This document shows positions 1-64,000 of a stretch of 64,000 nt of DNA, piece by piece. The DNA is from Arabidopsis thaliana. Lineage: Eukaryota > Streptophyta > Magnoliopsida > Brassicales > Brassicaceae. Positions within the stretch are counted from its first letter, which is position 1; each line of letters begins with the position of its first letter. Where the stretch lies: positions 19,099,835 through 19,163,834 of the forward strand of contig NC_003076.8 of assembly GCF_000001735.4 (NCBI RefSeq), read 5' to 3'. The notes beneath the pieces were generated by a model that searched no databases, had not been told where the DNA came from, and worked only from the letters and a program-made list of their open reading frames with translations. Position numbers and translations under genes: made by a program.

Positions 1-547
1 TTTTAATTCATGGAATTCAGACTTATACATGAATAAAATGGGTGACGAAAATCTTATTCCTGTGATTTTCGTATGTCGACCACGAGAGAAAATAAAAGAA
101 AAAACAAATTGGGCCTTTCTGAAACAATGAGACTAAGGCCCATTACATTACCCAATCAGGTAATCATAGAGGGAAATGCAATATATGTGTTATTAGGCTC
201 TAGTGATTTCACTGCGTGAACTGAGTTGATCCATTATCCCATCTTAGCATTCAATAAACAAAGCAACTTTTTGAAGATGCAGCATCTTTCTAGATTAGAG
301 AAGTTCATATAGAAACAAAACACTAATTAGAAAATGTGTCTATAACAGAGCATTAGAGAGATATCTCTTCTCAAAAAGACCAGTGACTTGATTAGCAACA
401 CCCACATAATTACTTGTCCTGGAGGAATCCTCATTAAAGGAATAGATGATCAAACAAAAATGAGAGGGAATGAAGATTGCAAGAAAAAACAGATTAACGA
501 TCTCTCTTCACGTGTCACTTATAACCTTTTCTTTACCAAAAATCAAC

Positions 548-590
<43 letters not shown>

Positions 591-1724
591 TGATATTTTA
601 CTTATTCATTCCACATAACAGTATATCGTGCTATAACCACATTTAGTGGAATTAATGGTCATTGACCTAATATTCTCTCAATTTATAGCGACACACCAAA
701 TTATCCTTTTTTAATCTTTTAGATTTCTTCATGGTGCTGATTTTTAGTTCACTTTTATCCATAAGTTACTACTAAATTTTTCTGTTCTACGTACAAATGA
801 CACATAAGATTGATAAGCTTTTAGATTTATAGAAAGATGATACTTGCATCGTCAATATGGGAGGAGCAATGACTAATCGATGTAAATCCGACATCTTCTA
901 ATTTTTCGTCTAAATAAATTATTGCATTTTGATGTTTTTTTAGATTAGGAAAAAAAAAACCAAACTTTTGGTCCCTAATTTTCTCGAGATGTCCATAACA
1001 AGTTAAATCAGCCCTCTTCCCACCGTTGAGATTCAAACTCACGTACGATATTGAAGAACTTTTTCTCTAGGCGATCCCCAATTCAGCTACTTGAGGGGTT
1101 ATAATTACTTTGACGTTTCTTGTTTGATTAACCCATAATTTGTTGTTAAAGCTTGTTGGATTTAAATTATTTTGGCCATACCCTAAAATATGGTTGGTCC
1201 TTGGTCCCCCTCATAAAAGGTTACAAGAATTTAAAGAGAAGTAGAGGATGGATTGATGGTTGAGAGAATCTAACAATAACAACAACAAATAGTATTCTTA
1301 TTTAATGGTTTTCCTTCTTTGCCTTATCAAACCCCATCTTCAAACTTCTCCTTTTATTTTCCACCAATATCACCTTTCGTTTTTTGTTGAAGATTTGGTA
1401 TAGATATTTCAAATCTTACATTATACTTTTTATATGGTACATAACAAAGTATAAATGTATTCTAGTGGTTTTATTGGGTCTATTGATATGGATGAGCAAC
1501 TTCAGTGGACATATTAGTTAAAGATGCTTTATTTATGATTTGTTTTATGCCAAATGCGATAACACATGTTATGAAATGTTGTTTTTGTTGTTAAAATGAG
1601 GAATTTAAATTAGTGACAACGTTTTTACACCCGAAACCCAAATTTAATACAAAAGTTGAACAAAATGAGGAATAACCATACCAGGCAAAAAAAACAAAAA
1701 TGTTAGTGATTTTATATTTATATA
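1..1724. other. Gene-poor flank, likely upstream region of a gene off the left edge
   Basis: No supported coding region. Two GGCCCA/TGGGCC-type elements lie near 112-145; these site II-like boxes are common in promoters of housekeeping genes, so the left edge may be the promoter of a leftward gene outside the window (inference). An uninterrupted run of 35 A occupies 551-585. The short open frame at 827-1042 on the minus strand has no recognisable family or splice context and I do not call it. Confidence 0.4.
551..585 (+). repeat. Poly(A) tract of 35
   Basis: Uninterrupted adenine run seen directly. It could be the tail of an old retroposed copy, but I see no matching flanking duplication, so only the homopolymer is claimed. 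Confidence 0.9.
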
Positions 1725-2273
1725 TCTATATATACATTTTTGCAACCATTTTGTGAAATAAATCAAGTAGTTCGGACTTATTTACAATGGCTACCACTGG
1801 ATTTTAATATTTGTTTTTGATAATTAAAAAAAAAATATTCGAAATAAATATTTGACATTTAACAATCTTCCCTAAATCTCTCCACATTAGTTACTAAAAT
1901 AAAACTTCCAAAATATTTACTATCATTTAATTACTTCAAAATTATCATTTTTGATATTGCTTTTCTCCATGACTATAACAATTCGATTATAATCATCAAA
2001 CCGCAGAAATATTTGATAGCATGTAATTACTACAAAATTACAAAATATTTAGACAATAATTCATAAACATATCATAAATAAGATCAATATTAATAAAATA
2101 AATAGTTTTTTACGGGACGGGTTGGCGGGACAGGTTTGGCAGGATGTTACTTAATAACAATTGTAAACTATAAAATAAAAATATTTTATAGATAGATACA
2201 ATTTGCAAACTTTTATGTATACTAACTTTAAAAAATAAATTGTTTCCGCGGTGTACCGCGGGTTAAAATCTAG
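1725..2273 (+). mobile_element. Non-autonomous Helitron, copy 1
   Basis: A 549-bp element with Helitron ends. It starts TCTATATATACA right after an A (1724) and ends CTAG right before a T (2274), the A|T insertion typical of Helitrons, with no target duplication. A perfect GC-rich stem-loop (CCGCGG TGTA CCGCGG, 2246-2261) sits 8 nt before the terminal CTAG. Interior stretches match, in inverse orientation, the elements at 14748 and 52585, including the segments near both ends. No Rep/helicase coding is present, so it would have been moved in trans. The sub-family (ATREP or HelitronY type) is not decided here. Confidence 0.88.
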
Positions 2274-5200
2274 TTGTCACATAAGAAAGTAGCAATGCAT
2301 ATAATCAAACCTTACAAAAAATTAGCAATGCATAGATATTTGTTTTGGATTCAAGCTATACATATACCCAAAACTAGGATGCTTCAAAACTCAAAAATGG
2401 ATCAAAATGATTCTTTAGATTAAGTCGAATCTTATCTAAGATATATTGAACTTGTGATTGTAGTTTTGTTATTGTTTAGGTTTTGGTAATTGGTACACTA
2501 TACTTTTAAAAAAGAAAATTATGAAATATATATATTTTTGTCTGATTTGATTTTGTTAAGTACCAAACGAATATGAAAATTGATTCATATACACACAAAA
2601 AAAAAAAAAGTTGGTATTGTCTTTAAAATTCAACCAAATGGACGATGTACCTTGTTTGTCTCGTCTCTGACCTTCTTGCGGGGAATCATTTAGTCTTGAA
2701 AATTCAAAAAAAAAAAGTGGGTCCAAAAAATAACATTATCAAATTAACTGATTGGCATCACTAATCCCACATTTAAGTTTATATTCGTGATATATACAAA
2801 AGATAAACATATTGTATAGAGTACGTAAAGATTATCAAGATTTTCGGATCCATTAGATGATAGTGAAGATGAGTAAGAATCCATACATATAGAATTGACT
2901 TGATGGTGATGATGATGGTAATGGATACAAGGATTCATAGCTATCCATGTTATAAAAAATAAAACAAAAATTAAAGAAGAGTATTGATTAATTAGTTTGG
3001 TTTTTCTTGAAAGCTACAATTTGGCTAACTTCCGAAACCTTTTGATTAATAAAATATATATAGGGAGATAGAAGACACAAAGTGTGTACAAAACGCTAAT
3101 TTGTTTTTACAACAAAATAAAGTAAACTTTAATTTACTTGTTTATTTACATATAACAAACAAATTGTGTGTTACACACACTTTACGTCAATGATCTTTAT
3201 TTTGGCCAAGTGAACAAATTAAAATTGGTCTTCATGATCTAATTTTCATGTAAATGTCCACAAAGAGATTTTATTGGTAATTTGTTAATAAAGAAACCAA
3301 ATACTAATCTTACCATGCATTCACATGTTACCACTCACATGTCACCATTGTGCATGCATTTAATTGGACCGTTAATTTATCTTTAAGTATTCTAATATTT
3401 TCGTATTTAGTTAGGTTCTTACGTGAGACCATGACCCAAGGCACAAGCCACACCTTTTGGAGAAAGAAGAAACAAACAGCCAAATAAGTTTTTTTAAAAC
3501 CAATAATACAAAATTGACTCTTCTTTTGTACTACTTCTCATATTTTCAACAAACAAAGATGGGCTCATTAAACAGTAACCAAAAAATGATAAATAATGAA
3601 TTGATAGGCTCAACATCCAAAAGTAAACTTCATATGGTGTGGTGCTTTAAATAAATAAATAAAAATTCACAATTAGTTTCATTAATCCATAAAGAAATTT
3701 GACTTAGACCAAATCATGTATTGGCTCAAGAGATGCCATTCCCTTACATCAATGTTTTTGCCTACCTGTCTAGCTCTTGCCACCACATTTCTACTTCTAC
3801 ACCTTTTGTCTATATATACACACCAAGAAAAAAGAAGAGAATATATATACATATCTATAGTGTGTGTATGGTCCATTCTCATCTTATTATCTTATTTGTG
3901 TAACAGTCTAATATTCTAACATCTACCATTCCTTCTTACTATAATTTTCAAAATAAATAAGTATAGTTTTCGCTGCAAAATAAATGTCATTTTTACCACA
4001 TGATACACTTTTATGTTTGTTAAAGATCTATGATATACACGTATGTATATGTTTATATATATCCTTCGTTTTGAAGAAGACGGAAACGACTTTTTTGGTT
4101 GAGAATGTGAAAAATTGGATAGTGTGAAGCATTATTATTGTTACTCATGAGGAAACGTGAAGGTGGCCTAAAGGGATAATTTTTAAAACCCTAATTAATG
4201 AAAATCAATGATGTCCAATTGTGTATTTTGCATCTAATCAAATCTACCCCTTTGAATATTGACTCTTCCACTTTTTTATTTATTTCTTAATTTTTATTTA
4301 ATATTATATAGTTTCCATCTTTCTATTTTTAAGTAAGTCACCATTTTTTCATCATGGCCAACACACAAATCCAACTAAGGCTAAAAATGCACCTATATAT
4401 ACATGTACAAGATAAACATTAAACATAAAGTCTTTTAAGTAACTAATAACATATCTTAACATCATGTATAACTTGTTGTTTTACATTCACCAAGTTATTA
4501 CTCCCACCCTAGACATACACCCATTGTTTAAAGATGCCTTGTCACATGCACCACCCATAAAGACACAAAAATTTCTTTTAAAAAGAAAATTGACACCATG
4601 TAAGTTTCGCTGAAACGTTCGACTACGAACATGTCTCATGGTAAAGATTAAAGAATGTCCGGAAAGTTCACCGTCTTTGTATATTTTGTTATATATTTGT
4701 TATATATGTATAGTAAAAAAAGAATATGAAGGAAGTATGAAAAATGAGATTGTTGGGTGAGGACTAAGAGAGAAAGTGAGGCTAACATGTTTTAGGAAGA
4801 GAAGAATTGAATGTTCAAGAAGTTTTGCCCAAGAATTCACAATTTGGTGTGGTGGGCTCCTTTAAAGGGCAAAGAACAAAAGTGTGTTATGTCTCCATTA
4901 CTATTTTCAATAATATTTAGTCTTTTAACAATCACTACTATTTCTCTGTTTTGGTCCAATACTCCAATCATATATAAAAATAGTCCGAACAGTCGATCAT
5001 CGTTATACATTAATTCATAATAGAAATTGATTTTGCATTAACCATTTTGTTATATCAGCATCACAAGTTTTATATGGATATATATAAAAAAATGTCTATG
5101 GCAGAATTAAGTTTGAAAACAAAATTTCTCCTATCATCATATATATATGTTTCTTCCTCGCCTAATGTTCAAAACTAATTAAACTTTGGAACTTATTAGG

Positions 5201-6400
5201 TTAAGCCAAGAGCAACGACCCACCTAATATCTATATAATATATTACATGCTCATAACTTAGCTGGTTAATTTGATAAAACTTGTTGATTATCTTTGTTTA
5301 GTTGTTAGATTTCTGTTCCATCATGATACTTTACTAAACCGAATAAATATTTCTCCATCTATTATTATATACACAGTTCGCGCGCAAATGTATATCATGT
5401 CTTTATCATGGAAAAAGTCAGTTACCTGCAATAACATAATTTCTAAAATTCAATCAGATGTAACAGTCAATTTAATTTGAATCTACCTAATTTATTATCG
5501 TGAATAAATATGAAGTGTATTGGGTATAAAATTTTTAAAATATTGACAAGAAAATTTCAAGAATAGTAGGAGGAGCAGTGAATAATAAATTTACACGAAC
5601 GTTCTACTCTTTTCGGAGAATTACATCATTTTTTTTCTTATAGTGGATTAAACAAATCTTAACATAGTAATTTTTGAAATAGATCACCTAAACCAAAGAA
5701 AAGAAGAATAGTAAAAAGGAGACGGTGCCGTTCGATAGCATCAATCAAAGCAGCAATGAGGAAACACGACAGAGAGTCTTCTCGTGAGAAAAAGTAAGAA
5801 AACACCAAAAAAGATTGAGAAGATAAGTTTTTAGTGTTTTGGAAAAAAATTACTAATTTAAAAAAAATTGATTTGGTATATGCATGCATAAGTGATTAAG
5901 GACTATATGATTATATTAATTTAAGAGGAACCAAAAAAAAAACATGCCGAAATTAAATACCTTTTAAATTTCAATGATGTGTACTCTACAAGATATCTCA
6001 TATGAATCACCGAATATGTAGATTTTATACGAAAATAACAAAATATTAGTTACGCATATAACATATTTATATTCAATAGAACTATAAGTATTTTCGTTAA
6101 AGCTTCAAAAATTTATAGAGAAATTACCTAGCAAATTTTATATTACTTATATTTATATAATATATATATATATATACGGATATTTTTCTATTGATATTGA
6201 ATTAGGTTTTCACTGAAAAATAAAATTTTCTATTTTCCAACTCAAACACATATATAGCATATATATAAATTGAATAGATACATTGCAACTAGTTACCTTC
6301 CTCATTTTCATAAATTAGTAAAACAAAATACAAGAAACTGCTAAGATTGACGAATCAATACGCGTATCAAAAAAAACGAAATATACGTTTCCATTAAAAA
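2274..6400. other. AT-rich intergenic region, no supported gene
   Basis: About 4.1 kb with no open frame that looks coding by composition or homology. A TATA-like stretch (TCTATATATACACACC) lies near 3809 within an unremarkable 60-67 codon frame region; I could not connect it to a family. The AT tract at about 6158-6176 is a simple repeat. The distal promoter of the RING gene presumably lies toward the right end. Confidence 0.4.
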
Positions 6401-6777
6401 AGAAGAAAGGTAAAAATAAATAAATGTAGATGCGATTCAAATATTCAAACATAGAGTTATGTAATAAATGAGAATCATGCTTACTATGTGCATATAATAG
6501 AGAGACTTATTAAAAGCCCTTCCCTTAAAAACTTCCCAATTCCATTCCTCTTCCTCTTCCTTCTCCTTCTTCTTCTTCTTCACCATTTATTTCTCATCAT
6601 CATACTTATAAAAAGTAAATCAGAATCCCGAAGCAAACTTTCAATCTTCCATCATCATCATCATGTCCGATACACATACATACATACATATCTTTCGTGT
6701 GATTTATACTTATTAAAGAGAGATTCTCTCATTAAGAAGAAGCTTCCTTCTTTCTTTTCTTTTTCTTCTCTCTGTTC

Positions 6778-8026
6778 ATGGCGGTTCAAGCTCATCACCA
6801 TCCTTCTACTCTCTTCTTCCTCAACAACGGACAAGAAGGGAATGATCAGCCGCATAAATCTCAGTTTCATTCAATCAACGCCGGTTTGTTTTCTAAATTC
6901 TCGTTTTTGTTGAGAAATCAATCGGTTTATTAATATCTAACCGGTGAATCGGTTTATCTTTTTGGGCGGGTAAAAAAAACAGGGGTTGATACAAGAAAGC
7001 GAGCGAGAGAAGTTTCTTCGGTGATTGATTTAGATATCACGGCGGCTCCGATGAACCCTCCGCCGCAAACTCCACCGCAAGTTATAGGACGTCGACAAAA
7101 TCCGAATGTTGTATCAACCGGTCTACGTTTGTCTCGTGAACAGTCGCAGAATCAAGAACAACGGTTTTTGTCTTTTCCGATAACCGGAGATGTCGCCGGA
7201 GAAATCAAAAGCCAAACGGACGAATTAAATAGATTTCTTCAAATCCAGGTAACTATTTTCATTTTTTTCATTTTGTTAAAAGTTTTATTTATTGAAAATG
7301 ATCTACACAGAAAAACAAGTTTTAAATTCACTGGAAAAAAAACTCGTATAAGATTCATAAATGGTATAGTGACAAGTTTTTAGAAATTTTTTGTGATAAT
7401 TTGGTTAGTCAAAACATAAAATGTAGTATTAATTTCAAAATAAGATTAAAACCATTATATTTTTTTGTCGAATTAATTTTTGTTTTTTGCTGAAGGGAGA
7501 GCAGCTTAAGCGCATGTTAGCTGAAAACAGTGAGAGGAACTATCGTGAGCTTCTGAGAACAACGGAAGAATCAGTAAGGCGGAGATTAAGAGAGAAAGAA
7601 GCGGAGATCGAGAAAGCCACACGTCGTCATGTCGAGCTAGAAGCACGTGCGACTCAGATCGAAACAGAGGCACGTGCTTGGCAAATGAGAGCAGCTGCTA
7701 GAGAAGCCGAAGCGACGTCGTTACAAGCTCAATTACACCAAGCCGTAGTAGTAGCTCACGGTGGCGGAGTTATTACGACGGTGGAGCCACAATCGGGAAG
7801 CGTAGACGGTGTGGATGAAGCTGAAGACGCCGAATCGGCTTATGTGGATCCCGACCGGGTCGAAATGATTGGACCGGGATGTAGGATTTGCCGGCGGCGA
7901 TCGGCGACGGTGTTGGCTTTGCCGTGTCGTCATTTGGTTATGTGTACAGAATGCGACGGCTCCGTGAGAATTTGTCCGCTTTGCCTTAGCACGAAGAATT
8001 CAAGCGTGGAGGTTTTCTATTCTTGA
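6778..8026 (+). CDS. BOI-related RING-type E3 ubiquitin ligase (S-RNase-binding-protein family)
   Basis: Three exons, 6778-6883, 6983-7248 and 7496-8026, give 300 residues; GT/AG borders keep phase. The N-terminus MAVQAHHHPST and the GVDTRKRAREV block (around residue 36) are typical of the BOI/BRG family. Residues about 125-205 form a charged helical coiled coil rich in Glu/Arg. The C-terminus (about 253-287) is the family's compact RING: CRIC, PCRH, MCTEC, CPLC. BOI-class ligases ubiquitinate substrates such as the R2R3-MYB BOS1 and act with DELLA proteins to restrain cell death and gibberellin responses (family knowledge). Probably At5g47050. A pyrimidine-rich leader precedes the ATG, which starts the family N-terminus; a longer overlapping frame at 6488-6913 is a shadow. 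Confidence 0.93.
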
Positions 8027-8029
8027 TGG

Positions 8030-10060
8030 GCCATTCTATAATGGGCTTATCAGGCCCAATCAAATGGAATTTAATAATAATAATAAAAATATAAATTAAA
8101 TTTATCATTTATATAAACTATATATGTAGTATACTGTTGAGCTCATTATTGAATAGCTTGAGAGGTTTGATGTACATAGCCACCACATGCAGTGAGCTTC
8201 TTCTTTTTTTGGTCTTTAGGAATTCTTTTGATTTCGTAATAAATCAACCTTGATTGTTTAATTTTTAATTACTTTACATATATAGCATTTGATACGATAT
8301 GATTTATTTATGATGTTTTAGTAGAGGATGAGACATGATTTAGTATTATTTTCAAATGTTTTGTATTGTTATAATATTTGTATTCTAATTAAGAATATTC
8401 TAGGGTTTTTGTGTTTTTAAATATCTATTTGTATAAAGCATGTTCATTATTTCTTGTTTTTGGTTGAGCTCAATGTATTTTTATGGAATTTTAAACTAAG
8501 CGAACAATTATCTTAATTTTGGATATTTTTTCATAATCAAGAGATCCTCGAACCGGTCTAAACCGGGCTCGTTCGATTTTGTTTTGTAAGAGATAATTAC
8601 AATTAAATTAGATTTTATGTCACCAATATAATACTTTCTTATGGAGTTGTGTCTCCTATGTGGTTATGTCACCACTGGAGCTCGAATTGGTGCCTACTCT
8701 GAGGAATTCTTTCACCCTGACAAAGTAATCTAAATTACTTTTTTTTTTTCTCATTCAGGCTAAACATTTATTTAATATATAGAGAAAAAAGGAGAATCTA
8801 ATAGGTTTATATAAACCATATGAGAATAAATGATAAATAATTCTTTTTAAAAACAATAGTTTCTGAATTCCTTTCTCCAAAGCCACTGAGTATATTCTCT
8901 TTTAGTCCCTTTCATGATATGTAAAATTCAATTTGAAAGAAAAAGGAATAAATATTGTGAGAAACTCGTGAGTTCCACATAGTTGTCATAAGCCAAATTA
9001 GCCATGCACGACCTACTTCGAGTCTATACGCTCATTTCATGCCTTTTTTCAAACTAATAATAGTCCATCCATGCCAATTCCACCTTCAATTATCTGAAAG
9101 TGTTATATAGGTTGCTCGTATTGTTTTCTAGATAAGTTTTCATATTTTCTGCGATATATATCTAACCTATGCAATCACAATTGAACAAAAAAGAAAAAAA
9201 AAAAGAAAAAAAAAAAGACAATAGCAAGTAGATTTTGTCTTTTTTAAGAATATTAAATTGATAAACCTGCGTGACCAAAATTATAAATTGATAAACATGC
9301 TTGTAAATTTAGATAGACATAGACTTTAATGAATTCACAAGTAGATTTTGTTCACATTTTAAAATGGCAAAACAAATGGGCCATTAAGTCAGTAAACATG
9401 AGACTGCTTTTGTCTTAAATCAAGGAAAGTGGAAAACCAACTCATACCTACAGAAATAAAATCAAAGATGATTATATATTCCATTTCATGTCTCTCTAGT
9501 CTATACCCAAAGTACTCAATGCTATTTCATTAAATTAGTTTATATATGAGTACAAATATAAGCTCCATGTTGTGATATAGAACACTATATATAAATTAGA
9601 GGGTCCATGAGATAGACAATGATGCAAAGACATGGAGGAACAGTTTGTGAGGTTTGTATATATATAGATGATGGCTATAAGTTGCTAAATGAGAACTGAA
9701 ATACAAATAACTTGAAAACTTGAAATTCTGGTTTGATAAAAGAAATGAAGCATTTCTCACGAATGAAGTTGATGATATCATCATAGCAGCCCCTAAAATC
9801 GTTGTAGTAAATGAGGCCGTAAAGCCCAACAAACGAGAGAGAAATGACGAAAGTATTTCAAATTAGCAACAACTCATAAAGCCCATAACATTTTGGGTTA
9901 GGAGCAACAGTTTTTTAATAACATAAGTTATTGCAATTTACTAATCTACATTAGCAACAGCCCATAAAGTTGTGAAATTTGAGGGAAAGTTGAGTGGTTT
10001 GATCATGTGCTTTGCTTACAGTCCCTATATCACATAAATTAGTGAAGGCTGTTGCTGTGA
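8030..10060. other. Intergenic spacer downstream of the RING gene
   Basis: Contains the probable 3' UTR of the RING gene (first few hundred bases) and then AT-rich sequence. Two related stretches containing ATTAGCAACA..CATAAAG occur near 9865 and 9951. A minus-strand frame at 9596-9832 has no recognised family. No RNA gene seen. Confidence 0.4.
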
Positions 10061-10066
10061 CTGTTT

Positions 10067-10258
10067 GATGAAACAGGAAGACGACAAAAGTCAATAGACC
10101 ACAGGCTAAAGACTGAGACAGTCACGGTGCTTCCACTTCCGGTTAGGACTGATCTTCAGATAGTTGACCCTAGCTTATTTACTCAAGCTCCTCCCTCTGT
10201 ACAACTTGTCTCATACACTTGGAAAGAGCAAAGCAGAGCTGCTTCCTATGACTCATAG
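10067..10258 (+). pseudogene. Orphan coding-like terminal exon (unknown family)
   Basis: After an in-frame stop at 10058-10060 the frame stays open to a TAG at 10256-10258. From about 10077, after a possible splice acceptor (AAACAG), it reads about 60 codons with balanced base composition, unlike the AT-rich surroundings. The predicted tail contains VLPLPVRTDLQIVDPSLF and ends SRAASYDS. I do not recognise the family. There is no ATG in frame and no obvious upstream exon, so it is more likely a captured or decayed gene fragment than a complete gene, though a last exon of an unannotated gene is possible. Confidence 0.35.
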
Positions 10259-13200
10259 CCTATGAGTAAAGAGAACAGTAAAAACAGGAAACTTTGATCA
10301 ATAAATTTATTGATACCAATGGGAAATTTTGTTACATTTTCTCACGCTCATTCAAAATGTTGACATATGTTTCATTGCATGTATATTTGTAGATATAAAT
10401 CTATTCAAATTGTGTTGTTGGCTTTGATTTAATAATGCAAGACCAAGTTCTCCACTTTCCTTAGGAATACAAATTGAATCCCAGCTGTAATTTAACCATA
10501 GAAAAAGATTTTACCAATTTGAACAATACTTCAAAGTTCAAACTAGAAGAATCTATTCATAGTTCATTATCCGTGATATGAAGTATGAAGAAGTAAATGC
10601 TAGATTGGTAAACATTATATGATATTTTATTTAAAACATTCATAATATTTTTTATAAAAAATTGTTGTCACATATGTACTTTGTTTATTGATCAAACGAA
10701 GATAAGTTGGAAACCCAGTCCATAAATTAGATTGTCCAAATATGTGCGGTGTTTAGCTAATGCTCAAAAGTCTTATTTAAGACTTAAAGAGTAAATCGTC
10801 ATGGTTGATCCAAAACCAAAAGTTGTTAAATAGGGATAGCTTTAGCCAACCTAATTTTATGGAATGTCAAATAGAGCAAGCGTGTTCTTGGATTTATCAA
10901 TTTTGACAAAAATATTCACTCAATTTATAATTGTAAAGATCTGTATTAGGTTAATTGTTTTTGTGTGATGTATTTGGTACATATACCTCAATATGGAGAG
11001 TGTAGATCAATAATGGCCCGTGGTGCGCCACAATTGTTTCTCTTCTTTTTCTTTGTAAAACACATCACATGTAACGAACTCAGCAACGCAAAAGCAATTA
11101 TAAGTTTAATTATGTTTCATGCATTATTATAAATAAATATCTAGAAACTATCATAAGAATGAATACATGTGCCTAGATTTTTTACAGGGATTGTCTCATT
11201 ATATTCGTTCGTTAATATGCGTAATTATATCTAATTTTAATCAACAACATCCTTTTCTATTATTAATTTCCTTTCTTATTTTATAGTTTTGCAAAGACAA
11301 AATAATATAATTCTGTTGGCGAGATTCGTATCAACTTGAACGGGCCCGATTCGGTGAATGTGGAGATAGGAGAATCAGTTTTTAATCGGACGGTCCAAAA
11401 TAGATCCAAAAGCTTATAGACTAGATTCATTGTGAAGCAGGCAATTTCTGGTCGGTCAGGTCTTACGTGTCACGATTTGTCAAGCCTTGGTTTTACACGT
11501 GTACTATAGACATCCAATATCTGAGGACAACGAATGTAAAATACCATATATTTTTTGTGTAATAAAAATCGATTTGTTACGTCGGTCTAACTATTTCAAA
11601 GATATTATATAGTAGGTTTCTAGAGACATTAGGTATTTAATATCTTGACAAATTGTCTGGTGAACTTTTTTTTGCTAAATTGGTGAATTATTTACTTACT
11701 ATGTTCGTCGATCGTCACTAGAATAATGGGATTATATAAAATCGTAAGCAAAGTTATTCGTTTACTGTATGCATATTTTTAGGATTTCATGCATATGTTT
11801 AGGTATGCAAATATGTTTTTTTAATATACATAAACAAACTATTATTTATTTATAAGTTTACCACTAAATATGTGACATATATTTTGACACTCTATAAGAT
11901 CATCTAGCAAAGATTATGGTACCTATATATTTATTGAAGAACATTTAAAGTCAATATATTTTTCTATATTTGCTATTAGTATGTTCGAACAGTTGAGAAA
12001 AAGTAGGTTCAACCACACAAAAATGTTCTTCTTCTTGGCAACAAGTCTAGCCACACTTTCTAATATTTAATTTGAAAAGAAGAAAGTTTCATAAATGACA
12101 ACTGAGTCTAGTCTAGGGGCGATGGATTTCCGGGAAATGCCCGGCAAAGAGGAGTGGTTGATAAAAAAAACCTCATTAAAAAAAGAGTACTTTTGCTATT
12201 TTAAAACTCTACTTCCTTATTTTAGTTTCTTAGGTGAAGTCTAGAAGCATTCATTATTGGAAATGACATCACCATGTTGAATTTTGTTGTCAGACTGATA
12301 CACACAAGTTACTCACGAGTCCATTTAAAAGTTTTGTATGATTCAAACTGGAGAGAAAAGTACTTGCAACTTTGCAAGCACTTTAGCTTTTCGTGTTACG
12401 AATGTAAGTTTGAATAACTGAAATTCAAGTAAAACACTTAAGCGTATAAGTGTAAGTACACACACGAGATCAATTAACTTTTGTTATTTACACATCAATA
12501 ATGATTGGACATTTGGACTCTGTAATACAACTAATTTATAGTGTTAATAATCTCACGAAAAATTGATTATCATCGACACTAGTAATCATATATCAGAGTG
12601 GTTCTGCGGAATAGCAAACAATTCGAGGCAATCAATGGCAGAGAAAGGAAGAGTCACTAGGTACTTCAGAAAAATGGGACCTATACTCATGAGTTTGGAC
12701 GGTGAGTCCATGTCATGTAGACTGTAGTGAATAAGAATTAAATATTTTACCACAATTTTTTAAAAAAGAAAATTAGAAGAGATTAGACCATTTTGATTGA
12801 GAATTTTTCACGAAAGTTTTTAACAATTAAAAAAATATAAATAATATAAATGAAAAAGAGAATGTTAAATTCTTTTAGATATTTTCTATAATTCATCATG
12901 ATTTCTTACTATTGATTTAATTTGTTAAGCAAAACAAAAATTAAATCATATAATCAAATTATAATATTAATTATTTTTTTGTTTGAATTTTTTTTTTATT
13001 GATGGAGATGTTCTTAAAATAAAAAATGAATTTTATGAAAAAGATAGAAAAACCGATGTAAAGAAGCGATATTTTGTTTTTTTCTTAGGATTATGTTGTT
13101 TTGAGTTCGAATAGTGTGACACACTATTACCATCATAAACAATATTTTGACACATCATTAAAATTATTTTATAAAAGAACTAATGTATAAGTAAAAGAAA

Positions 13201-14747
13201 GATATATAAATTGGATTTGTATACTAATAAATTATATTTGATGAATTTGTCGAAATTAATAATTATAAGAGTCATATGTCAAAACAATATATGAGGAGGC
13301 AAATAAGTAATTTTATTTTTAAAAAATTAATTTTATAAATATTTGGAAATAGATATTTTATGTACACAAACATAATTAGGTAGGTTTTTTTTTGTTTTTT
13401 TTTTGAAAAAGAATTAGGTAGGTTTTAGTTCGGAGATTGAAACACAAACAAGTGGGTTTCGGTATCATCGGAGCCTTACGCAAGTATGCGACGTCAACTT
13501 GTTAAAATATTTGCTTGCACGTATTCCTTTGCTCGTGTAAGGTGTATCACACTCCAAACCCCTCTTATTGCATTCCCATCAATCAATAAATTATTATACT
13601 GTTTTATATAGTTTAACGAATTTGAGTATGCAAACTCTTTTATTTTTTTGGCAATTGCTAGTCTACCGAAACTTGTAAAGTATTCATTCATAGGTAATTT
13701 ACACCGCAAGTTTAAAAAAGTTGGCTAATCAATATTTCAAAATCTCTGTCTACAAATATTTACTTGAATGATTAACACACACCCACGCATATAACTATAT
13801 ATAAGTATAACATATTTGTTTGACAAAAATGAAATAAATGACAGTTTTGCGGTGTAACCGTATAACCAACAATTGGGACGGTGATGGTGACTCGGTGGTG
13901 TTAATGGTGTGGACTTTAAAGTTCGTTTGAGGACGTTGTAACGTACCAAATATATCACTATTTTAAGAAGCGTATTTCTAAAACTTAAAAATGCAAACTT
14001 TTCAAATATCCTAATGAAAGGATATTTACAAAAAGTATACATAAAAGAACAGAAAATTAACTGACACAATATATTAATACTTATGCAGTACATTAGTAAA
14101 AAAAATTACATCATTATTCTTATGCCTTTTCATTTTTTATCTTTCATCTTAAAATTGGTTAACAATTAAATTACCGAGTTAAATAAAACTTTATCTAGAG
14201 GTAGTGATAATATTAATCTTATTGGAAGAGATTCATATTTTGCACGTTATAGTAACTTGTTAATTTTTTTATATGATATAATAAATAAGTTAAGACGGTA
14301 ACTATAAATATATCACATAAATTATAACTTATGACGATACAAAATAACTTAGCATGATATAATTATAAACTTATTGATATAAATATTTTGTTATCATGTT
14401 AACCTAATAAGTATTACCGAGATATTTGTTATCATGTTATTCTGATAATACGTTATCTGCTAACTATTCTGATTCATGTATTTTTTACATGATTATTAAG
14501 TCGCAAGTCAACTTTTTTGCTTTATATGCTAAATATTTTGTTACTTTTTAATAATAATGTTATCGTCTTCGCATATATATCCGTATAATAACCATATTGT
14601 AACTATGACAATTTTGTAATTAATCCAAATATGAAAGATACTTTTGGTTTATATTTTTTTTCTCTTTCATATTTACCTAATTTTTAAATTATCTCTTCTA
14701 CTTTTTTAATTTCAACTTCTTCTAAGTATATAAATTTAATTCACCCA
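10259..14747. other. Intergenic spacer, no supported gene
   Basis: AT-rich. Contains two very short ATG frames with reasonable start context (12122-12244, 40 codons; 12635-12727, 30 codons) that I cannot support as genes, and a microinsertion at 13374-13426 listed separately. Minus-strand frames at 13494-13709 and 13737-14093 have AT-driven composition and no known domain. Confidence 0.4.
13374..13426 (-). repeat. Microinsertion: oligo-T block between 15-bp direct repeats
   Basis: The 15-mer AATTAGGTAGGTTTT occurs at 13374-13388 and again at 13412-13426, separated by 23 nt that are T-rich and end GAAAAAG. Read on the minus strand this is a short leader, a poly(A)-like run and then a target-like repeat. 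It matches the structure of several other loci in the window. Confidence 0.7.
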
Positions 14748-15308
14748 CTAGATTTTAACCCGCGGTATACCGCAGAGACAATTTATTTTTTAAATTAGTA
14801 TATATAAAAATTTACAAATTAAATCTATTTATTTTTATTTTATAGTTTACAATTGTTATTAAATAACATCCTGCCAAACCCGTCTCGCCAAATCCGTCCC
14901 GTAAAAAAAACCCGCCGTACACCACTAATTTAAATATATAATTAAAATAAATATTTTATGGGATTGCAATTGTATTTTAGTTTGTCAAACAAATATTTGT
15001 TTTAAATAGTTGCCAAAATCTAGTTCAAATTTTGGAGAAAAAAGATTTATTGGATAGATAAAGAATGTATTTAGGTGTGTTTTGTTCATTTTAAGGGATT
15101 GCAATTATATTTTTGTTTGTCAAATATTTATTGTTTTAAATAGTTGCTGAATACTATGTGCGTGACATATGAGATTGGAATATATTTGGAATATTTTTAG
15201 TTTGTTAATCAAATTATTTCTGGAAAAAAATCAATAATTAAAATGGCAGTCATTGTAAATAAGTCTAAACTTCATAATTTATTTAACAAAATAGCTGCAT
15301 TATATAGA
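14748..15308 (-). mobile_element. Non-autonomous Helitron, copy 2
   Basis: Inverse-oriented relative of the 1725-2273 element. Its 3' end (CTAG, 14748-14751) abuts an A at 14747, equal to CTAG|T on the element strand. The subterminal stem-loop is CCGCGG TATA CCGCAG (14760-14775), with one mismatch. The 5' end is placed at the GA of 15307-15308 (TCTATATAATGC on the element strand), but the neighbouring base is not the expected A, so this end may have eroded. An internal segment of about 55 nt (GGGATTGCAATT... ) is repeated about 137 nt apart (14959 and 15096). No transposition protein is encoded. Confidence 0.82.
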
Positions 15309-17008
15309 CAATAAAATGACTTTTTTTTTCCTTTGTTTCTCATATATTGATAGATCACATAATTTATTGAATTAATATATACAAACAAGAGTTCCACTAA
15401 TTCTTATTTGTTATTTCGATTCCACTATTCAACAAGGTCCACACTATTATTAGAAATTCAAACTATACTTACCATAAATATCGAAATCACAACTAGTCAG
15501 TCACACACCTATTCTAACATTAGAAAAACACCGACCTCATTGCACCACTATTATTTGTAGTTGTACCTCACAAAGCACCTCCCTCAAAGTCTTCGCAAAA
15601 ACGTCACCCACCACCACGAAAATTCATAACCAAATAAAACGACAATTTTGTAATTCTTGATTTAATAAAAAAATTAAGTAAAAAACAATATTCTTACCAT
15701 TTTGTCGCCATATAATAAGAAGAAGAGAGACACAACACAACACAAGTAGTAGAAGTGGTGTAGTGATTACGGTGTAACGCTTATTCCAAAAACCCCACGC
15801 GCGTAGGGCCCACCTCTCCCCCGAATCCCCATGATTTTCTTTAACGTCTCTCGAGTGCTGGTGGGACCCTTGTTTTATGGAACCCTGATGTAGTTTTATG
15901 TACTTTCATTTGTGACCCTTATACTTCTGTTAATTACAATCTTGCCGCTATTTTGTTGCTTCCTTCTTGTTTTTGTTACCTTAAAACTTTTGTTTGAATG
16001 CCTTCAGAAAAAGTTTACTTCTCTTTAGACGGATGTGATCACTTGTTCAATGTAACACCACCGTAAGTTACAGTGGTTAAAATGTCTGGTAGAATTATAG
16101 CTGTATATATTTATTGATCTCTAAAAAATTAGCTTGTAGAAATTATTGTCTTTAAATTGTTAGTAGGATCCATCCAACTACTACTTAAAAAAATCTGATT
16201 AGTATAAGATATATTTATGATTAATAGAAAAATAATTTTTGTACAAGAGATTAATAACTAAGATAGTAAAATTCTATCATTTCATTTCTAAAACCAAAAT
16301 AGATGAAATTAATAAATAAATAATTATTGATTTCATGTGTGTTTAAACAATTTTTTTTTGTATCACATTATGTAAAGTAACAAGTTATCAATTTCATAAA
16401 AAAATATTTACGATAATTACATTGTTTTCTTAATTTTTTTGTCGACTATATATCTTAAAAATAATGTTAAAAATGCAACAATTTTGACAGTAATTCCTAA
16501 TCATACGAAAATTTTCAAACTTTGCAACTTCTTCATGTATTATTGCATTGACAATCAGTTAATAATTTTACTTTAATAATGTTGTCTAAGTAAAAAAGAA
16601 AATTAAAAGTTAATAATTGAACTAAAAAGTGAATGTCGAAAAAAAACATTTAACTTTTTTACTTAGCTCTCTCGAAAGTTCCTCAAAAACCGAAGGACGA
16701 GTAAGTCACGAAAAAGACCATTTTGTAACGCCTCTCTATCAATTATTCCTCTATGTGTCAATAAAGTATATTTCTCAAAAGGAAAACAACAAAAATGGTT
16801 TTCGATTTCTTGTACTTTCAAAAATAGCATAAAAGCCAATAGATTCTCCTCTCTCAAAGTTTCGCCCCTTGTTTTTACTTTCTCTCTCTTAAACCCCAAA
16901 AAAAAAAAAAAGATCTTTTGCTATAAAATCCCACTTCACACTTTCTTCACATCAACAACAAAACCTCTCTCTCTTTCACTTTCTCTCTAAAAACCAGAAA
17001 AAAAAAAA
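15309..17008. other. Upstream region of the FLZ gene
   Basis: A GC-richer island at 15775-15870 holds two GGNCCCAC-type TCP-factor sites in opposite orientation (15806-15813 and 15861-15868) and a CGCGCG core. The proximal region ends in a pyrimidine-rich leader (about 16960-16990) just before the ATG. The frames at 16629-16899 are shadows without domain content. Confidence 0.5.
15806..15868. promoter_or_regulatory. Pair of class I TCP-type binding sites
   Basis: GGGCCCAC at 15806-15813 and GTGGGACC (reverse complement GGTCCCAC) at 15861-15868 both fit GGNCCCAC. They lie about 1.15 kb upstream of the FLZ start codon in an otherwise AT-rich stretch. Function is inferred from consensus only. 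Confidence 0.4.
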
Positions 17009-17805
17009 ATGGAGCTTTCATCGAGAAAGCCTTATTTCATTGAGGAAGAAGAAGAAGAGAATTTGGCTTCTTCTTTATCAGAAATGGAAGCTGGGTTTTC
17101 TGGTAACAATAATAATAGTAATAACCATGGAAATCCCCAAAACGGTGTCGTTTCTTCAAGCCGTTTCTCTTACGGTAGATTAAACAGTCTTAGGAACAGT
17201 CAGAGTTATTATTACAATCAATACTCTGTTTCGTCTCCGAGATCTGTTGTGTCTGGAAGATTTCATGATTTCAGATTCGATATTCAACAACCTCATTTCT
17301 TGGACTCGTGTTTCCTCTGTAAGAAACCTCTTGGTGATAACAGAGACATCTACATGTACAGGTAACATCTAAGATCTATAACATCAGATCTGTTTTTTTT
17401 TTGTTTTCTATCAATTTCTCTCATTTTTAGTCGAAATTATTACGAAAGGATTGATTTTTTTCGAATACCCATTTCTTCAATCTTCTGATTAATCAATTAA
17501 ACGATTCATGGGTCTGATTTCAAATTCCTCTGTTTTTGGTACAAATTCTAGAACAGAACATATTTTTAATTTTGTTGTTTCATGGGTCTGATTTGAAGTT
17601 TTTGATTTTGTGAATTTTTTGCAGAGGAGATACACCGTTTTGCAGTGAAGAGTGTAGACAAGAACAGATAGAGAGAGATGAAGCAAAAGAGAAGAAACAG
17701 AATCTGTCTCATTCGGTGAAATCAGCTATGCGGAGGAAAGAACAATCTTCACCAACTAGATCTCGTGATTATGCTTTTCACAATGGAACTGTTGCTGCTG
17801 CTTAA
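17009..17805 (+). CDS. FLZ1: FCS-like zinc finger (FLZ, DUF581) protein
   Basis: Two exons, 17009-17361 and 17625-17805, encode 177 residues. The FLZ domain spans about 97-137: FLDSCFLCKKPL then FCSEECR, with Cys101, Cys104, Cys124 and Cys128 as the zinc ligands, interrupted by the intron between Tyr117 and Arg118, as is usual for this family. The N-terminal half is low-complexity (Glu run, Asn-rich segment, Ser-rich) and the C-terminus is basic. FLZ proteins are adaptors that bind the SnRK1 kinase complex and respond to sugar and energy status (family knowledge). The ATG follows a CT-rich leader and an A-run. The symbol FLZ1 (At5g47060) is from memory; the family call is firm, the number less so. 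Confidence 0.92.
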
Positions 17806-18848
17806 TTAAAAATATCTGGGAACTTTGAGAATTATTATAATTAATTAGGTTAAGAAAAAAATAAGCTATATTGTATCTAACGCTATGAAGCTGGTTTTGG
17901 ATCCTCTCTCTTTCTCTCGAGATCTTAAGGATCTTTTAAAACTTTAGCTTCAAGTCTTGGGAAAAAGATGAAGAAGCTAAAGATCCTTTAATTTTCTTTT
18001 CTTTTTTTGTAAGAAAAAAATAGTTTCTTGACATGAAATTTTGGGAGTATGAGAAGAGAAAATGTAAATGCCTATGTGAATTATAATAGTCCATGGCATG
18101 TTTGAGTTATATTTTTTCTTTTGTTTTTAGATTTCGGTATCAATGTCTTTCGAGGGATATACAGATGTTAAATCAAATTTTAATATGTTGAAATATGAGA
18201 ATATTATACGAGAAAACAAGAGTAAGCATTTTTTTTTAACTTGCTATATAGTTTTTTTTTTGGTAAGTACTTGCTATATAGTTTAAATGACGTATTTGTG
18301 ATTTGATATAAGATTGAGCAATAGTTTGAAATTGATTCTTTTTGTGGTAAGATTTGGTGACTTGCGAAAAGTGGGAAATAAAGGTATAAAATATCTTTTT
18401 CCTTCAAATGCTTTTGATAGTACAGTTTTCTTTTTCTTCACGAAATCGGTAGTACAATATTTTCTGAAACAAATAATTAGATATCTTTTTTGATTATCAG
18501 TGGACCAGAAACTCAAATAAATTGAAGTATAAATATATATATATATATATTAAAATAAGATTTGTAGAATGTAATAATGCTTAAAACGTATAAAGTTTTC
18601 ATGATAAATTCCAAACAACAACATTGCATTTGCATTCGTACATAGAAAACTTTGGCTAAAACGTTACGCTATCAACATCAAAACACTCTCATAAAACTTG
18701 ATCTCAATGATTCTCATTCACCGTATTGAATTTTATTTACAAAACACACAATAAGATACATTTTCTCTACTAATCTCACAATAAACCAACAAATTGCATA
18801 AACTTATTTATAATATATAAACTTGCAAAAAAACTTCTAAACTCAAAA
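17806..18848. other. Convergent 3' regions of FLZ and PBL19
   Basis: The two flanking genes converge here. It holds their 3' UTRs, an AT microsatellite (about 18533-18550) and the microinsertion at 18239-18284. The minus-strand frames at 18204-18516 look like AT-rich shadows. Confidence 0.5.
18239..18284 (-). repeat. Microinsertion: T6 + TGGTAAGT between 16-bp direct repeats
   Basis: The 16-mer ACTTGCTATATAGTTT is present at 18239-18254 and 18269-18284, separated by 14 nt (six T then TGGTAAGT). On the minus strand it reads leader ACTTACC, then poly(A), then the second repeat: the layout of a target-primed retroposed insertion with only its tail remaining. Confidence 0.78.
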
Positions 18849-20694
18849 TCATCCTCTGACACTAACCCCTCTCAAACTTTGTTTCTCAGGTTTTGCAACT
18901 TGTCTCCTCCTTACCTGACTACTTTCCTTGGTCGTAGTCGTAGCCATCGGATAATCTTCACTATCCGATTCTTCGATAATCTTTTTCAATCTTTCCACTA
19001 CAATTTCCATCGTAGGTCGCTCTTTATCGTTCTTTTTCAGGCAAAGATCAGCCAATTTAGCCAAACTCCTAGCTCCAGCAGCTGGATAATTGTTGCGTAA
19101 CCGAGGGTCAACGATCATGCTGAAACGTTGACTATCAGCAGGATACTCTTTGACCCAATCCAATAGCCTTCGTTCAGCCACTGGCTTGTTCCTCTCAATG
19201 GTTCTGCGTCCGGTTATGATCTCGTAGAGCACAACACCGAAGCTATAGACGTCGCTCTTTAACCGAAGATGACCTGTTTGCACGTATTCCGGAGCCGCAT
19301 AGCCGTGTGTTCCAACTCTCTATACATAGAAAGAAGAAGAACTGTTAAAACTTTGTAACAGATTCATCACTTTAAAGTACGAGTGAGCTTATAAAATGCA
19401 CATTTATATATCAAACCAAACTTACTGCGGTAGTGACATGAGTATTGTCGCCATCAGGTCCTTCTCTGGCAAGCCCAAAGTCCGATAATTTTGGACAGAA
19501 TTGATCGTCTAAAAGCACATTAGAGGATTTGAAATCTCTATATATCACCTGTCAACCAAATAAATAGGAAATTATCTTCCAATCTAAACACTAAACACAC
19601 ATCCCCGGTTCACAGAAGTCTCGATCCTAAACTACTAATCATGTCTCTATGACCACATTTAATATAACTTAATGTTTAACATTGTGCCTGTCCGAAAATA
19701 TCAAGAACAATAAAAAGGGTCTGTCTAAAACCAGATTTCCTCTAATGGGTTTCGAAATTTTACCTTAAGATCATGTAAATAAGTCAATCCTTCAGCAGCA
19801 CCAAGCATGATCTCGAGTCTTTTTTTCCACGGTAATGTGTGTGATCGACGAGGGAAGAGATGGTCTTCTAAACTTCGATTCGACATGTACTCATAAACCA
19901 AAAGCCTCTCGATCCCGGTCTCGCCGTCTTCCGAGCAATAACCTATGAGCTTCACAACGTTCGGATGATTCACTACTCCAAGAAACTGAACCTCTGCTAG
20001 CCATTGCTTGTGACCCTAATACACCATTCAAACACAGAGAAAGGAATATTACTAAAGCAACAAAGTTGACTTAATAAATGCATCCATTGACTCATACTTA
20101 CTTTTCCATTTGACCATTCCACTAAATCTTTATATCAAGATTACGAAATTTCTTCAACTTTACTTCAAACAAGTGACAAAATTTGATTTTGCTTCATAAT
20201 TGCATCAATCTAATCTTCTATTTCAACTTCTTAGCTTCAATTAATTGGTTAATTTATCTTCTAATGATTATATTAGCAACAAAGCAGAGAGAAGATTAAC
20301 TTTTTACCTGTAAACCTTGTCGATTGAGTTTCTTGATGGCAACGACAAGTGGAGGATCAGAAGAATCTCCATTGCTGAGAATCTTTCCTTTATAAACAAT
20401 ACCAAATCCACCTTCACCGATCACAAGCTTTCTGCTAAACACATAAGTGGCTTTACTGAGTTCTTCGTAAGAAAAAACCCTAAGATTTTGTTCTCTCTCT
20501 GTATACAAATCTTTGATACTTCTTGGAGAAGGCAACGATCTTGGTGTCTGGAGATTAAACGAAGACGTTTCACTCCGATTCGTCAGTTCTGGAGCTGAGT
20601 TTTGTAACAACTCTTTACCTTTTCTTTTGTTCTTGTTGTTGTCTTTCTGTTGCTTTCTGGGTTTCTTTGATTTGAACAAGAACAGACAGTTCAT
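18849..20694 (-). CDS. PBL19: Receptor-like cytoplasmic kinase, subfamily VII (PBL19)
   Basis: Four exons on the minus strand, 20694-20308, 20015-19764, 19548-19426 and 19319-18849, give 410 residues. Kinase landmarks: glycine loop GEGGFG (93-98), VAIK Lys121, catalytic YRDFK Asp218, DFG Asp236, [10 protein letters not shown] activation-segment end, and the [12 protein letters not shown] helix. The RLCK-VII form YRD replaces HRD but keeps the RD pair. The N-terminus starts MNCLFLFK and lacks the MG needed for myristoylation; a basic cluster (KKPRK...KNKRKGK, about 10-27) resembles a bipartite nuclear signal. PBL19 is known to act downstream of the chitin receptor CERK1 and to enter the nucleus in immunity. 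The three W-boxes in intron 1 fit pathogen-responsive regulation. Probably At5g47070. Confidence 0.95.
20066..20115. promoter_or_regulatory. W-box cluster in PBL19 intron 1
   Basis: Three TTGACY motifs in 50 nt: TTGACT at 20066-20071 and 20087-20092, and TTGACC at 20110-20115. WRKY factors bind this core. The position, inside the first intron of an immune kinase, is suggestive; function is not shown. Confidence 0.45.
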
Positions 20695-22645
20695 GTCTTA
20701 AAGAGAGATAAAAAAATTCTAAAGAAAACCAGTGGAATTTTGATGGAAAACACAAAAATTAATTACTTTAGTTAAACCAGAAAATGTACTAAAAATTTGC
20801 TTTTTGGGTTTCTTAAGTTCTAAAATTGAGAAAATGGAACAAATGAAATTTGTAGAGAGAAATAAAGTTTTTTTTTTTTTGGGTTAGATTGTGGAAGAAG
20901 AGTATGAACACAGATCTATATAACAGCTTAATGAGAAAGAGATTTTTTCCTGGAAACTGAAGGAGAGAGACAACAAAACTAAAAGCCAGAGATTGAGTTT
21001 AGTATAACAAGTCTCTCTTTCTCTGCTTTTCTTTGTCGAGAAAGCAGATTAAGATGGAAAAAGACACAAAACGTTACGCCATTCCTTAAAAGATAAGGAG
21101 AAAGAAGAGAAGAAATCGTGTTTCAACACAAAAGAAAACAGAAGAAATCGCGTCCGTACGGATTACACGTTGAAAAGTATGTGTGAAAGACTCATACATT
21201 TCTAGACTCTGTATTAATAATTGTAGGTATAAATAACTTATATTGTGGAATTTTTAAAATGAATTTACAGCCTAAGACTATGTATATTAGTTTGTTTTTT
21301 AAGCACTCTTATTTATTTGCTTTTAACACTCCATATTATTTTTTATTTTTTTTCCCAGCTAATTATTCAACATCTGTTTAATTTTTAACATTTACAATGG
21401 TTTGTTTAATAATATTCAACATTTTAACCCACTATTTTTATCTCATATTTTTTATGTTTCAAATTACATATTAATAACACTTATCAAATAAATTTAAGTT
21501 AAAATAATTATAAAATACAAACAAATTATGTTTGTTGAAATCCATTTTTCTAAATGTATAAAAATTTAAACAAAAATGTATGTGAAGATAATTAAAAGAG
21601 TTATAGTAAAATAAACTTCTTTTTTTTATGTGCAAATCAAATGAAACAAGGATCTTTTTATAAAGAAATTTTTTTGATTAATTTTGATTTTAAATTCATA
21701 AAAAAATAAATTAGTTCTAATCTTAAATATTTAGGGTGAAATATAAAAATTTTCAGAATTTAATATCTAGTGAAAAGAAGACACGTGTCGCAAGTGACGC
21801 CCATTTATTTGTGTTCAACATGTTGAATCTTTTCAACTATAGTTAATCCACAAATTTTTTTTTACTTTTTCAACACCCTCATTGTAAGAGTTTCAACGGT
21901 TGAATAAACCCCCGATGCACATAGTCTAATATAAACGTAAAATTCGTTTCATTTTATTATTTTATCATATTCCACATTTTTATGTGATAGATTATGAAAA
22001 ATTGCACAATATCATAAAATAAATACGAAAATATGGCAATTTTTACCTCTAATCCCACCCGAGCAGAGAACCGTCAACACTCTTCTCCATACCGATGAGC
22101 AATTCCAGCTCGCCCTTTTTGCCCCGAGGAGAACTTCGGACATGGAATCCTTTTTAACGTCACCTCGTCTTTTGACCGTGACCAACTTGTCGTCCTGATT
22201 CGCTCGTAGAAAATCTTTCGACTAACCGTGCTTTCACATGCGCCATAATGTTTTTAGCTTTTGTCTCAAAGCTCTCATGAAATCTATCTCGTTTTACTTT
22301 ATCTATCATTTTATGGTATTGGAGAATGTCTCTCTTATTTATGTTTTAAACTTTGTAATATTTAAATCACTCATCCTTGTACTTGATTTGATTTAAATCT
22401 TTAACTTTATATACAGAGATTTTGGTTTTAAAAATTTTCTGACCTATTAAATATGTAATACCTAAAAGTTAATTATTAAATAATATATATGTAACTAATT
22501 CTTATGAGATTTTTCTTTTTGAACAAACAATTTCTTGTAAGTTGTAACATATCTTAAGTAGTTTTATATGGTACGATGATAATTTGCTACAATGATTATT
22601 TTATGGATTAAAATTATTATTTTATTGATGATGATTTATAGATCT
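20695..22645. other. PBL19 promoter/leader and AT-rich spacer
   Basis: The PBL19 leader and promoter lie to the right of 20694 (leftward gene). A G-box (CACGTG, 21782-21787) is seen further out. From about 22420 onward begins sequence duplicated at about 23405, the downstream flank of the defensin-like tandem unit. No gene supported. Confidence 0.5.
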
Positions 22646-22992
22646 CAAAATAAAGTGAACAAAAAAAATCAAACTATGCACTCATATTTGCAGAGGCATA
22701 ATAATTTATGATCATCTGTTTTAATACATTTGCCAATTCCTTTCCATAACTGCAAGCACAACGCGGTACACGAGCCAGCACCACAATCAGTTTCCGATAA
22801 AAACTTTTGACATATTGCGTTTTGTCCTTGAATCTCATTCACCATTGATCCTGTAAAAGTAATATTTAAAACACAAACACAAAGTTAGTTTTCATGGTAG
22901 TAAAACTACATGATTTTATAACTGAATTAGAGATGGTTAAAAAAACCTAGAATAAGGATGATGTAGACAAAAAGAAAGGTGGATTTAGTCAT
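22646..22992 (-). CDS. Defensin-like (LCR-type) secreted cysteine-rich peptide, copy 1
   Basis: Two exons on the minus strand: 22992-22947 (46 nt, start of a signal peptide, [16 protein letters not shown]) and from 22850 to the stop at about 22646, with a 96-nt intron. The mature part has eight cysteines spaced C-x8-C-x4-C-x3-C-x9-C-x9-C-x-C-x3-C with the GAGSC block, the pattern of the LCR/PCP-A-like family of defensin-like peptides. Such peptides are secreted; many act in reproduction or defence (family knowledge, not shown here). It forms a tandem pair with the gene at 23672. Too short for most gene finders. Probably one of the LCR genes around At5g47075/47077; I do not assign the number. 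Confidence 0.88.
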
Positions 22993-23072
22993 TGTATGAT
23001 AATTGGAGTTTACAAAAATAATGAGAATAACGGTACTATATAATGAAATATCACATAGAAAGACACACACAC

Positions 23073-23074
<2 letters not shown>

Positions 23075-23106
<32 letters not shown>
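23075..23106. repeat. AT microsatellite in defensin-like promoter, copy 1
   Basis: About 16 AT units, 83 bp upstream of the start codon at 22992. A tract lies at the same distance upstream of the gene at 60578, and a shortened one upstream of the gene at 23945. Confidence 0.9.
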
Positions 23107-23109
<3 letters not shown>

Positions 23110-23144
23110 TATATTATCATTTTTGATTTTTTTCTCTTTGTGTA

Positions 23145-23227
23145 TATATGTTACTAAAAAAATATGGATAGTTTTTAGTAACATATATATTTTTGATAGT
23201 ATCCATATGTTTTTTAGTAACATATAT
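23145..23227. repeat. Inverted repeat (hairpin) upstream of defensin-like copy 1
   Basis: Left arm 23145-23170 (TATATGTTACTAAAA...ATGGATA) and right arm 23200-23227 are reverse complements with about one mismatch and a loop of about 29 nt. The loop itself holds a further copy of the TTTTTAGTAACATATA motif. It sits about 150 bp upstream of the start codon and is kept in the second tandem unit. Confidence 0.75.
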
Positions 23228-23671
23228 ACATAAGTGGAATGATACTTAAAAGATAAAGGATAAGTACAAAATTAAAATTGATTAATACGAAAGTAGGTCA
23301 ATAATTCAGATGGTTAACCACAACAACATAATATTAATGATGATGATAAAGTTGAATATGGATGATGATGTAAATTTATGAAAAAAAAAATAAACTTTTA
23401 TATATATAGACTTTGGTTTAAAAATTTTCCGGCCTATTGAATATCAAATACCTAAAAGTCAATTAAACGAATAAAAGATTTAAAGTAATATATATCTAAC
23501 TAATTCTTCTGAATTTTTTCTTTTTGAATAAACAATTTCTTATAAGTTGTAACAAATCTTTAATAGTTTTATGTAGTACGATGATAATGTATTACAATGA
23601 TTATTTTATGGATTATAATTATTTTAGTTGATGATGATTTATAGATGTCAAAATAAAGTGAACAAAAGAAA

Positions 23672-23945
23672 TCAAACAATGCACTCAAAATTGCAGAGAC
23701 ATATTAATTTCTGATCATTTGTTCTAACACATTTGCCGGTTCCTCTCCATAACTGTAAGCATAAAGCGGTACACGAACCAGCACCACAATCAGTTTCCGG
23801 TAAAATCTCATGACACATTGCATGTTGTCCTTGAATCTCATTCACCATCGATCCTGTAAAAGTAATATTTGAAATACAAACACAAAGTTAAAAAAAAACC
23901 TAGAATAAGGATGATGTAGACAAAAAGAAAGGTGGATTTACTCAT
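23672..23945 (-). CDS. Defensin-like (LCR-type) peptide, copy 2, with very short intron
   Basis: Exon 1 23945-23900 (46 nt, [16 protein letters not shown]) and exon 2 23853-23672. The mature peptide keeps all eight cysteines with the same spacing as copy 1 and the GAGSCTALC block; differences are scattered substitutions. The intron is only 46 nt against 96 nt in copy 1 and has lost about 50 nt, although both splice sites (GT.. and ACAG) remain. Without splicing the frame shifts and stops, so expression depends on removal of an intron shorter than is normal in plants. Secreted by its signal peptide; function unknown. It may be non-functional for this reason. Confidence 0.78.
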
Positions 23946-24066
23946 TTTATGATAATTTGAGATTACAAAATAGTGAGAGTAGTAGTACTGTATAATGCAA
24001 TATCACACAGAGAGAGACACACATATATATATCTACGTATGTATATTATCATTTTTGATATAATGG

Positions 24067-24137
24067 TAGTAAAAAAATATGGATAGTTTTTAGTAACAAA
24101 TATATTTTTTATAGTATCCATATGTTTTCTTAGTAAC
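24067..24137. repeat. Inverted repeat (hairpin) upstream of defensin-like copy 2
   Basis: Arms 24067-24085 (AGTAAAAAAATATGGATA core) and 24115-24137 pair with few mismatches. It is homologous to the hairpin at 23145-23227 and lies about 120 bp upstream of the start codon. Confidence 0.7.
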
Positions 24138-24315
24138 ATATATATATATACAAGTGGAAAGTATCAATTTGATATAAAGCTAGTCAAGTTTAGACAACAA
24201 AAACTAGTCAAACAAGATAATAGAATTTGTTTTTAGATATTTATTATGAGTTTTAAAAATATTAGTGACTGCTTTACAAACAAGTAAAGATAAATATTAT
24301 TATATTTTGTTCTTG

Positions 24316-24366
24316 ATCAAATTAATATTTTGTGCCGGTAGGAAAAAAATCAAATTAATATTTTGT
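24316..24366 (+). repeat. Microinsertion: GCCGGTAGG + A6 between 18-bp direct repeats
   Basis: The 18-mer ATCAAATTAATATTTTGT is at 24316-24333 and 24349-24366. The 15 nt between read GCCGGTAGGAAAAAA, so the poly(A) end directly abuts the downstream repeat, as in target-primed retroposition. This copy is on the plus strand. Confidence 0.8.
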
Positions 24367-24380
24367 TGTTTTTCATTTTA

Positions 24381-25134
24381 AATATCATATGCTCTCTTTT
24401 TCGTATAATAGTTTCGATTCTCTTTTTATTATCATGGAACACTGAAAAAAATAGATATAGAGAGGTAAAATCCGATTAAATATGAAAGTTGCTATGTAGG
24501 CAATTGTATAGTTTACCTAAGATTATAAAATAATCCTACGCTTTGAATCGTTGAAAATGTTTTGACACATATATGGTCTCGTCTCGTCTTTCTAAAGCTC
24601 CAAAATAATTTTATTAAAAGCGTGTGACTTTTAGTCAATATTTACATTTATTGGATTGAGTCATATTGGTCTATAAGTACAATATTAAAATTGATTAATA
24701 CGAAAGTAGGTCAATAATTCAGACGGTCAACCACAACAACATAATTTTAATGATTCCAAATCAACCCTTTAAACTTCCTTCACAAATTGAAATCTTTGAT
24801 AAATTTTAATGGATACTTTTTTAAATGATAAATGACTAAATCAGACACTGAGAAAAGAAACAAAATAAAAAAGTTTACAGAAGGTAGAAAAATACATGTT
24901 CAAGTTTAACAAACTCATTAAAAGATTTTCGTGTTTTTTTTCTTTCTAACCATGCTTTTGCTTTCTTCTAATGTGTATGTACCTGAAGACAAATAGAGAC
25001 ATGAATGCTCTCTTCACCATTCGTGTGATTACAGTGCGTTTTATTTTCCGTTTCTGTTCACACACGTCTCTTCTTTTCTCAGTTCCATTCCAACGCCATG
25101 ATCTTGATCCTTGGGTTTTGTCGTCAAACTTCCT
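24381..25134. other. Spacer between defensin-like unit and CKB1
   Basis: Contains the duplicated 24687-24752 fragment described with the tandem unit, and to the right the 3' UTR of CKB1. No gene supported. Confidence 0.5.
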
Positions 25135-26563
<1,429 letters not shown>

Positions 26564-27439
26564 GATTCTAAAAATACCTGATAAATCTCTCTCTTACAGC
26601 AGCTATTGTACAACTTTCATCGGCATGTAATCGCCGGTGAGAGATTGAGAAATCGACGGCGATTACCTTGAGCTCTAGGGTTTTGCTTCTTCTTTTATTT
26701 TATTTTTAGCTTTTGTCGAATCTTGTTCTTTCGCGTTTCGCAACTAGTCTGTTTCGTACAGAGAAAGATTATTATTTTATTTTTTGGTCACCGTTTAATT
26801 TTTGATTTGAAAAAAAATTATAGGGGTAAAATGGGAAATAGAGAAATAAAGAGCTCCCGGAGACGAGGGAGTGAATCGGTAGCTAAGCTAGCCACTAGAG
26901 AGAAAGTAGTGGGAGAGATGGGTCGAATCGAACTAACCACTAACTTCTGGTTCAACACGTAGCATTTCACTGCACAGCAACGACCGCTCTTGTTTCTTTA
27001 ATTGCCATTTTGCCAATGTTGCCCACATTTGTTTTTAGAAATATGCTCACTTAACAAGATAGACATAAATTACTTACATAAAAGAATAAAAAATTTTGTA
27101 TTATTTCTTTTGTCTTTTTAATAACATAGTTGGCACATACATTATTACAATATTTTAAGATTTTTTTTTACAGTTTACTAATGATAATCTTTCATGTCAC
27201 GTATATTATTAGATTTTTTTTTGATAATCTTTCAGTTTTTCTTGCTGTAATTTGTTTTAAAAATGACCGATTTGTCTTTTAACCAATTCATCATCCAAAA
27301 CATCAATTAGTGGTTTAAATGGCCCAAGAAAGCCCAACAGGTGATGAACACCGGCAAAGTCTTGTCACGTGACCAGCACATGAACGAGACGATTTACATC
27401 TTTCTTTAGTCAGTCGGTCGAGTCCGAGAGAGGAGAACA
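26564..27439. promoter_or_regulatory. Bidirectional promoter between CKB1 and the CCDC97-like gene
   Basis: The two start codons are 876 bp apart and diverge. A G-box (CACGTG, 27366-27371) lies 69 bp upstream of the right-hand ATG. An imperfect 13-bp direct repeat (TGATAATCTTTCA) brackets a T-rich insert at 27182-27234. Confidence 0.6.
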
Positions 27440-28659
27440 ATGGAAGAGAAGAAGAAGACGATGGAGATGGAAGCAACAACAATGAAAGGCACGGCGGCGG
27501 AAGATATAACGGAGAGACTCTCTTCTCTCGACAATCTCTATTTTCCACGCGCCGTCCAATTAACCGCTGCATCTTCCGACCAACGCAAATCCATCCTCCT
27601 CGACCTCCTCCGTCGTGATCCCGCCGTTTTTCTAGGTACTTTCCATTATTCTGCTCCAATTCCTCGATTCTAATTTCAATTTTGTCTAAGTATGATTGGA
27701 TGTGTTACTGAGTTTTTAGTCCTTAATTAAGTACTTGGTGAAACTATTGATTCATTAGGTTAAGTTTTTAGTCCTTAGGTTAGTTCATAGGTTAGTAGAT
27801 AGATGAGTTTTGGCTTCATAATCATCTAAGTATTGAGTGTGTAATGTTATTAGAATGAAACTTTTTTATTAAATATGATTTGGGAACTGAAGCATTAGTT
27901 GTTTTTGCTTTGATGATTTCAGAGAGATATGGATCGGAGCTACTAGTAGATGAATTGCTTGAGTTTGATGCTATGAAACATGACTACGAGGTTGATTGGC
28001 ATTTGAAAAACCTGCGGAAGAAGATAAGTCCGACTTCAGAAGAGATTAAATCGAGGTCTGTAGCTGTGAGGAATAGGAGATTGGCTTATTTGAATAAGCT
28101 TGTATCCGAGGGACAGTATTTCTCAGAGGATGCTATGAGAGATAGAGAGCCGTATCTACATCATGAGTATGTTGGGAAGTTTCAGGATGTGATGGGAAGG
28201 AACATGGCTAGGCCTGGAGAACGTTGGTCTGAGACTTTGATGAGACGGGCTGAGGAAGCGGTGTTGGTTACTCGTATTAGAGAGGAGCAGCAGAGGTTAG
28301 GTGTTTCAGAGAGTGATTGGGTTGGTAATGAGAAGATGGAGGAATCAGAAGAAGAGGAAGAGGAGGAATCAGAAGAGGAGGAAGAAGAAGAAGATGAAGA
28401 AGCGAAGAATCCTACAGAAGCTAGCTCTTCAAGTCTGAATGGTAAAGAACAGAAAGAGAAGGCAACAACAGTCTTACCGCCAGAGGAGATGCAAGATATG
28501 ATGGATCAGTTCACATCAATCATGGAACAGAAGTTCTTATCGGGAGAAGATCATCAACATTTGGATTACGCAAAGATAGACAATGACGAGACTCTTGATG
28601 ATCATTGGCTTCGAGAGATTGGCCGTGACGCTGAAGATAAGTACTTTGATGAAGACTAA
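27440..28659 (+). CDS. Acidic CCDC97-like (DUF2052) protein
   Basis: Two exons, 27440-27635 and 27923-28659, give 310 residues. A short N-terminal segment is followed by a conserved-looking region (about 66-165, YGSELLVDELLEF, HHEYVGKFQD) and a long Glu run (about 172-195), then a C-terminal acidic tail DEDKYFDED-like. Organisation matches the eukaryotic CCDC97/DUF2052 family, which is associated with the U2 SF3B splicing machinery in other organisms; role in plants is not established. The frame continues upstream of exon 2 as an open stretch from 27880, but the acceptor at 27921-27922 and the exon 1 phase support splicing. Probably At5g47090. Confidence 0.85.
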
Positions 28660-30061
28660 TTGGATATGTAAGATATGATCTCTCCTCTCTCTCTCTCTCG
28701 TTACCTGCAGAGTTATATATATCATATGATAGAGAGTGCTATCATCGGATTACAAGTCCAAACACCAACACAACGTCATGTTAAGTTTTGGTTGAGAGAT
28801 TATTCATCAAATCTCTATGTACACTAATAGAATTGGTTCAAATTATATGGCCCAGAATAGTAAAGCGGTGCGATGATAAGAATTGTTTTTTGGGCAAATA
28901 TAATCATGAAATAGTAAAGGGAAAACCAAAATTCCAATATTCTTTTTTGGAAGTTTGAACATAGACATGAACTAAGTTTTTCTTCCATTATAATACACAA
29001 ATTTTTAAGGTGTACCATTAACATAAACGTATGTGGCTAGGTGTAGAAGATAGATCACTTGTGCAAGCATATATAACTCATGGTAACTCATGTTACCAAT
29101 CACACCCATAGTATGGAGGATAAGTGCACACACAGAGTTAAAAGGAAAAAAAAAACCATGAACATAAACTTGCGAGTTAAGCGCAATTATAGAGTACAAT
29201 ACAGTACTAATCCGAGGTCGAATCTGCGGTTATACAACAGATTAACCTCTTCTCCGTATTTCCGGGATTCTCTATACCATGCCATTTTTCTTTTTTTAGA
29301 TATGGACAACGTCCCACTATCACGCTCATCTAGATTGTGCCAGGGGAAGTGTCATCTTCCGTGAGAAATTTCTTTTTGGTATCAACTCTTGAGTTTCATA
29401 CAAATGATTCTTGTCTGAACTCTTGAGTTTCAACTAAATGATCCTCAAACTTGGCTTTTGTAGTCAAAGAACATGGAGGATATGTAAAAGCGTCGCCGTA
29501 CAGGGGGATTAGAGAGAATCACTCCACAGCATGGAATGTCTGAATCCGCTTGAGTTCTTTAGCTACTGGGATCATCATTGGTCTGTCTTCATCTCAAAGC
29601 CGGCACCACACACGTCAATTCGGATTTATCGGTTACAATAAATTCAGGTCTGGTTTGATTATAATTTTAGTTTCATTTTGGTATTTTTGAAGTTTTCAAT
29701 TCCCTTAATAATAATAAATTGATTTATATGGCTAATTTCTTCTGTCTAAGCATATTTGACTTTGATTTCTCGTTACATAAAACATAAAGTGTTGGAATAA
29801 TTTATGAGCAAAATCAAATCTTTAATCAGAAATTGTGGTTTTATATTAATCTTTTCGTAGAACTACAACTTGAGTATTCAAAACTGTTAAAGAAAGAGAG
29901 CCAAAAGTAATCGCAATACATGAAATTGAAATCCAATAGACTAAAAATTCCAAAGGAAATAGAGCTCGATCCTGCTATATAACATTGTTGGAATCAATCT
30001 TCTTTTTATTCTTGGTCCAGCCTACGACTTGGTCTCTATAAACCAGCTTGTCTTGTCTCTT
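28660..30061. other. Convergent 3' region with a kinase relic
   Basis: Between the CCDC97-like gene (+) and CBL9 (-), which converge. It holds their 3' UTRs, the kinase-like fragment at 29519-29593, and a partly repeated stretch (ACTCTTGAGTTTCA, about 29384 and 29421). No complete gene seen. Confidence 0.5.
29519..29593 (-). pseudogene. Relic of a receptor-like kinase C-terminus
   Basis: On the minus strand, 24 codons then a stop read DEDRPMMIPVAKELKRIQTF..., which fits kinase subdomain XI (D-x-RP-x-M-x-x-V-A-x-E-L) as found in WAK-like and ZED1-related pseudokinases. The preceding in-frame codon is a stop and no other kinase motif is visible nearby, so this is a decayed fragment. Short similarity, hence moderate confidence. 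Confidence 0.5.
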
Positions 30062-31893
30062 TCACGTCGCAATCTCGTCCACCTCCGAGTTAAATACGAA
30101 ACTCGGAAATGTCGTCGTTATATCCCTAAAATTGAGTTTTTAAGTCCTCAAACTTGGAAAATGGCACCAAAACTGGCCAAATAGATGGAAGTATCATAGT
30201 AAGGAGACATACCTGAGATACGGAAGAGTCATGATTTTAAGCAAAGATGGGTTTTTGATAACGAAATTGCTCCATTCTGTCTTATCAATCTTTCCATCCC
30301 GATCCACATCTGCGTCCTCAAATGTCTGTTCACGAAAAGAAAAAAAAACTCGAGTTTCATAAAACAGTCTTTCTTTTGACAGAAAACAAACTTGTAATAG
30401 ACAACAAGTAAACCTGATCAAGTATCATCTCTATTGTATCATCAGCCAGTTTCATTTCAGATTCGCAGAGAAGTGCAATCAACATCTGCTTCACCTGCCA
30501 AAAACGCATACACAATTATGATTACTTATAGATGATGCAGAATCCATAATACTGAAAGTCTTTGAAACATAGATTGTTTGGGAATGGAATGTGAAGATAT
30601 AGGACCATTGTTTACCTCTTGGCGCTCAATGAAGCCTGTGCAGTCCATGTCGTAAAGCCTAAAGGTAACTGATATATGAAATACAGAATAACATGAATAA
30701 AAGTACAGCAAGGCTTTAGAGAAACGACGATGGATATAAACTCGTTTATGGGTCAACTTACAGTCTGTTTTCTCCTCTAGGGAAGCATTAGGATGGAAAA
30801 CATTGAGTGATCTCACAAAGTCTCCAAAATCAATTACGCCTTTTCGTTTAACATCAAATAAATCAAATATCTGGAAAAAAGAGCATTACCATTAACTACT
30901 TATAATAGAACTAATCGTTACGACTAACTACAAAGTTACTAAGGCCAAAGAAACTTAGAATTTACCCTATTGGCAAACAAATTTTCTTTCTTTCTGTTCT
31001 TGAACAAAGCAAGTTGAAACTCTTCCTGCATAACAAGTTGGTCGAGAAAATAAGTAACAATATCCAAGAGTGGGCCAAGAAAACATCAATTTTTATAAGC
31101 AAACCAATATAAAAAATGGAATTAAAATTCAAGTCAACTATCATCAACACAGAGACTTGGTGAGCAATAAGGAGCCCACAGCTCAGCATGGAGATTCAAT
31201 AATAAATTTGTGAAAGTCAAGAAAGTTGACAAATAATACGGAATATGGATAATGGTGCAATGAATATTATTATGTCACTGTACATCACGCATTCAAGATT
31301 CTCCCATGAGGTGCGAAATAATCAAAGGGCTATGAGATTTATCATTACCTTGTTTATCAAGCCATCGTCAACAACCGAGCTGCTTATGCTCTTGAACAAT
31401 TCATACAATGCTTCAACTTCACTAACACTAACTAGAAAAACAAACAAATAATTAGCCACACTGCGAGATTTCTCATCAACATCATGTATATCACCAAAAC
31501 AAAAATCGAAAGTGATGGTTCTTGAAAACTTTCTCTGATTAAGATTCCATTTGAAAGTAGAAGTAAACTACACTAATGATCCAAGAAACTATTGAAATAG
31601 GTTTATGTGATGACTTAAGTAACAACAAGCATCATTTAACAAAGTTGTAGATCAAATAGATTATGAATGAAAGAACCATTTTTCGGATTCAATAAATGGC
31701 GAAAACAGATTCTCATATCAGTTAACAATTGATAAAAGAGAGATCTTTATGCTCATGCTCTTTGAGAATAAAGCAAAGAAGAGAAAACGAAACGTATAGT
31801 GCAAGTAAACTTACAAGCAGTCTCAGAAGCAAGCTTCACAGGGTTTTCGTGATCGGGAAATTCTCTGGCAGCCGTGGAATGGAAACAACCCAT
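30062..31893 (-). CDS. CBL9: Calcineurin B-like calcium sensor
   Basis: Eight coding exons on the minus strand: 31893-31815, 31431-31349, 31025-30966, 30870-30762, 30668-30616, 30494-30414, 30325-30213 and 30125-30062, giving 213 residues. The N-terminus MGCFHST carries Gly2 for myristoylation and Cys3 for palmitoylation, targeting it to the plasma membrane. EF-hand loops are visible as [26 protein letters not shown] and the canonical [13 protein letters not shown] loop. The C-terminal PSF motif (FPSFVFNS) is the known site for CIPK phosphorylation. With CIPK23 and others, CBL9 regulates K+ and nitrate uptake and ABA responses (established). Its 5' leader probably carries an intron (about 32273 to 31998). 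CBL1/CBL9-type length and sequence fit exactly. Confidence 0.96.
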
Positions 31894-34383
31894 TTACGGA
31901 TGACAAGAGTAAAACGAAGAAGAAGAAGCTTGTTCCGGAGGTTGATAAAATCGCCAAACTCTACTACAATTTCTGAGATTGTGAAAAAGCTTGATTTCTG
32001 ATATTACTCACTCCCCATCATCATCATAAGCATCTTTAAAAACTACAATGATTCAATCAAAAACAAAACCCAACAAAAATTGAATTAAAAGACGAACACG
32101 ATAATTGAATAAGTATAAACCCTAGAAAAAATAAGCAGCAGCTATGTGGCAATCGAATTCAGATTAACAAAATTTTGAATATTAAATCGGAAATTAAACA
32201 GGTAATGTAGGAGCGGCTCGAGAATCTCCGAACCCAGAAACTGAATGGTGAAATCGAAAAATTGAGCACTTACCACCGAGAGAACGGGCTCGCCGGCTCG
32301 GTGAGAGAGAGAGAGGAAGGGATTTTGATTTTTGAGAAACGAGAGAGAGACGAAGAAGAAGATCTCTGACCACGATGGTAGATGAATTGATCGGACGGCT
32401 GAGATTAACTTCAGACTTTGCTGGGCTTTTTTTGTTCGTCAGAGGCCTCCGATTGGGGAAATTATGAGAGAGTTTGTTTATAACATGATCGTCGCACGTG
32501 TGAGGGTCTGAACGCGTGTGAAACACATCCTTGTCATTTTTACCTCTTTTTTTCTACCAACCCCATTTTTATTTTATTTTTATTACAGTGTGGGAAGAAA
32601 ACAAAGCCATTATTGTTGTTTGACATTTTAGTTTCGAAATTTCAACTTTCAACTTTCCTTTTTTATTGGTTAAGAAAGTTAATCATTTTTACAAGTTTTC
32701 TTACAATTCTGCAATGATTTTGTTTTGTTTTTGTTTTTTTATTAAAAGAAAAATATTTAGACTCGAATTTTGTTTTTATGTAAGTTTATAACTGTAAGAA
32801 AAAAAAAGTGTAGAGAGGTAACTAGTACTTGTAGAGTCAAGATTTAACATACTCAAAAGATACTAAGAATGATATTTATTTGTATAAGATATAATTTTCA
32901 AATTGGATCTTTCATTTTCATAATCCATACAGATGTCAAGATCTCATAGTCTTCAAGATCTTGCAATAAATAAATATTAATATGATAACCCAACTAGCAA
33001 GGGGACTAATTACTGTATTTATCTATATATTCAAGATTCATGTAGAGTGTGTTTGATAATAATTTCAATATGGGTCATATACCTTTTGGGATAAACGAAG
33101 AATTATAATAATTCTGGTCACATTTTAGTAGTCTAATCAATCACGTAGGACAAACAAAAATCCAATAGTATAAAGGCGGTCTAAATAAGAATTATGGATT
33201 AACATAATTACTTTTATATAAACCATAAGACATGATCTAATCATGTATATTATCAAATTTTGAAACTAATTAAGTACGTACGCCATCCAACAATCCAATA
33301 ATGTAAACTATATAATGTTCGCCTAAAAAAAAGAAATGGATTAGCATATCCATAAGACATGGCCAAATCATGCATGTTACGTATATTAAATTTGAAACTG
33401 GGATCCTGGCTCTAGTAAGAGTGGTTTATAATTTTATATTGGGTTTAGAATTCCAAATTAAATGGTCAAATTCTTTCATTCCAATACAAGCAGAAACTTT
33501 TATGATAGTAAAAAGATTATGAGAAGACTTATGAGGTGTTAAGAAAGTGGGAGATGTATTATGAGGAGGAGAGATTATGAGTATAGTAAAAAGATTATGA
33601 GAAAAAAGATTATGACAATAGTAAACAAGAAGGTCCATACAGTATCCATGTTTTTCAAGAAAGTGGGAGATGCCAAAGTCCTGGACCTAATATTTTTGTT
33701 TTAAGTTTTGATAACTAACTAATTTTTTTTAAATCAGACACAAAAATAAACATAGACTGTTGATATTTTAGAAAATTAAGATCTATTAAAAAAATATTGT
33801 ATTTTCTTATAGATAAACAAAAAAAACTTTTTTTTTACTAAAAGACTAATATCAAACTGTCCTAAGGTCCCTACTAATTTTGGGCCGGTGGTCCTGACAA
33901 GTGACAACAGTTTAATGGTCCATTTTGTACTTAAAATTGAGTCAAATTAGTTGCGGCAATAAGAGCAGAGCAGTAATGTGTTACACCCTTAAAGGACGTT
34001 AGTACTGAAGCCCAAATTCTTTGGAGGTTGGTTGGTTGGTTGATGAAGTGCGGTTTTGATTAATTCACAAATATGACTTACTTGATGACTTTTCACAAAC
34101 ATCCATCTGGAAACGCTACTATTTGATGATGTATTAACAGTAGAAAGCATATTAAAAAAAATAAAATCTCTTATTGATTAAATTATCAAGCGTCAAAACG
34201 AAATAGGTCTGCTTTACAAGTCAAAGACCTTCGATACATTATCTTTGAGACTACTTCATAGAGATTTTTAAAGCAGAAAGATTACAAAATCTGAAGATCA
34301 GTAGTTCAGTAGAGATAAACTTTCACTGATTCACAGATTATTGCATAACAAAAAAAGGAAAATGAAAGATTGTAAGAACTTGT
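31894..34383. other. CBL9 leader/promoter and spacer to LIL3:2
   Basis: The CBL9 5' leader appears split: a donor GTAAGT (minus strand, at 32273) and an acceptor near 31998 would remove about 275 nt; a stem (ACCGAG at 32275-32280 with CTCGGT at 32297-32302) sits directly next to the donor. The rest, to 34383, holds the LIL3:2 3' UTR and AT-rich spacer with repeated AAAAGATTATGAGAA blocks near 33510-33610. No gene supported. Confidence 0.45.
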
Positions 34384-35404
34384 TCACTTCTTTGAAGAAA
34401 CTGTTGATGAATCTGGCTCTTTCCATGCAGCTTGCCATTGTTTGTCATATAACGTAGTCTCATCGAACAGATCCTTAAGTTTGTCTAAATCTTCATTCTT
34501 ACGGATGAAGAGAACTCCAGCTACAGCCACAAACAAGAGTGTTTTGCAGAAGAAATTTCCCATTTGATCAACAAGTCCTACTCCGGTAAGACTATCAACA
34601 AAGTAAGCCATGAAGAACCCTATCATCGCAGCACGACCTACACCACCAAGACAACAACTTAGATGCACAAAATGTTAAGTGTACTATATCTAAGTGTTAG
34701 ATCATAAGTGTTTTGAAAATCACCATTGAGAAGTTCAGCTTCAGGTAGATGGTATCTCTTCATCCATGCCCACCATGGAATAATCGAAGTATCGAAGACA
34801 ACAAGCTCGTCGTTACTCGTTGTTTCCGGGTTATCTTCAAGCCATTTTCTCCTCTTTGCCTCTATAAAAATACATAATCAACACATTTACACAACAAACA
34901 CTCCTCTTCTTACACACCACTATAAGAAACCAAAGCAGAATCTTCCTAATAACAAAGCATAGACATATATCAAGTATTCAAAGAATCTGTACTGAACTGA
35001 AGTTTTAAAAGGATCTAACCAGAAACGATAACAGAATCCCAATCAGTTTTGCCATCTTTCTCGAACTGTTTCAGATCCCAAGTTCCATTAACCCACTTCG
35101 CATTCTGATATTTGATTACCGTCTCAGTACTCGAATCAGTCGCTTCACCTCCAACGGCGCCGTTTTCAGAAGCGGAGGAGCTTTCGGCTGGAGATTTAAC
35201 TGGAACTTCCTCTACAGCCACAGAAGCAGGCTTCGGAATCTCCACGACGGGGGAAGTCGTACCATTGTCGGAGGAAGCTCTAGGGACGGAGATTAGAGAG
35301 AAACGCTTGGTGGAGAGAAGAGAGGTTGAGATCTTGGGGATGAGATTAGGGTTCTGAAGTGAGGAAGAGATCGGCGGAGAGAATAACGCCATGGATATAG
35401 ACAT
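34384..35404 (-). CDS. LIL3:2: Light-harvesting-like protein 3, isoform 2
   Basis: Three exons on the minus strand, 35404-35020, 34861-34724 and 34637-34384, give 258 residues. The Ser-rich N-terminus ([15 protein letters not shown]...) is a chloroplast transit peptide. The LHC-type motif ExxNxR is present at Glu171, Asn174 and Arg176 ([12 protein letters not shown]), followed by two hydrophobic helices (about 179-195 and 207-220). LIL3 proteins sit in thylakoids, anchor geranylgeranyl reductase (and POR) and so support chlorophyll and tocopherol synthesis. A second Met is at position 5; I keep the upstream ATG because it is in a CT-repeat leader context with the same frame. It is divergent from BI-1, 832 bp apart. 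Confidence 0.95.
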
Positions 35405-35420
35405 TTTTTTGTTAAGATCT

Positions 35421-35453
<33 letters not shown>

Positions 35454-36236
35454 GATCTCCTCTGCTCTGAGTTTTTTTTTTTTTTGCAGAGTTAGTTTGA
35501 ATGTGTGGTTTGAAATGAGCTATGAAGGAAGTGAAAGAGATGTTGTTATCGTTAGAAACTTGGATTGTATGTCGTTTTCCTTTTTTAATTCAGTTTAAGG
35601 AAGAAACTACGTGATGTTTTCTGTAAGCAAAAATAGAAAGATAAACGAGACTGTTAATGGGCTTTGCGATCAGCCCATATAGAACTAGAATTCAAAACCT
35701 GACATTTAACCATACTCTCGACCCATGATTTACGAATTGACTAGACGATATGAAAATGTCCTTGGTCTTTTCTTTATTAGTTTGTTAAACTTTTGATGCA
35801 ACTGAAAATAATAGAGAAAGATTATAGAAAAGTCTTTGTAAATTAATAAATACTGTTATCCAAAATACTTTATCACAAAACTAAAACAAATTTATTCCTA
35901 AGCTTAAACAATAATATGTAAACTAAGTGAAAAATCCACGTGGATGATTCTTATTGGTTAGATGACGATTTAGATATTTCATTTGCTTCGCGGCAAAGTT
36001 TCAACTCATTACGACGACGACGATCTCAACGTTCAAGAAGTTTCCAGAACTACCCTTCTCCGTGTTTAATGCCCCTACACGTGTAGCGAATGCGTAATAA
36101 CTACACATAAGCAGTAAGGGTATTATTGTCAATTTAGTCCCCAATCATAAGGCCCATTATAAATAACGAAAGTCTTTATTTTCTAACTAATATTTTCATT
36201 AATCGATTCTCAAAGTCAAGCAAAAAAAACGAAACA
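35405..36236. promoter_or_regulatory. Bidirectional promoter of LIL3:2 and BI-1
   Basis: A CT microsatellite (35419-35443) marks the LIL3:2 leader. Near BI-1 are CACGTG-like and CCAAT/GGCCCA elements (GGCCCATT near 36151; ACACGTGTAG near 36077). Part of the BI-1 proximal promoter (ATTTCATTTGCTTC, AGGGTATTATTGTC) is duplicated in front of the paralogue at 39183. Confidence 0.6.
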
Positions 36237-37751
36237 ATGGATGCGTTCTCTTCCTTCTTCGATTCTCAACCTGGTAGCAGAAGCTGGAGCTATGATTCTC
36301 TTAAAAACTTCCGTCAGATTTCTCCAGCCGTTCAGAATCATCTTAAACGGGTAAGTTTCTTCGCCGCCGATGTCTATTCATATCACACACCAAACCGCGA
36401 TGTCTAGATTAGAGTCGATAGATTGAGATTCGTTTCGTTTTCGTGCTATTGATCGCTCTATGTTTCTATATTTCATCTAATTTCTATGATTTGGTTTCCG
36501 TTGAACGAATCGTTGCGATCGTACTTTATCTAGGGTTTCTAATTGGGTCTTTCCATGATTTAGTTTGTTGATACTTACTTGATTATGATTCTGTGGAGAT
36601 CTTTCGTTATACTTTACTCTGCTTATTATTGTTAAGATCCTCTTGTTCATTTGTCATGTTCCATTTGCAGAAGGGAATGTGATTTGTATACTCACTCATG
36701 TTACAAATGCTCATTGGTTCTTATTATTTGTGGTGGAATCTTTGTAGGTTTATTTGACCTTATGTTGTGCTCTTGTGGCGTCTGCCTTTGGAGCTTACCT
36801 CCATGTGCTCTGGAATATCGGCGGTATTCTTACAACGATTGGATGTATTGGAACTATGATTTGGCTCCTTTCATGTCCTCCTTATGAACACGTACGTGGG
36901 CTCGATTTACCCAACCCAATAGTGAATTGGCTGCTTTCTTATTGTACTAAAGTTTCGTTTTCCTGACATTGTTGTTTGTTTTGATGCAGCAAAAAAGGCT
37001 TTCTCTTCTGTTTGTGTCTGCTGTTCTTGAAGGTGCTTCTGTTGGCCCCTTGATCAAAGTGGCAATTGATGTTGACCCAAGGTGTGTTATGGTTATGCAA
37101 TTTGATTCTTGTTGTTCAATGTTAATTTTCTGTTAGACTATTCTAGGAGCTGACCTTTATATCTTTCTTTTGGTTCTCCAGCATCCTTATCACTGCATTT
37201 GTTGGAACTGCGATAGCGTTTGTCTGTTTCTCAGCAGCAGCAATGTTAGCAAGACGCAGGGAGTATCTCTACCTTGGAGGACTGCTTTCATCTGGCTTGT
37301 CTATGCTAATGTGGCTCCAGTTTGCCTCTTCAATCTTTGGTGGCTCTGCATCTATCTTTAAGTTTGAGGTAAACCGAATGCCTCTGTTTTAGAATGATCT
37401 GTTCTTTGTCTTACTTTCTCAGACATCTCACCATTGTTATGAATACGTCTCTGGTTGCAGTTGTACTTTGGACTTTTGATCTTTGTGGGATACATGGTGG
37501 TGGACACACAAGAGATTATAGAAAAGGCACACCTCGGTGACATGGACTATGTAAAACATTCGTTGACCCTTTTCACTGACTTTGTAGCTGTGTTTGTTCG
37601 GATTCTCATCATAATGGTAAGTTCATTTGTCGCTGGTATAAGAAAATGGTACACTTTATTTGTTAGTAAACCGTCATTGACGGACTCTTTTGTTATGCAG
37701 TTGAAGAACTCAGCAGATAAAGAAGAGAAGAAGAAGAAAAGGAGAAACTGA
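36237..37751 (+). CDS. BI-1: Bax inhibitor-1, ER cell-death suppressor
   Basis: Six exons, 36237-36350, 36748-36891, 36990-37081, 37182-37368, 37461-37616 and 37701-37751, give 247 residues. It has six or seven hydrophobic helices of the TMBIM/BI-1 fold. The signature [18 protein letters not shown] is present with Asp194 and Asp219, the pair equivalent to the conserved di-aspartyl pH/Ca2+ switch of the family. The C-terminus (LKNSADKEEKKKKRRN) is the basic tail that binds calmodulin and is needed for death suppression (established for AtBI1). It resides in the ER membrane and limits cell death under ER and pathogen stress. Tandem with the paralogue at 39183. At5g47120. Confidence 0.97.
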
Positions 37752-39182
37752 GGGGATGTAAAGTAAATTTAACTTTATGGTTGTTATCGTGTGTGGCCAC
37801 TTTGAAGATATTACTTGTTAGCACTCTCTATTGGTGACCAGACATGTTTCCACTAAAAAGGATCTGCTTGTTTCACTTCTGCACAAGTACCATCTTCAGA
37901 TTGTAAATGACTCGAGTGTTGTTCTTCTTTTCATAAACTTTTGTTCTTTAAGAGTTTGGTTCTACTGATTGCATCTTACCAAGCTAAGAATAATGTAGGA
38001 AAATGATAATCCTGTTTAAATTTTCTAAAATGTGTGCATTTCAGATTCTCACAGTTGCAACATTTGCTATTGCTTGGAAGTTGTAATCGAAAAATAACTT
38101 GCAATTTCCATGATAAGTGTGTAAAAACCTGCATTCTCGTGAAACGTGGATTTGAAAATTGCAAATAAATGGCGTTTAGCCTTTTGTCAAACGTCTGGTT
38201 GGAGCTTTTTGTCAAAATTTGTTCCCAATAGAATGTTGTGGTACGGCAAATGGCAAGGAATATACATCAGATTTTCCTTCTCACTTTAAAAACGACGTTA
38301 TGTTTTGCATAGAGTCTAGACCTCGGAGCTCATGACCCGATCTTAAGTTTGAATCCATCCGACAAACCGACGATGGAGACAATACTAGTTATATACTTGC
38401 ATATGTTCTGACTTCTGGTCCAAGGCAATCTAGGATTAGCACATTAACGTGTGTAGCATTTTCAATTGGGTTTTTGATACACTCCTTTTGCAATCCATGA
38501 TAACATGATTGCAACTTGCAAAAGGATCTAAAAGAAAAGAAAATTAAAAATCACTGGCCAGAAATGCAAAACATGAACCAACCCCTAGAAGTTCTGTTAA
38601 TACTTAATAGATGTAACAGAAGGAAATGAAGCCAAAAACGAGAACAAAATATTTGAATAAAACAATTACATCTCTGTTTTTTCTTTGTTTGATTTTTTAA
38701 AAGAACTAGGGAAATTGGAACCGTAAATTCTTGCATTAGTTCCTTTTTTTTTCTAGGAAACAGCAAGGAACTACTCTGGTCAAGAGATATTTGATCATAT
38801 GACATTGGATTTGGGTTCTTCATTCCGGTTTGCTCGTTAACCAACGTTGGTTTGCAATTTGACCAGTTGCTGACTCATCTCTTTCAAGATATTTCATTTG
38901 CTTCTCGACAAAACAACTCCAACAATAACCTTGAAAAATCTTGAAGTGGATGGCTCTTAAAGGTTCGTTTCGTGGAAAATCAAATTTGCTTTTTTTGCGG
39001 CCAAATTTCAACTCATGCAATGCGACATCGACATAGGTCACAAAGGGTATTATTGTCTAACAAAAGACTCGTTACTCTCTCAAACAAAGAAAACACTTGT
39101 TTTTCTTCGTTCTCCATTATACTTGTTTCACTATTATACTTGTTTCACTCCATAAAAATCTTACCATTAAAAGAAACAGATC
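37752..39182. other. Spacer between BI-1 and its paralogue
   Basis: BI-1 3' UTR, then intergenic sequence. The last 300 bases hold promoter pieces shared with the BI-1 promoter (for example GATATTTCATTTGCTTC near 38888 and AAGGGTATTATTGTC near 39045). The minus-strand frames at 37976-38215 and 38551-39041 are not supported by any domain. Confidence 0.5.
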
Positions 39183-42177
39183 ATGGACGGGCTTAAAGAC
39201 TTCAGTCGGATCTCTCCGGCGATTCAGAGTCATCTTATGCGGGTAATCTCTTCGTTAATACTTCCTCTAGCACGAACAGTGGTTTCGTGGTTCGAGACGT
39301 GAGATCCGTTTCGTTTTCTTTAGTTGTTGTTTCGATTACATTTCTGTTCTTTAAGGTTTGTTTTGCTTTGTTCTTTTTTTTTTCTTTTTGTGGAGAAGGA
39401 AACTTAGAAAGATAGTGAAGAGGGAATTAGAGAGTTTTTTTATAATCTTGTGATTAGTTTTTCATATTCTTGTAAAGTATCTCAAACAATTTCTATCTTT
39501 TGATAATATTTTTCATGACTTTTATGACTTTATTTTGTCATGAAAAAAAATGTAGAAAGTTATAAACCAATAACATAATAATTTAATTCATTACAATGAG
39601 AGATTCTTTTATTTTAATTGAATAACATAAAAGATTTACTCACTTTATAAAAGTATGCATCTAATAGCTCCAGATTTATGAAGATTTTAGATTATTTTTT
39701 ACAAATCTTAAATAAATAACACAAAATTTTAACAAACTTTAAAATTTTTTAATTGAATAGCAACATATTCTACATGACATTTTAAGTCACTAAAACTCTT
39801 TTGAAATCATAAACCAATAACACCCTATTAGTTTAGTTTCTTATTTATTTAAGCTTTCTTTATACGTTTATATGAAAAAATTATTATTCAAATCTTTACT
39901 TCTCTCTGTTTGAATATGGATTCTCAAAAACCTGAGAGCTAGAATTACGCTAAGAGAGTGTTGTCAGTATTATGACTATACAATTAAATGTAGTTTTCAA
40001 AAAGAAAATTATAAAAAATGTATCTATATTTTTCTCTTTTTGTGATTAACGACTATTAATTAAGAATTCTATATTTATCCTAAATACAGATCCTTAATCT
40101 CAAAGTTAAATGGTAAAAGGTAACTTCCCAATTCCATAATTAAAGTAAACACATGAAACAATAGATTATACAATAATTTTAACGGTAGGTTTTTCTATTC
40201 CAAAAGATGAATCACAGATTGTTAGATGCTTTTCAAGAGTAAAATCTATTTCTTTTTTGACCACTTTATAAATCAAGGGATCTAGAACATATTTTCGAGA
40301 AAATGTTTCTCAATTTGCAATCTCATTGCCTCCTGAACCACACTTTTGAATTTTCTACGCTTATCCTTTGATGAGCCGCCTTCAAATCAAGATTTCCCTT
40401 CTTCAAACTCCCTCTTCTGTGACATCTTTCAGATACACACAAGAGCCGTTGAAATACCATTTACATAAACTTTTATGTGTTGGGTTGTTTTTGTACACCA
40501 AATGAACCATGAAGAGATTTTTAGCAAAAATAGAGTCTATCTCAAACTATTGTATTATATTTTTATAAGATGAACTTGTTGATAGAAATAGAGGTTGCAT
40601 TTTTTGGCAATCCTACGTAAAACTCTAATCCAACCGAAGGTGAAGTTAAACCTCTAACCGTTAGTTGAGAAATGACTCTCTTCTTACCTATTTTCACCTT
40701 TAGCCTAGAAATAAAGGTTACATTTTTCTTCATTTTCACCTATTTTCACCTTTAAGCTCTGATAATTAAGTTTGCGAAAACGAATAAAGATTACTGATAA
40801 AATATTACTACAAAAATTAATTCAAGTGGTCTAGTGATTTTAAAGATTTAATGTGTGATTTAAGAACTATGGTGGGAATCTTTTAATCATTGCGATATCA
40901 GTGATTGTTGGCTAGCTAGTATGAATGTTCAAATGACAAGAATATCCACTCTTTGCAAATCTTAGAATGGTCCAAGGCTCTCGATCCACTTGTTGTCAAT
41001 GAAAAAACAAAAATACATTATTCAAGAAATGCATAAGAATTAAAAACGAGACACGTAAAAGTACTAGTAGTGATGTGTATTCATTAATCTGCTTTCTCTT
41101 TTCGATCTTGGTGGAATTTTGTAGGTTTATTTCAGCTTATTCTGTATTCTTGCTGCGTCTGCGTTTGGAGCTTACCTTCACATGCGCTTGAATATCGGTG
41201 GAACCATTACTAAGCTTGGATGGGTTTTAAGTTTATTGGAGCATGTGGTTTCTTGTCCTCCATATAAACATGTACGTGTGGGTTTAATTTAGTCACTTTT
41301 ACCTTAAGTTATTGTTTTGTTTCTTTGACGCTAATTCTTTCGATTCAGAAAATAAGGTTTTCACTTCTGCTTCTCTTTGGTGTTCTTCATGGGGCTTCAG
41401 TTGGTCCATGTATCAAGTCCACAATCGATATTGATTCAAGGTGCAATTTCACACGAGACATTGATCTCTATATGTTTTTTATATTTTGCTTTTAGGTTTC
41501 AACTTGTTATCCTAACGTACGTACGTATCTAAAACGAACATGATAGTTATATCTTTTTTCTTGGAACTAAAATTTTGACTCTCCGGATTTTCACGGTCTA
41601 ACATTTTTCTCATGTCTCCAGCATCCTTATCACCGCGTTCTTAGGAACTGCGGTGATATTTTTCTGTTTCTCGGCAGTGGCAATGCTGGCAAGACGCAGG
41701 GAGTATATCTACCTCGGAGGACTGCTTTCGTCTGGCTTTTCCTTGCTAACGTGGCTCAAGAATTCTGATCAGTTTGCCTCTGCGACAGTTGAGATTCAGG
41801 TTACTAACGATCTAATATTACAAGTAGATTTATTCTTCTTGTAGTTACTTTGGTTTCTCAACGTTTCTATGAATCTTTTTGGTTGTAGATGTACCTTGGA
41901 CTCCTGCTCTTCGTGGGATGTATAGTGGTGAACACACAGGAGATAATAGAGAAAGCACACTGTGGTGACATGGACTACGCGGTACATTCGCTGATCCTTT
42001 ACATTGGCTTTGTACGTGTGTTCCTTCAAATTCTCAGTATAATGGTAAGTTCACTAAGATATTCTTCTTAACTAATATTAGTAAATGGTGCTTTCGTTAA
42101 CCTCATTGATGGACCCTTTTGTTATGCAGTGGAATACCTCTGCCGATAGAATAAGAAGAAATAATGAAGAAACTTAG
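39183..42177 (+). CDS. BI-1-like paralogue (tandem duplicate) lacking key aspartates
   Basis: Six exons, 39183-39242, 41125-41271, 41349-41440, 41622-41799, 41889-42044 and 42130-42177, form an intact 226-residue frame with all intron positions of BI-1. Differences: the N-terminus is 18 residues shorter, exon 4 is three codons shorter, and intron 1 is 1882 nt against 397 nt. The TM helices are conserved, but the VVDTQ aspartate is Asn174 and the second one is Gly199 (LYIGF), and the basic C-terminal tail is replaced by [14 protein letters not shown]. So the family's pH/Ca2+ switch and calmodulin-binding tail are missing. Expression is unknown; it may be a decaying duplicate or a functionally shifted one. 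Probably At5g47130. Confidence 0.85.
39411..39845. repeat. Degenerate repeat in the paralogue's intron 1
   Basis: Sequence in this stretch (CTCAAACAATTTCT..., ATTTTTCATGAC..., TATAAACCAATAACA) resembles about 54640-54800 in the SRA spacer, and the right end carries AACCAATAACACCCT, similar to ends of some plant DNA transposons. It accounts for part of the enlarged intron. Element type and exact ends cannot be settled by eye. Confidence 0.4.
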
Positions 42178-45100
42178 GCAAAGAGTGGCAAAGAAAATAA
42201 AACAAGACATTTGTGGTGACAACAGTACTGTTTTTTTTTTCTTGGTGATATTGACCACATTTCTGATCCTTAATTATTTGATAAACAGTTTATAGCGATT
42301 AAGTGGTCCAAAGTTTCATCATGTGAATTGAAAAACTAGGGTGCGAACTCCTCTAGCCACAATTGCAACTTGTGTTTATAGTTGTTATAGCCACAATTGA
42401 TGCCTTAAATTGTAAAAGTATATGGTTTTATATGAATATGATTTTGTAAATATGGCTTAAGTAGGATTTGTTCTTTTCCTATTCTAAAGCTTTCACAATT
42501 AGATGTTAAGAGCTGGTTTTGTTTTTAGCTGCTTAAATCGCATTAGGCTAAGAATAAAAGGCACACAAAAAGTGAAGATTCTAGAACTGATTCCTTAGTT
42601 TGTTATAGATAGTAAGTATTGTTCAAACGAGAATCCAATTTTAATGTAGAGGACTTGCATATAGGATGAAACTAATATATTCGTGAATGAAATTCCAGAA
42701 TCACTATGGTTGGAGTCTTGGAGAAGAACTACATGAAAATACAAAAACTGTAGAACTTCTTTTTCTTGGTAAACATTATTCGGATAAAAAGGAATAAAAG
42801 AGCTTGGACCTATTATTTTAGCTATTTATTTATTTATTTAGTGTTGTCATTTTGTGTTGTAGTGGTTGTGTTTTATTAGCATGAATGTATGAATTTTAAG
42901 CAGATCATCATATGATATACTTTGTTCTTATTTAAGCCACACTACTCGTGCATTACCTTTTCTTTTATTTAACCTTATCTCATCCATTAGTTCCATCGCA
43001 TTGTCTCCACCGTCCGATTCTATCATCATTACATAATTGATAATTCTATCAAAAACTTTGTTAAGAAATTAGCACATAGTCCACTTTACGGTCACGAGTT
43101 TTTCACCGTTTCTGTTAATTTTTCACTCTGTAATTCCGACACGGTGGATATATAGTTACATAGATATTGTATAACAGAGATGATGACAATTTTTAAAAAT
43201 ATACAAATAGATAAATTTTGTTTTTGGTAATTTAACAAAAGTTTTGTTATGTAACTAAATTTGTTTTATTGGTCATCTACAAGCAGTCCAATGGAAGGTT
43301 CAAAATTTTATATATATAAACATTACAAAATTATTTGACGTTGTAATAATAGAAAAATAATGATATTTCTATCTTGCGAAAGTGCTATTATTTGATTGAG
43401 ACTCCACATTATATTTGGAGTTACGTAACAATAATCACCGTTTTCTACAATTTGCTTTTTTCCTCTAAATAAAAAAAAAACCTAATTTTTTTGTTACATC
43501 ACATCGTGAGTAACATGCTTTAATTTCACCAAACCTCAAAATTATGTGGATCTTAGTCGTGGATGATTGAATATTTTAATATCTATAGTTAAAAGAGACT
43601 TGGAATATAAAAATACGTGTAGACACCGAGAAATGTACCAAAAATTAGTTCACTAATCACATTCACAAACCACAAAGGTGGGGGCCCATCACGACAAATA
43701 CTTTAACCAAATCAAAAGAGTTGTGTCCATGATCGTCGTCGTCATTACGGCCGGTGACTTCATAAACCATTTCATTTTGTATTGTTTCTTTCATATACAA
43801 AAATTTATATTAATTTACCAACGTCATACTTTTTTTTTACGTCATACTTTAGAATAAGTTAAACCTAATCGGCTAATCTTATTAACCTAGTCTTATCTTT
43901 TTATCAAAAGACAATCAATTATTCACTACATCAAATATTTAAACTTGGAACTTTAAAAAGTGGACAAAAACTAATTTTGGCCTTTTTCAAATATTTATTT
44001 CTTGGTTTAACACTTTAAATAAAATTTTAATACAAAAATCCTTGTGATACAGTAAACATTAAAAATAAAGTACATTTAGTCATTTACCTAATGTAAAACA
44101 GATAAATGAGATTGACCAATAGAATAAGTTGTACATAGGTAAGTAACATAATACTTACATTTTATTTTCAATATAGATGTTGCAAAAGAAAGTGTTTTTA
44201 GTTAGAATAGGTTAAAATTTCAGTCATTAGTATTTTTATTTTATTCTACTATTGCACTATTTTATCATAATATTTTCAACCACATTTATCTTCTTATAAT
44301 AAATATATCCATTGTCACAATTAAAAGTAAATGATCTTCTTTGGAATATGAAAAGAAAAAACAAACAAGGAAGAAAAAGTCTATAGTCAACAGGAAGGAA
44401 CCATAAGGCACAAGCAATAATATTCCTCCAGCCATCATCGTCACTTTCTAACCATTAGAAGTTTTTCTCTAAATTAAATTATTGAGATATCATTTCAATT
44501 AATTAAAAATGTATAATAATATTTTTAAAAATGGAAATAAATTATGCTCAAAGCATTTGGGGAGGTTTAGACACATGGAAACACAATTAAAATAGAATAG
44601 CTAATATTAGTTAACTTAATATATTATGTGTAATAGTGTTATTAATTTCCTACATCAACCAGATTGAAAAATAAACATTTTAGGTAACTAAGTAATTTGA
44701 AAAATCTAAATCTAAGTAATCATACAAAAATTAATATGAAAAAGCAAAGTAAAGGAGAGGAAGCTGAAACATATTAACTTTCCATTGTATACAAATACAA
44801 AACCATTTTTACATTAACACAAAAACAATCAGTCTCTTTCTCTAAACCTTCACCAATTTCTCTCTCTCTCTCTCTTGCCCTTTTACACAGCCATTTGTTA
44901 GATTCCTCTCTCAATAAGCCTCTCTTCTCTTTTCTATTGGAGTTTTTGCATTAGACTGATTAGCTCAAAGCAAAACCCATAAACCAAAATCTTCTCTTTG
45001 TGTTCTTGTTTTTTTCATTTCTCCAATTTTTCTTTGTGGAGGAGGTTTTTCACTTTTTGTTTTTCTGGGTTTTTATTGGCTTTCTTCTGCAAAAACCATA

Positions 45101-45273
45101 ACTTTATTTTTTCTGGGTTTTTCTTCGTAAAGAAGCTTCCCAAAACCCAGTTTTTTGTATAAGCTCAATTAGTAGCAAACAAGAAAAAACAATCTTAAAC
45201 TCAATTTCACAAAATCTCTGATTCTTGTGAAAATTTGTATATTGCAAAACTTTGGAAAAAAAAGAGAAAAAAG
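42178..45273. other. Intergenic region and promoter of GATA27
   Basis: No gene supported. Contains a microinsertion at 43821-43850, a GGGGGCCCAT element near 43680, and a long leader upstream of GATA27 (about 44850-45273) with CT repeats. Much of it is AT-rich. Confidence 0.5.
43821..43850 (-). repeat. Microinsertion: T6 between 12-bp direct repeats
   Basis: ACGTCATACTTT occurs at 43821-43832 and 43839-43850 separated by six T. The weakest case of the series, since slippage or simple duplication could also explain it. Confidence 0.55.
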
Positions 45274-47469
45274 ATGGGGAAGCAAGGTCCTTGCTATCAC
45301 TGTGGAGTTACAAGTGAGTTCTTGTTTCTTTGATTTGGTTTTTGAGAAATTTGACTATTCAAGAACTGCTTCAATTCAATAATGCAAACGTTTCTTAGAG
45401 ACATGAACAAGAAAATGATTCGGTTTGGTTTGTGTCTGTGTTTGTGATCACAAGAACACGTTGTAGGGTCCTTTTGATCACTCTTATTGAGAGCTTTGAA
45501 TGTTATCAAATGAATACTGAACTCATAGTTTTGTGTCAGAATTGCTCACTTATGTTGAATCAAGACTCTGCTTTGCTTTGATGTTAAAAACTTCACATGA
45601 TTGTTTTGGTTTTCAAAGAACATTGTTCTTCATTTTGAGTGTTTGATCATTGTGAAAATGTTGCAAACAGGTACACCTCTATGGAGAAACGGGCCACCAG
45701 AGAAGCCGGTGTTGTGCAATGCGTGTGGTTCGAGGTGGAGAACTAAAGGATCATTAGTAAACTACACACCTCTTCATGCTCGTGCTGAAGGTGATGAGAC
45801 TGAGATTGAGGATCATAGAACTCAAACGGTGATGATTAAGGGAATGTCTTTGAACAAAAAGATTCCCAAGAGGAAACCATATCAAGAAAACTTCACAGTG
45901 AAAAGAGCTAACTTGGAATTCCATACCGGTTTCAAGAGGAAGGCTCTGGATGAAGAAGCTAGCAATAGATCGAGTTCAGGATCGGTTGTATCAAACTCCG
46001 AGAGCTGTGCACAATCTAATGCGTGGGACTCGACTTTTCCTTGTAAGAGAAGGACATGTGTGGGACGTCCAAAGGCAGCTTCTTCTGTTGAAAAGCTCAC
46101 AAAGGATCTTTATACTATTCTACAAGAACAGCAATCTTCTTGTCTCTCTGGTACTTCAGAGGAAGATTTGCTTTTTGAGAATGAAACACCAATGCTGTTA
46201 GGACATGGTAGTGTTCTTATGAGAGATCCTCACTCAGGTGCTCGAGAAGAGGAATCTGAAGCTAGCTCACTCTTAGTTGAGAGCAGCAAGTCTTCATCAG
46301 TTCATTCTGTTAAATTTGGTGGAAAAGCAATGAAGCAGGAGCAAGTGAAGAGGTAAATAACTTGTGTAATCCTCTTGACAAGAAAGAGTGCTTTGCTTGG
46401 GGAGATTCTAATAATGTTGTTGTTGCAGGAGCAAATCTCAAGTCTTAGGAAGACATAGTTCACTACTCTGTAGCATAGATTTGAAGGTACTATACTACTA
46501 TTTGCAGTTCCCAACAATTGTGTTTCTTTAAAAATCATTTGAATGCCTTAAGTTGACTTGGGAATGTCTTTCTGCAGGATGTTTTCAACTTTGATGAGTT
46601 CATAGAAAATTTCACAGAGGAAGAACAGCAAAAACTGATGAAATTACTTCCTCAAGTTGACTCTGTTGATCGTCCTGATAGGTATCTTAACTCAATGAAA
46701 CTTTAGTATGTTTTACTGATTTCAGCGGCTTCTTCGAGTTCTTATACTTGATGTTTTCTCTTTTGCCAGCCTCAGAAGCATGTTTGAGAGTTCTCAATTC
46801 AAAGAGAACTTATCCTTGTTTCAGCAACTTGTGGCAGATGGTGTTTTTGAGACAAATTCGTCTTATGCAAAACTTGAAGACATTAAGACACTTGCAAAGC
46901 TTGCTTTATCAGATCCTAACAAATCCCATTTGTTGGAAAGCTATTACATGCTCAAGGTTTTCATCATATACTCTTCTTGAAAAAATGGTTTCTATACCTT
47001 TTGCTTTTGTTCACTTAACTCTTTGCTTCATGAGCAGAGAAGAGAGATTGAAGACTGTGTTACTACAACATCAAGGGTCTCAAGCTTGAGTCCATCGAAT
47101 AATAATAGTCTTGTAACCATTGAAAGACCTTGTGAAAGCTTAAACCAAAACTTCTCAGGTCACTTAAGATTCTTGAATCATGTCAATTCATAACTTTCTG
47201 CTATAATATCTATCTGTTTCTGATTATATTGAGTTTTGCATTCTCCAGAGACAAGAGGTGTGATGAGAAGCCCGAAAGAAGTGATGAAGATTAGATCAAA
47301 GCACACCGAAGAGAATTTAGAGAATAGTGTATCTTCCTTTAAACCTGTGAGCTGTGGTGGACCTCTGGTGTTTAGCTATGAAGATAATGATATTTCTGAT
47401 CAGGATCTTCTTCTTGATGTGCCGTCGAACGGCTCATTCCCTCAAGCAGAGCTTCTAAACATGATATGA
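45274..47469 (+). CDS. GATA27: GATA transcription factor with C-terminal ASXH/DEUBAD-like region
   Basis: Seven exons: 45274-45313, 45671-46352, 46429-46486, 46578-46681, 46770-46956, 47038-47158, 47249-47469; 470 residues. The class-IV zinc finger lies at the very N-terminus, Cys7, Cys10, Cys29 and Cys32 (C-x2-C-x18-C-x2-[17 protein letters not shown]), and intron 1 splits it. A helical region around residues 255-350 ([19 protein letters not shown]...) fits the ASXH/DEUBAD-like domain known in GATA26/27. The rest is Ser/Asn-rich and low in structure. A DNA-binding nuclear protein. The leader is long and CT-rich. The assignment to GATA27 (At5g47140) rather than GATA26 comes from position in the chromosome 5 order, so the number is inferred. 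Confidence 0.93.
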
Positions 47470-50160
47470 AAGAAGATAAAGTTTCTCAAACTCATTGGTT
47501 AAACTCATTGTGTTTCTCAGAACAAAGACAGACTTTTTAAGATTATATATATATATATATATCTCTGTTGAAGAGAAAACTCTTTTGCTCTTTAGGCTTT
47601 TCTGAGAAAATGTGGCCAAATGAGATTTTTATGCATTAGAAATTGCAATTTGCAGATATAAAAAAAAAGGAATGATTTTTATGTAAGGGCTCTCTTTGGT
47701 GGTCTTACTATATATGTCTTCTTGTTCTTACTAAACTCGACGAACAAGAAAATTTCGTTTTCTTGGAAGTTTAATTTTGTGCTTTTTTATTTTGTATAAG
47801 AGGAGAAAATATTTAGTAATGCAAAAATAAAGCAATAAATCTAAGTATATAGATTTTTATTGTATTATTTATACGCACTTATATACTTGCATAGGAAATG
47901 AATATGACTGACAATACGGAGAGGAAAAAATAATAGAAGAAGAATTGAACAAAATGTTATAATAAATGATAAAGCAAAAAAAATTGAACAATTATTAAAA
48001 ATCAATTTGACAGAAAGTTTTTGAAATTAAAATTGAAGTCTTAAAAATTTACAATACTAATTTCATTTCTAATTTAAAGGTTCTTTTATTGATTTAATTT
48101 ATAAGTTTTATGTAAAATATATAATTATTTCTATTAATTTAAATAATATTTTAGTATATGTTAATCTGAGCACTTTATTTTAAATGGTACATTTAATATG
48201 ATTATCATATGTAAATATATCTTTAATTATTTAACTATCAATATTAGTTTAAAATAAAGTCATAACATAAATTTAACTTGATTTTTATATAAAAGTAAGT
48301 TTTCTATGAGAAAATAAAAAAGTTCTATTGATATAAATTGTAATTCTTATCATGAATATCAAATTTCCAATTTATGTTCCTAATTGTACATCTTCAATGA
48401 AATCGTCGTTTATTTATTTATACAAAGATCCTCTTTATCATGAGATGATCTTCTCCACATTCCCTAGACCTTCGGGAGAAATGTTATTAAAATGATTTTT
48501 TTTTTCAGCTTAGTCAAAACAAATATTATTCTTATCAAAATGTAATTTCTAAAAATATACTTGGCTATTTTTAAGAGAAACTTATTATAAATATAATGTA
48601 ATATTTAGCCTATTTTAATAATCCAAATTAAAAATGTCAGAATAATATGTATCTTAAGACCGAAAATATTTTACATTTTGATACGAAATGCAACAGTGGA
48701 GAAAAGACTTCTAACTCCTAAGAATGTAGTTTAAAATTGTGATTAGTTTTTTTTATTTTACATGTTAAAAAGGCTGAGAGAACTAATTTTGTAAATTATC
48801 TTGTTGTCTTTCCTCATGTAACGGAGAAGAAAGAGGTTTTTTGGCAAGTCTTTGATCCATCTTTTGCATACAATTTGAGTTTTTATTTTGAAGGAAATTG
48901 AAGTTAAGGGCATAGAAGACTAATTAGTAGTTACCTTTTTTTTTTTTTGTGGGCAAACAATTAGTAGTTACCTAGTTAACAAAGAATTATGTTCGTTGGA
49001 GCATCAATGTCTATTGGGTTACACATAGTATAATGAATCTCTAACGATGCTAACACAAGGATTAGGGACGTGGAGGAATACTGGAGCCGCTAAAGTCAAA
49101 ATTTCATCGAAGGATGTAACATTATAGCGATTGATACAACAACAAAAAAAAACTAGCAATTGTTACTGTCGTAGTTGTTATAAGAGAACCATCGACTTAT
49201 AGCACACATAAGACATTTAAAGAAGCAGGCGGAATTCATGCCCTCTCAAAGTTCATGACTTAAACTGTGATTGCAGTTGGGCTTAACAACATAAAAATAG
49301 TTGCGAAGAGATAAATGAAAATAGTTGAGAAGAATGTTCGAAAGGGAAGATAACTTTTGAAAAATCTATGTAATGAGATAGATGGCAAAAGCAGATCACA
49401 AATACAATCGTCAAGTCAAAGAAAGAAATGGAGAAAATGGAAAATGGTTTGAGAACCTAAAGGAGATGACAAACTTTAGACTTGCGTTGATGACACAATG
49501 AGTCTAAAGTTTTAAATCATGGAAAAACATTCTAAAGCTTTGACTAGTGGTGTAGTGCTAATGCTCAATTGGCTCTTGCTTGGCAAACTTACCTTTCATA
49601 TAAATATTTTGTAACCGGAAGCGTATTACACTTTCTTATGGAGGTTTGTTTGTTTGCTACCTTATCAATCTCATCAATTAGAACAACACGATTTGCTTTT
49701 TTAAAAAATAAGTATATTTTGTATGTTAGGTATAAGCATTTAGCCATTTACATACTTGCATACGAAATAAAAAGTTTGTGACTTATTCTCCTAAAAATAA
49801 GTGTGAAAGAAACTTCTCTATTTTTTCCAACTTCTAATAGTAAAACACTCTTTTTATATTATGTCTTTACGTATACGTATATATAGTAAGATGTAATAAC
49901 TTCTTTTTTTCTTTTCATTTCCAATGAAACCAGCAAAAGCATGAGCGTGTTTGCATTATTTATTTACTAATTAAAGTAAGATTACTCTTTTCTTACTTTG
50001 ATATAACAATTTTGGTTTTTATCTAAAAGTTACATAAAACAATCACACGACTTAATGGTGTAGGCCCTTAATAACAGAAAGCTATGTGTAAATTACATTT
50101 CTATAAAACAGAGAACATTTAATAGGAACAGACTAACCAATAAAATAATAAAAACTCAAA
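47470..50160. other. Intergenic spacer between GATA27 and the first SRA gene
   Basis: An AT microsatellite lies near 47545-47563 in the GATA27 3' UTR. Contains the microinsertion at 48922-48973. A stretch near 49060-49560 has slightly less AT but no supported frame. No RNA gene seen. Confidence 0.5.
48922..48973 (-). repeat. Microinsertion: poly(T) + GTGGGCAAAC between 15-bp direct repeats
   Basis: AATTAGTAGTTACCT is present at 48922-48936 and 48959-48973. The 22 nt between are a T run followed by GTGGGCAAAC. On the minus strand: GTTTGCCCAC, poly(A), repeat. The clearest retroposition-like layout in the window together with 24316. Confidence 0.82.
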
Positions 50161-50968
50161 AATCTCTGCTAATTCTTGTTTCGCCGGAGCCGGAGAGAGT
50201 GAGAGAGAGAGAGGGGTACTAACTAAGCTAACTGTTCGTTTCACCGGCGACGGAGAGAAAAAACGCAGGCGAGGTTGAAGAAGAACTCAACATCGCAGAT
50301 TCTCAGGTATACACTAAAATTCTTCGTCGGTCTCAATCAGTCAACATTTTCTTCTCTCCTTGTGTTTCCGTTCACCGATTTTGAGATTTTTTCTGAGTTT
50401 CTGAGTTCATTGCTCTCGATTTCATCTAAATTTATCTTCTGTTTTCTCGAGAAAATGAAATCTGAATGCTTTTGATCTCCATGTTCTGATTTTGCTTGGG
50501 TTTCATCTACTTTTCTCCAAACAATCGAGTGAAAAAACTCATTTTCGTCTTTTGATTTTGGATTGTTTATGCGAATTTTCTCAAAATCTATGGAGTTTGG
50601 TTTGAAATCAGGTGGAAAAATCGGATTTTTATCACCATCTGAAGAAGCTCATAGAGAAAGAACATCATCAGAGTGTAGTGTTTCTTCTTTTACACTCTTC
50701 AATGATAGATCTCACCACACAAGTTCATATCATATTCAATACTCTGTTTGATACCATCTCTGTTTAGATCTGTCAAATTCGAGTCTCAGATTCAATCTCT
50801 GTGCTAAATTTCAAGGCTTTTTGTGTGGACATTTGTGAAACGTTTCTTCATTTTTTGCTTTATGGTGTGTGTTTGATAGTTTTAGGAATTGGAATCGTAG
50901 AACTGTATTGTGTGATTTTATTACTCAAAGAATTGATTTTTGTGCACTTTGTGATGTTTCTCTATAGG
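50160..50968 (+). other. 5' leader exon and leader intron of the first SRA gene
   Basis: A leader exon (about 50160-50306) ends at CAG|GTATAC and the next exon resumes at about 50968 after CTATAG. The coding start at 50973 follows within 6 nt. A similar leader arrangement precedes the second SRA gene. Inferred from splice signals and composition, not from transcripts. Confidence 0.6.
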
Positions 50969-50972
50969 AAGA

Positions 50973-51959
50973 ATGAGTCAGAAGCGATCTTTAGTCTTCG
51001 CCATTCGAGACTTTCCACCAGGCTGTGGAACTCACATCGATGTTTCGTCGAGTTTGAATCATCCAGCTGAGAAGGCCTTCAAGCATCCAAGAACTGGTGA
51101 TGTCTCTGGCGAGAATCTGAGTTTTGCTGAGGCTAAACCTGAAGGAACTTGTCTCAAACGAGAATCAGCTGATCAAGATCATATCTTTGCAGCTCCTGAA
51201 CATAATGCCAAGCGAGAACCAGCTGGTCAGGATCATGTTGTTGCAGCTACTACAGTAGCTTATGCAACTTCATCTCACAGACAAAAAGTGGAGATCGGAA
51301 ACTCTGATTGTGATCCTACTCCTCGTGAGAAAGTGCTCGAGGTATTGAGTCTTTTCAAACAAGTTTACAACCAGTTGGATCGAGATAAAAAAGCAAGACG
51401 TGGTGGAGATTTTTTGGATGCAACAAGCAGAATCGACCTCAAAACACTAACTGTGTTGGAGAAGATGGGAAAACAAGTGAACACGGAGAAGAGAATCGGA
51501 TCGGTTCCTGGAATCAACATCGGAGATGTGTTTCAGTACAAAACCGAACTTCGGGTCGTCGGGCTTCACTCCAAGCCGATGTGCGGTATCGACTACATTA
51601 AACTCGGAGATGATAGAATCACGACAAGCATCGTGGCATCAGAAGGGTATGGATACAATGATACATACAACTCTGGTGTGATGGTTTATACGGGTGAAGG
51701 AGGTAACGTGATCAACAAGCAAAAGAAAACTGAAGATCAGAAATTGGTAAAAGGGAATTTGGCATTGGCTACTAGTATGAGGCAGAAGAGTCAAGTGAGA
51801 GTGATTCGTGGAGAAGAGAGATTGGATCGTAAAGGGAAACGATATGTCTACGATGGTTTGTATATGGTTGAAGAATATTGGGTTGAGAGAGATGTTAGAG
51901 GTAAGAGTGTGTATAAGTTCAAGCTTTGTAGAATTCCTGGTCAACTTCCATTGACTTGA
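50973..51959 (+). CDS. SRA (YDG) domain protein, SUVH-derived, no SET domain
   Basis: Single coding exon, 328 residues. After a variable N-terminus the region from about residue 105 (TPREKVLEVL) carries the SUVH-type upstream helix (VYNQLDRDKKARRGG) and the SRA domain (about 168-325): KRIGSVPGINIGD, GLHSKPMCGIDYI, TTSIVASEGYG, YTGEGGNV, LVKGNLALATS, VRVIRGEERLD, YVYDGLYMVEEYW, FKLCRIPGQLPL. SRA domains bind methylated DNA and in SUVH proteins read CHG/CHH or CG methylation. Here the protein ends where SUVH would continue into pre-SET/SET, so it has no methyltransferase. Probably At5g47150. Partner of the gene at 56897. Confidence 0.92.
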   Translation: MSQKRSLVFAIRDFPPGCGTHIDVSSSLNHPAEKAFKHPRTGDVSGENLSFAEAKPEGTCLKRESADQDHIFAAPEHNAKREPAGQDHVVAATTVAYATSSHRQKVEIGNSDCDPTPREKVLEVLSLFKQVYNQLDRDKKARRGGDFLDATSRIDLKTLTVLEKMGKQVNTEKRIGSVPGINIGDVFQYKTELRVVGLHSKPMCGIDYIKLGDDRITTSIVASEGYGYNDTYNSGVMVYTGEGGNVINKQKKTEDQKLVKGNLALATSMRQKSQVRVIRGEERLDRKGKRYVYDGLYMVEEYWVERDVRGKSVYKFKLCRIPGQLPLT

Positions 51960-52584
51960 TATTAGTATAAAATAAAAACTGATGATGATGGTATAATAAG
52001 ATTTGAGGGAAAAAAAAATATTATTGAATTGTAGAGCGTTTTTGTTAAATAAAAATAGAGGACTAAAGCTTCTTTTTTATTTTATTTTATTATTGTAATA
52101 TATTCATCAAAAGAAAAGTGAAAGGTATTAATAAGTGGAAGTCCTAACAATAACTAATAAGTGAAAGGTTATAAATCAGACTTTTAAGTGTAGAGCTAAC
52201 TGGTTTTTTTTTTTGTAATTATCAAATTACCTTAAAGTTAATATATATAAATTTAAAATATCAATACTTTCTTACACTATTAGAAACAGATGGAGAAAGA
52301 TTCTGGTAAGGTGTCAGATTTCTATTTACTGTGTTTTTGGACAAAAAAACAAAGGTTCGAGTCAATTTACTGTCGTGAAAAAATGTCTATTTATTACTAT
52401 ATTGTAATCTCTTTTTTTTTTTTTCCTTCGACTATATTGTAATCTCTTTGATATATATGTGGTAGCCATTCAAAAGAATAAGAAAAAAATTTAATTGCTA
52501 TATTGTGATTTTGGATTCTAGATTTTCCGATAGCTAAATATAAAACATGTATTCTCAGAATCTCGCTGCAATATTATATTAAGA
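51960..52584. other. 3' region of first SRA gene
   Basis: AT-rich spacer with the 3' UTR and a microinsertion at 52396-52449. No gene. Confidence 0.55.
52396..52449 (-). repeat. Microinsertion: T-run + CCTTCG between 19-bp direct repeats
   Basis: ACTATATTGTAATCTCTTT occurs at 52396-52414 and 52431-52449. The 16 nt between are T-rich and end CCTTCG. On the minus strand: CGAAGG, poly(A), repeat. Confidence 0.8.
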
Positions 52585-53911
52585 CTAGATTTTAACCCGC
52601 AGTACACCGTGGGGCTATAATTTTTAGAAAAAATCAAAATGTAATATACTTAATTGATTAACATTATTATATAACCTATTATTTTGTATTTTTTGAATTT
52701 AATATGTGGTACAACGGGCAAATTGTTTTTATTAGTATAGGCAATAATGTTAACTTTTACGATCTTTTTTGTATTAAAGTTAATAATTTTATATAAGTAC
52801 AATAAAAAAACTAATGCTGATAAAATATTAAAATAAGATTTAAACCGTGTTATTACTTTTGGTTGATGATATTATAAATATGTATTAATATCGATCCAAA
52901 CCCGTCCCACCATATAACTCTCATCAAATATTACTTTTTATAAGTTTAAATATTATTAATGTTTATAAAGTTAAAATATTTCAATAATATATTTCAAAAA
53001 TTAATACTTTTTTGCCTTTTATGTAATGACATTTTTTGTAATTCTTACTAAAACAAAATAAGTCTACAAAATGTAATTCAATATTTTAAATGCAGATAAT
53101 GTTATAAATAACTATTTAGTTTAATCATAATTTGTAATTGATATGTACTTGAGTTTTTGGATTACCTGTATTTCACGTCATTTAATAGCCTAAATTGGGT
53201 AGTTTTGTAACATTATTTGAAACAATAATATTATCTTAATACATGTACATTTTACTAACTGAAAAATATGAGATTGATTATTTTTATAACACGGAAAATA
53301 TGAGATAGATTTTTTATATTACACTGAAAATGAATGATTCAAAACTAAAAATCATAGTGTAATATAGTTTAGCGTAGAAAATAATTAAAAGGATTTTATT
53401 TATTTATTTTGTTTCCTAAATTTTAGTTTAGACTCAGAAAACAATTGTTTAACTTCCTTAGAAGATGATAAACATATATGGAAGATTTGAATCTCTATTC
53501 ATATATATTTAAAAATCAGTAATGTCAATATAATTAAAGGATAGATTAGAAGAAATTCTCTTGAATGCTAAATAATTCATTTGTTATTTATAAACGAAAT
53601 ATTAAATGCTGTAAAAAATGAAATATTAAATAAATATGGAAAGAAAATCCTACCTTAAAAGATTGTGTATTATTGAAATCAATTTTTATTACAGCAAATT
53701 AAAACCAAAAATTAATAAATACTTAAGAGAAATTTTAGGAATGATTTCGTTTGAAATAATGGTGGAGTTAATATAGAGAGATTTTAGGCAATATTTTTGT
53801 TAGGTAAATATTTGATTTAAAATTTCTGCATAAATTCAGTGGCATTGAGTCGTAAATAAGTCCAAGTCCAAGATTTATTTGTTAAAATGGCTGCAAAAAT
53901 GTATATATAGA
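52585..53911 (-). mobile_element. Non-autonomous Helitron, copy 3
   Basis: A 1327-bp relative of the 1725 and 14748 elements in minus orientation. CTAG (52585-52588) abuts A at 52584; the stem (CCCGC..GTGGGG) is imperfect but keeps pairing potential. The far end is GA at 53910-53911 followed by T at 53912, so A|T insertion holds at both ends. Interior near 53840-53905 (GTAAATAAGTCC... , ATGGCTGCAAAAATG) matches copy 1. It is more than twice the length of the other two, so extra internal sequence was gained. No coding region for Rep/helicase. Confidence 0.84.
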
Positions 53912-56896
53912 TTTGCCTCATAATCAAAACCTTTTTACTGCTTAAAAACAAAACAAAAAAAATCCTTTTAAAAACAAATGTAAAAGTCCTTTTTATTCTA
54001 ATTAAATCTACCGAGTATAAAAGTTTTTTTTTCCAAAAATGTAAATATTTCCTAAAAGTGAAAACGATTTAGCTTTACAATCTATGATTATAAACCTATA
54101 AAGATGGAAATATACTTTACTTTACATATATCCATTATGGAAGTTTGTTTACTTACAAAAAATATGAATCCCTTTGGGAAATGTTTTTACACAACATATT
54201 ATTTTCCCCACATAAATGCACATTATGAATGGAAATAAAAAGTAAATTTTATATTATTTTTCTTATCAATTAAGTAATTTCCAAATTTGAATTTAAAGCA
54301 TGATTTATATGGAAAGCCAATAACTTTAACAAAAACAATATTTGGAAAAATAATATTTCATTAATTAAGATTATCTTCTTCCACTATAAAAAGAGTTTTA
54401 ATTGCATAGAATCATTCACTTCATAAATATTTAGAGCAGTCACATTTGAAATCTCTCCTCTCTTATTCTTATTCTTATTCTTATTCTTATTCTCCTAAAC
54501 GTGTATCTATCTATGGAGCTAATCAGTCATACAAGTTGATACATATTTTCTTAATAACGTCGAGTCGGGTAAGTAACTTTTGTTTTTTTTCTTAATATCA
54601 TAGAATGAAAGATTCTAAACTATCGCTAGAGTTTTCTATAAATTTTTTAGATTATTTTTTTTCATAATCTCTTAAAAGTTTTCAAACAATCTCTTTATTT
54701 TAATGATATTTTCATGATTTTATTTTGTGAAGAAAAGTCTATAAAATCATATACCAATAATATAATATTTTAATTCATCAACAATCAATTTTTTTTTTAA
54801 TAACACAAAACTTTTATTGATTTATGAATCCTTTTATTGTGCACTCATTGATGTAGATGATTATTTTTCTTTTCAACTTATTTTCAAACAAATCCTTAAT
54901 AGTTTTTAGATTTAGGCCGTGAATGGTTGCGGTTTTTAAAATGGTTTTACTTAGTTTTTTTCATATTCTATTTTACAATCATTCATAAATTAGAAAAAGT
55001 GGTTCCCTAAAATAGAGAATTTAGATTTTGAGAGTTTTTATAGATTTGGAAGCACTCTTCAAAAAACTTTTAAGAGATTTTCAGTGTTTGTCATGAATGT
55101 GACTATATTTCTCTTTTGACTAACTTCTAATTTTGTTTAGTTAATTATTTAGTTTCTTGCAAAATCCAAAAGCTGAAATTTAAAAACCAAAATCTAACGT
55201 CAACAAAAAAAATCTCAAAACCAAAAACTAAAATCTTAAAACCATAAACATTCATAGCTTTAAACCAGTGTTCTAGAAAGAGACATAAACTTAGACGACA
55301 ACCGCCTAAACTTGCATATGACTCGTTTTGGTGTATTTTACTAATTTTCAACTAAATTTGTCTACATATATATATACATTGTTATAAACGTTTATAAATC
55401 GTTGGATATAAATTAAATAAATATTTTATCTAAATTGTGTTTACAAATTAAAACTTTTCTATTATAATAGATATTTTTACATAATTTTATGTATAATATC
55501 ATATTTATAAATATGTTATAAATGCTTAAACCAAGTAAAATTGTCTAGGCCTCTATTAGATGTTTTAGGTACATGAACTAGGTAAACGCCTGTGTAGCGT
55601 TTAACGCTTTTTTAAACATGTTTTCACTTTTTTTAATTCTTTTGTACATATTCGTTTTCTGGTTTCTATTAGATGTTTTAGGTGGATGCACTAGGTCACC
55701 GTCGACTTAGCTTCTTAGAACAAATTTTTCTATTTGTTTTTAACATATTACTTTTGTGGTTTCTATTTATTATACCTAAATAATATAGTAAATAAATAAA
55801 CATTAAAACCTAAAAACTATTGCCCAATAGTTGAATAAAAATAGGAAAACCCACCACATAGTATAATACTAAATGCAAATAACTATTTATAGCAAAAGAA
55901 ATTTGAAATTTCTATAACTATAACTAGTAATAAAGTAGATGAGAACAAAACTTAAATGCTATGGAAAAAACTTACACCACCACTACTAACGCTCCACGTA
56001 ATCATTAAAGTTAATTAGTCGCTAATCATTCGTTTTGGGTATTTAATATTTTAAAGTTATAAGTTATAACCGAAACAATTAACGTAGTTAATGGCTCCAT
56101 TGAAAAACAGATTTAAAACTCAAACACACACAATTAACCAACTTAAGTACTGTTCAGTGACTCATCGTTTTTCGAGCCTCAGAGATTATCACAAGAAGAA
56201 GAATCCAGAGTCCGCCGGGAAAAAAAAAAAAAAAAACAATAAGAAGATTACAAAAACAAAGAATTACTCCGTTCATCTTCGCTAGGTTCTGTTTCAGGTT
56301 CAGTGAATTTTTTTTGGTTCTTCTCTTCTTCCAGTGTATACTTTGTTCCCTGCTCTGTATTTCATAGTTTTCTTCATTTCTGTTCCTTGTTTTTTTTTTT
56401 TTTGCGAATTCTTCGTTTAAAGTTCGCTTTTTCTGACAAATTTATACACCTTTTTCGTTTTTTTCTGAGACTCAAGCATTCTTTGATCTTTCGTTTTCTT
56501 GAATTTTGTGTTTTGTAGTTGAAATTGCTTCGAACTCTCTGGAACTTTAGGGTTTGAGATCGATTTTCCTAATAACGGTTCGTGTTTTTTCAATCTCGAT
56601 GCTTTTACAGAAAATAACGGTTCGAATTTCAAAATTCAAAATTTTCACTCTCCGTCATCTTCGTCTTTTACCATTTGTGTTATCCCTAATTGTTACAGTT
56701 TTAAGATTTAGCCCTAGTTTTACTGTGTTCACACTTGCGCCGTATAAATGCTCTTACTTTAATTGTCATTTTCAGCCATAATCTTGGAATTACATTGTGG
56801 GATCTTTCTAGATTATGTGTGAGAACATAGAAGATTAAGATAGTTTCTGAATTTGGATAGATTAGTGATTTTGTGAAACAATTGTATATATGCAGG
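53912..56896. other. Spacer and 5' region of second SRA gene
   Basis: Contains a hexanucleotide repeat (TCTTAT, six units, about 54461-54492), a stretch similar to the repeat in the BI-1 paralogue's intron (about 54640-54800), and other AT-rich sequence. A putative leader exon before 56284 (ending TTCGCTAG|GTTCTG) and leader intron lead to the coding start at 56897. No other gene supported. Confidence 0.5.
54461..54492. repeat. TCTTAT hexanucleotide tandem repeat
   Basis: About five to six consecutive copies of TCTTAT seen directly. Confidence 0.8.
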
Positions 56897-58144
56897 ATGA
56901 TGATGACTCAAAGGATCTCTCCTTCTAATAAGCGTCGGAGAGTCTCTTTTGTTAGAGATTTTCCTCAATTTAGTGTTAAAGATGAAAGTGACATTGGTGG
57001 TGATGATGTTGCAACCATAAAAGAGAACTTGGATGGTAAAGAAGATAGTAACTGTGTTGGTGTCGCTTATCGCGATCACCATAGGCCTAAAGAAGAATCG
57101 TTTGATTCGATAATGAAGAAAGCTGGCTTTAATGTAGCTAATGGTAATCTTGGGAATGGAAAGTTTCCTCCATCTAAGAGGAATGTTCCTTTACCTTGTG
57201 AAGGTAAAGTGCAACCTCTTAGCGTGGAGGAAGGTATTAAACTAATGGCTTATGAAAGCCAAAGAAGACGTTGTTTTGGTAAGCCTTTGGTATCAACCAA
57301 AGTTGTGCAGAAACATAGATACTCACCTGCGAAGAAGAAGTTGAGTAATGCAACTGCGTTAAGAGTAAGACACTCACCGATGAAGAAGTTGAGTAATGCA
57401 TCAAGACTAAGAGCAAATGCTCATAGACCGACTCAACATAAAGATGAAAGACGGTCTGGAGTCCTCTCGGTTATACAACGAAACCGGCTTTCGAAAGATC
57501 TTACCCCACGCCAGAAGGTTCAAGAAGTGTTGCGTATTTTCACACTTGTGTTTGATGAGCTAGATCGTAACAAGGCAGCAAGAAGAGGTGGATCAGAGAC
57601 TGCCAAGAGCAGGATAGATTACCAAACTTGGACTATTCTGAGGGAAATGGGGATGCAAGTTAACTCTCAAAAGAGGATTGGATCAGTCCCCGGGATCAAG
57701 GTTGGAGATAAAATTCAGTTCAAAGCAGCACTCAGTGTAATCGGTCTTCATTTTGGCATCATGAGTGGGATTGACTACATGTATAAAGGAAACAAGGAAG
57801 TAGCTACAAGCATTGTTTCATCAGAAGGTAATGATTACGGGGATAGATTCATCAACGATGTGATGATCTATTGTGGTCAAGGAGGTAATATGAGGAGCAA
57901 GGATCATAAAGCAATCAAAGATCAGAAGCTTGTTGGTGGAAATTTGGCTTTAGCTAATAGCATTAAGGAAAAGACTCCGGTGCGAGTGATCCGTGGCGAA
58001 AGACGATTGGACAACAGAGGAAAGGATTATGTGTATGATGGTTTATACAGGGTGGAGAAGTATTGGGAAGAGAGGGGACCTCAAGGTAACATTTTGTTCA
58101 AGTTTAAGCTTAGAAGAACTTGTCAACCTTATGTGGACTTTTGA
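56897..58144 (+). CDS. SRA (YDG) domain protein, SUVH-derived, no SET domain (second copy)
   Basis: Single coding exon, 415 residues from the ATG at 56897. An open frame continues further up to 56873, but a TGCAG acceptor at 56891-56895 supports starting here. N-terminal lysine-rich linker with two related segments (HSPMKKLSNAS-like, about 143-180); then a SUVH-type helix (DELDRNKAARRGG) and SRA domain (about 250-412): KRIGSVPGIKVGD, GLHFGIMSGIDYM, ATSIVSSEGND, GQGGNM, GNLALANSI, VRVIRGERRLD, YVYDGLYRVEKYW. As in its neighbour, pre-SET and SET are absent. Probably binds methylated DNA; could compete with or assist SUVH proteins (inference). Probably At5g47160. Confidence 0.92.
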   Translation: MMMTQRISPSNKRRRVSFVRDFPQFSVKDESDIGGDDVATIKENLDGKEDSNCVGVAYRDHHRPKEESFDSIMKKAGFNVANGNLGNGKFPPSKRNVPLPCEGKVQPLSVEEGIKLMAYESQRRRCFGKPLVSTKVVQKHRYSPAKKKLSNATALRVRHSPMKKLSNASRLRANAHRPTQHKDERRSGVLSVIQRNRLSKDLTPRQKVQEVLRIFTLVFDELDRNKAARRGGSETAKSRIDYQTWTILREMGMQVNSQKRIGSVPGIKVGDKIQFKAALSVIGLHFGIMSGIDYMYKGNKEVATSIVSSEGNDYGDRFINDVMIYCGQGGNMRSKDHKAIKDQKLVGGNLALANSIKEKTPVRVIRGERRLDNRGKDYVYDGLYRVEKYWEERGPQGNILFKFKLRRTCQPYVDF

Positions 58145-58673
58145 AAGGGATAGTGTGAGATAATGAAACTTTAGTTTTTGGTTTTTTGGTAAGATAGTAC
58201 TTACTTAGGTCCGTGACCTGTAATATCAAACCAACTATAGTGTGGTTTAGGATAACTTTTCTTTCTGACAGTAGTAGGTTCAGGATCTTGTGTTGTACAA
58301 ATTGAATGATCCTTCTGATGTCTTCATAACTAATGATCCTTCTGTTTCTAAACTTCATAAATGTTACACCTTTTTGTTAATATTATATTCTAATGATGTA
58401 AAGTTACTTCGCAAATCTTGGATTTCTTAGTTTCATAATCCGGTAAAGCAGAAGAACTTCAATAAGTTCCTTAAACTTGTTTTTTCAGATATGGTAATAT
58501 GGGTGGAAACATGACTTTGAAACGTTTATATAGAATCCTTTCCAACATTTTAATCTAATCAGAAAAAGGCAAAATATCTAATTGGTGAGAATCCACAGCA
58601 AAATGAGAAACCTACAAGGTTTAGTCACAGACAGCTAAAAACCAAACCAAATTAAAGAAAAAAGCGCCAAAGT
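58145..58673. other. Convergent 3' region
   Basis: Second SRA gene (+) and the unknown gene (-) converge here. Only UTR-like sequence; the minus-strand frame 58110-58358 is a shadow of the SRA 3' end. Confidence 0.5.
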
Positions 58674-59126
58674 TTACGAAGGAAACTTAAAGCCCATTGA
58701 CTTCAATATCTCAACACAGCTCTGACTTTTATCAACCTTGTCCTTGTCTTCCTTAACCTTGTCACCGGAGTTTCGAAGCAGAGCTTCAATGATTTCTTTA
58801 AAAGGTATAATCTCTTCTTTCTCTTTCTCTTTCTTCTTCTTTCTTCCATCTTCTTTCCATTTCCCACCACCCCATTCGTACGACGGCTCCATCCACGGCG
58901 GCAACACTCTCCTCGCTGCTGCTTCACCGGCGACTGTTGATGTGGAACCTAATTTCTTGTCCGAAACCCTAGTTTCAATCTCTTTTGGTGGATTCAATCT
59001 CGCATCGTCAGACTCTGGTGAAGTGGGAACAGAAACCATTACGATTCCTTCTTCCGGATTCACGGGAGGAGATAAATGCCAATCTTCTAAAATCTCTGAA
59101 CTCTCTGTATCTGAACGTTTCTCCAT
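58674..59126 (-). CDS. Small unknown protein, charged
   Basis: A single-exon frame of 150 residues starting MEKRSDTESSEILEDW. It has an acidic/Pro-containing N-terminal half, a WMEPSYEWGGGKWKED segment (about 78-93) and a Lys/Glu-rich helical stretch (about 94-135) that may form a coiled coil. I do not recognise a domain. GC content and codon use are higher than the surroundings and the frame is clean, so it is probably real. Likely At5g47170. The plus-strand frame 58738-59166 is its shadow. Confidence 0.75.
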   Translation of the reverse strand: MEKRSDTESSEILEDWHLSPPVNPEEGIVMVSVPTSPESDDARLNPPKEIETRVSDKKLGSTSTVAGEAAARRVLPPWMEPSYEWGGGKWKEDGRKKKKEKEKEEIIPFKEIIEALLRNSGDKVKEDKDKVDKSQSCVEILKSMGFKFPS

Positions 59127-59200
59127 TCTAAAAAGCTTCGGAATTCGAAATCGGCGAAACTGTTAAAAAGGAAGAGACTTTCTGCTTTTCTGTTTGATTT

Positions 59201-59480
59201 GACACAATTCAGTAAACTTGTTTAGTATCGGACCTTTTTGGGCTTTATGAGCTCTAAAATTAAAATGCCTTATGGACTGTTTTGATTTGAAAGATTAGAG
59301 ACAATTCAGAGAACTTGTTTATTGTTGGACCTTTTTGGGCTTTAAAGGAAAATATGTTATGGGCTTTAACGGAATATACTTTATGGGAAAGATTAAAGAC
59401 AATCCAGAGCATTTGTTTGATATTGGACCTTTTTGGGCTTTTAAGTTGGATCTTTTGGACCCAATTCAGATTTGTTTTAT
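59201..59480. repeat. Three tandem copies of an about 98-bp repeat upstream of the unknown gene
   Basis: Units start at about 59201, 59300 and 59398; each carries an ACTTGTTTA/ATTTGTTTG stretch followed by GGACCTTTTTGGGCTTT. The array lies 75-350 bp upstream of the start codon at 59126, so it probably overlaps the promoter. Each unit has a GGGCTTT (AAAGCCC) element related to site II/telobox-associated motifs. Confidence 0.75.
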
Positions 59481-60231
59481 AATTTGGGCATTCACTTCAT
59501 TCACTTAATGATATTGATTATTTTTTTGTTAAGTACAGATTTATCATTTTTTTTTCTCAGATTTATCATTTTTAATGACTCTTGAAATCTTGTACCCAAA
59601 TTTTTTTAATAGAATCTTAAAATACATGACCTTATATCAGTATTAGATTTAAATTTTCTTTGAAAAGTTGAGAAACCAATGACGGTATTAATCTATTTTG
59701 AAAACACATGGATTTTTTTCTATATATTTATATATATAATTCATTGACGGTATTATATATATATATATATATGGTAATTTGATTCATTCATTCATTTGAA
59801 GTATGATAAAAAAAAGTTGATACACCCAAATTACACTAATTAATATCATCAATACACAACACATATAATAAATAAATATAGAAAAGATTTACGCTTTCAA
59901 AAACGAGAACCATATTCACTATTATTATTTTTCTTCAAAATAAATCTCATTAGAGATTGTCATTTTTGCCTATCATATTCATATATTGGATGAAACTCCA
60001 AAGTTATCTAATCTTGACAATGATACTAGATATCCTCTCTAGGAGTATGAATGATGATGTGATTTCATGAGAAGAGAGAAAATAAAAATCAATACAAAGA
60101 TTTGTTTCTGGACTAGTTTGAGATAATTGAGATCGACTCATCACATTTCATATCAGAATGGATTGCAAATAAATATCTATTTTATTAATTAGTTAATGAT
60201 AATTAATAGATAGGAAAAGAAAATTTTAAAT
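59481..60231. other. Spacer with microinsertion
   Basis: AT-rich; holds an AT microsatellite (about 59753-59772) and the microinsertion at 59536-59573. Right end is the 3' region of the third defensin-like gene. Confidence 0.5.
59536..59573 (-). repeat. Microinsertion: T4CT between 16-bp direct repeats
   Basis: CAGATTTATCATTTTT is at 59536-59551 and 59558-59573, with TTTTCT between them. Structure similar to other loci but with almost no unique insert. Confidence 0.6.
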
Positions 60232-60578
60232 TCAAGAACTACAAGGATAATAACACATGCATTTTAATTTATCGCAAGGTGTTCTTTGGACGCATCGGCC
60301 CAATCCCTTCCGTTTCTGTAGGCATAGAGCATTACAATTGCCAGCACCACAATCTATTTCGGTTAAAGCCTCCTCACAACGTTGTTGTTGTTGTTGCCCT
60401 TCAATTTCATTCACCATCATCCCTACAAAAAAATTTGTTTCAATAGCATAAAATATCAATTATATTTTTTTTAAACATAAAATACATGATTTTATAATAG
60501 ATTAAGAGCATGCTAAATATATAAAAAGAAACCTAGAATAAGAATGATGAAGAAAGCAGAAATGATGGATTTAGTCAT
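60232..60578 (-). CDS. Defensin-like (LCR-type) secreted peptide, third copy
   Basis: Two exons, 60578-60533 (46 nt, MTKSIISAFFIILILG signal start) and 60422-60232, with a 110-nt intron at the same place and phase as the pair at 22646/23672. The mature part begins MVNEIEGQQQQQ and has nine cysteines: the eight family positions, including GAGNC and CYYPC, plus one in the RTPC segment (the family spacing is otherwise kept). It is more diverged than the tandem pair. A poly(CAA) glutamine run (five Gln) precedes the first Cys. Possibly LCR3 (At5g47175) from memory of this locus; symbol left empty. Role not known; family members are secreted, some in pollen-pistil interaction. Confidence 0.86.
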
Positions 60579-60657
60579 TTTTGTGTGATAATTGGAGTTT
60601 CTGAATTACAATTATAATGACAATAGTTGTAGTGTACACTGAAATATCACAAACAAG

Positions 60658-60659
<2 letters not shown>

Positions 60660-60691
<32 letters not shown>
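60660..60691. repeat. AT microsatellite in defensin-like promoter, third copy
   Basis: About 15 AT units starting 82 bp upstream of the start codon at 60578; compare 23075-23106. Confidence 0.9.
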
Positions 60692-60694
<3 letters not shown>

Positions 60695-61549
60695 AAGATA
60701 TATTTTTACAAATTTGATTGATGAATTTTGGTAGGTAAATTATTTAAAAATCTTGTCATCTATAGTTAATAATCTCTATATCTCTTTTTTAAAAACAAAT
60801 CCAATTTTTCCCTAACAATTGATATTCTAGTGTTTCCTCAAATTAAAAATTCATGATTTCAATAAAATATAATCATTACTAAAATATATCTTACTTACTT
60901 AGCAAAGTAATAAAATATAATCATTACTAAAATATATCTTAAAAATTCTGCAGTTACTGCTCTCTGAGAGTTTCGATTCTGTTTTCTTACCGTAATCTTT
61001 CTTCAATTGTTGTTAACTTGCTATTACTAATATTTTTTGTTTACGACTTTGAGACTCTTCACATAAAGCCTTAGTGATTTTCTGATGAAGTAATCTTATG
61101 CATATATTCATGAGAAGACACTACCATATTCATAAATTTAAACAAAAGCTCATATGCTCAAGTTTTCATTTAAAGACCTGGTGGCTAATTATACCTTTCA
61201 TTTAAGTGATGCAATGATCGATAAAATAATTGTAACAGAATTCCTTCACAAACGGGTAAACAATACAAAGGATTAGCCATCTTCAATAAAGCACAAAGAG
61301 GATTGAAAAAGTGGACAAGTAAAACCAATGATGAAAGGGTCTCTTGGGTCAAAAATGTACATAATTTATAACTGAAAAAAAGAAGAAAATTTGATGGAAG
61401 AAACGTGTGGAACATTAGGAGAAAGAAAGAGAGGGATATAAATAACCCAAATTTAGAAGATTTAAAATACCCGAAAATATGTGAATCTGTTTTGATTCGG
61501 CTGTTACATATATTGAGATGATAGGCGATGTGTTGAAGCTCAAGAGTTG
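60692..61549. other. Spacer and 3' UTR of the VAP gene
   Basis: AT-rich; a partial direct repeat (AAAATATAATCATTACTAAAATATATCTTA) recurs near 60864 and 60911. The VAP 3' UTR lies at the right end. The 61185-61703 minus frame overlaps the VAP last exon in another frame and is not a gene. Confidence 0.5.
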
Positions 61550-63431
61550 TTATGTGGGAGAAGCTAAGGTAAGTTTTAGGATGAAACCGATGATGAGTCC
61601 GATGAGTCCAACCATAGCTGCCAACTTCAAGGATAGCCCATTTCCGCTGTTCCTCTGGTTTCTCCGCCTCCTTACCGTTTCCTGCAATGTCGTTCAAAAA
61701 CATTTTAGGCAGTATCCTTTGTTATTAAGCACTGTTATGTTCACATGATTTTGTCTGAATGGTAATATGATTGCAAGCATTAACCAATGCTAAACTATCA
61801 AGGAAAAGGTTCATGGAAGCGTACCAATTCATGTTGCAGCTGTTGTGTTTGCTTAACGGCTGCATCTCGCTCTTCCTTCAGCCGCTGTATAGTCTGTTCA
61901 TACATATTGATGGTATAAACGTCCAGAAAGAGGATTAAAACAAGACACGAATTAATCTTTCTTAAATTATGATATGAATGTGGCCACTTGTGAGGTTCTG
62001 TGAGATACATTTGTTCACCTTATGAAGAAAGGTATAATAATAACCCAAACAAAAAATTAAAGCTTTGAAAACCAGCGTATGTCTCACTGTCCCAACCAAT
62101 CAACTCAGTCTGTCATTACAGTATCTATAGCTTGAAAACCAAAAGTGCGAATACTAGAAAGTCTAAAATTTGATTGAAACTTTGAATAATAATTCTTGCA
62201 GACAGGTATCACAAAAAAGGGACTATTCATAAGGTGTCTGTCTATGCAAGAGGTCCATGGTACGTCAACATACTAAGTAAATCATTACCACATGCAGATT
62301 AAATAATATAGGTGGGTACTCACAGAGATGGTTTCCGAGCTTTGTCCATCACCATTTGTTGCTCCGGATTCAGAGGATCTTTGGGTTGTAGACGGGGTAA
62401 TATAAGAGACTTTGAGCTTACATTCTGTTAATGTCTTTCCACTGTCCTTGGTGAACTAGACACACAAGTATTGCATATATAATGTCAATTTGTTTTCCAA
62501 AAACTGCAGAAACAAGAAGAATCTTAATAAAAAAAGTTTTAAACTTGGATTTCTTACAGTGTCTTGAGGAAGTTCATCCACATCAGTGTGTGGAGGTACA
62601 ATGGTACTTTGCAGGAGAAATTTGTCTTTGCACTGCATATCTGGAGGATACTCTCGTTGCGCTTGTAGAGTAACTATAATTAAGAAGATCTTAATCATCT
62701 CCATGTTCAAGTTTTAAACTGCTAATGAAAGAAGTTAGAGTATGAGGAATTACTATACCTCTAATGATGCAAGAGTCCCATGGCTGAATGACACCAGTGT
62801 TAGGTCTTACAAAATACTTCTTTGGAGATGTTGTTTTCACCTGATTGATGAAGCCAAAAACACAAAAGAAAGAAGCCATTGTAACAAACGAAATAACTTG
62901 ATCACAAGACAAAGCATATGAAGTTGGTGGTTTGATGCAGAAATTACCTTGAAAGCAACATAGTTCTCTGTTTTATTGGCAACTTTAAGATCACAGTAGC
63001 TTTGCTTCTCAAGTTCAACTGAAACAAAATCAAAAATTCCAAATGTCATCCAAAGGAAGACCCTCCAAAAAGTTTCAAACAGCAATTTTCTTAATAACCA
63101 AGAGAATCAGCCTTATCTAAAGTCAGAACCTCAAAAGCTCAAAGAAGTTAACAAAAACTTGATGCTGGTGTATGTAAACAAGAGGAAAACAAGCATTGAT
63201 GATACACACAATTTCGAAATCTCTAGAGAACAAAAAGATGGTAAATTCGAGAGAAGCCTTTTCTCATTCACATTTCACAAATTAAGAATAGATATCCCTA
63301 GAATTAACCAAGTATAGATGAGACAAATGCATGCCATTGATTAACGAAGAGAGTGTAGAAGAATGCTTACAGAGAAATTTGAGTTCATCAGGTTGAATGG
63401 AGATAAGCTGATTCTCGCCAACGCCGGTCAT
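61550..63431 (-). CDS. VAP/VAP27-type ER membrane tether (MSP domain)
   Basis: Seven exons on the minus strand, 63431-63371, 63018-62948, 62840-62759, 62673-62558, 62455-62324, 61893-61825 and 61681-61550, give 220 residues. The MSP domain (about 5-125) has the VAP signature KTTSPKKYFVRPNTGVI, which forms the FFAT-binding groove. Then a coiled coil (QRLKEERDAAVKQTQQLQHEL, about 154-176) and a C-terminal hydrophobic anchor (LAAMVGLIGLIIGFILKL) with a short tail. Plant VAP27 proteins hold the ER at plasma-membrane and endocytic contact sites and bind actin and lipids (family knowledge). Probably At5g47180. It is on the minus strand with the promoter to the right. Confidence 0.94.
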
Positions 63432-64000
63432 CTTTTTTTTTTGTTTGCTTAAAGCTACGACGACAAAAGTTTCACAATCAAATCTCTATTGAAAAAAGTA
63501 TACAACAACATCAAAAAATCGAAGCCCTAATCCAAACAATTCCGATTTTATCTAACTTTTTTCCAGAAAAGGTAAAAAGAGGGGAAAAACTGAGAAATGA
63601 AGAGAGGAAAAAAAGACGGATCAAACCTGAAGAAAACAAAAGTCACGGTCCCAACGATGAGGGAGGAAGAAGCTGCTTATTTTTTTCTCTGGCTCTCCCG
63701 ATAATCGCTCTCCACCAATATCCCAAAACTCTCCTCCTATCTCTCTCCTCTCGTTCTATTCGTGGTAACAAAGGCAAAAGAAGAGAGAGAAAGAGAAACG
63801 GGGAAGACGAAACCCAAAGGCGCTTCGTGGAGCGGCCACGTGAAGTCGAAGCAAAGTTTCCGTACGATTTTCCTCCGGCGTCGTCTCCGGGAACTGCGGG
63901 GAAGAAGAAAGAGCGAAAGAGAGAGAAGAGAGGGAAAAATGTGACACGTGTGAAAACAGTTGTGCATTGTAAGAGACGAAAAAACAAAGGTTAAAAGCGA
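63432..64000. promoter_or_regulatory. VAP gene leader and promoter
   Basis: The VAP leader and probable promoter, with G-box cores CACGTG at 63837-63842 and 63945-63950. The leader may be spliced. The many open frames at 63643-63987 are purine-rich shadows. The rightmost bases probably reach toward a neighbouring gene off the window. Confidence 0.5.

Follow-up and report, generated by a model that had tools for sequence, protein, structure and literature searches.

Short A/T-rich inserts enclosed by exact direct repeats form a general class in the Arabidopsis thaliana genome, found in the 64,000-nucleotide stretch of DNA analyzed here (the window) and beyond it. They far exceed chance expectation, A/T runs are commoner in the inserts than in their flanks, the boundary on the A side carries a one-sided target motif, and at one site a paralog is empty. 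On balance, we lean towards the reading that the A-tailed members are mostly abortive, tail-only events of target-primed reverse transcription. Many A-rich snippets may be the remains of retrotransposition halted almost at once.

The seven loci of the window (Table 1) had been singled out in a sequence-only reading, and their coordinates, exact repeats and insert structure were all borne out. We confirm the shared layout as a real observation: an exact direct repeat of 12–19 bp, an A/T-rich insert of 6–23 nt, and a second copy of the repeat. Duplications of this length fit those of LINE-type insertion (target-site duplications of ~7–20 bp), and a few extra bases inside a direct duplication are likewise what a staggered break with filler would leave. 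On the element strand the A-run abuts the downstream repeat copy at six of the seven loci; the remaining one, 43821, has an insert of A6 only and thus no definable polarity. The weaker cases are 13374, 43821 and 59536, where the leader is A/T-rich, two bases long or absent, and the target site of 24316 is a poor fit to the motif described below.

Table 1 The seven loci of the window (positions in the window; inserts and target sites on the element strand)
Locus	Strand	First repeat	Insert	Second repeat	Repeat (bp)	Insert (nt)	Insert structure	Target site	Genome search
13374..13426	-	13374-13388	13389-13411	13412-13426	15	23	CTTTTTC A10 C A5	CT/AAAA	201-bp query, second copy not found
18239..18284	-	18239-18254	18255-18268	18269-18284	16	14	ACTTACC A7	TT/AAAC	flanks searched, paralog not found
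24316..24366	+	24316-24333	24334-24348	24349-24366	18	15	GCCGGTAGG A6	TG/ATCA	no site-spanning match
43821..43850	-	43821-43832	43833-43838	43839-43850	12	6	A6 only	CT/AAAG	
48922..48973	-	48922-48936	48937-48958	48959-48973	15	22	GTTTGCCCAC A12	CT/AGGT	paralog not found
52396..52449	-	52396-52414	52415-52430	52431-52449	19	16	CGAAGG A10	TC/AAAG	dispersed-repeat matches start ~120 bp downstream; none spans the site
59536..59573	-	59536-59551	59552-59557	59558-59573	16	6	AG A4	TT/AAAA	no site-spanning match

The window was scanned for exact direct repeats of at least 12 bp around an insert of 4–40 nt, with a complexity filter, and compared with three types of surrogate (25 replicates each). We found 22 repeats, 10 of them with an A/T run. 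The surrogate means were 0.32–0.40 and 0.04–0.08, with replicate maxima of 3 and 1, so that the shuffled controls proposed in the sequence-only reading revealed a large excess (22 versus ~0.4 overall, 10 versus ~0.05 with an A/T run). Chance juxtaposition in AT-rich DNA would draw on ample material, as the window is 68% A+T and holds 270 A/T runs of six or more; the surrogates nevertheless yield far too few A-run cases, and we regard this explanation as refuted, with a negligible probability. An AT-rich or fragile neighborhood is also rejected, because A/T runs are 4–6 times commoner in the inserts than in neighboring segments: 10/23 inserts versus 25/230 flank segments in the window (Fisher P = 2e-4), and 10/39 versus 18/390 (Fisher P = 5e-5) in an independent sample, 260 kb of the same genome outside the stretch behind the earlier reading.

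The majority of the short insert-bearing direct repeats that end abruptly have no A-tract (13/23 in the window, 26/39 outside). Abruptness was tested with random draws, and borderline cases vary between runs (56571: P = 0.10, then 0.035). The 10 A-tract cases of the window compare with 3.2 expected by length (P = 0.008) and with 5.4 expected from the number of A/T runs (P = 0.11). Since the window is rich in such cases, the rate of seven in 64 kb, from which thousands of copies genome-wide had been projected, is overstated about two- to threefold, although the order of magnitude holds; our estimate is ~6,000 copies (CI 3,200–10,200). Three of four 10-kb stretches taken next to the window read as all N; totals of 290 or 354 kb include these 30 kb without letters, which leaves 260 kb as the effective independent sample.

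In the reading that we favor, an L1-type LINE endonuclease would nick a T/purine-rich target (N T / R R R R on the element strand, near TT/AAAA), and the freed pyrimidine-rich 3' end would prime on an RNA's poly(A) tail. Reverse transcriptase would copy this tail, go no more than a few bases past it and then stop, and the second strand would be cut 12–20 bp away, fill-in producing the target duplication. What we infer in this scheme is the enzyme, the template RNA and the sequence of events. A stronger version, which we put forward only tentatively, is that the tail-only scar could be the commonest product of LINE-type priming here, with thousands of body-less poly(A) stubs carrying target duplications.

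The boundary on the A side was scored against TT/AAAA, the null being simulated random insertions that allow the A-run boundary to slide. In the independent sample, the 8 cases of forward or all-A type scored 4.00 versus 2.38 simulated (P = 0.0002), and all 13 A-tract cases, mirror cases included, scored 3.46 versus 2.26; the 10 window cases scored 3.80 versus 2.53. TT/AAAA was fixed beforehand; T/RRRR, formulated after inspection of the site contexts, gave 3.63 versus a null of 2.35 (P = 0.0007) in the 8/18 cases with at most one leading A. Imperfect or low-complexity repeats account for six of the 18 cases (24090, 33572, 55176, L012:410, L013:193 and L015:9501), and the T/RRRR means rise to 4.1 and 4.6 when these are removed by hand. 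The signal is absent at the far end of the target-site duplication (T/RRRR 2.39), in the 39 repeats without an A-tract (2.33 in one orientation, 2.56 in the other) and in the 3 mirror cases (2.33 versus a null of 2.34). This endonuclease-like preference on the A side, seen also in the independent sample, supports LINE-type priming.

The same boundaries bear on tandem duplication with slippage, in which an 18–30 bp unit including an A/T run is duplicated and the run then expands in one copy. Such a history directly fits 43821, which reads equally well as tandem duplication plus run expansion, and is plausible for 59536, 13374 and L021:1265, where near-pure runs extend the repeat's own A-run. 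It leaves the leaders at 18239, 24316, 48922 and 52396 unexplained, and is unlikely for the 8/18 boundaries just described because they offer at most one leading A. At the one site compared, L014:8147, the corresponding position in the sister paralog holds no run beyond TTT, and a pre-existing run is therefore not seen. As an account of the class, we judge slippage quite improbable.

The main rival is repair of staggered breaks (paired nicks), in which both ends left by offset nicks are filled in and joining adds bases, sometimes as a homopolymer, so that the A-tract cases would be one end of a general range of short tandem duplications with filler. Duplications with non-A filler are abundant in the same scan (39/62 abrupt cases), and the A-tract and non-A classes show no significant difference in the length of repeats or inserts (Mann–Whitney P = 0.60 and 0.37), which also counts against tail-only priming. 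In rice, short duplicative insertions of 10–1000 bp are ascribed to patch-mediated or paired-nick break repair (Vaughn and Bennetzen 2014, as outlined in the review PMC7407515). They are alike in that a short duplication encloses few filler bases, and the non-A majority of our scan probably belongs with them. We would expect neither A-runs nor a one-sided T/RRRR boundary from such repair, and both the enrichment of A/T runs in the inserts and the restriction of the motif to the A side, with none in the non-A class, argue against staggered breaks as the source of the A-tract cases. Locally templated filler was sought by comparing five window leaders with 2 kb of flank, and no shared word was significantly longer than those of shuffled leaders (P 0.21–0.90), a comparison of low power with leaders of 6–10 nt. 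Overall, we hold staggered-break repair to be a serious but rather unlikely explanation; if it is true, the A-tract bias of the filler and the one-sided motif need an explanation of their own.

Weak polarity outside the window is a point for this rival. The sequence-only reading had noted that in its four clearest cases the poly(A) end adjoins the downstream repeat, and the window agrees (9:0). The independent 260 kb gives 7:3 (P = 0.34; pooled 16:3), falling to 3:3 at a score of 14 or more; a run-anchored scan of independent DNA gives 6:4, and the strictest anchored scan, over 250 kb outside the window, 0:2. The polarity is thus not established beyond the window, and its weakness there weighs against tail-only priming.

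Genome searches identified a site-spanning paralog for 2/15 A-tract sites, with no spanning match for six of the loci in Table 1. At L014:8147, outside the window, the paralog is an empty site of the kind that had been sought as a mark of insertion. It is compatible with staggered-break repair to the same degree, and this sole empty site belongs to a case of reversed polarity, with the A-run 1 nt off and on the wrong side. At 24090 in the window the paralogous copy also has the repeat pair, which is therefore an older shared repeat. Because of this shared pair and the 0:2 polarity, we give the tail-only reading less confidence. In a blastn search with all 72 scanned repeats in the sampled DNA, requiring both flanks, L014:8147 was the sole hit apart from coding tandem repeats in L015. 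The L013 query met a dispersed element, and 40 of 680 candidates were scored, so that matches to the rest of this query may have escaped.

The inserts themselves were compared with known elements. The leaders of 24316 and 48922, each with A5, occur once in the genome, and a common SINE or LINE 3' end is rejected as the source of these two; the other leaders are too short to assign, and no LINE, SINE or mRNA 3' end was recognized. The four clear leaders are GC-rich (20/32), whereas Arabidopsis 3' UTR ends are AT-rich. Single-copy, GC-rich leaders speak against tail-only priming. The earlier proposal of LINE-type priming is partly supported: the excess stands, and the A-side motif, a test which that reading had not put forward, adds to it; the polarity is not established outside the window, and the two leaders searched lend no support to a link with LINE or SINE 3' ends.

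Several known systems are comparable. Poly(A) microsatellites seeded by retroposon tails are known mainly from mammals, and in the known cases an element body precedes the run; here too an A-run arises with a target duplication, but the body is absent or a few nucleotides long. LINE-1 (L1-type) insertions with 5' truncation, which arise by target-primed reverse transcription, share the 12–20 bp target duplication, the TT/AAAA-like nick side, severe truncation and, in the clear cases, the downstream A-tail; the cases here differ in copying almost only the tail. According to a maize study (PMC2774510), LINEs were sought there as blocks between target duplications with a simple-repeat end, usually poly A. 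A Brassica rapa study (PMC10368883) describes a truncated 130-bp LINE-1 insertion that had no target duplication; its sites, CT/AAAG and GT/AAGG, resemble CT/AAAG and GT/AAGA here.

If the tail-only reading is true, the stubs would be an unannotated genome-wide record of LINE endonuclease activity in a compact plant genome, and initiation of reverse transcription could be measured separately from its completion. They would also explain the origin of many poly(A/T) tracts and of small duplications at splice junctions such as L014:8147. In the stronger version, they would escape repeat annotation, mark LINE endonuclease cuts and rank among the chief sources of new poly(A/T) tracts, exon-adjacent ones included.

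Repeats adjacent to an A-run also enclose longer inserts, with 4 forward and 1 mirror case at 41–150 nt and 2 forward and 1 mirror at 151–600 nt. The target motif is absent from the six forward candidates (95–286 nt; mean 2.8), a further difference from truncated LINE-1 insertions that counts against tail-only priming, and a size continuum with longer A-tailed inserts is not supported. A seventh longer case, with a 1113-nt insert, sits between tandem gene copies in L014.

The layout described by the sequence-only reading, a 12–19 bp direct repeat interrupted by a 6–23 nt oligo-A/T insert, is present at all seven of the loci it named. The excess over shuffled controls that it anticipated is also found. 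In the window (C5:19099835-19163834 of the 119.66-Mb genome of seven contigs), 22 exact direct repeats of at least 12 bp enclose inserts of 4–40 nt, and 10 of them carry an A/T run ≥6 nt long. Surrogates of the window average 0.32–0.40 and 0.04–0.08, respectively (order-3 Markov, order-5 Markov and a local shuffle preserving homopolymer runs; 25 replicates each). Comparison DNA sampled across the genome (250 kb, of which C1 supplied 200 kb) holds 40 repeats and 8 with a run, vs 1.25 and 0.125 in 8 shuffles. A further 40 kb was taken beside the window, where three of the four stretches are all N, giving an effective independent sample of 260 kb. Unbroken A/T runs of at least 6 occur in 10/23 inserts vs 25/230 equal-length flank segments in the window (P = 2e-4) and in 10/39 vs 18/390 in the independent sample (P = 5e-5), the latter figure being unaffected by the first choice of loci. 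The A-tract belongs to the insert, and as an observation the short A-tract insertion layout is confirmed.

A uniform scan that tolerated mismatches, applied a complexity filter and kept the best of overlapping repeats returned 72 repeats, 62 of them abrupt as defined by an insert-vs-flank likeness test. Repeat length and insert length do not differ significantly between the A and non-A classes. Given these counts and like lengths, the A-tract cases are one subset of a common class, the short duplications with filler.

Repeats from the uniform scan by location and A-tract arrangement (forward, A-run flush with the downstream repeat copy on the element strand; mirror, the opposite)
Class	Location	n	Forward	Mirror	Internal	All-A	Without A-tract
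Abrupt	Window	23	9			1	13
Abrupt	Outside window	39	7	3	2	1	26
Non-abrupt (insert like a flank), excluded	Window	5	1	1			3
Non-abrupt (insert like a flank), excluded	Outside window	5	1				4

A clean member of the non-A class is a perfect 33-bp direct repeat with a 15-nt insert lacking an A-run (CTTACTTAGCAAAGT; window 60861-60941). Window ~1725-2275 is a copy of a ~577-bp dispersed element with at least 38 further copies elsewhere; 15 bp past its end begins a 12-bp repeat (window 2290) whose insert contains A6. Window 52571-52900 is the start of a dispersed repeat akin to many genomic places (at least 46 matches). Several long repeats ~2.1–2.3 kb apart in comparison stretch L008 represent local tandem duplication.

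The expected poly(A)-end polarity holds in the window, where forward:mirror among abrupt cases is 9:0 (P = 0.004), but is not established outside it (7:3, P = 0.34; 3:3 at score ≥14). Window and outside ratios are 12:2 and 6:4 in a run-anchored scan with mismatches (two outside sites counted on both sides), 8:0 and 4:3 by end composition, and 6:3 and 0:2 when the run must be flush with an exact 10-mer. Two comparison sites narrowly miss a forward call: at L014:8147 a single T follows the run, and L013:1641 (A14 G A9 GAAG) is classed as internal; L014:2703 is a clear mirror case. Outside the window, the retroposition reading is not carried by polarity alone. Window 27182-27234 is a candidate for opposite polarity (13-bp repeat, 27-nt insert, T8 against the downstream copy), and its flank-like insert keeps it from the abrupt counts.

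At the tail side of an insertion, L1-type LINE endonucleases leave sites that resemble TT/AAAA when read on the element strand. A-side sites include CT/AAAA, TT/AAAC, CT/AAAG, CT/AGGT and TT/AAAA in the window and GT/AAGA, AT/GAAG and AT/AAGA in the independent sample. A 130-bp Brassica rapa LINE-1 insertion is reported with sites CT/AAAG and GT/AAGG and a 40-bp deletion in place of target duplication (PMC10368883). Because a flush A-run makes leading As partly automatic, the same inserts were placed at random sites (local GC ≤42%) with identical boundary sliding in 4000 simulations. The TT/AAAA score is 3.80 vs 2.53 simulated in the window (P = 0.0017), 4.00 vs 2.38 in the 8 cases from the independent sample that are forward or all-A (P = 0.0002, the lowest value that 4000 simulations can return) and 3.46 vs 2.26 in all 13 independent A-tract cases (P = 0.0002). 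For T/RRRR, a motif worded after the sites were seen, scores are 3.80 vs 2.73 (window) and 4.38 vs 2.60 (independent), and 3.63 vs 2.35 in the 8 of 18 cases with at most one leading A (P = 0.0007). T at -1 gives only a weak signal by itself (0.67 vs 0.46 in the pooled cases, P = 0.07). At the opposite boundary of these A-tract repeats the T/RRRR score is 2.39, an observed value with no simulated counterpart, and the motif signal is absent from the 39 repeats without an A-tract (2.33 in one orientation, 2.56 in the other) and the 3 mirror cases (2.33 vs null 2.34). Priming at a nick is best supported by this target preference, which is confined to the A side.

Leaders, the short non-A pieces ahead of the A-run, are GC-rich at the four clear window loci (20/32), and five chosen by eye outside are not (9/29). 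The suggested link to SINE/LINE families was not borne out for the two leaders searched genome-wide: each occurs once only, so no element family was identified. Six longer A-tailed inserts lack the target motif.

Genome searches with the flanks of 15 A-tract sites found a spanning paralog at 2, with a divided outcome for empty sites: L014:8147 is empty in its tandem paralog, but at window 24090 both copies share the repeat pair. The latter is an older shared repeat because its duplicate carries the same pair; it lies in a local duplication (window 23089-23239 and 24023-24159, 79% identity, separated by ~900 bp), each copy of which contains short TTTTTAGTAACATATATA-like repeats. L014:8147 is at the apparent end of an intron in a gene with an MSP domain (a 39-residue piece upstream matches Pfam PF00635 at E = 6.7e-6); the gene reads TGTCTCCAACCTAGTGATCA, ATTTTTTT, TGTCTCCAACCTAGTGGTCA. 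Its tandem paralog (~80% identical) has a single repeat copy and no run above TTT there; two more paralogs have the exon start in single copy, with introns that cannot be aligned. Once one copy and the insert are taken out, the alignment with the tandem paralog has no gap in the repeat or the downstream flank, and its score rises from 84 to 127 or 132; a 3-nt gap persists upstream of the repeat. Since the paralogs are single-copy and the tandem paralog has no long run, repeat and run probably arrived together, as judged from these alignments. The 20-bp duplication and T-run insertion (L014 8147-8194) span the apparent 3' splice junction, leaving two acceptor-region copies.

This empty site fits both leading explanations. 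It suits duplication at a staggered break repaired with filler equally well, an origin we consider possible but rather unlikely. The retroposition reading gains from the target-preference test with its flat controls, on a basis of few cases in one genome, and abortive target-primed reverse transcription copying only the tail is the explanation towards which we lean.

The proposal of thousands of copies genome-wide agrees with scaling from the sample, which is mostly one chromosome: 13 abrupt A-tract cases of all polarities per 260 kb give ~6,000 (95% CI 3,200–10,200), and restricting the count to the 8 that are forward or all-A gives ~3,700 by the same arithmetic. A-tract cases are two to three times denser in the window than in the sample.
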